Below, one piece after another: positions 1 to 64,000 of a stretch of DNA of 64,000 bases. How positions within the stretch are numbered: the first letter of the stretch is position 1; each line of letters starts with the position of its first letter. This stretch comes from Primulina eburnea. Lineage: Eukaryota; Streptophyta; Magnoliopsida; Lamiales; Gesneriaceae. The notes beneath the pieces were generated by a model. The model did not search any database. It saw only the letters and a program-made list of their open reading frames with translations, and was not told where the DNA came from. A program made the position numbers and the translations under genes. The stretch is taken from the NCBI RefSeq assembly GCF_022965805.1, contig NC_133101.1:44801642-44865641 (forward strand). The letters run 5' to 3'.

Positions 1-712
1 CAGTGGCTATAAATCAATAGACTACAATCATAAGTCTCATCAATTGCAAATGTCAATGCAATAAATGAAAGTATGTGATTTAGGGAGACTCGAGTCAAAC
101 CTCACTCGAGTTGTGCAATCCCAACTCAACATTAATTTATACCTTTCTTTCTGATACCCTGGCTCTGTCGAAGTCTCGAACCCCAAGCCTGTCAATACTC
201 AGTCTGACAATAACAATATCGAGGGTATGGTATCAATACACCACTCAATTATTACTGGATACAAACAGAATTCAATCAAATTCTGTTTCAACAACATAAC
301 ATCATAATCTCAATATATCCAGCCCTATCATATCAGTCAGATATCAATTCTAATATCTCATAATCAATAACAACTCAATTCTGATATCAAATCGGCTCCA
401 AAACTACTCCGAAAATCATAACAATTTCATATTCAGTCCGTTTCTTAATCTGACTTCGATTCTATGATGTCTAATATGTCAAGAACAACATATATGAGTT
501 CCATTCAATTCTGACAATATCATAATTTCAAAGCATGTCAAAACGTAGCAAAACTTACGTCCAGTTGTAGCCTACGTCGATAGGAACACAGTACCGCAGT
601 CGGATTCAAAATCGGACGGACGGATTTCTCACAAAAGGCGTAAGGATTTTTCAATTCTTTTCTCAAACCTTTTTCTCGATTTCTTCTTTCTGATTCTGAA
701 GAATTCGTGCCT

Positions 713-735
713 TTATATATATATATATATACATA
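713..735 (-). promoter_or_regulatory. TATA-like AT run of the LTR of A
   Basis: An uninterrupted TA dinucleotide run lies downstream (minus sense) of the palindrome cluster. The same order, palindromes then TA run, is seen in LTRs S and E, which supports a core promoter rather than a chance microsatellite. Confidence 0.6.
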
Positions 736-782
736 CACGAACGCATGTAAGGCAAGTGGAGTCGTGCATGTGCTGCACGTTT

Positions 783-988
783 CGCGCATATGCGCGCCCA
801 AAGTCACGCATATGCGCCAGTTCTTAGAACCAGCATTTTTCCTTCTCGCGCATATGCGCCACTTTTCTCGCGCATATGCGCCAAGCCTACTGTCCTTCCC
901 GCGCATATGCGCCATCTACGTCGCGCATATGCGCCGAACCTTCTGGACATGTCGCGCATATGCGCGCATTTCTTCGCGCATGTGCGCC
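783..988 (-). promoter_or_regulatory. Cluster of eight GCGCATATGCGC palindromes in the LTR of A
   Basis: Eight copies of a palindrome near CGCGCATATGCGCG have central CATATG (or CATGTG) boxes centred at 789.5, 811.5, 853.5, 875.5, 906.5, 928.5, 959.5 and 981.5. Distances are 22, 42, 22, 31, 22, 31 and 22 bp. The copies form four pairs 22 bp apart, and every step is near a whole number of helical turns. The cluster lies about 50 bp upstream of the minus-strand TATA run, so it is probably an upstream promoter element; the binding factor is unknown. Confidence 0.8.
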
Positions 989-1140
989 ATGGCTTCGGCC
1001 CTTCTCATTATTTGATGTATTTTCTCGTCTTTTCCGGTCCGATCTGTTTCGTCTATAATCAAATCGATTATCACCAATAGATTATAATAATCATCGCTAA
1101 CTCATTTCGAATTAACGGGATAAATTCCTCGGGCATTACA

Positions 1141-1156
1141 TTTCTCCCCCTCTTAG
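1141..1156 (-). other. Polypurine tract of element A
   Basis: On the minus strand AAGAGGGGGAGAAA abuts the TGTAATG start of the 3' LTR. This is the expected primer for plus-strand DNA synthesis. Confidence 0.8.
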
Positions 1157-3232
1157 ATTTGAGTTCGTCCCCGAACTCATAAACAATCAATTCAAAGATA
1201 TCAGAAGAAATGCATAACAGAGTTTAAACCAAAACTCAAATATCTGATTCCAGTCTGGAATACGAATTTCCTAAGTATAATATCATAATACTTCTCCAAT
1301 CCTTCTAACAGAATCAATCTTGCCTTACTGGTTATACAACGTTCGTATAAACCAATCTACAGCTCATCACATATCCGTATCATCAGCTGTTATCAAATCT
1401 GTTTATCTCGTACCAAGATATATACAATCTTCAGTTTCATATACCAATCGTCATCATCCGACGTTGGTTTCTTAAATCTGTCCATTCTGAACTGTCTTAA
1501 TAGCTATTGTCATACGGTAATAACAAGTCATATCAATTAGTGCCAACATCCAGCACTAAAAATGTATCAACGTCTCCCAATATCTGGATAACACATTCTG
1601 ACTGCCTGTCAATCTGTGAAACAATCTAAGAGAGAGTTCATGATATACTCTATCACGAATACAACTCAAACAAAATCACAATCTGACATAATCTACTGGG
1701 GCATTCTGATCTTTCTGACCACTTTTCTGACATCGATCTGTGTCATTTGGTCATGTTTGTACGTTATCTGGTACAAACTGATAGATATAGATTGAACAAT
1801 CTGTCAATCACAATCATATCATATCTCAATCTGAAGAAAATGACGGTAATTTCATTACGAAAACCATAGAAATGTACTCTCATTTCTATTTAGAACTATA
1901 CAATTCTGTAATAAATCTTCTGAGTTCTATCTTTCTATCTTTTCTGTTAGCGATTTAGACATATCAGTACAATTTCTGCCAACATTTCAATACATTTCTG
2001 TTATAACTGATCTCATCTGTCTATATCACAACTATCTGTTCGAATACAATACAGTCTCAATCATCAGACTGAACACTGAATCCATGACTGTAAGCTTCTG
2101 ACAATATCTGTTCTTTCTGATTCGAACTATTTGATATACACAAATCAGTTAATAACATAAATTAAAGAGGAAATACCTACCTGGTATTCGGCTTTAACTA
2201 TCACTATCAAGCTTTGCTGTACAATTCTGACACATCTGATATCACAGAATAATCAATCTCATACAACATACACAATCACATATCTGTTACTCTGATCGAC
2301 ACTCTGTTCTGACTATCGATATTGAGTTCTAAATATTCTAATCAGCTTTTTGAATTGTTATCGTTTCGAAATTAGCTCTGGTTCGGACTGTACAATATAA
2401 TCTTTATTGTCTACTATCTGTCTCGACCACTTATTCCGAATATCATCAATATTCAATCAGATTCAAAACATACTAAATTCATAAACCGCAACTGTCTGAC
2501 ACTGATGTCAACCTCAGCTGACTAATCACGGTTTAACTCTGGTAAAATCACCAAACATATCATATTCAGATATAACACATCCTGAATGCAATCTGTCTCA
2601 GTCAGGATTCGAAATTTTAACAATTTCTAATATCAGTTCAAGGCTAAAATCAATCTCTCGGACTGAAATCAGATCTGAAGTCTCATCTGGGGAAAGCATC
2701 AATAACTTTCTTATTATTGGTAAATCAACCAACGATAGACTCAGCTTCAGTAAATCAACTGAATACATAAGGAGTCACTCTGCTCCTTTCTGTAATAATC
2801 GAGTCATAGCTATTACGAATATCAAAGAAATTCTCAGTCTAGAATTCTTATCGTACAATATCCATCTCTTGGCCATCTCAGGTTCAATTCTCACCATCTT
2901 CTGGAATTAATCTATGGTAGCTATGTACTTGATCAGCATACCAATATTAGTAATGCAGTTCCAAAATCATAGAACACCAGTACAACACAAGCTACTACAC
3001 AATTTAACTTGATCTCATTCTCATCCTACTGTAGTATACAAGATCTAACAGAAATCGCTGATACAAGATCTTTTCCCAAAGGAACAGAAACAATTACTAC
3101 AGTAAATAGGGACTCAACAAATAATGCATACATCAATGCAAGTCTTTCAGAAATAATAGTATGTGAAGCACCGGTATTCCTCAATACATATGCAGGATAA
3201 TCAAACAAATCAGTTACCCGCAACATCATCAT
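1157..3232 (-). pseudogene. Ruined pol of element A (protease trace, deleted RT, integrase trace)
   Basis: The minus strand from 3232 holds an aspartic protease trace in which the catalytic DTG reads NTG (NTGASH, near 3170), followed by stop-riddled sequence resembling the protease-to-RT linker (YSVDLLK near 2760 and EIDFS near 2650). Reverse transcriptase is then missing, and the homology resumes in sequence that matches the post-RT part of elements B and E. Below 1860 there is an integrase trace alignable with element B but full of stops. No long open frame exists between 1157 and 3000. Family assignment is by resemblance; the exact deletion ends need an alignment to an intact relative. Confidence 0.7.
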
Positions 3233-3285
3233 CTGGTGCTTCCTGAGCCTGCTCCTCGGTCAAAGCAAATACTCTGGTCTGCTGT

Positions 3286-4320
3286 CTAGGAGTCTGGCCA
3301 ACTGTCTGGCTTCCTCCTAGGCCTCTGCTGTGACTGAGATGGTGCTGGCTGAAATGAAGGAACGGCAGCTGATCGTCTACTACACTGTGCCGCTGATCCC
3401 GCGGATTCAGCTCCCTGGAATCTTTGGGAATCCCTCTGTGGACATACTCTGGCAAAATGTCCCTGTTGTTTGCAGAAGTGACAACTACCAAGTACTCCTT
3501 GGCATTGCTCAGTGGAATGTCTCCCTCCACAATTTCCGCAGTAAACGCCAGTATAACTCTGCTGAGAACCACTAGAGCTAGAAGAACTACCGCCAGACTT
3601 CTTAAACTGCTTTCCTCTAGCCTTCAGAAAATCTTTCGTTCCACCACTGCTACTGCCACTCTCGAATCGGGGAGGTGGTTGCGGTGGTCTCGACACTGGA
3701 GGAACAAATTCAGCTCCTCTCTGCCTTATCAGGCCTGCTTCAGCGTCCTTTGCTCTATTCATGGCATCAGCAAAGTTATTCGGTCGTCCTGTGTTCACCA
3801 ATGTAAAAATATCGGGATCCAAGCCATTGATGAACTGATCAGCAACGGCTTCGTCATTTTCAGACACATGAGGAGCAAAATTCAACAAGGTAGAGAACTT
3901 GGTCACATATTCTTCAATGTTCAGCTGACCATGTCTCAAATTTGCAAACTCCGCTCCCTTGTCTTTTCTGTACGATATTGGGAAAAATCTCTGATAAAAC
4001 TCAGTTTTAAACACATCCCAAGTAATAATCGTACCTCGTTGCTCCAAGGCCCTCTTCATTGTAATCCACCAGCTTTGTGCAACATCTAGCAACTGGTGTC
4101 CAATCAATTTAATCCGGCGTTCATCACTGTACTCCAGTGAATCAAACAGCAACTCAATGCTACCTAACCAACTCTCACACTCGACTGATGTCTCAGTACC
4201 CGTCAGAGTGGGTGGTTTGAATGACTGAAACCTCTTCAGCAAGGTTTCCATCGGAGTCGGTGTTACATCCATTGGAGGATTCGATGTACTACCCTGTTCT
4301 GGAATTCGTCTAGGAGGCAT
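3286..4320 (-). CDS. Gag of element A (Ty3/gypsy capsid-nucleocapsid)
   Basis: The longest credible ORF of A is 344 codons from the ATG at 4320, starting MPPRR as in many plant gypsy gags. Capsid-type sequence (about residues 45-190, including WLGSIELLFDSL and SWWITMKRAL) is followed by a Ser/Gly-rich linker and two zinc knuckles near residues 260-295: CGNCGGRH...C and CHFCKQQGHFARVC. Gag would package element RNA into cytoplasmic particles. The C-terminal end shifts frame: sequence resembling the normal gag-protease linker (LTEEQAQEA) lies in another minus frame at 3210-3290. It sits about 270 bp downstream of the primer site, as expected. It is nearly intact while the pol behind it is ruined. 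Confidence 0.85.
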   Translation of the reverse strand: MPPRRIPEQGSTSNPPMDVTPTPMETLLKRFQSFKPPTLTGTETSVECESWLGSIELLFDSLEYSDERRIKLIGHQLLDVAQSWWITMKRALEQRGTIITWDVFKTEFYQRFFPISYRKDKGAEFANLRHGQLNIEEYVTKFSTLLNFAPHVSENDEAVADQFINGLDPDIFTLVNTGRPNNFADAMNRAKDAEAGLIRQRGAEFVPPVSRPPQPPPRFESGSSSGGTKDFLKARGKQFKKSGGSSSSSSGSQQSYTGVYCGNCGGRHSTEQCQGVLGSCHFCKQQGHFARVCPQRDSQRFQGAESAGSAAQCSRRSAAVPSFQPAPSQSQQRPRRKPDSWPDS

Positions 4321-4586
4321 ATCTGAAACTCAAAAGGATTAGTAATCCAATCCAACACATCTGTTTCAATTCAGTCTCTCCTCCGATCATCTTACTGCTG
4401 ATCGAGAATCGTTTCGAATTCATTTCAAATAATACATATTACAAAATCAAATCAGATAAGTCAAGTAACATGTATTATATAAAGCAATAAAGAATGCTAG
4501 CAATCATAAGCAAGGAAAGAAACACATTCTACCCCGCTCACTAGCTTCTATCTCAATCTCAAGAATCTACAGTTCTGGTACCTACA

Positions 4587-4598
4587 GCTCTGATACCA
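4587..4598 (-). other. Primer-binding site of element A (initiator tRNA-Met type)
   Basis: The minus strand reads TGGTATCAGAGC two bases after the LTR end CACAACA. This is the standard tRNA-Met primer site of plant gypsy and copia elements and fixes both the LTR boundary and the orientation. Confidence 0.9.
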
Positions 4599-4600
4599 CC

Positions 4601-6186
4601 TGTTGTGGGGACCCGGACGCTAATCATGTTCTTAATCACCATTGGGACTAATTAATCAATTATAAAACAGGGTCTAAATTTTTTTTTTTTAAAAATACAA
4701 AGCGGAAACGTAATGTAATTTAATCAAATTACATATTAAACATGAACATACAAATCTTGTGTTATCTTCAAGAATTCAACTAGGTTCAACTACATATCAG
4801 TGCTGAATCCTATGTTGCTTCGAAGCCCGGATCTCCACGCTATCTAATCTTCTCTCATCCTCTTCTTGACCCTGATCCAGCCCCACCTGTTGTCATGCAC
4901 ACATACAAAACAAGACAACAGCTGGATAACTCCGGTGAGATATAAATATCCCAGTATAAACAATGTAAACATGCAGTCATATAAAAGCATATACGAAAGC
5001 ATATAAGAAGTATTCATAACATGTCTCAAATCAGAAACATAAATTCATATCAAACATTCAATAATCATGAATGGCATAAACAATGTAAATCAACATGTCA
5101 TATCAGACTCAACTCAACCGACGCGTCGTCTCAGACTCGACTCCACTGACGCGTCGTCTCAGACTCGACTCAACTCTATCCTAGGGATCCCGATGTCTGG
5201 ATATAGGTATTATATCGAATCTCAGTCGATAGGAATGAATCAATCCCTAAACGGCATCGATATAATTAATATCTCCAGTATCTGGGCGAATCAGCCGCAG
5301 AATTGACGACTCAGTCAATAACCCGACGAATCAGTCGGTAATTAGGCGAATCAGCCAATAATCAGACAACTCAGCCTGTAATTAAGCGAATCAGATTAAT
5401 TTTAGACGAATATGTCGATCACCAGACGAATCAGCCGGTGACTAGGCGAATCAGCCTATAATAATACGAATCAGTCAACAACCCGACGAATCAGCCGGTG
5501 ACTAGGCGAATCAGCCTATGACTCAACGACTCAGTAATCAATACATACAGTCGGTATCTAAGCAAATCAATCAATGACTAGCGAATCAGCAGTCATTACA
5601 TGCAGTGGCTATAAATCAATAGACTACAATCATAAGTCTCATCAATTGCAAATGTCAATGCAATAAATGAAAGTATGTGATTTAGGGAGACTCGAGTCAA
5701 ACCTCACTCGAGTTGTGCAATCCCAACTCGACATTAATTTATACCTTTCTTTCTGATACCCTGGCTCTGTCGAAGTCTCGAACCCCAAGCCTGTCAATAC
5801 TCAGTCTGACAATAACAATATCGAGGGTATGGTATCAATACACCACTCAGTTATTACTGGATACAAACAGAATTCAATCAAATTCTGTTTCAACAATATA
5901 ACATCATAATCTCAATATATCCAGCCCTATCATATCAGTCAGATATCAATTCTAATATCTCATAATCAATAACAACTCAATTCTGATATCAAATCGGCTC
6001 CAAAACTACTCCGAAAATCATAACAATTTCATATTCAGTCCGTTTCTTAATCTGACTTCGATTCTATGATGTCTAATATGTCAAGAACAACATATATGAG
6101 TTCCATTCAATTCTGACAATATCATAATTTCAAAGCATTTCAAAACGTAGCAAAAATTACGTCCAGTTGTAGCCTACGTCGATAGG
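4601..6186 (-). repeat. 5' LTR of element A, truncated
   Basis: The LTR starts TGTTGTGGGG at 4601 (plus-strand view) and matches the 3' LTR up to about 6187, where it breaks into element K sequence. The missing part is the promoter end: the palindromes and TATA run are gone, so this LTR can no longer drive A. The surviving part holds a degenerate minisatellite (5284-5592). Confidence 0.88.
5284..5592. repeat. Degenerate minisatellite in the LTR of A
   Basis: A word near GCGAATCAGCC recurs about every 22-26 bp, often as GGTGACTAGGCGAATCAGCC, in over a dozen diverged copies. Shorter versions occupy the same LTR zone in elements E (42752-42840, 62935-63010) and B (31365-31470, on the opposite strand). 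It is therefore an LTR component that expands and contracts. Confidence 0.75.
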
Positions 6187-6214
6187 ATTTCACATTGCAA
6201 GATTTGCTCGATCA
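6183..6214 (+). repeat. Remnant of the 5' LTR of element K
   Basis: AGGATTTCACATTGC and the following bases up to 6214 match the end of the 3' LTR (17925-17956) with a few differences. Everything upstream of this stub is LTR sequence of element A on the other strand. AGGA is shared by both parents at the join. Confidence 0.85.
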
Positions 6215-6220
6215 AGTTTT

Positions 6221-6238
6221 TGGCGCCGTTGTCGGGGA
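6221..6238 (+). other. Primer-binding site of element K (tRNA-Asp type)
   Basis: TGGCGCCGTTGTCGGGGA lies six bases after the LTR end. Apart from one base it matches the complement of the plant tRNA-Asp 3' end, the usual primer of Athila elements. Confidence 0.85.
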
Positions 6239-6499
6239 CTGTTACTTCACAATTTTACTATTAGTTATTTTCTTTAGCATTGTTTCATTTTATCAAATTA
6301 GCACTCCATATTCTGTTACAGATATCTTGTCCAGTGCATGCCAAAGTCACTGATGTGGAGCTTGAGCAGTTCGGTCCTTAAATTGAAAGAACTTTCCGCA
6401 GGAGAAGACAACAGCAGAGTCTGAAAGAACTGATGGAGAGGCACGAGAACGATAGTGAGGAGGAACATCGTGAAGATAGACACGTTGAGATGCCGCGCC

Positions 6500-7735
6500 G
6501 CATACCAATGTTGTAGTATGCCCAACCCTCTTTGAATGGAGCACGCCCCAGCATTGTGAGGCCTATTGTGCGGGAAAACCACTTCGAAATCAAACCAGCT
6601 ATAATTCAGATGATTCAGAATATAGTCCAATTTGGAGGATCTGCAGTAGATGACCCAAACACGCACATCGCAGATTTTTTCGAAATTTGCGATACTTTTA
6701 AATTTAATGGAGTTTCTGATGATGCTGTTAGACTGCGTTTATTTCCTTTCTCTTTACTTGATAAAGCTAAAGCATGGTTAAATTGTTTGCCTATAGGTTC
6801 GATCACCACATGGGAGGACATGGCGAAAGCGTTTCTCATTAAATACTTTCCTCCATCTAAGACCGTGAACTGCGGGCAGACATTACCACTTTTGCTCAGT
6901 TCGACCAGGAGTCTTTATATGAGGCATGTGAGCCCTTCACAGATCTATTGCGAAGATTCCCTCATCAGGAACTGCCACTTGGGTTAGTCGTTCAAACCTT
7001 TTATTATAGTTTGCTTACTCCTAATCGTACTATGATAGATGCTGCTGCATGTGGAAACCTATTGAGGAAGACTGCTGAAGAGGGATATGAGCTATTGGAG
7101 GAGATGGCTGCTAGCAGCTATCATCCTCAATCTGAAAGGAACAACCAGCGGAGAAGTGCAGGAGTCCACCAGGTAACTGACCTTTCTGCTATCATTGCAC
7201 AAATTGATGTTTTGAACAGGAAACTAGATGGCTTGAACATGGGTGGCACAACTATGCGTCTTCAAAAGATATTCTGTGAAAAGTGTGGAGGTGAACATTT
7301 TGTGAAGGACTGTCAAGATGACAATCCCTTTTATGTGCAAAATGAGGCACCGGTAAGTCAAGTGGGAGTCCACAACCGTCCGAGAATGATCCGTACTCAA
7401 ACACATACAATCCTGGATGGAGGCAACATCCCAACTTCTCATGGGGTGGTCAAAACAGTCAGAATCGACCACAAGGAGGACAACAATATGGGAAACAACC
7501 GATGTACAGATCTGACCCTCCTAGAGAAGAAAATTCCAACTTAGAGCAGATGATGTCTAAGTTTATCTCGTCCATTGAAACTAGACTCCAAAATCAAGAT
7601 GCGTCAATAAAGGGGCTAGAGAATCAGATTGGACTGTTGGCAAAGATGATAGCAAATAGAGAGCCGGGCACCTTGCCAAGTAATACAGAGACCAAACCAA
7701 AAGAGCAAGTGAAGACCATCGAGTTGAAAAGTTGA
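6500..7735 (+). pseudogene. Gag of element K (Athila type), with stops and frameshifts
   Basis: Capsid sequence starts before a stop at about 6515 and continues through ARPSIVRPIV, FNGVSDDAVRLRLFPFSL and KAWLNCLPIGSITTWEDM (6540-6850). The frame shifts near 6870, runs 6948-7544 with a zinc-knuckle-like CEKCGGEHFVKDC near 7280, then shifts again to 7502-7735 with a coiled-coil-like NLEQMMSKFISSIETRLQNQ stretch. These are hallmarks of Athila gag. The protein cannot be made as one chain. It stops at 7735 just before the pol region. Confidence 0.85.
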
Positions 7736-7737
7736 AA

Positions 7738-8845
7738 GATCTTAGAGGCCAGAGGAACAGAAAAAACTCAAGCACAAGATGAACAGACTGAGTCATCAAA
7801 AGGTAAGTCTTCTAACTCTACACCAGCACCCACTGCACAATCTAAAATTGTTATACCTCCCTCTTTTCCTGCAGCTCTGAAAAAAGCAAAACTTGATGCA
7901 CAATTCGTTAAGTTTCTTGAGGTATTTAATAAATTGCATATAAATATTCCTTTTTCCGATGCTTTGATGCAAATGCCTAGTTGCTAAATTTTTGAAAGAT
8001 ATATTAGCTAATAAGAGGAAGTTGGAGGATCACATGACAGTGAACTTAACTGAAAATTGCTCCGCTTTGGTGCAAAAAAAAATCCCACCGAAACTAAAAG
8101 ACTTAGGGAGTTTTTCTAGTCCTTGCATTATTGGGGATGTTGTTTTTCACAAAGCTTTGTGTGATCTTGGTGCAAGTATTAATCTTATGCCTTTATCTGT
8201 ATTCAGGAAACTCGGATTAGGAGAGCCTAAACCAACCAGGATGTCCTTACAGCTAGCTGACATATCTGTCAAGTATCCACGAGGAGTGATTGAGGATGTG
8301 CTAGTGAAAGTGAACAAACTTATTTTTCTTGCAGATTTCGTGGTACTTGATATGGAGGAGGATGTGAAGATGCCCTTGATTTTGAGGAGACCATTCCTTG
8401 AGACTAGCAAGGCCCTGATTGATTTTCAAGAAGGGAAATTGAGATTGAGAGTGGGCGAAGAAGAGATTACTTTTGATGTTTTTAATGCACTTAAGCACAC
8501 ACTGCATTCTGATAGTTGTTATAGAATTGATGCTTTTGATGCTCTTGAGTCTAACTATGTGCAGGATGCTCTTAGTGACCCGTTGGAAGCAACTCTCACT
8601 ACTGAATTGAGAGAAGATGAATTGGATGCAGAGAAAGATGAAATAGTGGCATACCTCAATGCCAAACAACCATGGAAGAGGCCAATCAGGATGAGATTAG
8701 AGGACTTGGGAGATCGAAGAGATTTGATCCCTCAGAAGTCAAGCCTGGAGGAGCCACCGACGCTTGAGCTCAAACCATTGTCTCCACACCTAAAGTACGT
8801 ATACTTCGGTGAGAATAACACTTTACCTGTCATTATTTCGGCTGC
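7738..8845 (+). pseudogene. Pol N-terminal part of element K: aspartic protease region
   Basis: An open frame from 7992 (with related but shifted sequence from 7738) encodes the retropepsin region of Athila pol. The active-site motif reads CDLGAS near 8160 where D-T/S-G is usual; this DLGAS form is common in Athila-type proteins as far as I recall. Flanking ASINLMPLSVFRKLGLGEPK and PLILRRPFLETSKALIDFQ support the assignment. The frame is cut at 8846 by solo LTR S; the last 13 residues of the apparent ORF come from the LTR. The pol frame resumes after the second target duplication at 10754. Confidence 0.85.
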
Positions 8846-8975
8846 TGTAATGCCAGAGATTTGCTGCGTTATTACTCTGAAATGATTTGTTGATTAATTG
8901 ATGTGATTATAGATGGAACATATTAGACCGGGATAGGCAGAAATGAGATTTGAATTATGCGTGAGGATTGAGCCT

Positions 8976-9213
8976 CGCGCATATGCGCGTTCATGCCAAG
9001 CGCATATGCACGGAGTGGGCAGAGAACCTCGCGCATATGTGCGACATGGATCCGCGCATGTGCGCGAGGGTACCTGAGAGTTGTGAAAAATTGTGTAGGA
9101 CCTCGCGCATATACGCGGAAGAGGTGCGCGCATATGTGCAAGCTGCTGTGAAGGTTACGCGCCGAGACATTATGTCTCGCACATATGCGCTAAGGATGGT
9201 CGCGCATATGCGC
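8976..9213 (+). promoter_or_regulatory. Cluster of eight paired GCGCATATGCGC palindromes in LTR S
   Basis: Central CATATG-type boxes are centred at 8982.5, 9005.5, 9036.5, 9059.5, 9110.5, 9133.5, 9184.5 and 9207.5. Steps are 23, 31, 23, 51, 23, 51 and 23 bp: four pairs at exactly 23 bp, with pairs three or five helical turns apart. The last box is about 52 bp upstream of the TA run at 9260. Confidence 0.82.
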
Positions 9214-9259
9214 GAGACGTTCAACAATTAGGAAGAGCCACTTGGTCATGGCATGCAAG

Positions 9260-9279
9260 ATATATATATATATATATAT
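9260..9279 (+). promoter_or_regulatory. TATA-like run of LTR S
   Basis: A TA dinucleotide run follows the palindrome cluster in the same order as in the LTRs of A and E. It is the likely core promoter of this LTR family. Confidence 0.55.
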
Positions 9280-10753
9280 TTGTATTCATTCTTCAAATGA
9301 AACAAGAGGAAACGAGAGAATTTCAGAGGAAAGAGCAAAGTTCTTGAATCGTAGAATTGTGATTTTTTTTTTACAAGATCCGCCTGTCCGATCTTCAATC
9401 CGACTTCAGTACTGTGTTCCTATCGACGCAGGCTAAAACTGGACGTAAGTTTTATTATGTTTTGATATGTCTTGAAAATTATGGTATTATCAGAATCAGA
9501 TAGGATTTATATATAATATTCTTGACATGTTAGACATCATAGAATCGAAGTCAGATTGAGAAACAGATTGATTATGGAATTTTTATGGTATTTCAGATTT
9601 TATTGATTGATATTGGACATATTTGAATTATGAATTGAGTACAGATTGTATTGGATATCAGTTATGGATTATAATTATCATCTGTTGATGTTGTATTGAC
9701 GGGGATATCAGGATTGTTCCGTTATGTCGTTGATTTTGAGTTAAATCCAGATTTATCAGATTCGGTATTGATCTGGGCAGTATATTGATATTGTATTACT
9801 TGATATTGTCATTACCAGATTGAATATTGACAGACTTGGAATTCCCGACATGAACGTCATCAGAACTGCAATAAAAGAAATGTATAAGTCAATGTGGTAC
9901 CGGGAAAACGACTCGAGTACGATATACTTGAGTTTCTCTAACTCACATATTTATTGTTATTATGTGCATTGATTTGAATTGATATGCTTGTTCTATTGAT
10001 TTATAGAAAGCTTGTATTAGACGAGTATTAGACGAATGATCTTGTGACATAAGTGCCGATAGTGATGGAATCGTCACTGGCACATTGCACATTGGCACAA
10101 GACAGTGATTTGACGAAAGTGCCAAAGTCTGTGACGGATAGGTCAAGACACCGGATGTTTGGTTATATCGAAGTTGATAGAATTGGAGTTTCTTCTATTA
10201 CTGATGTTCGATATGGAATACCAACGTCTCGAAACCGGGATCCCTAGACTAGGAATGAGTCTAGTCTGAGATGTGGAGTCACGAGTCTGATTGACAGTTT
10301 TATATTGATTATGTTTTCGGATTTTGATACATATTACTGATATCTGTTTCATGCTTTTATATGGATTATATAATTGCATGTTCGTTGATTTATCCTGGGA
10401 TGTATTTCTCACCGGAGTTATCCAGCTGTTGTCGTGTTTGTATGTGTGCATGGAAACAGGTGGGACATGATCGAGGTCGAGGAGATGAAGAGAGATCGTG
10501 ATTAGAGTGGAGACTACGGACCTTGATTAGAGATAGGGTTTTGACACTTGATATTTAGTTATTAAACCTTAGTTTGAATGATTGTATATAGTACAAGACT
10601 TGTACTTTAATACTGACATGTATATTAGAATGTATTCCATTACTTTCCGCATTTAATACTGTGTTTTTTTTAAAAAAATTGACCCTGTTTATTATAATTG
10701 ATTAAATTGTCCCAATGACGATTAAGAACATGATTAGCGTCCGGGTCCCTGCA

Positions 10754-11785
10754 GCTGCTTTGACAAATGTGATGGAGGACAAACTGTTGAAAATTTTGAA
10801 AGCGCACAAGAGTGCTTTTGCGTGGAAGGTGGCGGACATAAAAGGGATCAACCCATCAGTCTGCATGCACAAGATCTTGATGGAATACGAATACTCACCT
10901 CTTGTGCAACCTCAGAGAAGATTAAATCCAAAGATGCAAGAGGTAGTAAAAGCAGAGACTATCAAACTCCTTGATGCAGGTATTATCTATCCTATATCTG
11001 ATAGTGCATGGGTATGTCCTGTTCAGTGTGTGCCGAAAAAAGGTGGGATTACTGTGATCACAAATGAAAAGAATGATTTGATACCCACTAGGACAGTTAC
11101 GGATGGCGTGTGTGCATTGATTATAGGAAATTAAATGATGCTACCCATAAAGATCACTTTCCACTGCCCTTCATTGATCAAATGTTAGAGAGGTTAACGG
11201 TCATGAGTTTTACTGTTTTCTAGATGGGTATTCTGGGTATAACCAAATCATGATTGTACCTGAGGACCAAGATAAAACCACTTTCACTTGTCCTTATGGC
11301 ACTTTTGCTTTCAGACGGATGCCTTTTGGCTTGTGTAATGCCCTGCCACTTTTCAACGATGCATGACCGATATATTTCATGACATGATAGAAACTTTCCT
11401 TGAAATTTTTATGGATGACTTCTCGATTTTTGGCCCTTCTTTTGATGATTGTATTCCGAATTTGAAGGTGGTGTTGATGAGATGCGAGGAGACGAATTTG
11501 GTACTGAATTGGGAGAAGTGCCATTTTATGGTACAAAAAGGCATAGTATTGGGGCACAAGATATCAGGGCATGGAATAGAGGTGGATAAGGCAAAGGTTG
11601 AAGTTATCAAGAACTTACCACCTCCGGCATCCATAAAGGGAGTTAGAAGTTTTCTAGGCCACACCGGTTTTTATCGGCGTTTTATCAAAGATTTTTCTAA
11701 AATTGTCAAGCCTCTATCTTCCTTACTTATGAAAGATGTGCCTTTGATTTTAATTCTCACTGTTTACAGGCATACGAGGATTTGA
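10754..11785 (+). pseudogene. Reverse transcriptase region of element K
   Basis: The pol frame resumes after LTR S with ISPS-like ICMHKIL sequence (here NPSVCMHKILME), RRLNPKMQEVVK and LLDAGIIYPISDSAW (10850-11010), then PVQCVPKKGG. A frameshift or insertion near 11060-11120 precedes [19 protein letters not shown], a stop near 11221 precedes the motif-A region (DGYSGYNQI), and MPFGLCNA follows near 11320. The catalytic FMDDFS box is at about 11409-11426. The thumb and connection region runs to 11785. Several frames are needed, so no enzyme can be made. Confidence 0.88.
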
Positions 11786-12285
11786 AGGAGCGCTTGGTGA
11801 CGGCTTCTGTCTTGGTGGCACCAGATTGGGATCTACCATTCGAGGTCATGTGCAATGCAAGTGATACTGCGGTGGGAGCTGTGCTTGGCCAGCGGCAAAA
11901 AAATGTATTTCACACAATTTACTATGCAAGTAAGACCATAGATGATGCTCAATTGAATCATGCGACAACTGAAAAGGAATTACTTGCAGTAGTATTTGAT
12001 CTTGACAAATTTCACTCATATCTTGTTTTGTCCAAAGTAATTGTTTACACCTACCACTCTGCACTTAAGTATTTACTTGCTAAGAAAGATGCAAAGCCAC
12101 ACCTACTTCGGTGGTTTTTATTATTACAAAAATTTGATTTAGAAATAAAAGATAATAAGGGTGTTGAGAATGTGGTGGCATATCACTTGTCTAGACTGGA
12201 GCTTATTAGTAATGACTTTGTAGATCATGCCATTAATGATTGGTTTCTTGATGAACAGCTATTTGAGGTGAGACACTGTCCTTGA
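11782..12285 (+). pseudogene. RNase H region of element K
   Basis: A 167-codon open stretch matches gypsy RNase H: FEVMCNASDTAVGAVLGQ, YYASKTIDDAQLNHATTEKE and the LLRWFLLLQKFDLEI tail. The usual CDASD catalytic box reads CNASD, so the first catalytic Asp appears to be replaced by Asn. RNase H removes the RNA strand after cDNA synthesis. The frame ends in a stop at 12285 before the integrase. Confidence 0.85.
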
Positions 12286-13500
12286 TATGCAAATTTTGCT
12301 AATTTTCTTGTCACAGGCACACCGCCACCCAATCTATCGTTTCATCAACGTAAGAAATTCTTTTTTAACGTGAAACATTATTTTTAGGAGGAACCATTTT
12401 TTTAAGGTCTGTGCAGATTCTATGATCAGACGGTGTGTTGCAGAGGAGGAATTTGGTGAAATACTTAACCATTGCCATGACCGTGAGGTAGGTGGCCATT
12501 TTGGACCAACCAAGACGACATCCAAGGTACTTGAATGTGGCTTTTATTGGCCAACCCTCTTTAAGGATGCTCGTTCTTATGTGCTTACAAGTGATAAATG
12601 CCAGCAGACAGGTAACATCTTTAACCATCATGAAATGCTTTTGACTAATATTATTGAGTGTGAGTTTTTTGATGTATGGGGAATAGACTTCATGGGACCG
12701 TTTCCCAGATCTTTCACAAAAAAATATATTTTTGTGGCGGTCGACTATGTGTAAGTGGGTAGAGGCAGAAGCATATGCCACTAATGATGCTCAAGTGGTC
12801 CTGAAATTTTTAAATAAAAATATTTTTAACAGGTTTGGGACACCACGAGCAATCATTAGTGATGGTGGCACCCATTTCTGCAAAAAACTCTTTGAAAAAC
12901 TTTTAAGCAAATATGGGGTCTCACATTAGATATCTACTCCTTATCACCCCCAAATGAGTGGTCAAGTGGAAGTGTCTAACCGAGAAATCAAGCGGAATTT
13001 AGAAAAATTGGTAGGTGTCAGTCGAAAAGATTGGTCTGTAAGGTTAGATGATGCTCTTTGGGCATATAGGACTGCGTTCAAAACACCTATAGGCACTACA
13101 CCATATAGACTACTGTTTGGCAAAGCATGTCATTTACCTGTAGAGTTAGAGTGTCGAGCATACTGGGCAACAAAAGCACTGAACTTTAACTTTACTGATG
13201 CAGGTGAACGACGTCTGTTGCAATTGGACCAGTTGGAGGAATTTCGGAATCTGGCATATGATCTTGCACTATCGTAAAAGGAAAATACAAAGAAGGCTCA
13301 CGACAGGCAAATCATTGACAGGGAATTCAAGGAAGGTGAAAACTTCATGCTCTACAACTCCCGGTTGCGACTATTTCCTGGAAAGTTGAAGTCGCGATGG
13401 TCTGGTCCATTCGTGATTTCCAAAGTTTACCCATTGGGGGCTGTAGAATTGCTATATGGAAAGTCTGGGACATTTATGGTCAATGCCCAGTGACTGAAGC
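12286..13500 (+). pseudogene. Integrase region of element K
   Basis: Integrase sequence is spread over three frames. The N-terminal zinc-binding domain (GGHFGPTKT, then CQQTGN) lies at 12480-12620; the core starts GIDFMGPFP near 12680, then IISDGGTHFCKKLFEKLL near 12850 and [12 protein letters not shown] near 12960. A stop separates the parts near 12929. [17 protein letters not shown] follows at about 13100. The C-terminal part is shifted again and fades by 13500. No target specificity can be inferred. Confidence 0.87.
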
Positions 13501-14308
13501 ACTACATGTGTGGCACAATTGAGCCGCAACTTGGAATCACCCGGTTCTAGGACAATCCGAACTGAAACTGACTGATAGTCCAGCTCTCGACTATAAATTG
13601 AGAACTACATCTCGTTCCCTTATCTTGCATTTAATTCGGTTTTTAGTTTGTGCTCTTATTATTTTATTCAATAAAAAGGAAAAAAATGGGGGAAAATCCG
13701 TGAAGCTTACGCCCGGGCGGACATTTACATCTGCCCGGGCGCGTCCTTTTTCAACCAAATTCTTAAAAAAATGTCGTGAAGCTTCCGCCCGGGCGGACAA
13801 TTACATCCGCCCGGGCGCAACCCTTTTCAATTTTTTTTTTAGCAAAAAGCCGTGAGGTCTCTGCCCGGGCACCAATTCACATTTGCCCGGGTACGCTCTT
13901 TTTAATTTTTTTTCCCCAAAGCCTTGGAGTGTTTGCCCGGGCGGAAACTTACATCTGCTCGGGCGGATCGCCCAGATTTGATATTCTGCAACCCATTTTT
14001 CTTCTTCCCATTCGAACCCTACTCCTCCCCCTTTCAATTTTATGCGCCTCCTCTCTCAATCTCGCTCAAATACCTTGTCTTGTGTCAATTTCAGGTACAA
14101 TTAAGTGTCACCACCTTTACTAAACATCAAGGCATCAATTTTCCGGTCACCACGTTGTTTTCCGACCACCTCTGAAGGAACTCCGGCCATCTCTAAAATT
14201 TATGTTTGCCGCCGCCCCTTTCCCACCACCTCTGCAATTTCCGGCCACCACGACATCCATCAACGCTCCTCCTAATCCGGGATACTTGTGCTTCTCACAT
14301 AACCCACG
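13501..14308 (+). other. Spacer between pol and the env-like ORF of K
   Basis: There is no coding sequence here. It holds a four-unit repeat with paired palindromes (13710-13966), then a pyrimidine-rich leader. TGTGTCAATTTCAGGTAC near 14077-14094 resembles a 3' splice site, which would fit the spliced env mRNA described for Athila-type elements; this is inference. Confidence 0.6.
13710..13966 (+). promoter_or_regulatory. Four paired CGCCCGGGCG palindromes before the env-like ORF
   Basis: Cores CCCGGG (one reads CTCGGG) are centred at 13714.5, 13736.5, 13790.5, 13812.5, 13866.5, 13888.5, 13938.5 and 13960.5. Steps are 22, 54, 22, 54, 22, 50 and 22 bp. Each unit is about 75 bp: two palindromes around ACATTTACATC, then a T-rich arm. 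Similar pairs occur in the 3' LTR of K (16764-16917), although the surrounding sequence is not otherwise alike. Confidence 0.85.
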
Positions 14309-15448
14309 ATGGCACCTAAGAAAGCTCGGGTGAGTCATGCCTCTTCGTCTTCATCGTGTAATTATCATTTATTTGTTAATAATACCGCTAGGGAACGCTA
14401 CGAAAATGCAAAAATACATAGAGCTCCGCTTCACGAACGTGGTTTCCAGCTTGAGCAATACATATGTATTATAAATCAAATTGAGAATAGAAGCTGGGGA
14501 AAATTTTGTCGCCAACCGCAAGCCGCGGTGGTACCAGTGGTGAGGGAATTCTATGCCAATGCATCTGAGAGGAGCGATGGTAAGGCCTTTGTGAGAGGGA
14601 ATTTGGTCGATTTTAGTTCAGCGGAGATTAATATTGTGCTTGAGACACCGGCGGTGGATGACTCGGTTTATGTGTCATGGACAACAGAACCTAATTTAGA
14701 CTTGATGATGCAAAGAATCTGCTATCCGGGGTCTCCGTGGAAGACACCTGGCTCGCGCACTTGTTTTGCAGAGAAATATTTGCTAGTCCCGGCTGCGATG
14801 CGGTATGCATTTCTGGCCACACGTTTGATGCCAGTCGGGCACACTAGCGAAGTCTAGAGGGAGAGGAGGTTGCTGCTTTACGCACTGATCACTCACATGC
14901 CACTCAATGTGGGCAGGATAATTCATACGCAGATCCAGCTGAGCATTCATAATCCGAATGTGGCGTTGTTCTTCCCCCACATTATCACCGAGCTATGTGC
15001 GGGCGTTGGGGTCGTTTTTCTGGATGACGATGAGTGGTTGCCACCGACCAAGGCCTTTGATGACGCTAGCTGGATACAGAAAATAGCAGTGCAGCGGAAG
15101 GCTTTCCCGCAGTTTGGCCCTATATAGGACGGTTTTACTTTCGATCCCGTGCCACAGCAGCCACCACCACCAGCCCCACGACCTAGCCGTCGCCTTCTGC
15201 AGGATCGGATGGATGAATTTGGTGCCTTTGCGGACCATCAGTTACAGTGGCAGGCTGTGAGCCAGACGTATCAGACTGCCACTAATGCCATGCTGCGTCT
15301 ATCCCTGAGCCACAGTGGTATTGACTCAGCCCTTATGCCACCGCCTATGCCAGCTTTCTCGCCACCATTTCAGTTCCACTATGCCGATGCTCCAGAGCCG
15401 GATGCTGGTGTCATTCCCCCAGAGGCACACGAGGAGGATGATCTTTGA
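14309..15448 (+). pseudogene. Env-like/extra ORF of K (putative plant transposon protein family), two stops
   Basis: One frame of 380 codons starts at ATG 14309 (MAPKKARVSHASSSSS), with in-frame TAG stops at 14855 and 15125 and no frameshift. The first part (residues 25-180: ARERYENAKIHRAPLHERGF, VREFYANASERSDGKAFVRG, AEINIVLE) matches the plant-specific domain often annotated as putative plant transposon protein, usual in the third ORF of Athila elements. The C-terminal part is Pro-rich and acidic. Its function is not established, and I see no signal peptide or clear membrane segment. It ends about 1.1 kb before the 3' LTR. Confidence 0.85.
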
Positions 15449-16570
15449 GAGGGGAGTCACTTCTGTCCCTTCTTTATATTTCTTGCATTTCATTTAGATC
15501 ATTTCACTTATTTCTATTTCTGTTGCATGTTTGGGTTATATTACACCCATTTTGTTATGTACTATCTGTCTCTTTTTCTATCGTCTGTTGCATTGGAGAC
15601 AATGCTCGACTTTAGTATTGGGGGGTGGATGGGTGTTGTTTTATGTGTTTGTTTTTGGTGTTTTGTTGGTTATATTTGTTGGCATTTAGTGTTATTCATT
15701 TTTTGCATTGGTGTGTGTCAGCCGACAATGTTTGAAGTCGTACTTGTTAGCCAAGGATGATTAGGAAGTGATGAGACATACCCTGTCTGTCGTGTAATCG
15801 CACTTCTTTAGCACATACTGTGGTAAAGACATATAAGTTTTATTTAAAACATTGAATTTTCTTTGCACAAATGTTAGAACTAGAAGCATGCATGATAAGA
15901 TGGTCAAAATTTAAAAACTAAAGTGGGGAACGAAGATATTTGAAGGTGTGATTGAGCTTGACTATATTCTCTCGAATCGAGGTAATTATCAGCAGCGAAA
16001 AAAAAAAGATAGATGGAGATGTAAGGTGTGGGGGAGCCGAATAAAGGAATGAAATCCTATTCCTGGCTAAAGTTGAAGATGTAAGGTGTTGAAGAGCCGA
16101 ATAAAAGAATGCAATCCTATTCCTGGCTAAAAATGTAAAACACATGGATTTGAATCTGAGATGAAAGGTTCTAATATAGTCCTTTTATTACTGTATTCCA
16201 ATTCAGTCGAAAAAAATGATAGAAAAATGGGCGCTGCTGGTGATTACTGAGTGCAGAGGAATAAAGGAGAGTAAAATTTACACTAACAAGCTGTTAAATC
16301 TCTGACAATGGTTGAGAATGGATCCCTCTGTCATTTATGATACTAGGACTAACAACACACACATACACGTTCAGGCTTTATTTGCAACGATGTCTAGACC
16401 AAGGGAAGTGCGAAGAATTATGCTTTTACATTGATCGACAAGGGAATATGTTGAGTTTCGCTGAGGCTAATTGATGACTAGGAGTCCACTGTCGAGCTAC
16501 TTTGTGTCATGATACATTTTGTCTTGTCACCTGTTTTGCTCTAGGCCGAGCAAAAGGTTAGTATTGGGGT
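15449..16570 (+). other. 3' non-coding region of K with two purine-tract-like sites
   Basis: No coding sequence is seen. TAGTATTGGGGGGTGGATGG lies at 15615-15634 and TTAGTATTGGGGT ends at 16570, directly before the LTR start; the second is the likely active polypurine tract and the first an echo of it. A 61-62 bp direct duplication lies at 16016-16138. Confidence 0.6.
16016..16138 (+). repeat. Two-copy tandem duplication (about 61 bp unit)
   Basis: GATGTAAGGTGT is followed by AGCCGAATAAA and TCCTATTCCTGGCTAAA twice in a row, with small differences between copies. Confidence 0.85.
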
Positions 16571-17956
16571 TGATATAGGTGGATTTTACTTGTTTTTCAT
16601 GTCATGTTTTGTCCCATTGTGTTGTATTTATCGTTTAAATTGCATGCATTTTGTCACATTTTAGTTTATATTATGTTTTGTTATTAATCATGTGTCTCGG
16701 TGTGAAAATATAGGAAATTCATGCAAAAATGAAGAAAAAAAGAATTATTTTGCGAAGGACTTTCGCCCGGGCGCCTGAGAGCTGTGATAAAATCAATTTT
16801 TGCGAAATTCATCCGCCCGGCGGAAACTTATGTCTGCCCAGGCGCGTCAAAGAAAAATGGAAATACAGAATCTGCGAAGACCATCCTGCCCGGGCGGAAA
16901 CTTATGCCGCCCGGGCGTGCCTGTATTTTTGGAAAAAATTGTGGACGATTCCTTACCTTATTTTCTGGATATGGATGATATGGAAAGGGGAGCACGAAAT
17001 CAGGGGAGGATTCAGACTTCATTGGAGAGCCACCGCATGCTTTGGAGAGAATTTTGTGCTTGGATTGAAGATTTGAAGATTTCCGGGCTTCGCTCTTCGT
17101 GTTTTTCGTCAATTCTAGTATCTCTAATTTAGTTTCTGTCATTTAAACTTAGTTTTGTCTGTTTCTACAATGAATTCGAGTAGCTAAACTTATATTATTT
17201 GTTTGGATTTAAGGGGATCCTACCCCGAACTTTGATTTGAATTAATTTATATTTTGATTGTTGCATTATTCTTGATTATATTATTGTTTTATCGTGTTGT
17301 TAGAGCGTAGCTAACTTTAACAACGTTTTTATATTGCGAGTGAGTTCGAGAGAATAACTTGTGATAGGAACGAGTAGTATAATCCATAGATCTACAATTT
17401 ACATAGACATTTGAAATTGGATACGCACCGATAGTCATAGTCCTAAGGGTCAAAAACTAGGGGATTTCATAGATCGACATGCAATTAACTCTTGATAAAT
17501 AATTAAAGATATTTAATTACTTCATTGAGTAGAATTAGTTTGGAATAGCTCGAGAGAGTGTGTTCAATTGAATAGAAAATCCTGTCGGAAGCATATAATC
17601 AATACCGAACGAATTAATTAATTAACGAGGGGTAGGTGAACCGATATTCCCAACAAATTCATCTCTCATTGAATTTTAAATCCACCATTTTAGATATTTT
17701 ATTTCATTATTTAATTCCTGAATATTTTTATTTGCATGTTTCTTTGATCATAATAGTAATAAAACAACCAATCAATTTTCGTTGCTAAAGATTTAATAAC
17801 TAAAAATAATAATTTTCAAACACAGTCTTCAGTGGAACGACACTCGTACTCCTGTACATTATACTATTACTTGATATCGTGCAATTGCGATTAATTTTTG
17901 ATCATATAAAACCATATTTTTATTAAGGATTTCACAATGCAAGTTTTGCTCGATCA
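16571..17956 (+). repeat. 3' LTR of element K
   Basis: It begins TGATATAGGTGG after the purine tract and ends GCTCGATCA; the end matches the 5' remnant at 6183-6214. At 1386 bp it carries paired CCCGGG palindromes (16764-16917). I do not see a clear TATA box downstream of them. The start is set by the purine tract and TG rule only, because the 5' copy is lost. Confidence 0.75.
16764..16917 (+). promoter_or_regulatory. Paired CGCCCGGGCG palindromes in the LTR of K
   Basis: Cores are centred at 16768.5, about 16818.5, 16839.5, 16891.5 and 16912.5. The pairs are 21 and 21 bp apart, the units 50-52 bp apart. One palindrome (CGCCCGGCGG) has lost a G, which explains a 21 where the internal copies have 22. 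The spacer words AAACTTATGTC and AAACTTATGC resemble the internal units at 13710-13966. Confidence 0.8.
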
Positions 17957-18249
17957 CATTTAATACTCGTACTTGGTAAAGTAACGGTAACATTTAATAT
18001 AAGATCGATTGGTTCTGATTCAGTAAATGTCACGTTCTGCTTCTGTTTCTCTAAGCGGATAAGTACTCAAAGAGTACTGCTTTCATAAAAGCGATTGGGG
18101 AACTACTGTTTTATACTATCTTCTGGTTTTTTTCACGCGATCTACTGGTTTTGACTATCATCAACACAATTAAATTAAGTTTATTTGCATTTTTTTAATC
18201 ATAAATAGATCATAAATTGTAAAATCATATAATCGTAAAACTGTCAGTC
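17957..18249. other. Unassigned 290-bp stretch between K and LTR J
   Basis: I see no ORF, repeat or match to the other families here. It could be old flanking DNA or a decayed LTR end. Confidence 0.4.
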
Positions 18250-20415
18250 ATTTATCATTTTGGGTGAAGTTTGATCCTTGAAAGTGACTAGACTTTATCC
18301 TCTGGTCGAATGATCAGTCTTAGCCCACTATACCGCATTGGGACGGGCACTAGGCATCGACATAAAAATAATGAAAATACGATCGTTGGGCTCTCTCTGG
18401 GCCTTCTCCCTCACGATAGGGGCATTTTCCCTTACGATATTTCCAAAAATCATTTATCATCATTTGTCACAGTTAATTCACAGTCTTTAAAACATTTTTC
18501 TTTTCCATTTTATTTCATAAAATATCATGACTTTCCAAAAATAGTATTTTTACACTAACAATTGCACAGTTTTACCGTAAATCATAAAATTCTATATTTC
18601 ATCAAATTCATCATAATATAACTTTTAACGTGTGTTATGACCTGCTGCCAAACCTTTTCGTACTACCCAGGTGTAAAATGAATGTTTTGCTCCTGAATAT
18701 AAAATTTCTCTTTTTTGACATTTTCTCACTTCCGTTGACTCTAGACCGTCCCAAGTAATTATTTAAGCTTAAATTAAATTTTTAATATTTTTATTTGTTT
18801 TAAATTCGAGGCTTTTGTTTTAATTATTTAATTACTAATTTGAAGAACCTTAAATTCCCGAATTATTTCAAACCTTGATATTTTTTCCCAAATTTTAAAC
18901 ATAAAATTTTTATACTTAAAATTACCCTCGTGAACCATGACTCGACCTCCGCGGACCGTGGTTCAAACAATTTTTCTTTTTAAGACAAAACTGAACCCTA
19001 AGCTAACTCCATCGAGCCACTTTCATTTTTTCCTTGAACCATGGCTGAGCCACCTCAAGCCATCCCTTGACTAGACCTCCTAGGGACCCTACCAAACCCC
19101 CCTGGACCATGCACTAGCCCCCAGCCCACGCACGACGCTCATGCACTTAAGAACAAGATCCGCACGATTTCCCTCAAGCTTTGGTCGAGCCACCATGCAC
19201 CAGCCCCCTGACCCGACCCTTGACCATCCTCCCTAGACTCTAATGGACCATCATAGACCGAACCAACCAAGCCACGGCCCTCCCCCTCTAATACCGCAAA
19301 TATGCGTGCATGGGAAGAGTCCATGCAGTTGCAGACTCTTCCCTAGCAGCCGTGATGGCTAGGACTCCCTAGTCCTTAGTAATGTCCCTCACCAAGTCAC
19401 TGACAAGTCCTGGCCGAGCCCCCGACGCACAACCCTCCTAGCCGAACCAATATTCCATCGAGAGGAAACCCTAGGACTCCCTCCTCCTTAGCCAAGCTCG
19501 GTTTCCAGCGTGTAACGACTCTTTTCCCTTCCCTAAAACACCTCCTATTGGCAGCGTACTCGTTGAAAATCATAACACGTTCATATATACGTAAAAACAT
19601 TTAAACTTTAAAAATAATCGTCAAAATGTTACGCAATTTAAAAACCAATTTTTTTCATGAAAAATAAAAAAAAATGTGCATATTATAGATTGAATGATGC
19701 GAAAAGGGAGTTTAGAAACGTACTTTTGAGTTTTATAACGCTCGAAAATACGATCGTCGACGTGGGTTGCGAAGAAGAATGAACGGACGATGAAGACTCC
19801 TTGTTTCCTCCCCTAGGTATCTTTGAAATTTGTGTGTGTGGTGTTTGTGTGTTTTCAGCTGAATGATGTGTTTAGAAGCCTTTGTTTTTATTTTATAGAT
19901 TTTAATTTGCATGATAATGAGCTTGGGTTTTGGGTTTTCAAGTTTTTGAGTAATGGGCTCACTCTTCGTAGGTAAATTGGGCTCAATAACACCTATTTTT
20001 TTTTGAAAAATCAAATTTTATAAAAATTATTCTAAAAAATAATGCATTTGATATTTTAAAATTCCCTTATTTGCCAAAAACCGGCTTCAGGGATAAAATC
20101 GAACTCGTCTCGTAAAATAATTTGAATTCTATCATTTTTAGAAAAATTTAATTATATTAATAAACCTTGAAAATAATTTATTGAAAAATATCTATTTTGT
20201 CTTGCTCATCCCCGATCTCCTTTCCCCAGCCTATTATCGAATATTCGAGTAAAATCCTTCAATTTCATGAATCATGTCATATAATCATTTAATCATTTAA
20301 TAATATCTTTAATCATATAATATGCATCATGCAAGCATTTAAAATCAATTAACTAAAACAGTTATGTAATTTAATTCATTTTCATGCATGTGATTTACGT
20401 AGATATCTTAGAGAG
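18250..20415 (-). repeat. LTR fragment J (H/I gypsy family), decayed
   Basis: The block parallels LTRs I and H in order and wording: CTCACGATAGGGGC, the zone near 18650 where the other LTRs have GTAAAATG-type text, GAACCATGACTCGACC near 18935, and CATGTGATTTACGTAGA near 20390 where I has CATGTGGTTTACGTGAA. Both LTR ends are missing and divergence is strong, so it is an old fragment. The predicted orientation is minus, as for I and H. Confidence 0.65.
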
Positions 20416-21280
20416 ATCCAAAAGATGGTTGCCAAAACTGTGATTGTTGCACTCTCAAGAACAGGTTGTCAACAAGGAAACAAGGATAATTATAAGCCCA
20501 ACATGATGTATTTTTTTTTTTGTTTTTTTTTATTATTTTAACCTTATATAATGATTTTTGTATGTTTAAATTAAATAGTCGAGATGAGAGTATTCACTCT
20601 TGATATTTAAATGAAGTTCATAAATGTAAATAATTAGAATCCATTTAATAAAATGGTTCTAATATATTAAATAATCATTATTTATATTTTTGTTACACAT
20701 TATTATCTTATTCATATATTATATACACCAAAACTTATAAATATTGTCAGGTATTCATGAGCTTTATATTTGTAAAAACCAAATCAAGGTAACCACTTTA
20801 AATGGTTGGTAATACCAAACAAATATTTAAGTAATACTAAAAATTTGGTGTAAAATAGAGAATCAATAAATCAAAACTTTCACTTATATGTAAGGTACCA
20901 AAATGTTTGAATAAAATAAACTAAATATAACATAAATAATAAATAATGATTAAATAATTAAATATTATTACTTTATTATCATACCAAGAGTGTTACCTCT
21001 TTATCTCGACTTTGGAATATTAGCTATCTATGATGGAAATGAAGAACATGGAATATATACTTAGTACGATAATTTTAGTAAAGTGAAGAAATAAAGAGAA
21101 AAATTATGAACTCAAAGTTTTATTCATAAAATGATAGATGATTTCCTTCATCACAATATACTCCTATTTATAGGCTAATTTAGGAGACAAAAGAAAAGAA
21201 AATATTTTTTTTAACATATAATTGGTACAATTTTTTCTTCATGAATGACCCAAGTCTTTATTGTATGTTGCACTAGATAT
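20416..21280. other. AT-rich intergenic DNA
   Basis: There are no supported genes. A minus-strand TATA-like box inside the small palindrome CCTATTTATAGG (21163-21174) with a downstream-like arrangement resembles a small LTR promoter, but I could not find a partner copy. Confidence 0.35.
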
Positions 21281-21289
21281 TTGAAAATC

Positions 21290-22266
21290 TTGCCAACAAA
21301 TTGATTCTTTCACATAAAACAAATATTGTTCATAAAATTGAGTTTTCTAAATTGTGCTAAATTTTCATATATTTTTTTACCAAGTATTTCGACAGATATG
21401 TTCAAAATACTCAAGCTTGGTAAAACTATAATTTCATCGATACTATTTTTTCTTGTTGTTCAATTTGACCTCAATTGTGAGAAGAATTTTATTTCAAACT
21501 TTTCATCAATATTGTGGAAATGAAATCAACTTTATACATGTTTAAATATCATTTCATTCTCATTCCCATTCTCATTTTTCTATCCAAAAGTGGTTTTTGT
21601 TTTTCTGAACTTGTAAAATAACAAAACTAATACAATACATATATTTTCTTATACAAGTTATGATAAAACTTAAATATTTAATACACTTTAAATTATAAAA
21701 TATTATACAAAACATTTAATAAATATACATTTTTTATATTAATCACACCACAGCCAGCTTATTGCTAGTTCTAACAATTAAGCGTTAATGATAAAAGAAA
21801 ACACATAGATTATAGTAAACAGAAATGCAATTAAACTATCCAATTGTTTAAAATTAATTTAATGAATATCAAAATTTATCAAAAGCACCATAATTATAAC
21901 TTATGAAATAAAATGAGTTGACCAATTCAAATATATTTTCAGGTAATAAAATAGACACGACTTTCAGAATTCCTAATCAGAGTCATAACTTCATATCCTC
22001 AAATGTTAATAAATGTTTTGATAAACACAATTTTTCTCTTGGAGTTGGAATGTAGATATTGGCTCAGGAAAATGGTTTATGAAATGCAGACAGATAAACG
22101 AGCCAAGTTAATTAAAAGATTGGAAATCCATAAGTTCAAAATCTATTAATTCTTTTTTTAATATCCTTTTGATTTTATTTATTTTTATAACAATGTATAA
22201 TCAAATTGAGTTTATGCTTTTTGACCAGATAATTATTCAATTTGTATAATATCTTTCCTTTTCTCT

Positions 22267-22321
<55 letters not shown>

Positions 22322-22505
22322 TATTTGAACAACAAGTAAAAATATTATCAATGAAATTATAGTTTTACCAAGCTTGAGTATTTTGACCATATCTGTCAAA
22401 ATACTTGGTAAAAAAATATATGAAAATTTACCACAATTTAGAAAACTCAATTATGAACAATATTTGTTTTATGTGAAAGAATCAAAACTGTTGGTAAGAT
22501 TGTCA
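21290..22505. repeat. Inverted repeat (arms 21290-21465 and 22322-22505)
   Basis: The left arm read forward and the right arm read on the minus strand share about 180 bp, including GATTCTTTCACATAAAAC, ATATTTTTTTACCAAGTATTT and CTCAAGCTTGGTAAAACTAT. Within each arm is a smaller hairpin (AGTATTTTGAC/GTCAAAATACT in the right arm). The 850-bp middle holds a long TA run next to the right arm. It could be a foldback element or two copies of a repeat in opposite orientation. I see no transposase. Confidence 0.75.
22270..22324. repeat. (TA)n microsatellite
   Basis: About 54 bp of TA dinucleotides with one interruption (ATGTATAT), bordering the right arm of the inverted repeat. Confidence 0.95.
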
Positions 22506-22642
22506 AAAAATTAAAACATATTCAAATAGAGTAATACATTTTATTATTTAAACATTTCAAACATGCAATATATGAAATTATGCAAAAATTACCAAGATAA
22601 AAACAATAAGCATGTTTTTTATCTAATAATTTTTTGGAAAAT

Positions 22643-22654
22643 TTTATTATTATT

Positions 22655-22689
<35 letters not shown>

Positions 22690-22692
22690 TTT
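22643..22692. repeat. (TTA)n microsatellite
   Basis: About 50 bp of TTA/ATT trinucleotides with two ATC interruptions. Confidence 0.9.
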
Positions 22693-22739
22693 ATTTGAAA
22701 AACTTAATATTCTCCCCCCAACTTGATATGACACTGTCC

Positions 22740-23465
22740 TTAATATAAAAAACTATAGAGTTCATGATGAAAGAATATGACCTGAAATTTATTGACAATA
22801 AGAAATGGAAACACAAACCAATCAAAGACTTCATCAATGATCCATTTTTCTTTCTTACTGCTAGATCGTGACCAATTAATCTTTTTTGTTATCGGATCAG
22901 GCTTAAAAACAAAATCTTGCAAATCATCAATTAACTGGTTAGCAGTCGAAGTAAATATAAGCATTTGTATTGATTTTTCTGAAATAAATTTCTGCTCAAC
23001 AACTTTATCAAGAAATAGTAACAAACTATCATAATAATTATTGATATTCAACAAGCCCACCGATTTATTATAGATATTAAGTTGTGTCCAAGAAATAATG
23101 TGAGAATTTCTTCTAAAGTTCCGAAACCATCTGGTAATGCAATAAAAGCATCAAAATTTCAAATATTTTGGTGATTATGTCATACATTGATGAAACTCTC
23201 AATTATTCCACAACCGTGATACCAGTGATATTACCTTCAGCTAAACTTGTAGGAATAATACCCAAAACTTGACTATTTCCAAGATGAGCTACTATTGAAA
23301 CAAATCTCATTAACTCAATATTACCTCCCACATATACCAAGTGAATTTTTCTCTCCGCTAATAATTTTCCAAGATTATTTGCTGCTTCTACAAACACTTT
23401 TTTCTCAGACTAGACCCAGATAATACACAAATAGTTTTCAATTTTTGTGTAGAGGATACAACCAT
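22740..23465 (-). pseudogene. LOG: LOG-like cytokinin riboside 5'-monophosphate phosphoribohydrolase, intronless pseudogene
   Basis: LOG enzymes release active cytokinin bases from their ribotides in the cytosol. Minus-strand pieces in order: the start at ATG 23465 with KLKTICVLSGSSLRKK (normally the CVFCGSS nucleotide-binding start); a shift in an A-run near 23400; AANNLGKLLAERKIHLVYVG and GIIPTSLAEGNITG (23397-23203; the family has LVYGGG, here LVYVGG); stops near 23200; DAFIALPDGFGTLEEIL (23155-23105; the family motif is PGGxGTxxE, here PDGFGTLEE); and GLLNINNYYDSLL to KINWSRSS (23060-22740). At least two frameshifts disable it. The pieces join without room for introns, whereas Arabidopsis LOG genes have several, so a retrocopy is likely. 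It lies in AT-rich DNA between retrotransposon LTRs. Confidence 0.85.
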
Positions 23466-23513
23466 ATTTTTAGTTTCTTTTTGGTATGCAAAAATGAAAG
23501 AAGTATGAGATAT

Positions 23514-23524
23514 TTTATAGGGGT
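23514..23524 (-). promoter_or_regulatory. TATA-like box upstream of the LOG-like pseudogene
   Basis: The minus strand reads CCCCTATAAAATATC about 50-60 bp before the ATG at 23465. The spacing suits a plant core promoter. The box is unusual for a processed copy, which normally lacks a promoter. Confidence 0.5.
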
Positions 23525-23755
23525 AATAAAATGTTATCATGATAAAATTATAGGTCATAGATGAGAATGAAACGTATGCTAATCTTATTGTTTAAAAAGT
23601 ACTAGAATTTTTTTTTAAAACCTCTAATGATTTTGGCCGAACCCTTAAAAAATATATATAATATTTTTGCACCATTTTTTAAAAATAAAACAGCTAACTA
23701 ATATTTGAAAAATGAAGGAAAGAACTCAAATCTTCAAACATGTACCAAACCTAAA

Positions 23756-26475
23756 AAGCAATAAATTTGAAAAGTCTAGTCCATACTAAAAGTCTAGTGC
23801 GGAAAAATAGAAGCATTGGTCCTCGGGTTATGTGCAGCGACAGTCCAGAAAGGTCAACCATCAAGACCTCCAGTAACATTAACATCATAATCACCTCAAT
23901 CCATCACACCTAGTGAGTATAAAAACTCAACACACCATAATCTTGATAACAAGTAATACGTATAAGATCACATGCAACAGTGAAAGATACTTTTTAAGTA
24001 AAAATAACATTTTCATGACATGCATAATATAAACCTCAACCTTTTTCCTTTACCTCATTCATAACATGTATCTTTTTATCATGATCATAAACATTTTCCT
24101 TTTTATTGAATTCAGATCGTTAATTGTGACTTTCCTCATCTTCAAAAAGCCGATGGATCCATCTACATGTAACAACAGTACTGGGCGGCGGAGACATCGG
24201 CGACGATATCTCGTCCACTGAGCCTTGGCCTATCCTCATCGAATGGAAATACGATCATCGGACTCCCTCTGGGGCATTCTCATATAAATGGATCCCTCTG
24301 GGGTCTTTTCCCTCACGACATCCTCATTCTTATCCTCATATCCTCAATAGTCACAATTACTTTACTTCTTTCATCCTCATATCCTCAATAGTCACAATTA
24401 CTTCACTTTTTTCAACGTTTACATTTTCATCACTTTACAAAAAGCATGCATTTAATAACATTTTTCCTTTAAAAACAAGCATGCAATATAACTTTTTTAG
24501 CTTTATCATTTCGTCATAAATTCCATAAATGAATCACAAAATTTTCATAACTTTTGACATAAACATTTTAGCATATAAAAATCTTTAAACATTTAAAATC
24601 ATCATAATAGCATATAAAACACACTTTGGAGCACTGCCATGACGTTTACTAATTTCTAAGTGTAAAAAGACCGTTTTACCCCTAGACGTAAAATTTAACG
24701 TTTTTGACTTTATCATGATTTCATTGACTCTAACATGTCCCAAATAATTATTTAAGCTTAAATTAATTTTCCATGCTTTTATTTGGCTTACAACTAGACT
24801 TTTTAATTTATCCTCAATTAATCATTTTGAAGGCGTTTTAATCCCGAAAAATCCCAGACTTTAAATAAAATTCCTAAATTTAAAACATATACTTTTAATA
24901 AATATTTGGCTCTCGTGAACCATGACTCGACAATTGTGAGCCATGTTTCAATTAATTTAACAAGGACAAAACCCTAGACCTACGGTTTCTGCCAACACCG
25001 AGCCATGATGGTTTTTCACCGTGCCACACTTGGACCATCACGAGCCAACCCCTTCCCAGACCACTTAGGAACCTATTGTACCCAAGCTAACCCATAGCAT
25101 TCGACCACAACTAGAAAAAACGTAACCACCTTCCCATGCATGCTGCGGCCGAGAGTCCCCAAGGACATGGACTCCAAGTTGTGTGCCTAGGACCTTACCA
25201 ACGACCCAACCCCTGGACCAACCTCTAGTGCACCTCCCTAGGACCCTAAAGACTCGCCCTAGCCCAACCCCTGAGCCACGGACCGAGCCCACCTCCCTGC
25301 CCAAGCCACGCAAACCTGCGCGATGTGCTTGGGCTCTCGGGGAGGAGTCCTACTCCCAGCCCTCTTGACTCAAGCCCTAGCGTGGCTAGGACTCAACCCT
25401 TGACTTAAGGAGACCCTGGTCGAGCCCTGGCCCCAAGCCATGACCCAACCATCCACCTATACATGAAAACCAATCACCAAGCCCCCATGACAGAAAATAT
25501 CGATTCCAGCTTTTGTTTGCTTGTTGTGCAGCGTGTATGGTGATGAATTAGGACTCCCTAAATTGTGTAAACATACCTTGATTGTAGCATAGTCATGGAA
25601 GCCTCAAAAGAACACAATAAACATGAATTTGCATCCAAAAACCTTAAGTTTTCCACACGTGCATGCAATATTTGGGAAATAATCACAATAATTCATGATT
25701 TTCATACACACATTATTTAAAACAATATTACGGTGTGATAATTGAGAAAAGGAGCTGTATGGCGTCCCTTGTCGTATTTTACACATGAATAAATGTTGAC
25801 GATTGTGAATAACGGCGGAACGAAGACGATGGCTTGAACCCTTGCAACTTTCGAATTTCTCTCTTAATTTCATGGTGTGTGTGCCGTGTAATTTGCTAGT
25901 GGGGAAGAGTGTTGATTGTAAAGGGGAGTGCGCGTGATTTTTTTAACGGGGTTAGGATGGGTTTAGAATATTATATAGTTAATTAAAAACATTAATCAAG
26001 CTTAGGCCCATTAGGAGGTTAATTAGGCTCATTAGTACTTAATTAAAATATTTAAAATAAGTTTTCTTAAATAAGTTTGTGAATTTATTAGCTGGGTTGT
26101 CAAAACATTCATACTTTTGTTGAAAAACCAACACCGATAAAATTTACGTCCCGGCATATAAAATCACCTCAAAAACCCCTTATTTTAAAAAATAATAAAA
26201 AGCATCAATCATATTTTAAATAATTTAAAACAATTATTTAGTAAAAACATTTTCTAATTTTTTCAGTCCTCGGTCACCGTTCCTCGATCGCAACTCGAAT
26301 AACCTTTGAAAAAATACATTTTAATACAACCATATAGGAAAATATATTTTAAACATGTAAATATGCAAAACATAATTAATTTATGCAATTAAAACAATTA
26401 ATTAAAATACACAAGAAAATTAATAACTTTCATACATGTGGTTTACGTGAACCTTTATATTTTTGGGGAGTTACA
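23756..26475 (-). repeat. LTR I (H/C gypsy family)
   Basis: It runs in parallel with LTR H (27426-30020): CCTCGGGTTATG near 23823, a CCTAGTGAGTATAAAAACTC block near 23908, GATGGATCCATCTAC near 24154, CACTGAGCCTTGGCC near 24216 and GTTTACGTGAACC near 26441. The right end TTACA at 26475 corresponds to an LTR start on the minus strand. The left end is lost around 23750. It would be the 3' LTR of the element whose gag remnant lies at 26503-27170, but no purine tract remains at its border. Confidence 0.75.
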
Positions 26476-26502
26476 GAGACTATAATAAATAGTAAAAAAA
26501 AA

Positions 26503-27170
26503 CTAATGACACACACATGCATATATAGTGTGATGTGATTTTGGCTCATTTTTAATCAGGTTCCCAAGACTATTATATGATAACACTCGTTTTAGAATTT
26601 TTTTCCCTAAATGGAGAAGTTCAAATTGCACATGACCACTAGAATGCGTTTCAAGAGTCAATAAGAGATCATCTAAAGACTCTTTACTAACACCATTCTG
26701 GATTAAATTAATTTTATCTTCCGAACTCCTTCGGGTTGGGCCTACGGAACTGCATGGGAAATACTTCCCGGAGAACATCTCTTTGAATCTGGCCCACGTG
26801 AGAGCAGCCACATCCACTGCATGTGCATCTCCTTCCCACCATAGGGGCGCATCATCCCTTACCATATAAATGGCGCACCTGGCCCGATCACCATCCCTCA
26901 TCTGCAAATACTCAAAATTTAACTCCAGAGACCTAATCCATCCTTCTACAACGAATGGATCGGTGGTACCCTCGAACTCCTTCGGGTTGAGCCTACGGAA
27001 CTGCTCAAAAACATCTGTCTCAGGCCTAGAAGCCTATTGTACCTGCTCCAGTAGCCTAGCCATACCCTCCAGAACTCGGGTGGATGGGTCCCTGGCGGCG
27101 ACGGCGGGCCTCTGCCACCTCGTGGAATATCATCCTGTCTGTCAACGATGGGGCCGCGTCTGGGAGGCAT
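26503..27170 (-). pseudogene. Gag remnant of element H (Tekay-like)
   Basis: From ATG 27170 the minus strand gives MPPRRGP and an Arg/Gly/Pro-rich start typical of Tekay/Del gags; after breaks it continues at 26907 with DRARCAIYMVRDDAPLWWEG and LTWARFKEMFSGKYFP. There the homology stops. The frame then runs through a second copy of a 31-bp gag segment (26723-26753, original at 26974-27004) into about 70 residues I do not recognise, down to 26503. All the rest of gag and pol is gone. The remnant looks like a deletion with a template-switch scar. Confidence 0.75.
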
Positions 27171-27411
27171 GATCTCTGAATACAGTCCAATTTATAAATG
27201 TAACCCATTATGCAATTAATCTAGTTTTTAAAATAATAAACTTTAAATAGTAAAAGCAGTTAAACAAGTACAGTAAGCCATCGTAAAGCGTAAATAACGT
27301 AAACATGCAGGTGATAGCAATAAATCATTTAAAACATAAAAGCTTACAGACTCGAGGCTTGAAGACCGAGCGGCAGAAGCTGGCGGTGACACAACACTAT
27401 ACAGGACCCTT

Positions 27412-27424
27412 GCTCTGATACCAA
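27412..27424 (-). other. Primer-binding site of element H
   Basis: The minus strand reads TTGGTATCAGAGC directly after the LTR end GACATCACA. It marks LTR 27426-30020 as a 5' LTR for the gag at 26503-27170. Confidence 0.88.
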
Positions 27425-27425
27425 C

Positions 27426-30020
27426 TGTGATGTCTACTTATTTTAAAAGTGCGGAAATATATATTTTTTATAAAAGCTCGCATTTCCCAAATAACATTTA
27501 AAATAATCGTATTTTAACTGTCAATAAAAATAGCGTAGTTTAAAATAACCAACATCATCCAAGGTCAAACGTAAACATGTACGAGTAAAAACGTAATATC
27601 ATCAACGTATAAAAATGGTTAACTCCTCCCAAAAACTTATAAATCCAATGCAGAAAAACATGCGCTCCTCGGGTCATGTCACCGCACCAGAGCTGCCTGT
27701 TCAGAATTCAGCGCCTCCAGTCTCCTCACCATCAAGCTCACCAGCATCACACATGCCTAGTGAGTCTAAAGACTCAACAAACCTGTACCAGGAATAAAAA
27801 GTACATATACATGCCACACAGCAGTGAAAAATATCATACTCAACACATCTTTCATGAACATAAAAGCATAATGTAAACGTGTCGTGTAAAAACATGTCCT
27901 GTCAAATCATGTCATCTCGTGTCATCATATAGGTATACATTTTCTTTTTAATTGAATTCAGTTCATTAGTTGTGACTTTCGTATAAGCTATATCGTATCA
28001 ACTCTATTTGATGGATCCATCTATAAAACCGTGGTATCCGGCGGTGGGGACATCAGCGGCAGCATTACCCTTCCACTGAGCCTTGGCCTCAGCTCATCAT
28101 AACTGATGTCATCGTATACATATACATCATCAATCACAACCAATTTCCATCCTTAAAAAATATCATCATATTCATCACTTAATAAAAACATGCAATTTAC
28201 GTAACTTTTCCTTCAAACCGAGCACTCAACGTATTTATCGTAATTCCATAAAAATCATGAACATGATGCATAAACATTTAAAATATCATAAATTTGTGCC
28301 CAGGGCAGCCATGACCAAAATCTCACCCTGAGTGCAAAATGACAATTTTGCCCCTGGAAACCCAAAAATTAACGTTTTACCCCTGGACCTCTAAAATTGA
28401 CCCGAAGCTTACCAAACTCCATAGAATGTCCCAAAACATTTTTAAAAGCATTCCTATACGTAAACTTGAGGCCGTTATGCAACTTAAACGATTCGTTTTA
28501 AAACGTGGACCGGGTTCCTGGTTTTAACCCAAATCGACTCGAAAATCAACCAAATTCTTTCCCAAGTTTTTACCACACCTTATATACAACTTAACAGCCC
28601 TACAACCATCAAGACCAGACCAAACGCCCCTCGAATTAGCCCTGAAAATTTCTGGTAAAATAAATGACTACCACCCCTCGAAAACCCTAACTCGCCAAAC
28701 CTCGAAGATTCGACCCTAGCTCCACACCGAAGGGACCAGATTCTAACCCATCCCTAACTGACCACCATAATACCCCTCGGGACTTCTTGGACTCACGGCC
28801 CTAGCCCCATACGGCCTATACCATAAGCACGATCGCTAGAACCACAAACACACACCACCGGAGCCCACTCTTCAAGGCGTGCAGCCGGCTCTTCGGTGGT
28901 CCCGGCAGCGGTTGGACCTTCCAGAGCTGTGACTCAGATCCATCAAGGTCTGATCCAAGCCTTGGTCCAGCCCTCGCACCACTCGTTCCACCCCAAACCC
29001 GTACACAGCCCCAACCGAGCAAAACCAAGACACCCCTCTCGATCTCTCCTCCTACAGCAACTCCGAATAGTTTCCACCCCAAGAATCCATCATGATACCA
29101 CTATCAGTCACTAAATAGCCCTAAGCCGCAGCCCCTTACACCTCAGTTAAAAAACGAGTGATTCGCAACCGAAAAATACAAGAAACAAAAAGAAAACGAA
29201 AACCTTGCCATGTTCATGGCCGGATCGGAACATTTCATGCATAATACATATCAGACATATATCACGTGAATGATGGAGAAAAGATGTAACAAAGCGTGCC
29301 TTTGATGATTCCTATGCAAGAACGATGAAAAACGGACGTCAGGAGAGCGCTGGAGAATTTTCTTATGCAAGGAATGGGAGTGGCCGATGCTTTCAGTTTC
29401 TGGGGGTGTTGAAACTGAAGGGGGAGGTTCTGAAATAAGGGAATATCGGCTGTGGGGAGTTCTAGGTTTAGGTTAAATGAGTGTTTAGGTGATTAAATTA
29501 AATAGGTAACAATTACTTAATGGGCCACAAATTGATATTTAAAAGTTTTAAAAGAGTTTTAAGCCCAATAGGCTTAAAAGTAAGCCCATTAAATCCAAAC
29601 ACACTCCCGAAAAATATTTAGTGTTGGAAGTTTTTGAAATATTAGCCGAACTCTCAAAAAGTCCTCCGATTTGATAAAAATTACGTACCATTAAAAATAA
29701 AAACTTGTGGGGTAAAAATACCCAATAAATCCCATTTTTGAAAAAAAAATACACTTAAAAACATCTTAAAATAATTAATAAAAATTAATCGTGTAATAAA
29801 AATAATTTTCCTGAAATTTCTCTGGTCTCCGTTCCTCGTTCGAGCGCGAAATGTATCTAGAAAACCTAATGCATGAACTTTTTAAAATTTCATGAATTAA
29901 ATCTTACCATGCAATAATTATGCATAAATTACATAAAAATAATTAAACACATAATTTAAATAAAAATCCGAAATTGCATGCATTCAAGTTACGTGAATTA
30001 ACTTCCTGGAGTACCTTACA
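27426..30020 (-). repeat. LTR H, shared between elements H and C
   Basis: The 2595-bp LTR runs from TGTGATGTC at 27426 to TACCTTACA at 30020 (plus view). On its left is a primer site and gag; on its right a purine tract and the 3' end of pol. One LTR thus serves as the 5' LTR of H and the 3' LTR of C. The LTR contains no recognisable genes; its longest ORFs are chance. Long LTRs of this size are usual for Tekay/Del elements. Confidence 0.85.
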
Positions 30021-30228
30021 ACTTTCCCCCCTTAAACAAAATTTCGTCCTTGAAATTTAGAACGTACCAAATAACTCTGGGTAGCGACTGCTCATCTCGG
30101 TCTCAGTCTCCCAGGTAGCCTCCTCCCCAGAATGATTCAGCCACTTGACCATCTAGATCACCTTGTTCCGGAGCCTCTTCTCTTGCCTGGCCAAAATCTG
30201 AGTCGGTCTCTCCTCGAATGATAGGTGC
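30021..30228 (-). pseudogene. Element C: polypurine tract and pol C-terminus
   Basis: The minus strand from 30228 reads the tail of a gypsy pol (PTQILARQEKRLRNKVI, a stop, then GEEATWETETEMSSRYPELF), a stop near 30060, AAGGACGAAATTTTG, and a purine tract of six G at 30025-30030 directly before LTR H. It continues the integrase fragment at 38042-38688; the two were separated by insertion of element B at GGTGC. Confidence 0.85.
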
Positions 30229-32144
30229 TGTAATGCTCGAGATTTTATCACTGTAATCAGATATTGATTAATTGATAGAATTGAGATTTTAGGGGCTAAA
30301 TTAGGACGTTAGAAGAGAAGCCGGGCGTCGGTGCATTATAAACACAAATTTTGTACAGAACATCTGGCGCCCGAGCGGTAGAAAATGACCGCCCGAGTGC
30401 TAGTGCATCATAAGTTTAATTTTTTGGACAGAACGTCTGGCGCCCGGGCGGTAGAAAATGATCGCCCGAGCGCCAGAGTTCAATAAGAATAATGTTGGAC
30501 AGAAGGTCCCGCGCCGAGCGGTAGATTTTAACCGCCCGAGCGCCGACTGAAATGAAAGAAGAATAATCCACGTTTCTTCAGCATGCAAGTTGATGTATAT
30601 ATATGTACTAATCCTTCATTTCCTCCCAACAAAGAAACGAGAAGAGCTCCAGGGAAGCTACGAGAAATCCTTACGCCTTTGCTCCTAATAGAATTCTGAT
30701 TTTGCAAGATCCAACCGTTAGAATTTCAATCCAACTTCAGTACCGTGTTTCTATTGACGAGAGCTTCAACTGAACGTAAGTTTTCTTATGTTCTGATATG
30801 TTTTGAAATTATGATATGGAAGAAATCTTGATATGACTAATATATGGTGTTCTTGAGTTATTAGACATCGTATAATCGAAACCAGATAGAAGAACAGATA
30901 CCGTATGAAATTGTTATGATTTTCAGAATTGAATTTTATTGGGATTATACAGATTTGATATCAGATTGAGTTTGTTGATTTGTTATGAGTTGTTGATGGG
31001 TATATACTGATATTGTATTGCCGGTATTTTGAGATTGTATTGTTATGCCATCGACAGATACTAGATTGAGATTGATTCTACCAGAGTTACTTCGAGTGGT
31101 ATTGTGATATTATGCTTCTTGAATTATTATTCCAGACTGGAATCAGAATCCGTAGAAGAAAGATTAGAGTTGTCAAGTGTTTGTGCTACGACATAAAGGT
31201 ATAAATCAATGTTGATCCGAGATTGCACAACTCGAGTTTGATTTAATTTGAGTTTTCCAAAAATCACATACTTAATTGTCATTGCCTCGATATGTTGCAA
31301 TGTCTGATATTGATATGCTTATTCAATTGATTTATAGTTAAGCATATGTTATGTACAGAGTCATGGGCGGATGTGCCTAGTCTTTGAGTTGATGTGCCTA
31401 GTTTTTAGGCGGACATGCCTAGTCTTTGGGGGAAATCCCAAGTCTTTGGTAGAAGTGCCAAGACACCGGACGTTTGGTCATATCGATGTTGTATAGGAGT
31501 GGAGTGACTTCTATTGCAGAGATTCGATATGGACATGACCAAAGTCCGTAAATAAGAACGTACCGCCATCACGATAGGGAGAGTAGGTGGGAGATTGTTA
31601 CGCTCTTATTCAGATTTGGGAACCCTATATTAGGAAAGAGTCGAGTCAGAGATTATGAGTCAGAGTTGATTTACAGTTTTACATCGATTCATGTCTTTCA
31701 AATTTGATACATGTTATTTATATTTGCTTCATGCTTTTATATCTATTTTTATGATTGCATGTATACATTGTTTATACTGGGAGTGTTATTCTCACCGGAG
31801 TTATCGGCTGTTGTCTTTTTTGTATGTGTGCATGACAACAGGTGGGACAGGATCAGTGTCAAGAAGAGGATGAGAGATGAAAGTTAGCGTGGAGATCCAG
31901 ACTTAGAAGTATATCTGTTTCATCACTTGTCATGTAGTGAATGAACAATAGTTGTTATGATTTACTTTTGTACAGGACTTGTACTTAGATTTGGATATTG
32001 ATCTTGTAAATGAAATAAGATTTATTTCATATGTTGTGTACTCTTGTATTTTTTTTAAAAAAAAATTTAGACCCTGTTTATCCTAATTGATTGTAATTAT
32101 TCTCAAGAACGATTAAGAAATGAATTAGTGTCTGGGTCCCAACA
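30229..32144 (+). repeat. 5' LTR of element B
   Basis: It begins TGTAATGCTCGAG and ends GGTCCCAACA, then the primer site. It carries CGCCCGAGCG palindromes (30320-30545), a TATA-like TATATATATG at 30596, a short version of the AATCAGCC/GCCTAGTC minisatellite (31365-31470) and a hairpin (31551-31610). Confidence 0.92.
30320..30545 (+). promoter_or_regulatory. Paired CGCCCGAGCG palindromes in the 5' LTR of B
   Basis: Cores CCCGAG (one CCCGGG) are centred at 30372.5/30394.5, 30445.5/30467.5 and 30515.5/30537.5, each pair exactly 22 bp apart, with units about 72 bp apart and a lone half-unit near 30322. Pairs flank GTAGAAAATGAC-type spacers. The TATA-like run starts 58 bp after the last core. 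The 3' LTR has the same layout (36295-36515). Confidence 0.82.
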
Positions 32145-32149
32145 GCAGG

Positions 32150-32161
32150 TGGTATCAGAGC
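32150..32161 (+). other. Primer-binding site of element B
   Basis: TGGTATCAGAGC, the tRNA-Met type, lies five bases after the LTR end. Confidence 0.9.
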
Positions 32162-32428
32162 AGTAGGTTCCAAAACTGTAGGTTCCTTAGACTGAGATAG
32201 AAGCTAGTGAGCGGGGTATATTGAGTTGTCTTTCCTGCTTTTCTTGTGCTAGCATGTTCTGCTGCTTCATAATTCATATTACCTGATTATTTGATTTAAA
32301 TTGGCAAAGTGTATTATGGAGAATGAATCAGAATCGATTCTTGATCAGCAGTAAGATGATCGGAGGAGGAGTGGAACAGAATTGTTGTATTGGATTACTA
32401 ATCCTTTTGATAATCATATTTATCTCCT

Positions 32429-33530
32429 CAAAAAAGCCCAGAACAAGGTAGTACCTCGACTAATCAGATGGATGTGTTAGAAACTCCAATGGAAACAATG
32501 TTGAAGATGTTTCAGTCATTTCAACCGCCGATTCTGAAGGGTACTGAGACGTTTGATGATTGTGAGAGTTGGCTATATGATATATAAATTTTGTTTGATT
32601 CACTTGATTACCCGGATGAACGTAGAGTTAAACTGATTGGGCACCAGTTACACGAGGTCGCAAAGAGTTGGTGGCTTGCAACAAAGGAAGCCTTAGAACA
32701 ACGTGGTACGGTGATTACGTGGAAAATCTTCAAATCTGAATTCTAGCAAAGTTTTTTCCCAGTATCGTACCGAAAGGACAAGAGTATATAGTTTGCCAAC
32801 TTGAAACATGGCCAGCTGAATATTGAAGAATATGTAGAAAAGTTCTCTACCTTGCTACGTTTTTCTCGTCACGTGGCTGGGAATGATGAAGCTGTAACTG
32901 ATCAGTTCATCATTGGATTGAATCCTGAGATATTGGCATTGGTAAATGTGGAGCGACCCCATAATTTTGCTGAAGCCTTGAATAAAGTAAAGGGAGCTGA
33001 TGCAAGTTTGATCCAACAGCGAGGCATGTTGTATGTTGCTCAACCACAGAAACAACAACAAGCTCCAGCTCAATTCTTGCAATCACTGTCTAGATTTGAT
33101 AGCGGCAGTAGTAGTGGTGGAAAGAAAGATTTTCTGAAAGCTCGAAGGAAACAGTTTAAGAAGTTAGGGAGTAGTTCATCTAGCTCCAGTGGTTCTAGCC
33201 AGAGCTATAATGAGGTGTATTGCAGGACTGGTGGAGGAAGACATCCCACAGAGTAATTCCGAGGTGTGTTTGGTAGTTGCCACGTCTGTCGACAGCCAGG
33301 ACACTTTGGTAAAGTCTGTCCACAGCGAGGTTCCCAACGAACCCAGAGAACACAATCATCTGAATCAGTGGCATAGCCTGATAGACAATCATCTACTGTA
33401 CACTCCTTTTAGCCACCACCGACGACTCCTCAGTCATATCCAAGGTCAGGAGGAAGCCAGACAGTTAGCCAACCTCCTAGACAGTAGGCCAGACTGTTAC
33501 ATTGACCGAGAAACAGGCCCAGAACGCATC
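32429..33530 (+). pseudogene. Gag of element B, disabled
   Basis: The sequence aligns with the gag of A but the start codon reads ATT at 32429, and there are in-frame stops near 32585, 32743, 32790 and 33253. The longest open piece (32801-33256) holds the capsid end (NIEEYVEKFSTLLRFSRHV), a Ser-rich linker and a damaged first zinc knuckle (CRTGGGRH, second Cys lost). A second knuckle (CHVCRQPGHFGKVC) follows at about 33280. No functional capsid can be made. Confidence 0.88.
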
Positions 33531-33855
33531 TGATAATATTGTGGCAGGTAATTGTTTCCTGTATGGTTATTATGCATATGTATTGATTGATATTAATGCA
33601 TTCCATACAATTATCTTTGAACGAATTGCGCTGATATATGCTTTGTCTATTGAGTCATTATCTGCTGCAGTATTTATCTCTTCACCGTTGGGGAGAGGTT
33701 TTGTATCAGTGACGTCTGTTAGATATTGTATGCTACAGTATGACGGGCATGAGAGTGAGTTAGATTGTATTGTACTTGGGTTGTCTGAGTTTGACTGTAT
33801 TATTAGTATTGATATGTTGACCAAGTATAGAGCTACCGTTGATTGTTTCCCATGA
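33531..33855 (+). pseudogene. Protease of element B with mutated active site
   Basis: An open frame matches gypsy aspartic protease from AYVLIDINAFHTIIFERIAL to LDCIVLGLSEFDCIISIDML. The catalytic Asp-Thr-Gly reads Asp-Ile-Asn, so cleavage activity is lost. In A the same motif reads Asn-Thr-Gly: an independent hit. Confidence 0.85.
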
Positions 33856-34530
33856 GATTGTGAGATTCAGACCTGATATGGCTGAAGAGTGGAAAATTCT
33901 ACGGTAAGGATTCTAGATCTAGAATTACTTTGATATCTGCGATATTTATGTCTCGATTATTACATAAAGGAACAGAGGGATTTCTTATGTATTCAGTAGA
34001 CATACTGAAATCGAGCATATCATTGACTGATTTGCCAGTGTTATATGAATTTACTGATGTTTTCTCAGATTAGATTTCAGAATTGCTTCCAGTCAGAGAA
34101 ATAGATTTCAGCATTGAAAGCGTATTAGGTACAGTTCCTAACTTTAAAATACTGAATAAGATGGTACTGATTGAATTGAAAGACTTGAAAGAGCGGCTTG
34201 AATATTTATTGACCAAGAATTACATTAGACCAAGTGTTTTTCCTTAGGGTACTTCAGTTATGTTTAAGGGCTTAATGGACCGTGTATTTCAGAAGTACTG
34301 TGATGATTTTGTGAATATATTTATTGATGATATTTTGATATATTAGAAGAATATGACTGATTATGCTGAGCAATTGAGAATTGTGTTGAGTATTTTGAGA
34401 GCAGAGAAATTGCATGCAAAATTTGAGTTTTGGCTGAGACAGATTGTATTGTTTTTGGCACAGTATATCCAAAGATGGTATAGCGGTTGATCTGAACAAC
34501 GTTGAAGACGTGATAAGTTAGCCAAGATAG
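33856..34530 (+). pseudogene. Reverse transcriptase of element B with an internal deletion
   Basis: N-terminal linker sequence (LLHKGTEGFLMYSVDILKSS, 33960-34015) leads to TKNYIRPSVFP near 34220. The next residues already belong to the far side of the fingers and palm: GLMDRVFQKY and FVNIFIDDIL (34268-34340). About 80-90 residues expected in gypsy RT are absent, including the motif-A catalytic Asp and the MPFGL box; the FIDDIL box remains. Stops occur throughout. Element E lacks the same segment. Confidence 0.82.
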
Positions 34531-36097
34531 ACATTTGTGTCAGAAATTCGCAGTTTTATGAGTTTAGCAGATCAGTATCGATGATTGATGTTTTGAATCT
34601 GATTAAATATTGATGTTGTTCTGAATCCATGTTTGAAACAGATAGTAGACCATGGAGACTTTATATTGTGCAGGCCGAAATAGAGCTGATTTTGAGAATT
34701 AAAGCGGCTCAGAAAGATGATTAGAATGTTCAGAATACGATTGCGATCGTCAGAGTAAGGCGTTGATATGAGTATCAGGTTTGTGACAGCGTGTTATATG
34801 TGAGTAATCGTCTTGTTGTGCCAGATATTTCAGATTTGAAATGACAAATATTGTCAGAAACGCATAGCAGTCGATTCAGTATTCACCCTGATGGCAGAAA
34901 TATTTATAATAATTTGAAAAAGACAGTTTGAGAAAAACAAATGAAATCAGATATTGCAGAGTTTGTATCGAAATGTCTGAATTGCCAGCAGGTGAAAGCC
35001 GAAAGAAAGAAATCGGGAGGACTGTTACAGAGCTTATCTATTCCTGAATGGAATGAGATCACATTTCCATGGATTTTGTAACGAAGCTACTGAGATCCTC
35101 TCGAGGTTGTGATGAGATTTGAGTTGTTATTGACAGATTGACCAAATCAGTATGTTTTATTTTGTACAAGATAACGTATAGACATGACCAGATGACAGAG
35201 ATCTATGTCAGAGAGGTGGTCAGATTGCATGGAGTGCCGAAGTAGATTGTATCAGACCGTGATCCTCGGTTTACTTTGCACTTTTGGCAGAGTTACAGCA
35301 GGCTCTAGGTACGAAGTTACATCTGAGTAGTGCATATCATCCACAGATCGATGGACAGTCAGAGCGAACTATCCAGACACTAGAGGATATGCTTAGAACT
35401 GTAGTGCTTGATTTTAGCGCTAGTTGGCAAGATTCTTTGCCACTTTGTGAGTTTTTGTACAACAACAGCTATCAGACGAGTATAGAGATGACAACGTTAG
35501 AAGCGTTGTACGGCAAAAAAAATGCAGATCCCCTATGTATTGGGATGATATCTCTGAGGTACCTGACATTGGACCTGATATGACCAGAGATATGACAGAA
35601 AAAGTGAAGCTGATTCAGAGGAAGATGAAGGCAGCTCAAGACAGAAAGGCCAAATATGCCAATGTTCGACGTAAACCGTTGGTATTTGAAGCAGGAGACC
35701 GAGTAGTCCTGAAGATTTCACCTTTCAGAGGAGTTGTCAGATTTGGGCCACGCTATATTGGGCCGTATGAGATTCTCGAGAAGATAGGAGATCGTTGCAT
35801 ATCGACTCTCCCTACCGCCTTCTTTATCTGGAATACATGATGTCTCTCATGTATCATTATTGCGGAAGTATATTCCAGATGCCTCACATGTTATTCAGCC
35901 AGACGAGGCAGAACTTGACCAGACACTAAGTTACTTCGAGAAGCCGATCCAAAATCTCGATCGTAAAGAAAAGCAGCTCTGAACGAATATTATTCCGCTT
36001 GTGAAAGTTCATTGGAGTCGTCATGGCATCGAAGAAGCTACCTGGGAAACTGAATCAGACATGAGAGATATTTCCAGAGTTGTTTCACTAATGTGAG
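34531..36097 (+). pseudogene. RNase H trace and integrase of element B
   Basis: RNase H is barely recognisable (34530-34750). Integrase is clearer: an H-H-C-C zinc site (THSSRFSIHPDG, then CLNCQQVKAERKKSGG, 34860-35025), a stop-damaged core start, then an open core end (35284-35583: LSSAYHPQIDGQSERTIQTL, LPLCEFLYNNSYQTSIEM). The C-terminal GPY-type module (RFGPRYIGPYEILEKI) lies at 35728-35790 and an EEATWETESDM tail at 36028-36060. It is a pseudogene because of stops and frame changes. Confidence 0.85.
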
Positions 36098-36177
36098 TTT
36101 CTGATTAGCTTCTGTTATACATGTCTTTCTGATATGATTCAATGGCCGGTGATTTCGAGGACAAAATCGGAACTTAC

Positions 36178-36198
36178 GGGGGGGGGGGGGAGGAGAAA
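36178..36198 (+). other. Polypurine tract of element B
   Basis: A run of about 13 G followed by AGGAGAAA abuts the 3' LTR. The LTR start here reads TTTAATG instead of TGTAATG, a point change at the border. Confidence 0.8.
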
Positions 36199-38041
36199 TT
36201 TAATGCCCGAGATTTTATCACTATAATCAGATATTGATTAATTGACAGAATTGAGATTTCAGGGGCTAAAGTAGGATGTTAGAAAAGAAGCCGGGCGTCG
36301 GTGCATTGTAAACACAAATTTTGTACAGAACATCTAACGCCCGAGTGATAGAAAATGACTGCCCGAGCGCCAGTGCATCACAAGTTTAATTTTTAGGACA
36401 TAACGTCCGGCGCCCGGACGGTAGAAAATGCTCGCCCGAGCGCCAGAGTTCAATAAGAATAATGTTGGACAGAAGGTCCCACACCCGAGTGGTAGATTTT
36501 AACCGCCCGAGCACCGACTGAAATGAAAGAAGAATAAGCCACGTTTCTTCAGCATGCAAGTTGATGTATATATATGTACTAATCCTTTATTTCCTCCCAA
36601 CAAAGAAACGAGAAGATCTCCAGGGAAGCTACGAGAAATCCTTACGCCTTTGCTCCTAATAGAATTCTGATTTTGCAAGATCCAGCCGTTAGAATTTCAA
36701 TCCAACTTCAGTACCGTGTTTCTAATGACGAGAGCTTCAACTGAGTATAAGTTTTCTTATGTTCTGATATGTTTTGAAATTATGATATGGAAGAAATCTT
36801 GATATGACTGATATATGGTGTTCTTGAGATATTAGCCATCGTATAATCGAAACCAGATAGAAGAACAGATACCGTATGAAATTGTTATGATTTTCAGAAT
36901 TGAATTTGATTGGGATTATATAGATTTGATATCAGATTGAGTTTGTTGATTTGTTATGAGTTGTTGATGGGTATATACTGATATTGTATTGCCGGTATTT
37001 TGAGATTGTATTGTTATGCCATCGACAGATACTAGATTGAGATTGATTCTACCAGAGTTACTTCGAGTGGTATTGTGATATTATGCTTCTTGAATTATTA
37101 TTCCAGACTGGAATCAGAAACAGTAGAAGAAAGATTAGAGTTGTCAAGTGTTTGTGCTACGACATAAAGGTATAAATCAATGTTGATCCGAGATTGCACA
37201 ACTCGAGTTTGATTTAATTTGAGTTTTCCAAAAATCACATACTTAATTGTCATTGCCTCGATATGTTGCAATGTCTGATATTGATATGCTTATTCAATTG
37301 ATTTATAGTTAAGCATATGTTATGTACAGAGTCATGGGCGGATGTGCCTAGTCTTTGGGTTGATGTGCCTAGTTTTTAGGCGGACATGCCTAGTCTTTGG
37401 CGGAAATGCCAAGTTTTTGGTAGAAGTGCCAAGACATCGGGCGTTTGGTCATATCGATGTTGTATAGGAGTGGAGTGACTTCTATTGCAGAGATTCGATA
37501 TGGACATGACCAAAGTCTGTAAATAAGAATGGACCGCCACCACGATCGAGAGAGTATGTGGGAGATTGTTACGTTCTTATTCAGATATGGACATGACCAA
37601 AGTTTGTAAATTGATATTTGCTTCATGCTTTTATATCTATTTGTATGATTGCATGTATACATTGTTTATACTGGGAGTGTTATTCTCACCGGAGTTATCC
37701 GACTGTTGTCTTGTTTGTATGTGTGCATGACAACAGGTGGGACATGATCAGGGTCAAGAATAGGATGAGAGATGACAGTTAGCGTGGAAATCCGGACTTA
37801 GAAGTATATCTGTTTCATCACCTGACATGTAGTGAATGAATAGTAGTTGTTATGATTTACTTTTGTATAGGACTTGTACTTAGATCTGGATATTGATCTT
37901 GTAATTGAAATAAGATTTATTTCATATGTTGCGTACTCTTGTATTTTTTGTTTTTTAAAAAATTTAGACCATGTTTATCTTAATTGATTTTAATTATTCC
38001 CAAGAACGATTAATGTATGAATTAGTGTCTTGGTCCCCACA
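36199..38041 (+). repeat. 3' LTR of element B
   Basis: It matches the 5' LTR closely, ends GGTCCCCACA at 38041, and is followed by the second GGTGC. It is 73 bp shorter than the 5' LTR, mainly through a rearranged zone near 37585-37615. Confidence 0.92.
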
Positions 38042-38688
38042 GGTGCGGTGTCAGCTGAAGTGGCTCATAGTTAAGAACATGCGAGAGATTCGACATGTAC
38101 TTCTGCAGCATGGAGAAGTGGAACACATTATGAACTCTCACCAGATTCGGCGGTAAAGCAACTCTGTATGCGAGTGTTTCTACTCTCTCTAGGATCTCAA
38201 ATGGTCCGATGAATCCAGGGCTGAGCTTGCCATTCTTCCCGAACCTCATCACACCCTTCATCGGTGCGACCTTCATGAAAAATGATCCCCTACTATGAAC
38301 TCATGATCTCCCCGCCTCTGACCAGCATAACTTTTTAACAGCTCTGTGCAGTCTTCATCCTGTCTCTAATCATGGCCAATAAGTCTGATGTCTGTCTGAA
38401 AATATCCGGACCTAACTCTGCATGCTCACCCACCTCATCCCAATAAACTGGCGACCTAAACTTCCTCCCGTACAGTGCCTCGTATGGAGCCATACCTATA
38501 GATGCCTGATAACCGTTGTTGTATGTGAACTCCACAAGAGGTAACTTTGTCTCTCAGCTGCCCTGGAAGTCGATCATGTATGCTCGGAGTAGGTCCTCCA
38601 GAATCTGCATCACTCTCTCTGACTGACCGTCTGTCTGAGGGTGGAAAGCAGTACTGAAGAATAACTTCATACCTAACGCCTGATGAAG
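38042..38688 (-). pseudogene. Element C: integrase core and C-terminal fragment
   Basis: Two open pieces on the minus strand, 38535-38335 (MEFTYNNGYQASIGMAPYEA, YWDEVGEHAELGPD) and 38276-38042 (GVMRFGKNGKLSPGFIGPFE, HNVFHFSMLQKY), cover the end of the integrase core and the GPF-type C-terminal module of a gypsy pol. FHPQTDGQSERVMQILEDLL lies just upstream, near 38640-38580. It is bounded by insertions of B (38041) and D (38689). Confidence 0.87.
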
Positions 38689-40119
38689 TGTAGTAGCCCG
38701 AATTCCAAATTGGGTAATTAACGGAGTAATGGTGATTAAGAAGGTTTAATGTGTAATTTTGACCGAGTCATGACCGGACGGACCGAAGATGGTTCGGAAG
38801 CACCGAAGAGTTCGGAAGGTCCGAGGTGGGTTCGGTGGATCCGATCATGAGGTGTCAAGAGCAGCTGGACACGTGCATGTTCGGACGGTCCGAAGTGTAT
38901 GATCGGAGGATCCGATCATGAGCTGTCAAGAGCCGATGGACACGTAAGAGTTCGGACGTTCCGAAGAGGGTTCGGACGATCCGAACATGGCCTATAAATA
39001 GTGGTCGGATTTCCTCATTTTGACTCGCCAATTCAGAGAATTCCATAGCATTTCAGTCGTTTCTGACAGGTTCTAGTCTTGTTCCGAGATTTGGGCACTA
39101 GCGGGGAGCTGCTGGTCTTGTAGCAGAGCTGTGCTCTAGTTGGGAGCTAGCGGCATCAGCGGGCTAGCGACGGACGAAGGTTTGGAATTTTATCAGTATT
39201 TATCTCAGGATTATCTAGTTAAGTCTGGTAGATAAGTTTAGTGATGGTTTTCACTTGATGAATAGGCTTGGATTAGACCTGTTGTCTGGTTGTTCCAGTG
39301 AATTAGGATTGCTGTGATAGAGGTACGAAAGTACTATCCGAGATATCCTGGTTGAGTATACATTCTTATATGTGTTGCATGATTATGTGGTGCATTGATA
39401 TATGTCATATGATGCATGCTATTATGTCACGTTTATTACTGCACGTTGCATTTCATGTTGAGCCGTATCTTCTTCGAGATAGCCTTTACTGTTGAGCTGT
39501 ATCTCTTTCGAGATAAGCTATATCTTGGGGCCGCTCAGCCCTGTCTTGTGGACGCATGGACACCGAGAGTACACAGTGGCCGACGGGTCGGGAGGGCTTC
39601 GGTGGTCCGGGACATTTTAGGTCCACGTCTGTCTTGTAGTGGATGCAGTGACCCAGAGGTGTACCGCGCGGCACTATCCACTTGGCGCCTCTAGACTGAG
39701 CATTGTTGAGATCCTTTTGTGACTCCTGTTTCTTGACTATCCCGGTATCATGATCATAGCATGTGCATTTCATATAGGTCTGTATACTCATACTTTTGTA
39801 CTGGGCGTTCTTATCGCTCACGTCCTCGGTTTTGTTTATTCTTGGACACCCCATTCCCACGGGGCAGGCCTCAGGTTGGACAGCTCAGGAGGAGCAGGAG
39901 GAGGACGTTGAGTAGCTGGTTGGTTTAGTTTATCGGTATTGTTTTGATTCGATATGGTTGTATTGGATATTTTATTTGGAGTTATTCTAGACTTCGATTG
40001 GGTTGTATAACTATTATTTTGTTGTTGACTATTTCCGCTGTTATCTCTGATTATTGTTAATTAGGTTAATTGCATGCTTAGTTTTTGATTAGTAGGTGAT
40101 TCTGGAACGGGTCACTACA
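38689..40119 (+). repeat. LTR 1 of mini-element D
   Basis: It begins TGTAGTAGCCCG and ends GGGTCACTACA. It contains TTCGGANNNTCCGAA palindromes (38773-38985), a TATA box TATAAATA at 38993-39000, and a twice-repeated GTATCT-TTCGAGATA hairpin (39461-39515). Its 93-125 codon ORFs recur in every copy only because the LTR is repeated. Confidence 0.93.
38773..38985 (+). promoter_or_regulatory. Array of TTCGGANNNTCCGAA palindromes in the LTR of D
   Basis: Eight palindromes are centred at about 38780, 38800, 38818, 38838, 38887, 38909, 38958 and 38978. Steps are 20, 18, 20, 49, 22, 49 and 20 bp. The best copy reads TTCGGACGGTCCGAA. A linker containing GGTGTCAAGAGC and GGACACGT repeats between units (about 70-bp period). 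The TATA box is 15 bp after the last palindrome. The same array is in the second LTR (40576-40788). Confidence 0.82.
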
Positions 40120-40123
40120 TTTA

Positions 40124-40135
40124 TGGTATCAGAGC
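40124..40135 (+). other. Primer-binding site of D
   Basis: TGGTATCAGAGC lies four bases after LTR 1. Confidence 0.88.
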
Positions 40136-40217
40136 ATGCGTATGATTTTGGGATATAGATTCTGTTTTGGGATTTCCGTTGACCAATTTACTAGTTTCCC
40201 CATTCTATGTTGTAGCA

Positions 40218-40451
40218 ATGGCTGACCACTTTGGTGATGAGAGTAGTCAGGGAAGTGTAGGTCGTTGGGGTGACCAGGACGATCGTAGGCGGCATCGTGA
40301 CCATCGTCATCGTCGGGATGGTCCTAGGCGTTTCGATATGCATCGTTTCATGCAGATGGGGCCTAAGCCTTTAGTTGGCGGTGAGACTCCCGATGATGCG
40401 GAGGATTGGTTAGAGCGCATGGAGAGTTGTTTCGTTTTGTTCATTCTCTAA
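40218..40451 (+). pseudogene. Truncated gag of D
   Basis: ATG 40218 opens MADHFGDESSQGSVGRWGDQ, then an Arg/His/Asp-rich stretch and the gag start KPLVGGETPDDAEDWLERME. At about 40430 it joins, after a deletion, the 3' end of the parental element and stops at 40451 (77 codons). The capsid fold, zinc knuckle and all of pol are missing. Whether the short peptide is made is unknown. Confidence 0.8.
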
Positions 40452-40461
40452 GCTTGATTTC

Positions 40462-40491
40462 GAGGACGAAATCTTTTTAAGGGGGGGAGAA
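40462..40491 (+). other. 3' leader and polypurine tract of D
   Basis: TTTCGAGGACGAAAT followed by AAGGGGGGGAGAA abuts LTR 2. The same text precedes LTR 2 of F. Confidence 0.85.
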
Positions 40492-41922
40492 TGTAGTAGC
40501 CCGAATTCCAAATTGGGTAATTAACGGAGTAATGGTGATTAAGAAGGTTTAATGTGTAATTTTGACCGAGTCATGACCGGACGGACCGAAGATGGTTCGG
40601 AAGCACCGAAGAGTTCGGAAGGTCCGAGGTGGGTTCGGTGGATCCGATCATGAGGTGTCAAGAGCAGCTGGACACGTGCATGTTCGGACGGTCCGAAGTG
40701 TATGATCGGAGGATCCGATCATGAGCTGTCAAGAGCCGATGGACACGTAAGAGTTCGGACGTTCCGAAGAGGGTTCGGACGATCCGAACATGGCCTATAA
40801 ATAGTGGTCGGATTTCCTCATTTTGACTCGCCAATTCAGAGAATTCCATAGCATTTCAGTCGTTTCTGACAGGTTCTAGTCTTGTTCCGAGATTTGGGCA
40901 CTAGCGGGGAGCTGCTGGTCTTGTAGCAGAGCTGTGCTCTAGTTGGGAGCTAGCGGCATCAGCGGGCTAGCGACGGACGAAGGTTTGGAATTTTATCAGT
41001 ATTTATCTCAGGATTATCTAGTTAAGTCTGGTAGATAAGTTTAGTGATGGTTTTCACTTGATGAATAGGCTTGGATTAGACCTGTTGTCTGGTTGTTCCA
41101 GTGAATTAGGATTGCTGTGATAGAGGTACGAAAGTACTATCCGAGATATCCTGGTTGAGTATACATTCTTATATGTGTTGCATGATTATGTGGTGCATTG
41201 ATATATGTCATATGATGCATGCTATTATGTCACGTTTATTACTGCACGTTGCATTTCATGTTGAGCCGTATCTTCTTCGAGATAGCCTTTACTGTTGAGC
41301 TGTATCTCTTTCGAGATAAGCTATATCTTGGGGCCGCTCAGCCCTGTCTTGTGGACGCATGGACACCGAGAGTACACAGTGGCCGACGGGTCGGGAGGGC
41401 TTCGGTGGTCCGGGACATTTTAGGTCCACGTCTGTCTTGTAGTGGATGCAGTGACCCAGAGGTGTACCGCGCGGCACTATCCACTTGGCGCCTCTAGACT
41501 GAGCATTGTTGAGATCCTTTTGTGACTCCTGTTTCTTGACTATCCCGGTATCATGATCATAGCATGTGCATTTCATATAGGTCTGTATACTCATACTTTT
41601 GTACTGGGCGTTCTTATCGCTCACGTCCTCGGTTTTGTTTATTCTTGGACACCCCATTCCCACGGGGCAGGCCTCAGGTTGGACAGCTCAGGAGGAGCAG
41701 GAGGAGGACGTTGAGTAGCTGGTTGGTTTAGTTTATCGGTATTGTTTTGATTCGATATGGTTGTATTGGATATTTTATTTGGAGTTATTCTAGACTTCGA
41801 TTGGGTTGTATAACTATTATTTTTTTGTTGACTATTTCCGCTGTTATCTCTGATTATTGTTAATTAGGTTAATTGCATGCTTAGTTTTTGATTAGTAGGT
41901 GATTCTGGAACGGGTCACTACA
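40492..41922 (+). repeat. LTR 2 of mini-element D
   Basis: It is virtually identical to LTR 1 over 1431 bp; the one difference I noticed is G versus T in the T-rich run near 41821. Confidence 0.93.
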
Positions 41923-42044
41923 TGAAGACTCTTCCAGAATGCAGACGTGAACCTCAGATCCCTGTCTGACACTATGGACAGTGGAATCCCATGCAGTCTG
42001 ACTATCTCTATGATGTACAGCTCGGCGTACTGAGTCATGGTGAT
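41923..42044 (-). pseudogene. Element C: integrase core fragment between D and E
   Basis: The minus strand reads [20 protein letters not shown] and [15 protein letters not shown], the first half of the integrase core with the second catalytic Asp (SDRD). It directly precedes the fragment at 38042-38688. It ends at 42044, where element E is inserted; GTGAT (42040-42044) is the probable target duplication, with its partner outside the window. Confidence 0.85.
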
Positions 42045-43857
42045 TGTTGTGGGGACCCGGACGCTAATTCATGTCTTAATCATTATTAAGGTCAATAACA
42101 ATTAAGAAAAGTGGGACTAAAAATTTTCTTTTTAAATTATAAATGCGGAAACATAATGTAATCTATTTAATATACATGTCAGTATAAAGGTACAACGTAT
42201 GTACTACAGATATCTATCTTAACTAGGTTCAGCATATATACATCAAGTGCTGGATCCTACTCTGCTTCTCGGCCCGGATCTCCACGCTAACTATACTCTC
42301 TCATCCTCTTCCTGATCTTGATCATGTCCCACCTGTTGTCAAATACACATACAAACAAGACAACAGCCGGATAACTCCGGTGAGAATTACATTCTCAGTA
42401 TAAATCATGTATACATGCATTTCATATAAACAGTTATAAAAGCATGAAATAAACATTCATAACATGTATCAAAATCAGAAACATGAATCAATATAACTCT
42501 AAATATAACATGTATAAAATCCGATACATGAATCAACACAAACTCTGAATCAAACTCAGTGACTCATGGACTCAGACTCGACTCGTCCTAATCTAGGGAT
42601 CCCGATCGGAATAAGAACATACCCCCACCTACACTCCCGATCGGGGTGGTGTCATGTTCTTATTCACGGACTTTGGCTCTTTCCATATCGAACACCAGTA
42701 ATAGAAGAAACTCCAATTCTATCCACTCCGATATAGCCAAACGTCCGGCGTCTTGACGAATCAGCCACAGACTAGGCGTATCAGCCCTGGCGAATCAGCC
42801 AACAACTGGGCGAATCAGCCCCGGCATATCATGCCAAACCTCTGTGACAATGTGCAATGGGCCAATGAAGATTCTGTCACTATCTGGCACCTCTGTCATG
42901 AGATCAGTCGTCTACGACTAGGCGCCTCAGCCTATGACTCAATACATAAATCAATGGAACAAACATATCAATTCATTAATTGCAATTATCAATGCAATAA
43001 AATAAAGTATTTGATTTAGGGAAACTCGAGTCAAACCTCACTCGAGTTGTGCAATCCCAACTCGACATTAATTTATACCTTTCATTCTGTTGCTCTGACT
43101 CTGTCAAAGTCTCGAACTCACTGCCTGTCAATATAATTCTGGCAATAACATATTGAATATATCGTATCAATATACAACTCAGTTCAGAACTTGTTCTGAT
43201 CAATACTCAAATCAAACATAATCTGATCAATGTCACGACAGAACGATACAATCATAATCAATATTGAATCTGATTAACACCAATCTACTGATGCTTCGAC
43301 GGTATAATAATACAATCTTGATAACCCCATCAATCTCAACATCACAGACATATTATCACGAGACATAATCAGTATCAATACAACTCATAACCCCAGCGAT
43401 AACAGATCATAATCTCAAATCGGTACAATCTCAGTCATATCACTTCAGAAAATCATAACAATTGTATATACAGTCTGTTCTTCGATCTGACTTCAATTAT
43501 ATACTGAGCAGTATATGTAGAATACAATATATCAATCAAATCATAATTCCCCCAATATCATAATTTCACATCATAACAAAACTCAATGAAACTTACGTCC
43601 AGTTGTAGCTGTCATCGCTAAGAACTCGGTACTGTACTCAAATTCAAATTTGAACAGATGGATTGTGCGTGAAATGAAATTTACTATCAAGAAACTTGAA
43701 CCTTCCTCGGAGGCTTTTCTCGTTCCTTTCTTGAAGAATTGCAGGCTTGTGTATATATATTTATCTATATATATACGTACACGCTGCATGGTTAAGGGGC
43801 AAGTGGCGATTTTTCACTTTGCATGCCTCGCGTATATGCACGACCCGTAGCGGCGCA
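42045..43857 (-). repeat. 3' LTR of element E, distal part
   Basis: It starts TGTTGTGGGGACC at 42045 (plus view), as in A, and matches the 5' LTR at 62235-63990. It holds a hairpin (42609-42665), a short minisatellite (42752-42840) and a TATA-like run (43751-43778). It ends in the middle of a palindrome where G inserted. With the right part (58073-58487) the LTR totals 2228 bp. Confidence 0.92.
42609..42665 (-). repeat. Hairpin in the LTR of E
   Basis: AATAAGAACAT (42610-42620) pairs with ATGTTCTTATT (42654-42664) with further pairing inward (CCCCACC/GGTGG). The 5' LTR copy is at 62793-62847. B has a related hairpin at 31551-31610; A and S lack it. Confidence 0.75.
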
Positions 43858-44814
43858 TGTTGGAAACGAAATTCCGGCGTTTGACAAAAGATTTACCAAC
43901 TGAATCCAGCAACTGAATTTGACCAATTGATCGACGTAACTGAACACGTCATCAGTCAATTGATCGCTACAACTGAAGTCTATTCCTTGGTCAACTGATC
44001 CTTACCAGCTGATCTCTCAGCTGCACACGTCTTTAGTTGAAAGCAACAACCGACAAATAGTACAGCTATCTGCAACTGGTAGTGGCTCGACGCATTTCAG
44101 AATGAACAGTGTACGATTGTCAGAATATATCGACGTGGCAATCAACGGTTAGAATATTCAAATATCTTTAATGTTACCGTTGAGAGGGAAGCCTATAAAT
44201 AGTCGAAGACAGCAGCTGAAGAACATCCGACTCTCAGTTATCTTATCTTACTTGCTGTTACGCTGCAAAAATATTCACTCACATTCAGAAATCAAGCTCA
44301 CGCTTATCAGTTATATCAGTAGTATTCTAGACTACGCTCTTGAGCTTATATAGCACTTTGTAATCGCTTGATAGATTTTCCAAGTAGTGATAAGATCAGT
44401 TACGATCTGTATAAGTGTTGTATACTAAGAGTTTCATTATTGGCAAAGTGATAAGTCCAAACTGAAGTGGGTCAGTACACCTTTTTGTATTTGATCAAAG
44501 TCTTTTAGTGAATATCCTATCTGCGTGATAGAAGGGGTGACGTAGGAGTTATTCAAGTCTCCGAACATCCAGAAACAAATTGTGGTGTTACTACTTTCAG
44601 TTATCATTTTCAGTTAGATACTCTATCTTTCAATCAATTAGTTTTCCGCAACTATTTGTTCAGTTTAACTGATTGTTATTGACCGATGGGATATTTAGAT
44701 TCAGTTTGTAACACAACTGAAATCAGTTTGTCGAAGAATAATTTTAATTGAGCAGTGTTTATTCAACCCCCCCCCCCTTCTAAACACTCTTCACGCGATT
44801 CACCGATCCTTTCA
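43858..44814 (+). repeat. 5' LTR of copia element G
   Basis: It begins TGTTGGAAACG and ends GATCCTTTCA. The upstream 200 bp contain five exact CAACTG words and several variants (TAACTG, CAGCTG, CAATTG). A TATA box TATAAATA lies at 44194-44201. A C10-11 run lies near the end. Confidence 0.93.
43890..44085 (+). promoter_or_regulatory. CAACTG-rich promoter zone of copia LTR
   Basis: Five CAACTG words, a known MYB-type core (MBS), lie within 200 bp upstream of the TATA box, with near-matches between them. Stress-responsive MYB control is known for some plant copia LTRs (for example tobacco Tto1); here it is inferred from the words alone. Confidence 0.5.
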
Positions 44815-44816
44815 AG

Positions 44817-44828
44817 TGGTATCAGAGC
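44817..44828 (+). other. Primer-binding site of G
   Basis: TGGTATCAGAGC two bases after the LTR end. Confidence 0.92.
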
Positions 44829-45706
44829 AAGTCATATCCTTTCAAAGATTATCTATACTAAAATCGCTCACTATGTCTTCATTCAACAAGACTCCTATGT
44901 TCTCCAGAGAAGATTTCGACGATTGGAAGATCAGGATGCAGGCTCATCTAGCTGCACAGGATGATGACATGTGGTACGTTATAACTGACAGACCCATGAA
45001 GATCTTGAAAGCCAACACAGCAGTTGCAATCACTGATGGGGCACCTCACCGTATTGAAAAGCCCAGAGATGAGTGGACTGCTGAAGACAAGAGAAAAGCT
45101 AATTTGGATAATGTAGCAAAAGACATATTGTACAAAACACTGGACAAAGTGACGTTCAGTAAAATCAAGATGCGCAAAACAGCCAAAGAGATTTGGGAGA
45201 AATTCATCCAGCTTTGTGAAGGCAATGAACAAACCAAAGAAAACAAGCTATCTGTTGCTGTACAAAATTTCGATAACATCAGAATGAAAACTGGAGAAAC
45301 AATGCATGAATAAGATGAAAAAACCAGCTGCATCATCAACGAACTGAATGCACTTGGAAAAGTGTATACCAATAAAGAAGTAGCATTGAAGGTTATCAGA
45401 GGTCTGCCCAAAGAATGGGATGTGAAAACCATGGCTATGAGGGAGTCTAAAGATCTGAACAAAGTTGAACTCCATGACCTGTTTGCTGAATTAAAAGCAT
45501 ATGAATTTGAACTGCAAACTCGAGAAGGAGAACCATCTATCAAAGCAGCAACTACTGCCTTAGCTGCTGTAAGATCAAAACCAACTGGTTCAGTTGAGAA
45601 AGCTGCAGATCAATTTAGCAACGACGCCATGTCATTGTTCATCAGGAAATTCGGAAGATTCATGAGGAAGAATCAAGGGAATTTTCAGAAGCAGTACCAA
45701 AGAAAC

Positions 45707-47087
45707 TGTAGTAGCCCGAATTCCAAATTGGGTAATTAACAAAGTAATGGTGATTAAGAAGGTTTAAGGTGTAATTTTGACCGAGTCATGACCGGACGGA
45801 CCGAAGATGGTTCGGAAGCACCGAAGAGTTCGGAAGGTCCGCAGTGGGTTCGGTGGATCCGATCATGAGGTGTCAAGAGCAGCTGGACACGTGCATGTTC
45901 GGACGGTCCGAAGTGTATGATCGGAGGATCCGATCATGAGCTGTCAAGAGCCAATGGACACGTAGCGTTCGGACGTTCCGAAGTGTTGTTCGGAGGATCC
46001 GAACATGGCCTATAAATAGTGCTCGGATTTCTCATTTTTGACTTGCCAATTTCTTGAGTTTTCTCTCATTTTGGAGAGTTTGGAAGGTTTCTAGGGTTAG
46101 TTGTTGGTCGAGCGATAGCCAAGAGCTGCCAGGAGTAGTAGCGTAGCGGCGCCTGAGTTTCAAGGCAATCGACATCAAAGGGCTGTCGACGGACGAAGGT
46201 AAACCCTAAACCTTTGGTAGTACTAGGGAGTACTGGTTTTGCTAGTCGAGCATGGTAGTATTGATTGAGTATGCTTTTGATGCGTAGGCTTGTGCTAGAC
46301 CTGATTAGCGGTGTTGCGTAAGGCTAGGCTTGCTGTGATAGAGGTACGAAAGTACTATCCGAGATATCCTGGTTGAGTATACATTCATATATGTGTTGCA
46401 TGAGTATTTGCTGCATTGTTATATGTCATATGATGCATGCTATTATGTCACGAGTTATGATGCATATTACATATCATGTTGAGCCGTATCTCCTTCGAGA
46501 TAGCCTTTACTGTTGAGCTGTATCTCTTTCGAGATAAGCTATATCTTGGGGCCGCTCAGCCCTGTCTTGTGGACGCATGGACACCGAGAGTACACAGTGG
46601 CCGACGGGTCGGGAGGGCTTCGGTGGTCCGGGACATTTTAGGTCCACGTCTGTCTTGTAGTGGATGCAGTGACCCAGAGGTGTACCGCGCGGCACTATCC
46701 ACTTGGCGTCTCTAGACTGAGCATTTTGAGATCCTTTGTGATTCCTGTTTCTTGACTACCCTGGTATCATATCATAGCATGTGTATTTCATATAGGTTTG
46801 TATACTCATACTTTTGTACTGGGCGTTCTTATCGCTCACGTCCTCGGTTTTGTTTATTCTTGGACACCCCATTCCCTCGGGGCAGGCCTCAGGTTGGACA
46901 GCTCGGGAAGAGCAGGAGGAGGACAGTGAGTATCTGGTTGGTTTAGTTTTCAGTACTATTCTATTTCGATTGGGTTGTATAACTATCATTTGTTGGTATT
47001 TTCCGCTGTTATCTCTGATTATTGTTAATTAGGTTAATTGCATGCTTAGTTTTTGATTAGTAGGTGATTCTGGAACGGGTCACTACA
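45707..47087 (+). repeat. LTR 1 of mini-element F
   Basis: It begins TGTAGTAGCCCG and ends TCACTACA. Palindromes lie at about 45797-46005 and the TATA box at 46011-46018. The region after TATA differs strongly from D between about 46030 and 46320, then matches again. Confidence 0.92.
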
Positions 47088-47187
47088 TTTATGGTATCAG
47101 AGCATGCATACGATTTTGGGATATAGATTTCTGTTTTGGGATTTCCGTTGACCAATTTACTAGTTTTCCCCATTCTATGTTGTAGCA

Positions 47188-47421
47188 ATGGCTGACCACT
47201 TTGGTGACGGGAGTAGTCAGGGGAGTGTAGGTCGATGGGGTGACCAGGACGATCATAGACGTCATTCTTTCTGTTTCTACTCCGATGGATCATTCGGTTT
47301 TAGCCAAGCGTCTAGTGATGGGTTGTCCCTTAGATTTTGAGGGTAACGATGTTGTTATTTTCGTTTTGTTCATCCTCTAAACTTGATTTCGAGGACGAAA
47401 TCGTTTTTAAGGGGGGGAGAA
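47188..47421 (+). pseudogene. Scrambled interior of F: gag start joined to protease fragment
   Basis: MADHFGDGSSQGSVGRWGDQ from ATG 47188 breaks at about 47270. A segment of about 90 bp with protease-type sequence follows in a different frame, then TTTCGTTTTGTTCAT and the 3' leader with AAGGGGGGGAGAA. No useful protein can result. Confidence 0.75.
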
Positions 47422-48803
47422 TGTAGTAGCCCGAATTCCAAATTGGGTAATTAACGGAGTAATGGTGATTAAGAAGGTTTAAGGTGTAATTTTGACCGAG
47501 TCATGACCGGACGGACCGAAGATGGTTCGGAAGCACCGAAGAGTTCGGAAGGTCCGCAGTGGGTTCGGTGGATCCGATCATGAGGTGTCAAGAGCAGCTG
47601 GACACGTGCATGTTCGGACGGTCCGAAGTGTATGATCGGAGGATCCGATCATGAGCTATCAAGAGCCAATGGACACGTAGCGTTCGGACGTTCCGAAGTG
47701 TTGTTCGGAGGATCCGAACATGGCCTATAAATAGTGCTCGGATTTCTCATTTTTGACTTGCCAATTTCTTGAGTTTTCTCTCATTTTGGAGAGTTTGGAA
47801 GGTTTCTAGGGTTAGTTGTTGGTCGAGCGATAGCCAAGAGCTGCCAGGAGTAGTAGCGTAGCGGCGCCTGAGTTTCAAGGCAATCGACATCAAAGGGCTG
47901 TCGACGGACGAAGGTAAACCCTAAACCTTTGGTAGTACTAGGGAGTACTGGTTTTGCTAGTCGAGCATGGTAGTATTGATTGAGTATGCTTTTGATGCGT
48001 AGGCTTGTGCTAGACCTGATTAGCGGTGTTGCGTAAGGCTAGGCTTGCTGTGATAGAGGTACGAAAGTACTATCCGAGATATCCTGGTTGAGTATACATT
48101 CATATATGTGTTGCATGAGTATTTGCTGCATTGTTATATGTCATATGATGCATGCTATTATGTCACGAGTTATGATGCATATTGCATATCATGTTGAGCC
48201 GTATCTCCTTCGAGATAGCCTTTACTGTTGAGCTGTATCTCTTTCGAGATAAGCTATATCTTGGGGCCGCTCAGCCCTGTCTTGTGGACGCATGGACACC
48301 GAGAGTACACAGTGGCCGACGGGTCGGGAGGGCTTCGGTGGTCCGGGACATTTTAGGTCCACGTCTGTCTTGTAGTGGATGCAGTGACCCAGAGGTTGGA
48401 CCGCGCGGCACTATCCACTTGGCGCCTCTAGACTGAGCATTTTGAGATCCTTTGTGATTCCTGTTTCTTGACTACCCTGGTATCATATCATAGCATGTGC
48501 ATTTCATATAGGTTTGTATACTCATACTTTTGTACTGGGCGTTCTTATCGCTCACGTCCTCGGTTTTGTTTATTCTTGGACACCCCATTCCCTCGGGGCA
48601 GGCCTCAGGTTGGACAGCTCGGGAAGAGCAGGAGGAGGACAGTGAGTATCTGGTTGGTTTAGTTTTCAGTACTATTCTATTTCGATTGGGTTGTATAACT
48701 ATCATTTGTTGGTATTTTCCGCTGTTATCTCTGATTATTGTTAATTAGGTTAATTGCATGCTTAGTTTTTGATTAGTAGGTGATTCTGGAACGGGTCACT
48801 ACA
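47422..48803 (+). repeat. LTR 2 of mini-element F
   Basis: About 99.5% like LTR 1 by eye. Palindromes lie at about 47512-47720 and the TATA box at 47725-47732. Confidence 0.92.
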
Positions 48804-49984
48804 GAAACAATTCCAGAGAAGAGTCCAATGCATGCTACAACTGTGGCAAACCTGGTCATTTTATTGCTGACTGTCCCAAGCCTAAAAAGGATAGTCAAGT
48901 TTCAACTGAAAGAAAGAAGAAAGTGTATGAGCATAAGAGGATATCTAAGGACGATAAGAAGCCTTATAGAAAGAAGCATGAAGTACTCCTAGCTGACGAT
49001 AGCAAAGCCAAATGGGCAGAGACTGACATCGAAGAGTCAAAACCAGAAACCTCTTGTAGCTCTAGTGAAGATGAGGAAGAAGTAAAGTTCTTGATGGCTG
49101 ATGACACATAAGTTCAATCAAGCAGCCAACAGGTATTTGACTTTAGCTCAACTGATTTCACAAGAGAGGAACTTATTTCGACTCTTCATGACATGGTTAG
49201 TGAGTATCAAAAGCTTGACTTATCATTTGAAAAGGCCAGAGTAGAGCAAACTGATCCTATTGACAATAAGACAACAACTGATATATCAGTTGAGATGTTG
49301 AGTCTAAAAAGGGAGATTGCCAAACTCAATACTGAAAGGAGCAAGGATCAATTAATGATTCAAAAGTTAATGCTTGAAAACACAAAGAAAACTGAGCTCA
49401 TTCAGGCTTGGAATAAATCATCCGTTGCATTGACTGATATACAGAACTCTCATAAATCATTTACTGATAAAACTGGCTTAGGGTTCAGTAACCAGGATGA
49501 AATACCTTCCAAAGATATTCAACCAAAACTGAATATGGAAAAAGGGAAATATATTCACTTTGTCAAATCAGTTATGGTACAAGAACAAGCTGAGCCGAGT
49601 AAACTGATTGAACAGCCAACTCACAATATGAGCAAGGGCAAAAGATGTGGTATTGGTTATAGCCCAAGAGTTGTGACTGACTCACGAAGTCAACCACCAA
49701 AATTTTTCAGCAAAAATTATTCAAATGGCTATTCAAACTACTATAACAGCAAGCCAGTTCAGAAAAGATACTGGCTGAACAATCAGTCGAAAAAGGGCAA
49801 ATCACATGTTGTATCTTCTGCACACCATACACCACACACACAGACCGAGAAAGACAATTTGGAATACAGCAACTGGACGGTCAGTTAGATTGATCCAAGT
49901 TTGGATTCCTAAAGGACTAATCAACTTTGGACCCAAATAGAAAAGGGTACCACAATCTTATCTTGTGTTTGATTGCAGGTAATA

Positions 49985-52900
49985 GGTACAAGCATTGGAT
50001 CTATATGGTATTTGGACAGTGGATGTTCACGCCACATGACAGGAGATTCAAATTTATTATCTCATCTGATCAAGTACACTGGACCCTGGACCAAACATAA
50101 GTTTTGGAGATAATTCTAAAGGTAAAACTGTGGGTAAGGGTAAGCTTATCCATGGTAACTTCACCATTAATTATGTTTTATTAGTTGAGAATCTCAAGTA
50201 TAATCTGATCAGTATCAGTCAGTTATGCGATAATGGATTCTCAGTTCAGTTTGACAAACATTCTTGTTCAGTCAAAAACTCAACTGAAGAGATCATCCTA
50301 ACTGGCAAAAGGTGTGGAAACACTTACAAAGTCAGCTGGAATGATCAACCTTATGCACCAGTATATTTTATTGCTTCAAAATCTTCTAAAAACTGGTTGT
50401 GGCATAAGAGATTGAACCACCTAAATTTCAAATCTATTGCTTATTTGAGTAACCACGATCTTGTTACTGGATTGCCCAAAATGGATTTTATCAAAGACAA
50501 AATTTGCTCAGCATGTCAGTTTTGTAAACAAATCAAATCCTCTTTTAAGAACAAGGGTCGTAAATCTTCTTCCCGATGCTTAGAACTGTTACATATGGAT
50601 CTATTTGGTCCTATACTAGTCATGAGCTTAGGGGGAATGAAATACACCTTGGTGGTTGTAGAAGATTTTTCAAGATTCACTTGGGTTATATTTCTCAAGT
50701 CCAAAGACCAAACTGCTGCTCAACTGATTAAGCTTTTCAAAAGATTATTAACTGAAAAATCAGTTGGAATTGATAGAATCAGATCCGATCGAGGAACTGA
50801 ATTTATCAATCAAATTCTTTCAAATTATTTAGAGAATACCAAAGCCAGAACTCCTCAGCAAAATGGTATAGCTGAAAGGAGAAATCGGACCCTCAAAGAG
50901 GCTGCTAGAACAATGCTTGCTGATTCCTCTATCTCTCAAAGGTTTTGGGCAGAGGCAGTGAACACTGCGTGTTACACTCAAAACAGATCAATGATTAATA
51001 AGAATCATATGAAAACACCTTATGAGATCTGGCATGGAAGAAAAAGTGTGGTTTCCTACTTCAAAATATTCGGCTGCAGATGTTTTATACTTGTCAATGG
51101 TAAAACTCATTTAAAAGCTTTTGACGCTAAATCTGCAGAAGGAATATTTCTTGGTTATTCTTCAGTGAGTAAATCCTATAGAGTCTTCAACAAAAATACT
51201 TTCAATGTTGAGGAATCTATTCATGTTGTGTTTGATGAGTCTACACTAACTTCTAAGCCAACTAATACAGTTGAGCTAGCTGATAGATTTACAGATATAA
51301 GCTTGGATGATGATGATGAAGAAGATATCCATCTTAATCAAACCAACCTCCAATCACCTGAACCTGACATATTGGATCAATCAGCTGAATTGGAAGCAAA
51401 TCTTGACAATCAGTTAGTGGAGCATACAAATGAGAATCAGTTGTCAACTGAATTAGCTCATACTGAAACTGAAGACATTCAGTTACCTACTAAGGAAATT
51501 GCTAATACAGAAGAAACAAATGCTGAACTTAGATGGAAGAAATCACATCCTCCAGAATTGATGATAGGTAATCCATCTGATCCGGTAAGAACAAGAAATC
51601 AAATGCTTAACTTATTTATTCATTCAGCTTTTGTATCTCAACTGGAGCCAAAGAAAACTGAGGAAGCTCTTGCTGATCCGAACTGGATAAATGCAATTCA
51701 AGAAGAGCTAAATCAGTTTACCCATAACAATGTCTGGAACTTAGTTCCAAGACCACTCTCTAAAACTGTGATAGGTACAAAGTGGGCGTACAGGAACAAG
51801 CTAAACGAAGATGGATCAGTTGTGCGCAACAAAGCAAGGCTAGTAGCACAAGGATATAGGCAGGAAGAATGAATTGATTACGATGAGACATATGCACCAG
51901 TTGCAAGACTGGAGGCAATCAGAATATTCCTTGCCTATGCCTCATTCAAAAACTTCAAAGTCTATCAAATGGACGTAAAGAGTGCATTTCTGAACGGCCA
52001 GTTGCAGGAAGAAGTCTACGTTGAACAACCTCCAGGTTTTGTCAATCATTACCTTCCTGATCATGTCTATCATTTGAACAAAGCTTTATACGGTCTTAAA
52101 CAAGCTCCAAGAGCTTGGTACGAAACCCTTTCAAAATTTCTAACTGATCATGACTTTTCTGTTGGATCAGTTGATAAGACATTGTTCAAATTCTCCAAGA
52201 ATGATCATATTCTACTTGTTCAAATTTATGTTGATGATATTATTTTTGGGTCAACTAACCCCAAATTATGCGAGAAGTTTTCCAAGTTAATGCAGGAGAA
52301 ATTCTAGATGACTATGATGGGTGAACTGACATTCTTCCTTGGTCTACAAGTGAAACAACTGGATTCAGGAATTTTTATCAGTCAAACCAAATACACTAAG
52401 GAATTGCTAAAGAAATTTGACATGGAATCATGTTCAGCTGCAAGCACCCCTATGAGCTCATCAGCTAAATTAGACACTGATCAAGGGGGAATATCAATTG
52501 AAACGACGCTTTACAGAGGTTTAGTAGGTTCATTATTGTACCTAACTGCTAGTCGTCCTGATATTGTGTTTGCTGTATGTATGTGTGCAAGATTTCAAGC
52601 TAATCCTAAGCAATCACATTTCTCTGCTGCCAAACGTATCTTGAAATATCTTAAAGGCACGCAAAATGTTAGATTATGGTGCTCTAAAGACTCATCTTTC
52701 AATTTAGTTGGCTATTCAGATGCAGACTATGCAGGATGCAAGCTTGATCGAAAAAGTACAAGTGGATCATGTCAGTTTCTAGGAGACAGACTGATATCTT
52801 GGTTCAGTAAGAAGCAAACATCCATAGCAACTTCCACAACTGAAGCAGAATATCTTGCTGCTGGAAGCTGCTGTGCCCAACTGCTCTGGATTCAGCAACA

Positions 52901-53171
52901 ACTGAAAGATTATGGTGTTGATGCAAAGGAATCGCCAATATTCTGTGACAACACAAGTACAATTGCTATTACGTATAATCCAGTTCTTCACTCCAGGACT
53001 AAGCACATAGATGTCAGACATCACCTCATCAGAGATCATGCTTTAAAGAAGAACATCATATTGGAATACGTATCAACTGAACAGCAAGCGGCTGATATCT
53101 TCACCAAACCACTGGCTGAGACTAAGTTTTCTCATTTTCGCAATATACTTGGATTAATCGATTTGTCCTAA
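49985..53171 (+). pseudogene. Pol of copia element G (protease, integrase, RT, RNase H)
   Basis: The protease active site WYLDSGCSRHMTGD lies at 50006-50047 in a frame shifted from the rest. From 50130 the main frame runs 580 codons: the integrase zinc motif (WHKRLNHLNF, then CSACQFCKQ), the core with HMDLFGP, SDRGTEF and NGIAERRNRT (50590-50890), then the RT start GTKWAYRNKL. A TGA near 51870 and a TAG near 52305 interrupt the same frame; between and after them are [10 protein letters not shown], the YVDDIIFGS catalytic box (about 52228-52254), and RNase H with SDADYAGC (52719) and TEAEYLAAG (52843). The stop is at 53171. Three defects in about 3.2 kb indicate recent decay. Domain order (integrase before RT) proves Ty1/copia. 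Confidence 0.93.
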
Positions 53172-53360
53172 TTAATTGTTATTGCTTGTAATTCATATGT
53201 CAGCTGTACTGTTTTCTTACTGATTATTTAAAGTGAGTTGTTTATCCTTATGAGTTTTAACTGATGTCAGTCAGCGTTTCATTAATTCACATGTTTGTAT
53301 CTCATACAGATCATTGCGTGCAGAAACAAAGAAAAAACGACGCTTAATCAAAATAAAAAT

Positions 53361-53366
53361 TTTATT
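53361..53366 (-). terminator. Poly(A) signal AATAAA of the antisense ORF
   Basis: AATAAA on the minus strand begins on the last base of the stop codon and is followed by an A/T-rich stretch. Confidence 0.45.
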
Positions 53367-53764
53367 TATCCATAAATGTTGGAGAGGACTACATTTACAT
53401 AAGTCGCCTCTACACTAGCTATCAACATCCTCATCCAAATAGCTAGAGCTGAGGAAGAGGTCTTGCAGAAGCTGTGCGAAGAGGCGATGCTATTAAGAGT
53501 CTCCAGCTCCTTGCGAAGCATCAGCTGATAGAGATGGCCCTCCTGGAAGGCATCTACCTCTGCAGAAATGTTTAAGTGCTTTCGCACCTCTCTCAGCTGG
53601 GCCATCCACCTGAAGGTGGTAACCCTCCCAGAGTTGTACAGGAGTTCCAGCCCCAGTAACGCTTCCCAGTAGGGAAGTCTGGCATAGAAGACCTCGTCCT
53701 CTATAGCAGCTTTTCGGGCTTCAAGAGAAAATGGAGATACGATTGAACTACTTGCTCCTTCCAT
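53366..53764 (-). CDS. Antisense ORF inside copia element G (132 aa), unknown function
   Basis: It is an uninterrupted ORF on the strand opposite to gag-pol, in the gap between pol and the env-like ORF. I do not recognise the protein. It is mostly helical in appearance, with LPYWEALLGLELLYNSGRVT and a Leu/Glu-rich second half, and has no signal peptide or clear membrane span. It has the parts of a small gene: TATAAATA on the minus strand at 53820-53813, 49 bp before the ATG; and AATAAA overlapping the stop (53366-53361). While every sense ORF of G has stops, this one is intact. Extra ORFs in both orientations are known in some plant LTR retrotransposons; whether this one belongs to a known family I cannot check. 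Confidence 0.6.
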   Translation of the reverse strand: MEGASSSIVSPFSLEARKAAIEDEVFYARLPYWEALLGLELLYNSGRVTTFRWMAQLREVRKHLNISAEVDAFQEGHLYQLMLRKELETLNSIASSHSFCKTSSSALAIWMRMLIASVEATYVNVVLSNIYG

Positions 53765-53812
53765 TTTTTTTGAATATTGTCTGCTGATACTTGTGACTAA
53801 CTCCTCATCTCT

Positions 53813-53820
53813 TATTTATA
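53813..53820 (-). promoter_or_regulatory. TATA box for the antisense ORF
   Basis: GGCCTATAAATAAGAG on the minus strand precedes ATG 53764 with a leader of about 20-25 nt if transcription starts about 30 bp downstream. Confidence 0.5.
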
Positions 53821-54367
53821 GGCCAAGTCGAGGAAAATGAAAGGACACTTCCTTAAGTGACGATTACTCTACCAAGCTTTAGAATTTTCTTAATTAATCT
53901 GGCTTATTTTATTGTCATTTTCTTTAATGCATCTATTTAGGAGGAATGGTGGTTTAAGAGGTTAACTGAGAAGACAGTTGTTAGTGAATTCTCAACTGAA
54001 AGGACTCAGTCTTACTAACTGATCGTTCAGTTGAATATTCCACTAATCTTCTCATATAAGTTAACTAATTAAATCTATTATATTCCAAATCAAATGACGT
54101 GACTGTCTGCTAACTCATGATGAATTTCAGTTTATAACGTGGACACATTTTTAACCGCTCAAAATTGTACACACGCTTATAGCACACGTACACTCTTTGC
54201 TTTTTCAAAATTTCTACGGACTGACACGTGTCCAGAATTTGAATAGTCACGTACATATGTACCATTACCCGCTTCATTTCAGTTTCACCTTACAATTATC
54301 CACAAATTTTTGAGAGCAAGAACTATTCTATTCTTCAATTTCGTTTCAGGAACTCACTCACTTATCA
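53821..54367. other. Non-coding gap before the env-like ORF
   Basis: No gene is seen. The region would be the leader or splice zone of the env-like mRNA. TTCGTTTCAG at about 54343-54352 resembles a 3' splice site 16 bp before ATG 54368 (inference). Confidence 0.4.
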
Positions 54368-56985
54368 ATGGCAACCCAAATTCCCGCTTTTATGCTGAAC
54401 GCTATGGCTATCAACTTTGGATCCATCTTATCCTTCGGCGATGCTGAAGTCAAGAAGGTGTTTTAGAAACTTGAAACTGCTGGACTCAGAACATTTTTGG
54501 TACAATCCTCACAGGACATCTATCCCAAAGAACTTCAGGATTTCTACTCCACCGGCATGGTTGATTCTGAGGGTTACATTAATTCTACTGTCAATGGTCA
54601 GTTGCTGACCATCTCTGAAGACTCTCTTGGGGAATTATTTTCTTTACCCTCTGATGGTTTGGCACAACTTTCAGATGTTAAAGCATCTGATATTGAAGAG
54701 ATGCAAACCCTTCTCTCTGCTGATGGACGGAAGATTAAGGTTTCCGATCCTAAGAAGGAACTGAAGCATGAAATTCAGTTGCTTGCTGATGTAGTTGCTA
54801 AAGGGCTTTTGGCAAAAGCTGGATCATTTGCTGCCCTCACCTTGGAGAAGTTTCAAGCCATTTCTGTTATTATGGCTGATCGCAAGATCAACTGGAAGTA
54901 CCTTATCTTTAACACTCTGAAGAATATGTTTCTGTCTTCAAAACAGTCCAAGGGTTTTGCTGTACAATTCAGTTATCTGTTGAAAGTAAAAGGATTAGTG
55001 GCTGATGATTCTGAAAGGTCATCGAAATTTAAGGTGTTCAATGCAAAGAACACGATGCCAATCAAAACCAAAATGGATATAACTCCTGCTCAGTTAGTGC
55101 AAATCAAACAGGAGATTGGGACTCAGCTAGCAGCTCCTAAATCAGTTAAGAAGGACAAAACGTTGGCTCAACTGAAGGTTGCCAAAAGAAAATTAGTGTT
55201 AAGTGCATCTGAGTCAGAGAAGACTCCACCCCCTCAGATTGCGAAGAAACCAAAAACCCAAAGGGTTAAAACAACTTCGGAGGTATCCATTCCTATTGAT
55301 GCAATGATTTCTACAACAGATCAGCAGTCTATAGAAGCAGTTCCTCTGCAGATCATTCCACAAGAAGCTTCAATTGGTACCAAAAAGGAATCAGTTAGGA
55401 TCAAAGCTCCTCTAATTCAGATCTCTCGTCCTACTGGTGTGGCACCTGCTAGACCTAAAGGCATAAAAATTGTAGAGCAGGTGGAATCTACTCGAACAGG
55501 ATTGGAAATTCCTCACATCTTGAGTACTGATAAAGGGAAAGGGAAGTTGATTGAAGAGCCCAGACCCTCCAACCCAATTCAGACTCATATTGACCTTGTA
55601 TGGGCAAAGGTTAACAGTTTTGCTGCTTCAAAAATTAAGTCCTATGATGCTTGGATAGCCTATCGCACTGAAGTTTTTGCCAAGCAATTGAAGAAGAAGT
55701 CCGAGCTGAGCAAATTCATCAAACTGGAGGCCTTTGTCCTCAAGACAGTCAAAGCTGCCTCAATTGCTCAAGCTATGTAGAGGAAAAGTTATCTATTTGA
55801 TCAAACAAGAGCGAAGAAGTTGGTTCAAATTGTTGGCAAGCTGAAGACCAACTACTTACCTACAAGCCCTACTGCCTATGCTGATCAAGCTGTAATTACT
55901 CAGCTAGACACTGATCTTATAGGGCTACTTTCTAAAATCAAGTTTTGGGAATTGAATCAAGAATTGGTTCTCCATCAAGGAAATTCAGATGATGACGACG
56001 AGGAAATATTTGAAGAAGCATCCTCTGACAAAACAGAACCATCATCAGCTTTAGTCATTGTTCCAACTGAAGAGCCAGTTCGTGATAAGCCTCTTTCACC
56101 TCCTGGTGAACAACAACTGTATACCGAAGCTGAGCTCTCTTTCGCACACATTGATGAAGTTATTCAGGCCGTTGTGGAAGAATCCCAGATTAGTGCACCC
56201 GTTTCTGACAAAGTTGATCACTCTGCTGATCAAATCAATCTAGAGGTCACTTTTTCTTCAGAAGAACCTGTTCAGCCAGATCCATCTACTGATCAGGTTA
56301 TCCCAACTGATGTGCCAGTTGATTCAATCAATCACCCTTTAGAGGCACCAGTTTCAGTTTTTTCACCATCTGCTGAACCAAATCCTCCTTCACCACCTCG
56401 GGATCAAGGAGAAATCACTGCTGCTGATACTTCAGTTCGAGATGCTGCTGAAACAATCTCAACTGATCAAGCCTTGATAATTTCTGAACTTACTACAAAT
56501 TAACCAAGCACTTCTCGAGAGTCTCATCCTCCATCTTCATCAGATTTTGATCTTATTTTTGAAGAAGTTCAACATATGCAGGACAGTATGAGTCAAATGA
56601 TTACTGCCATCTCCAAGATTCAAAACACGCAATTATCGCATACTCTGAAGTTGGACGATAATCAACAGTCTTTAAAAAATCTGAAGGATATAAAATCTGC
56701 TGTTACCGCTCTTTCATTTCCAGTTAAAGATATTCAAAAAAATAGAGGAATTATTTCAAGTCTGACTGCCACTCAAAACTCTATTAAACAACGGGTCGAC
56801 AGTGTGGAGTCACTTGTATCAAGAAAAATCGAACTGCTACAATTCACTATGTCTACTGCTATCGATAACATTTCATCCTCGGTCCTTTCTATTGACGTTC
56901 GGAAGCTATCTCTCAGATGGATCAGTTTGACAAAAAGGGGGAAGAGATCAAGGAGATCTTAGAACAGCAGAAGAAACAATAAGAG
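54368..56985 (+). pseudogene. Env-like third ORF of copia element G, three in-frame stops
   Basis: One frame runs from ATG 54368 (MATQIPAFMLNAMAINFGSI) with stops only at about 54464 (TAG), 55778 (TAG) and 56501 (TAA). The N-terminal third (to about residue 220) is a folded-looking domain (EDSLGELFSLPSDGLAQLSD, KINWKYLIFNTLKNMFLSS). The middle is Lys/Pro-rich, then a Ser/Pro/Glu-rich stretch and a C-terminal coiled coil (QDSMSQMITAISKIQN onward). A late frameshift near 56900 moves the end to QMDQFDKKGEEIKEILEQ. I see no convincing signal peptide or transmembrane span, so 'env' is by position only. Such ORFs are typical of Sireviruses. Confidence 0.82.
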
Positions 56986-57103
56986 CAGTATCTATTGTAT
57001 TTATTTGAAGAAATGTGAATTCAGTTGATTCAGTTAATCGACATCTTATTTTATCTACTTTGAATTCAAATCAAGTATCTCTTACTATAGTTTTGTTAAA
57101 CAC

Positions 57104-57118
57104 CATAAAGGGGGAAAT
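57104..57118 (+). other. Polypurine tract of G
   Basis: AAAGGGGGAAAT immediately precedes the 3' LTR. Confidence 0.88.
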
Positions 57119-58067
57119 TGTTGAAAACGAAATTCCGGCGTTTGACAAAAGATTTACCAACTGAATTTGACCAACTGATCGACGTAACTGAACACGTCAT
57201 TAGTCAACTGATCGCTACAACTGAAGTCTATTCCTTGGTCAACTGATCCTTACCAGCTGATCTCTCAGCTGCACACGTCATCAGTTGAAAGCAACAACCG
57301 ACAAATAGTACAGCGATCTGCAACTGGTAGTGGCTCGCCGCATTTCAGAATGAACAGTGTACGATTGTCAGAATATATCGACATGGCAATCAACGGTTAG
57401 AATATTCAAATATTTTTAATGTTACCGTTGAGAGGGAAGCCTATAAATAGTCGAAGACAGCAGCTGAAGAACATCCGACTCTCAGTTATCTTATCTTACT
57501 TGCTGTTAAGCTGCAAAAATATTCACTCACATTCAGAAATCAAGCTCACGCTTATCAGTTATATCAGTAGTATTCTAGACTACGCTCTTGAGCTTATATA
57601 ACACTTTGTAATCGATTGATAGATTTTCCAAGTAGTGCTAAGATCAGTTAAGATCTGTAAAAGTGTTGTATACTAAGATTTTCAGTATTGGCAAAGTGAT
57701 AAGTCCAAACTGAAGTGGGTCAGTACACCTTTTTGTATTTGATCAAAGTCTTTTAGTGAATATCCTATTTGCGTGATAGAAGGGGTGACGTAGGAGTTAC
57801 TCAAGTCTCCGAACATCCAGAAACAAATTGTGGTGTTATTACTTTCAGTTATCATTTTCAGTTAGATACTCTATCTTTCAGTCAGTTAGTTTTCCGCAAC
57901 TGTTTGTTCAGTTTAACTGATTGTTATTGACCGACGAGATATTTAGATTCAGTTTGTAACACAACTGAAATCAGTTTATCGAATAATAATTTTAATTGAG
58001 CAGTGTTTATTCAACCCCCCCCCCCCCCCTTTCTAAACACTCTTCACGCGATTCACCGATCCTTTCA
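57119..58067 (+). repeat. 3' LTR of copia element G
   Basis: It begins TGTTGAAAACG and ends GATCCTTTCA, followed by GCGCA. It lacks the 13-bp CCAGCAACTGAAT-type duplication of the 5' LTR and has a longer C run near its end. Confidence 0.93.
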
Positions 58068-58072
58068 GCGCA

Positions 58073-58487
58073 TATGTGCGAGTCACACTGTCTCGGCACC
58101 CATGCTTCCTCAACAGCTCGCGCATATGTGCGCACTAACACCGCGCATATGCGCGAGACCTACTGTCTCCACATACCCATACTCGCGCATATTAGCACCT
58201 CCACGCCACGCATGTGCGCCCAACTCTCTGGACTCGGCCATTAGCTTCTGCATAACTCACGCATATGCGCGTGCACGTCTCGCGCATATGCGCGAGGTCT
58301 TCTGCCACCCACGCGCATATGCGCGGCTCCTTGTCGCGCATGTGCGCGAGGTGTTCTGTCCTCACACATATTCCATGTTTTCTCTCGTCTTTTTGGTCTA
58401 ATATGTTCCTTCTATATTTACCTTAATTACTCAATAATCATTTCAGATTAATCTCAGATTACGATAAATAAAATCTCGGGCCTTACA
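58073..58487 (-). repeat. 3' LTR of element E, proximal part with palindrome cluster
   Basis: It continues the LTR from 43857 after the G insertion and ends CCTTACA at 58487, the LTR start in minus sense. Palindrome boxes are centred at 58073.5 (split by G), 58125.5, 58148.5, 58190.5, 58213.5, 58264.5, 58287.5, 58318.5 and 58341.5; the partner of the first is at 43835.5. Every pair is 23 bp apart. Steps between pairs are 52, 42, 51 and 31 bp. Confidence 0.88.
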
Positions 58488-58503
58488 TTTCCCTCCCCCC
58501 CAA
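58488..58503 (-). other. Polypurine tract of element E
   Basis: The minus strand reads GGGGGGGAGGGAAA directly before the LTR start TGTAAGGCCC. Confidence 0.85.
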
Positions 58504-60960
58504 AGATCTGATTTCGTCCCTGAAATCATAGGTAATCAATTAAGATTAAGAAAGAAATGTATGATAAAGGTTAATCAGAAAACTCATTGCAATGAAACAA
58601 TTTTGAAATCTCAGTCTCATATCAGATTCTGTCTTTCAGATAGTCTCTTTGATACCTTGACGACTTTACTGTATTTTCAACAGTAGAATAGTCTTCATTC
58701 TGGATTTTTTTTTTTTTCATGGATCTCTAACTCTAATCTGGAATAATAATTCAGGAAGTATAATCTCATAATACCATTCGAAATAACTGATGATAGAATT
58801 AATCTCACAAGTACCGGCTATACAACATCCGTATATACCAATTAACAGCTCATAATAAATCAATACTATCATCTCTTATCAATCTGATAATTTCAATCAG
58901 GGTTATATTCAATCTTCAACTTTAAATATCAACAGTCATCATCCGACATTGACATATTCAGTCTGTTTATTTTGAGCTGTCTTTATTCTCCTCTGAATCA
59001 GTTTCAATTCCTTTTTCATATCTCTGATCCCATCAAATCCAATCTCAGGTATCACCGAGATATAGTCCCCATACAAGGAAATTTGCAGTTCTCACGGTAC
59101 AATGCTTCGAATGATGCTATCTCGATACTCATCTGATAGCTATCGTTATACGATAATTTACAAGTGACAATAAATCGTGTCAACTAGTGCTAAAATCCAG
59201 CACTACAGTTCCTGGATATTCTCCAGTATCAGGATAATTCGCTTCGACTATCCGTTGATCTATAAACGATAGGCAAAAGATCTTGTTGTATATTCTGCCA
59301 AAAGTAAAAAATCAACCGAAAATCGTGGTATGATAAATTCAACTTTGGCATTCAGTGCAATTTGCCCATTTTTCTGACATACAACTCAGTCGTCTGATCA
59401 TGTCTGTACATCTTCCTGTACAAAATAACATATACAGATCGAGCAATCTGTCCATCACAATCATATCACATCACAACCTTGAAAATATGGCAATAGTTTC
59501 ATCCAAAAATCCATAGAAATGTGCTCCTATTTCTATTCATGAATCAATAATTTATATAACCAATCTCTTGGTTCCTTTCGTTTTCTCCTATTGGTGGCCA
59601 ACATAGACATCTCAGTACAAATTCTGCCACAAATAATCTTATCTGTTTCTATCAAAACATTTTCTGCTATCAGAATACATGCTGAAACGATTATTGTACG
59701 TTTCTGACCATTTTTTGTCATTTCAATTCGAAATATCTAGCACAAACAAATCGGTTATTAACATACAAGACAATATTACCTACCTGATATTCGGATTGAC
59801 ACACTTTTCTAACTATCGATATCAAACTTTGAACATTCTGATCGACTTTCTGAGCTACTTTAACTTTCAAAATCAGTTCTGATTCCACCGACCCAGTAAC
59901 AAGTTTCAACGATTCACTATCTGTTTCAAATATTCATTCAAAACAACTAAAATTTCAAATCAAATTCACAACATCAGTCATAGATAATAGCATACTAAAC
60001 TCATAGAACTGCAAATATCTGACACTGATATCAATCTCGGCCAACTGCTCACAGCTTTACTGTACTCAGCTCAACAGATATATCATCTTCCGATGTCACA
60101 TACTCTGAATACAATCTGTCTCAGTCCAGATTCACATCGCAACAGTTTCTGTATACCCCATCTCAGTTCTCATAATATTCAACAAAATCAGTCATATTCT
60201 TCCAATATCTCAGGATATCACAGCTAACTCAAGCATAGAATCATCAAAATATGTCTGAATACAGAGTTAATCAACTCACAAACATAGCTGATATATACCA
60301 ACAATAAACACTCAATTAGAGGTAACTCTCGGTCAGTAATCTTCAAACTGATTTTTCAATTCTTTCAGTTCTATCGATGCCATTCTGTACAATGTTCTAA
60401 AGAAAAGAAACTGTACCTGGTATCAAGTCAAGGCGGACTTCAATTTCCCAGGCTGAAGGCAAACCGGGAATATCATATGGAACAATAGCAACATTCATGC
60501 CATGGATAAATCAGCCAAGAATAGACTCGATTTCAGTAAATCAGCTGAATACATAAGGAGTCTCTCCGCTCCTTCCGATAATCATCGAATCATATAGAAT
60601 ACGGGTATCAAAGGAATTCTAAATCCAGAATCTTTACCGTATAATGTTCATCCTTCGGCCATGTCAGGTCCGAATCTTACCATCTTCTAGGATCGGTCAG
60701 TAATAGCTCTGAACTTTGTCAGCATATCATTATTCAAAATGTAGTCAAAATCAGACAATACAAGTACATATCAGCTAATTGAATTTCATTCTCCTCTTAC
60801 TGCAGTATACAATATCTCATAGAATTCACTGATATAAAAACTCTTCCCAAAAAGGTAAGGAGATAACAACTACCGCAGATACAGACTCAACAGATAAAGC
60901 ATACATCAATGCAATTCATCAGAAATCATGTATAAGATGTACGAGAATCTCCCCAATACA
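58504..60960 (-). pseudogene. Ruined pol of element E with RT deletion
   Basis: The minus strand from 60960 gives a protease trace, linker, and RT start (AIVPYDIPGLP and EIEVRLDLIPGT near 60480-60400, corresponding to the DIPGLP...PGT region). The palm region is missing and homology resumes in text matching GLMDRVF to MTDYAEQ of B near 60290-60190. A residual RNase H-to-integrase linker is open at 59909-59718 (SLISIVRKVCQSEYQVGNIV). Integrase is stop-filled. No functional enzyme remains. Confidence 0.75.
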
Positions 60961-61912
60961 TATGCAACATAATCATAAAAGAACAGATACATGTCACTAC
61001 ATCATCAAGTGCATCTTGGATCTGTTCCTCGGTCACTACCACCAGACGCTTCTGCTCCCGGGAATCTTCGGGAACCTCTCTGTGGAAATACTCTACCAAA
61101 ATGTCTGGATCGTTTGCAGATATGGAAACTACCAAATACTCCTTGGCATTACTCAGTGGGATGTCTCCCTCCGCAGGTGCTGCAAAAAACTCCAGTATAA
61201 TTCTGACTCGAACTACTAGAGCTAGAAAGACTGCTGCCTAACTTCTTAAACTGCTTCTTTTTAAGCTTTCAAATAGTCTTTCTTTTTCACCACTACTACT
61301 ACCAGTCTCAGGTCGAGAGGTGGTTGTTGTCGTCTCGATGCTAGAGGCGCAAACGAAGCTCTTTTCTGTCTTGTCAGATTGGCTTCGGCTCTCTTGGCCC
61401 TACTCAGAGCATCAACAAAACTATAGGGTCGGCCTGTGTTCACTAATGTCAATATCTCAAGAAACAATCCCTTAACAAACTGATCAGTCACAGCTTCATC
61501 ATTCCCAGCCACGTGAGAAGAAAAACGTAGCAAGCTAGAAAATTGAGCAACATATTCTTCAATACTTAGCTGACCCTGTTTCAAATTTTCAAACTCCGTT
61601 TTCTTATCCTCTCGGTACAAACTTGGGAAAAATCTCCGATAGAACTCAATTTTGAAGATCTTCCACGTAATCACCGTACCACATAGCTCCAAGGCTTCTT
61701 TGGTTGCAATCCACCAACTCCTTGCGACTTCCTGTAACTGATGTCCAATAAGTTTAACTCTACGTTCATTTGGGTACTCAAGTGAATCAAATAGTATCTC
61801 TATATCATCCAGCATATTCTCACAAACCACAATCGTCTCAGTACCTTTCAGAATCGGCGGTTGGAATTACTAAAACCTCCTCAACTGTATTTCCATCGGA
61901 GTTTCTGACATA
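60961..61912 (-). pseudogene. Gag of element E, disabled
   Basis: The best open piece is 61830-61261 (189 codons) with DIEILFDSLEYPNERRVKLI, SWWIATKEALELCGTVITWK and the capsid end. The upstream start (MSETPMEIQLRRF near 61910) is cut by a stop. After 61261 the frame shifts and the zinc knuckles are not intact. It is homologous to the gags of A and B. Confidence 0.85.
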
Positions 61913-62220
61913 TCTATCTGATCAATCAAGATACTTCTCTGATTCTGGGATCTTCGAGAAGCTAATATGATTATCACAAAGGTTAGTAACCAGATACCAC
62001 AACTTGTTTCAAGTTTCAGTCCTCCTCTGATCATCTTACAGCTGATCAAGAATCGGTTCTGATTCAACCTCAATAATGCATATTACTATATCAAATCAGA
62101 TAAATCAAGTAACATGTATCAACAAGCAATAAATCATGCTAGCAATCACATGCAAGGAAGGAAAATTCATTCTACCACGCTCACTAGCCTCTATCTCAGT
62201 CTCAATCTAATGGATCTATC

Positions 62221-62232
62221 GCTCTGATACCA
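62221..62232 (-). other. Primer-binding site of element E
   Basis: TGGTATCAGAGC on the minus strand, two bases from the LTR end at 62235. Confidence 0.9.
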
Positions 62233-62234
62233 CC

Positions 62235-64000
62235 TGTTGTTGGGACGCAGAAGCTAATCAATGTCTTAATCATTATTAAGGTCAAATAACAATTAAGAAA
62301 AGTGGGACTAAAAATTTTCTATTTAAATTATAAATGCGGAAACGTAATGTAATCTATTTAATATACATGTCAGTATAAAGGTACAACGTATGTACTACAG
62401 ATATCTATCTTAACTAGGTTCAGCATCTACACATCAAGTGCTGGATCCTACTCTGCTTCTCGGCCCGGATCTCCACGCTAACTATACTCTCTCATCCTCT
62501 TCCTGATCCTGATCCTGTCCCACTTGTTGTCAAGTACACATACAAACAAGACAACAGCCGGATAACTCCGGTGAGAATTACATTCTCAGTATAAATCATG
62601 TATGCATGCATTTCATATAAACAGTTATAAAAGCATGAAATAAACATTCATAACATGTATCAAAATCAGAAACATGAATCAATATAACTCTGAATATAAC
62701 ATGTATCAAATCCGACACATGAATCAACACAAACTCTGAATCATACTTAGTGACTCAGACTCGACTCGTCCTAATCTAGGGATCTCGATCAGAATAAGAA
62801 CATACCCCAACCTACACTGCCGATCGGGGTGGTGGCATGTTCTTATTCACGGACTTTGTCTCTTTCCATATCGAACACCAGTAATAGAAGAAACTCCAAT
62901 TCTATCCACTCCGATATAGCCAAACGTCCGGCGTCTTGGCAAATCAGCCACAGACTATGCATATCAGCCCTGGCGAATCAGCCAACATCTAGGCGAATCA
63001 GCCCCGGCATATCATGCCAAACCTCTGTGACAATGTTCAATGGGCAATGAAGATTCCGTCACTATCTGGCACCTCTGTCATGAGATCAATCGTCTACGAC
63101 TAGGCGCCTCAACCTATGACTCAATACACAAATCATTGGAACGAACATATCAATTCATTAATTGCAATTATCAATGCAATAAAATAAAGTATGTGATTTA
63201 GGGAAACTCGAGTCAAACCTCACTCGAGTTGTGCAATTCCAACTCGACATTAATTTATACCTTTCATTCTATTGCTCTGACTCTGTCAAAGTCTCCAACC
63301 CCCTGCCTGTCAATATCAATCTGGCAATAACATATTGAATATATCGTATCAATATATAACTCAGTTCAGAACTTGTTCTTATCAATACTCAAATCAAACA
63401 TAATCTGATCAATATCACGACAGAACGATACAATCATAATCAATACTGAATCTGATTAACACCAATCTACTGATGCTTCGACGGTATAATAATACAATCT
63501 TGATAACCCCGTCAATCTCAACATCACAGATATACTATCACGAGACATAATCAGTATCAATACAACTCATAACCCCATCGATAACACATCATGATCTCAA
63601 ATCGGTACAATCTCAGTCATATCACTTCAGAAAATCATAACAATTGTATATACAGTCTGTTCTTCGATCTGACTTCAATTATATACTGACCAGTATATGT
63701 AGAATACAATATATCAATCAAATCATAATTCCCCCTATATCATAATCTCACATCATAACAAAACTCAATGAAACTTACGTCCAGTTGTAGCTTTCATCGC
63801 TGGGAACTCGGTACTGTACTCAAATTCAAATTTGAACGGACGGATTGTGCGTGAAATGAAATTTACTATCAAGAAACTTGAACCTTCCTCGGAATCTTTT
63901 CTCGTTCCTTTCCTGAAGAATTGCAGGCTTGTGTATATATATATCAATATATATACGTACACGTTGCATGGTTAAGGGGAAAGTGGCGATTTTTCTCTTT
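62235..64000 (-). repeat. 5' LTR of element E (runs off the window)
   Basis: It starts TGTTGTTGGGACGC and matches the LTR at 42045-43857 throughout, including the hairpin (62793-62847), short minisatellite and TATA-like run near 63934-63955. The palindrome cluster would lie just past the window end. Confidence 0.92.

What the first reader, a model, noticed from the sequence alone, without database searches (positions are those of the whole stretch)
783..58345. Four LTR groups share one promoter architecture: palindrome pairs about 22 bp apart
Seen: the LTR group A/S/E uses GCGCATATGCGC, B uses CGCCCGAGCG, K uses CGCCCGGGCG and D/F use TTCGGANNNTCCGAA. In each, palindromes come in pairs with centres 22-23 (A/S/E), 22 (B), 21-22 (K) or 18-22 (D/F) bp apart, and pairs repeat about every 53-76 bp upstream of TATA where one is visible. 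Athila-like and Tekay-like elements are not close relatives, so the shared layout with different words suggests convergence or module exchange. Inference: two dimeric DNA-binding proteins side by side on one face of the helix, with element-specific recognition. RNA hairpins in the 3' U3 are an alternative. I do not know of a description of this.
Basis: partly seen in the sequence, partly recalled or inferred. Interest (0 to 1): 0.9.

Follow-up and report, generated by a model that had tools for sequence, protein, structure and literature searches.

The report
Paired palindrome arrays in plant LTRs
Several jumping elements in this plant-like DNA carry rows of paired, mostly symmetric DNA words near their start signal; the rows look like landing sites for regulatory proteins, and two related element families keep the same frame but use different words.

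Summary
Nine arrays examined (A, S, E, K1, K2, B1, B2, D, F) hold family-specific words in pairs 20-23 bp apart (A 22 in 4/4 pairs, S 23 in 4/4, E 23 in 5/5, K 21-22, B 22, D/F 20-22). The words occur nowhere else in the window. In S and E the spacers inside pairs differ like shuffled letters, yet keep their length. Corrections: B's usual word is not a palindrome; K's main array is not in an LTR but between pol and a downstream ORF; D/F spacing is looser; helical phasing is not significant. New: a box (about GGACAGAAGGTCT) precedes most A/S/E pairs. A matrix trained on A/S/E alone ranks B's three in-register boxes 1-3 of 840. So A/S/E and B share the frame by descent and differ in word, while B and K, with a different primer-site type, share a word. 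The kind is already described for copia Sireviruses (PMC2829016). The Ty3/gypsy setting, pair grammar and word switch did not turn up in my searches. Likeliest function: U3 enhancer arrays bound by dimeric proteins.

The parts
783..987 (-). Array A: 8 GCGCATATGCGC words in 4 pairs, 22 bp apart, in U3 of the A element's LTR (LTR starts ~1140; TATA run ~731-712)
8976..9215 (+). Array S: 8 words in 4 pairs, 23 bp apart, in solo LTR S (8846-10753; TSD GCTGC read from sequence); TATA ~9261
58073..58349 (-). Array E, major part: pairs 23 bp apart; LTR starts ~58487
43829..43857 (-). Array E, remaining part: last pair, split by a copia insertion lying inside a palindromic word (TSD GCGCA); TATA-like ~43775
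30353..30545 (+). Array B1 in the 5' LTR of element B (30229-32145): imperfect words CGCCCRRGCG in pairs 22 bp apart; TATA-like ~30596
36323..36516 (+). Array B2, 3' LTR of element B (36199-38043), three pairs 22 bp apart
30353..30365 (+). Frame box in B1 unit 1, found by the A/S/E matrix; further copies at 30426-30438 and 30497-30509, and in B2 at 36323-36335, 36396-36408, 36467-36479
936..948 (-). Example of the same box in array A (unit at sense centre 213.5)
9017..9029 (+). Example of the same box in array S (unit at sense centre 190.5)
13710..13973 (+). Array K1: 8 CGCCCGGGCG-type words in 4 pairs, 22 bp apart, inside element K between pol and the PF20167 ORF
14303..14857 (+). Stop-to-stop ORF downstream of K1, PF20167 (E 3.2e-22); frame ends at a stop at 14855-14857
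16764..16917 (+). Array K2 in the K 3' LTR (~16570-17957): two pairs 21 bp apart plus one single word
38773..38986 (+). Array D (5' LTR 38689-40120): 8 TTCGGANNNTCCGAA-type words; TATAAA at ~38993; second copy in the LTR at 40492-41923
45791..46005 (+). Array F (5' LTR 45707-47087), same layout as D; second copy in the LTR at 47422-48803

Best explanation
These are U3 enhancer (upstream activating) arrays of plant Ty3/gypsy LTR retrotransposons. Each unit holds two sites for a dimeric DNA-binding protein about two helical turns apart; in the related elements A, S, E and B a further box precedes the pair. Units multiplied by tandem duplication and were then kept by selection on words and pair spacing, while most spacer sequence drifted. 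Inferred: host transcription factors bind as cooperating dimers and drive transcription from the TATA box, and in K also from an internal promoter ahead of the PF20167 ORF. Between A/S/E and B the frame was kept and the word replaced. Shown here: words, spacing, position, box register. Inferred: binding, activation, selection, identity of the factor.
For: Last word centre 15-61 bp upstream of a TATA-like site in A, S, E, B, D, F. Words restricted to the arrays. Pair spacing: 13 of 13 A/S/E pairs at 22 or 23 bp, while gaps between pairs run from 31 to 52. Inner spacers 24-43% identical against 85-96% for words, at shuffled level in S and E. Box register: ranks 1-3 of 840 in B1 and in B2, against 21-834 for five control windows. 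RNA reading not favoured: 8 G-U against 10 A-C deviations between words of a pair, 7 against 9 within words. Same layout, including boxes upstream of env, is in print for Sireviruses (PMC2829016). By analogy: an Olsenella contig (L009), found by searching pairs of the A word at any distance from 18 to 42, holds two such pairs at 22 and 23 bp in a setting that looks like bacterial operators.
Against: No binding, expression or methylation data. D against F, the only between-element pair close enough to count substitutions, shows no clear protection of words (arms 2 of 96 changed, spacers 4 of 92). D, K2 and F are weak or not significant on the stricter spacing statistic. Copies within an array and related families are not independent. 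Duplication explains part of B and K. Not every A/S/E unit keeps the box (leave-one-out ranks 16, 38 and 41 in three of 13 units). No known factor was matched to the words.
Confidence: 0.62

Rival explanations
1. The arrays matter as RNA: pairs fold into hairpins in 3' U3 transcripts that feed small-RNA production and silencing, as proposed for maize Sirevirus palindromes.
For: The arrays fold strongly on either strand (-63 to -160 kcal/mol over 174-321 bases; no shuffled control was run). PMC10760457 passages report that excess small RNAs map to clustered palindromic motifs in Sirevirus LTRs. Changes between the two LTRs of B concentrate in words and are mostly transitions: 13 of 90 word positions against 4 of 106 other array positions, 14 of 17 transitions in the array, as expected of methylated, silenced DNA.
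Against: No excess of G-U over A-C deviations (8:10 and 7:9). Sense RNA is 8-11 kcal/mol more stable than antisense in A, S, E, within 3 kcal/mol in K1, K2, D, F, and 17 kcal/mol less stable in B2. Hairpins do not need a fixed 22-23 bp spacing.
Confidence: 0.15
2. A neutral by-product: one unit was tandemly duplicated by slippage and the apparent grammar is what is left.
For: B1, B2 and K1 inner spacers are still 61-92% alike, A above shuffled level; unit lengths cluster at 53-76 bp; D against F gives no sign of word protection.
Against: S and E inner spacers are as different as shuffled letters while word and length are kept; gaps between pairs did change length; the box keeps its register in B although the word changed.
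Confidence: 0.12
3. The words bind an element-encoded or arms-race factor that removes silencing, as VANC proteins do at VANDAL transposons, so each family evolves its own word.
For: Different words in one frame between related elements. VANC targets are short motifs in tandem repeats that differ between related elements (PMC5735166 passages). Arrays are CpG-rich: o/e 1.21-1.71 against 0.77-1.20 in the rest of the LTRs (in K2 only 1.24 against 1.14).
Against: No candidate factor domain among the 10 ORF segments scanned of the 18 listed, though two of the 10 matched no family at all; B and K, of different primer-site type, share a word; D/F have little coding sequence.
Confidence: 0.1

Closest known systems
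Sirevirus repeated motifs (RM), Bousios et al. 2010, PMC2829016 (section 9 and passages read)
   Same: Palindromic, element-specific words, at least eight per element, most LTR copies in the upper half of the LTR, upstream of TATA, CpG-rich, with extra copies just upstream of the env ORF. Their table lists Osr9 TTTTCGGACWTRTCCGAAAA (like D/F) and Sorghum AGGGCGGCAGTGCCGCCCT (like the inner half of a K or B pair).
   Different: Those are Ty1/copia and reported as Sirevirus-specific, absent from the other ('classic') elements compared; these are Ty3/gypsy. In what I read no pair spacing or flanking box is described. The A/S/E word lacks the CGG-CCG core.
[quoted passage not shown] 2016 (paper not held; recalled, and seen only as cited in PMC10760457)
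   Same: Palindrome clusters in the regulatory part of the LTR, linked to hairpins and small RNAs
   Different: Copia only; small RNAs could not be tested here
VANDAL/VANC target arrays, PMC5735166 (passages read)
   Same: Tandem short motifs in non-coding TE regions; related elements use different words
   Different: DNA transposons with an element-encoded reader; the term 'palindrom' does not occur in that text
Repeated upstream boxes of tobacco Tnt1 and Tto1 LTRs (recalled)
   Same: Tandem cis elements in U3 that drive transcription
   Different: Copia elements; not compared here

Membership tests
Sirevirus-type palindromic RM arrays | Palindromic repeated word | tested here: met
   A, S, E, K, D, F yes by their consensus words; B's consensus word is not self-complementary
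Sirevirus-type palindromic RM arrays | CGG-CCG core (12 of 13 listed Sireviruses) | tested here: inconclusive
   D/F yes; K and B only across the pair; A/S/E no (PMC2829016 Table 3)
Sirevirus-type palindromic RM arrays | Cluster in the first half of the LTR upstream of a TATA box | tested here: met
   A, S, E, B, D, F: last word centre 15-61 bp before a TATA-like site; no TATA-like site follows K1 or K2 in the segments searched
Sirevirus-type palindromic RM arrays | CpG-rich island | tested here: met
   CpG o/e 1.21-1.71 in arrays against 0.77-1.20 in the rest of the LTRs (K2 1.24 against 1.14); copia LTRs 0.91-0.93; no formal island caller was run
Sirevirus-type palindromic RM arrays | Additional words upstream of an env-like ORF | tested here: inconclusive
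   K1 lies upstream of a PF20167 ORF; that this ORF is env-like is not shown
Sirevirus (genus) | Ty1/copia pol and Sirevirus signatures | tested here: not met
   A, E: Ty3_capsid and Retrotrans_gag; B: weak Ty3_capsid (20.5 against cut-off 29.1) and weak Chromo (19 against 25.1); K: Retrotrans_gag, RT_RNaseH and Asp-type PBS. D/F gave no Pfam match. The copia element at 43858-58067 has one palindrome call in its U3 against 0.9 expected
VANC-type anti-silencing targets | Element-encoded sequence-specific reader | tested here: inconclusive
   No such domain in the 10 ORF segments scanned of 18 listed, two of which matched nothing; elements are decayed and the search was partial
   Only PBS type and domains were seen; the lineage names are recalled

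The most novel reading that the evidence does not exclude
Plant Ty3/gypsy LTRs carry a composite regulatory cassette (box, word, 10-12 bp spacer, word) whose geometry is inherited while the palindromic word is exchanged as a unit, so that related elements change, and unrelated elements share, the factor that reads them. LTR promoters would then evolve by switching specificity within a fixed frame.
Probability: 0.35. Interest if true: 0.75.

Novelty: new variant of a known kind. Interest (0 to 1): 0.52.

Why it matters
PMC2829016 could name no factor that reads the palindromic LTR repeats of Sireviruses and no proof of their role. Arrays in Ty3/gypsy elements with a kept frame and exchanged words give a direct test: swap the word, keep the frame, and ask whether the responding factor changes. 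The K element also adds a Ty3/gypsy case for a possible internal promoter ahead of a further ORF.

Tried and rejected
Helical phasing: A/S/E gaps between pairs (31, 42, 51-52) look like multiples of about 10.4 bp, but three random distinct gaps do as well in 25% of draws. A loose dyad in the box (centre -13.5; p 0.0045-0.021 by dealing arms among 13 units, best of many centres tried) is only suggestive. D against F protection of words: no signal. Word-free palindrome calling: the count exceeds the largest of 40 shuffles in A (8 against 4), D (6 against 5) and F (5 against 4); in S, E, K1, K2, B1 and B2 it does not (5/5, 5/5, 5/5, 3/5, 1/3, 2/2).

Relatives elsewhere: the K RNaseH protein in viral contigs gave 11 pattern matches, none confirmed. 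Pair patterns gave 0, 6 and 1 viral contigs and 4 bacterial contigs. Ten of these 11 loci carry one pair each, inside open frames of at least 100 codons, at distances 18-27, and were taken as unrelated; L009 (Olsenella) carries two pairs at 22 and 23 bp and looks like bacterial operators: an analogy, not a relative. Homologues of the K ORF: 3 proteins of 45 candidates, no DNA. No plant genome collection could be searched.
Full report
WHAT THE WINDOW IS. A stretch of plant-like DNA made largely of nested LTR retrotransposons, mapped by self-comparison, reading, ORFs, Pfam and primer sites. A (minus strand; LTR start ~1140), S (solo LTR, 8846-10753), E (minus; LTR 42045-43857 plus 58068-58487, second LTR from 62235) and B (30229-38043) are related Ty3/gypsy elements; A, B and E have iMet-type primer sites. 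B carries a weak chromodomain match (19 bits against a cut-off of 25.1). D and F are short elements with two LTRs each and iMet-type primer sites; a gag-like remnant of D gave no Pfam match. K runs from an Asp-type primer site at 6221 to a 3' LTR at about 16570-17957, with only 34 bases of its 5' LTR left; S lies inside it.

THE OBSERVATION. All occurrences at up to one mismatch, 23, 14 and 20 for the three words, lie in the arrays or in the second LTR copies of D and F. Pair spacing is 22 in all 4 A pairs, 23 in all 4 S pairs, 23 in all 5 E pairs (one read across the copia insertion), 22 in all 4 K1 pairs, 21 in both K2 pairs, 22 in all 3 B2 pairs, and 20, 20, 22, 20 (D) and 20, 20, 22, 21 (F). 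B1 shows two clear pairs; the first word of its third is damaged. Eight arrays were tested against random placement for steps of 20-23 bp: p 0.0015-0.016 in seven, 0.04 in K2. For recurrence of one exact distance: p below 0.007 in A, S, E, K1 and B2, 0.035 in D, 0.09 in K2, 0.51 in F. These tests are not independent, since families and units are related. The copia LTR has one palindrome call against 0.9 expected.

CORRECTIONS. B's common word is not a palindrome; the B pair is an imperfect inverted repeat. K1 is internal, between pol and an ORF matching PF20167. D/F are looser. Helical phasing is not established: random triples of gaps do as well in 25% of draws.

IS IT JUST DUPLICATION? In A/S/E the words are 85-96% identical between units and the inner spacers 24-43%. 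Against shuffled letters the spacers are at chance in S (0.24 against 0.26) and near it in E (0.34 against 0.29, reached by 0.106 of shuffles), and above it in A (0.43 against 0.29, reached by 0.015). Lengths inside pairs are fixed, while gaps between pairs run from 31 to 52. So word and spacing outlived the spacer sequence. In B1, B2 and K1 the inner spacers remain 92, 61 and 71% alike (K2, two units, ungapped: 36%), so those arrays may be younger duplications. D and F differ at 2 of 96 arm positions, 1 of 24 loop, 4 of 92 spacer and 4 of 107 flank positions, which decides nothing.

A SHARED FRAME. Aligning the units showed a box upstream of the first word of most pairs, roughly GGACAGAAGGTCTC. 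A matrix from 13 A/S/E units (13 columns, 20 to 8 bases before the word centre) scored every position of B on both strands: the three in-register B positions rank 3, 1, 2 in B1 and 2, 3, 1 in B2, of 840 each. Five control windows taken elsewhere in the unit rank 21 to 834. Of all window positions 0.004-0.03% score as high as the B boxes. B1 and B2 are two LTRs of one element and B's units are duplicates, so this is close to a single observation, but a strong one. Leave-one-family-out ranks within A/S/E are 3, 2, 1, 16 (A, of 860), 38, 1, 41, 3 (S, of 884) and 2, 1, 9, 3, 5 (E, of 1046): clear in most units, lost or faint in three. In K1, K2, D and F the best matrix scores are 9.1, 7.1, 7.2 and 8.4, against 9.3-13.3 for the B boxes; K1's best lie on the other strand and overlap the word, so none is in that register. 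Hence A/S/E and B inherited one frame and now hold different words, while B and K, which differ in primer-site type, hold nearly the same word at nearly the same spacing. The four groups of the finding become three histories: A/S/E with B, K, and D/F.

MECHANISM. Position 15-61 bp upstream of a TATA-like site, word conservation and near-fixed pair spacing point to protein binding sites on DNA. Deviations from symmetry show no preference for G-U over A-C (8:10, with 12 others, of 182 between words of a pair; 7:9, with 2 others, of 156 within words), and folding energies do not consistently favour the sense strand, so RNA hairpins are not needed, though they are not excluded. Arrays are CpG-rich (o/e 1.21-1.71 against 0.77-1.20 elsewhere in the LTRs; little difference in K2), and the two LTRs of B differ mainly by transitions in the words (14 of 17 array substitutions; 13 of 90 word positions against 4 of 106 others), as methylated silent DNA would. 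That a dimeric factor binds each word, and two cooperate, is inference; no factor is named. An analogy came from outside: searching prokaryote contigs for two A words at any centre distance from 18 to 42 gave 5 pairs in 4 contigs, at 21; 22 and 23; 19; and 27 bp. The contig with two pairs (L009, Olsenella) has them at 22 and 23 bp, one pair outside any open frame of 100 codons and one at the very beginning of a long one, as operators of a bacterial regulator would lie. It says that such geometry suits paired dimers; it says nothing of descent.

WHAT IS KNOWN. PMC2829016 (section 9 and passages) describes element-specific palindromic repeats in Sirevirus LTRs upstream of TATA, CpG-rich, with extra copies upstream of env. 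It reports them as Sirevirus-specific and absent from the 'classic' elements compared. K reproduces both locations in a Ty3/gypsy element. PMC10760457 (passages) reports small RNAs over such palindromes in maize Sireviruses; the 2016 paper it cites is not held. PMC5735166 (passages) is the model for words changing between related elements. The ten paper searches brought up no account of such arrays in Ty3/gypsy elements, of pair spacing, or of a kept frame with a changed word; several listings were cut (20 of 22, 30 of 58, 15 of 21, 10 of 64 papers), and only passages or sections of four papers were read.

VERDICT. A real and ordered feature of a kind already described in another superfamily, with two additions worth following: the pair grammar and the word switch inside a kept frame.

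Noticed in passing
43853-43857 and 58068-58072: The copia element (43858-58067) inserted inside one of the palindromic words of LTR E, with target duplication GCGCA. PMC6911290 (passages) reports a weak insertion preference of plant LTR elements for palindromes.
   Followed up: partly
13710-14857: Internal K array followed by a pyrimidine-rich, TATA-less stretch and a PF20167 ORF: a candidate internal promoter, like the repeats upstream of env in Sireviruses.
   Followed up: partly
9010-9240 and 58120-58170: The box before the first word is often itself a loose dyad, for example GAGACATTATGTCTC in S and GAGACAGTAGGTCTC in E; both arms differ together between units (p 0.0045-0.021, best of many centres). 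TGTCTC is recalled as the auxin response core.
   Followed up: partly
L009: 1794-1827 and 5203-5237: An uncultured Olsenella contig holds two pairs of GCGCATATGCGC at 22 and 23 bp, the same word and distances as LTRs A and S/E, in operator-like places.
   Followed up: partly
6186-6221: Only 34 bases of the K 5' LTR remain, joined directly to a truncated LTR of element A.
   Followed up: no
38689-41923 and 45707-48803: D and F are short two-LTR elements with little coding sequence and LTRs 99.9% and 99.4% identical, so recently inserted.
   Followed up: no
8841-8845 and 10754-10758: Solo LTR S is flanked by the duplication GCTGC inside the coding region of K (read).
   Followed up: no
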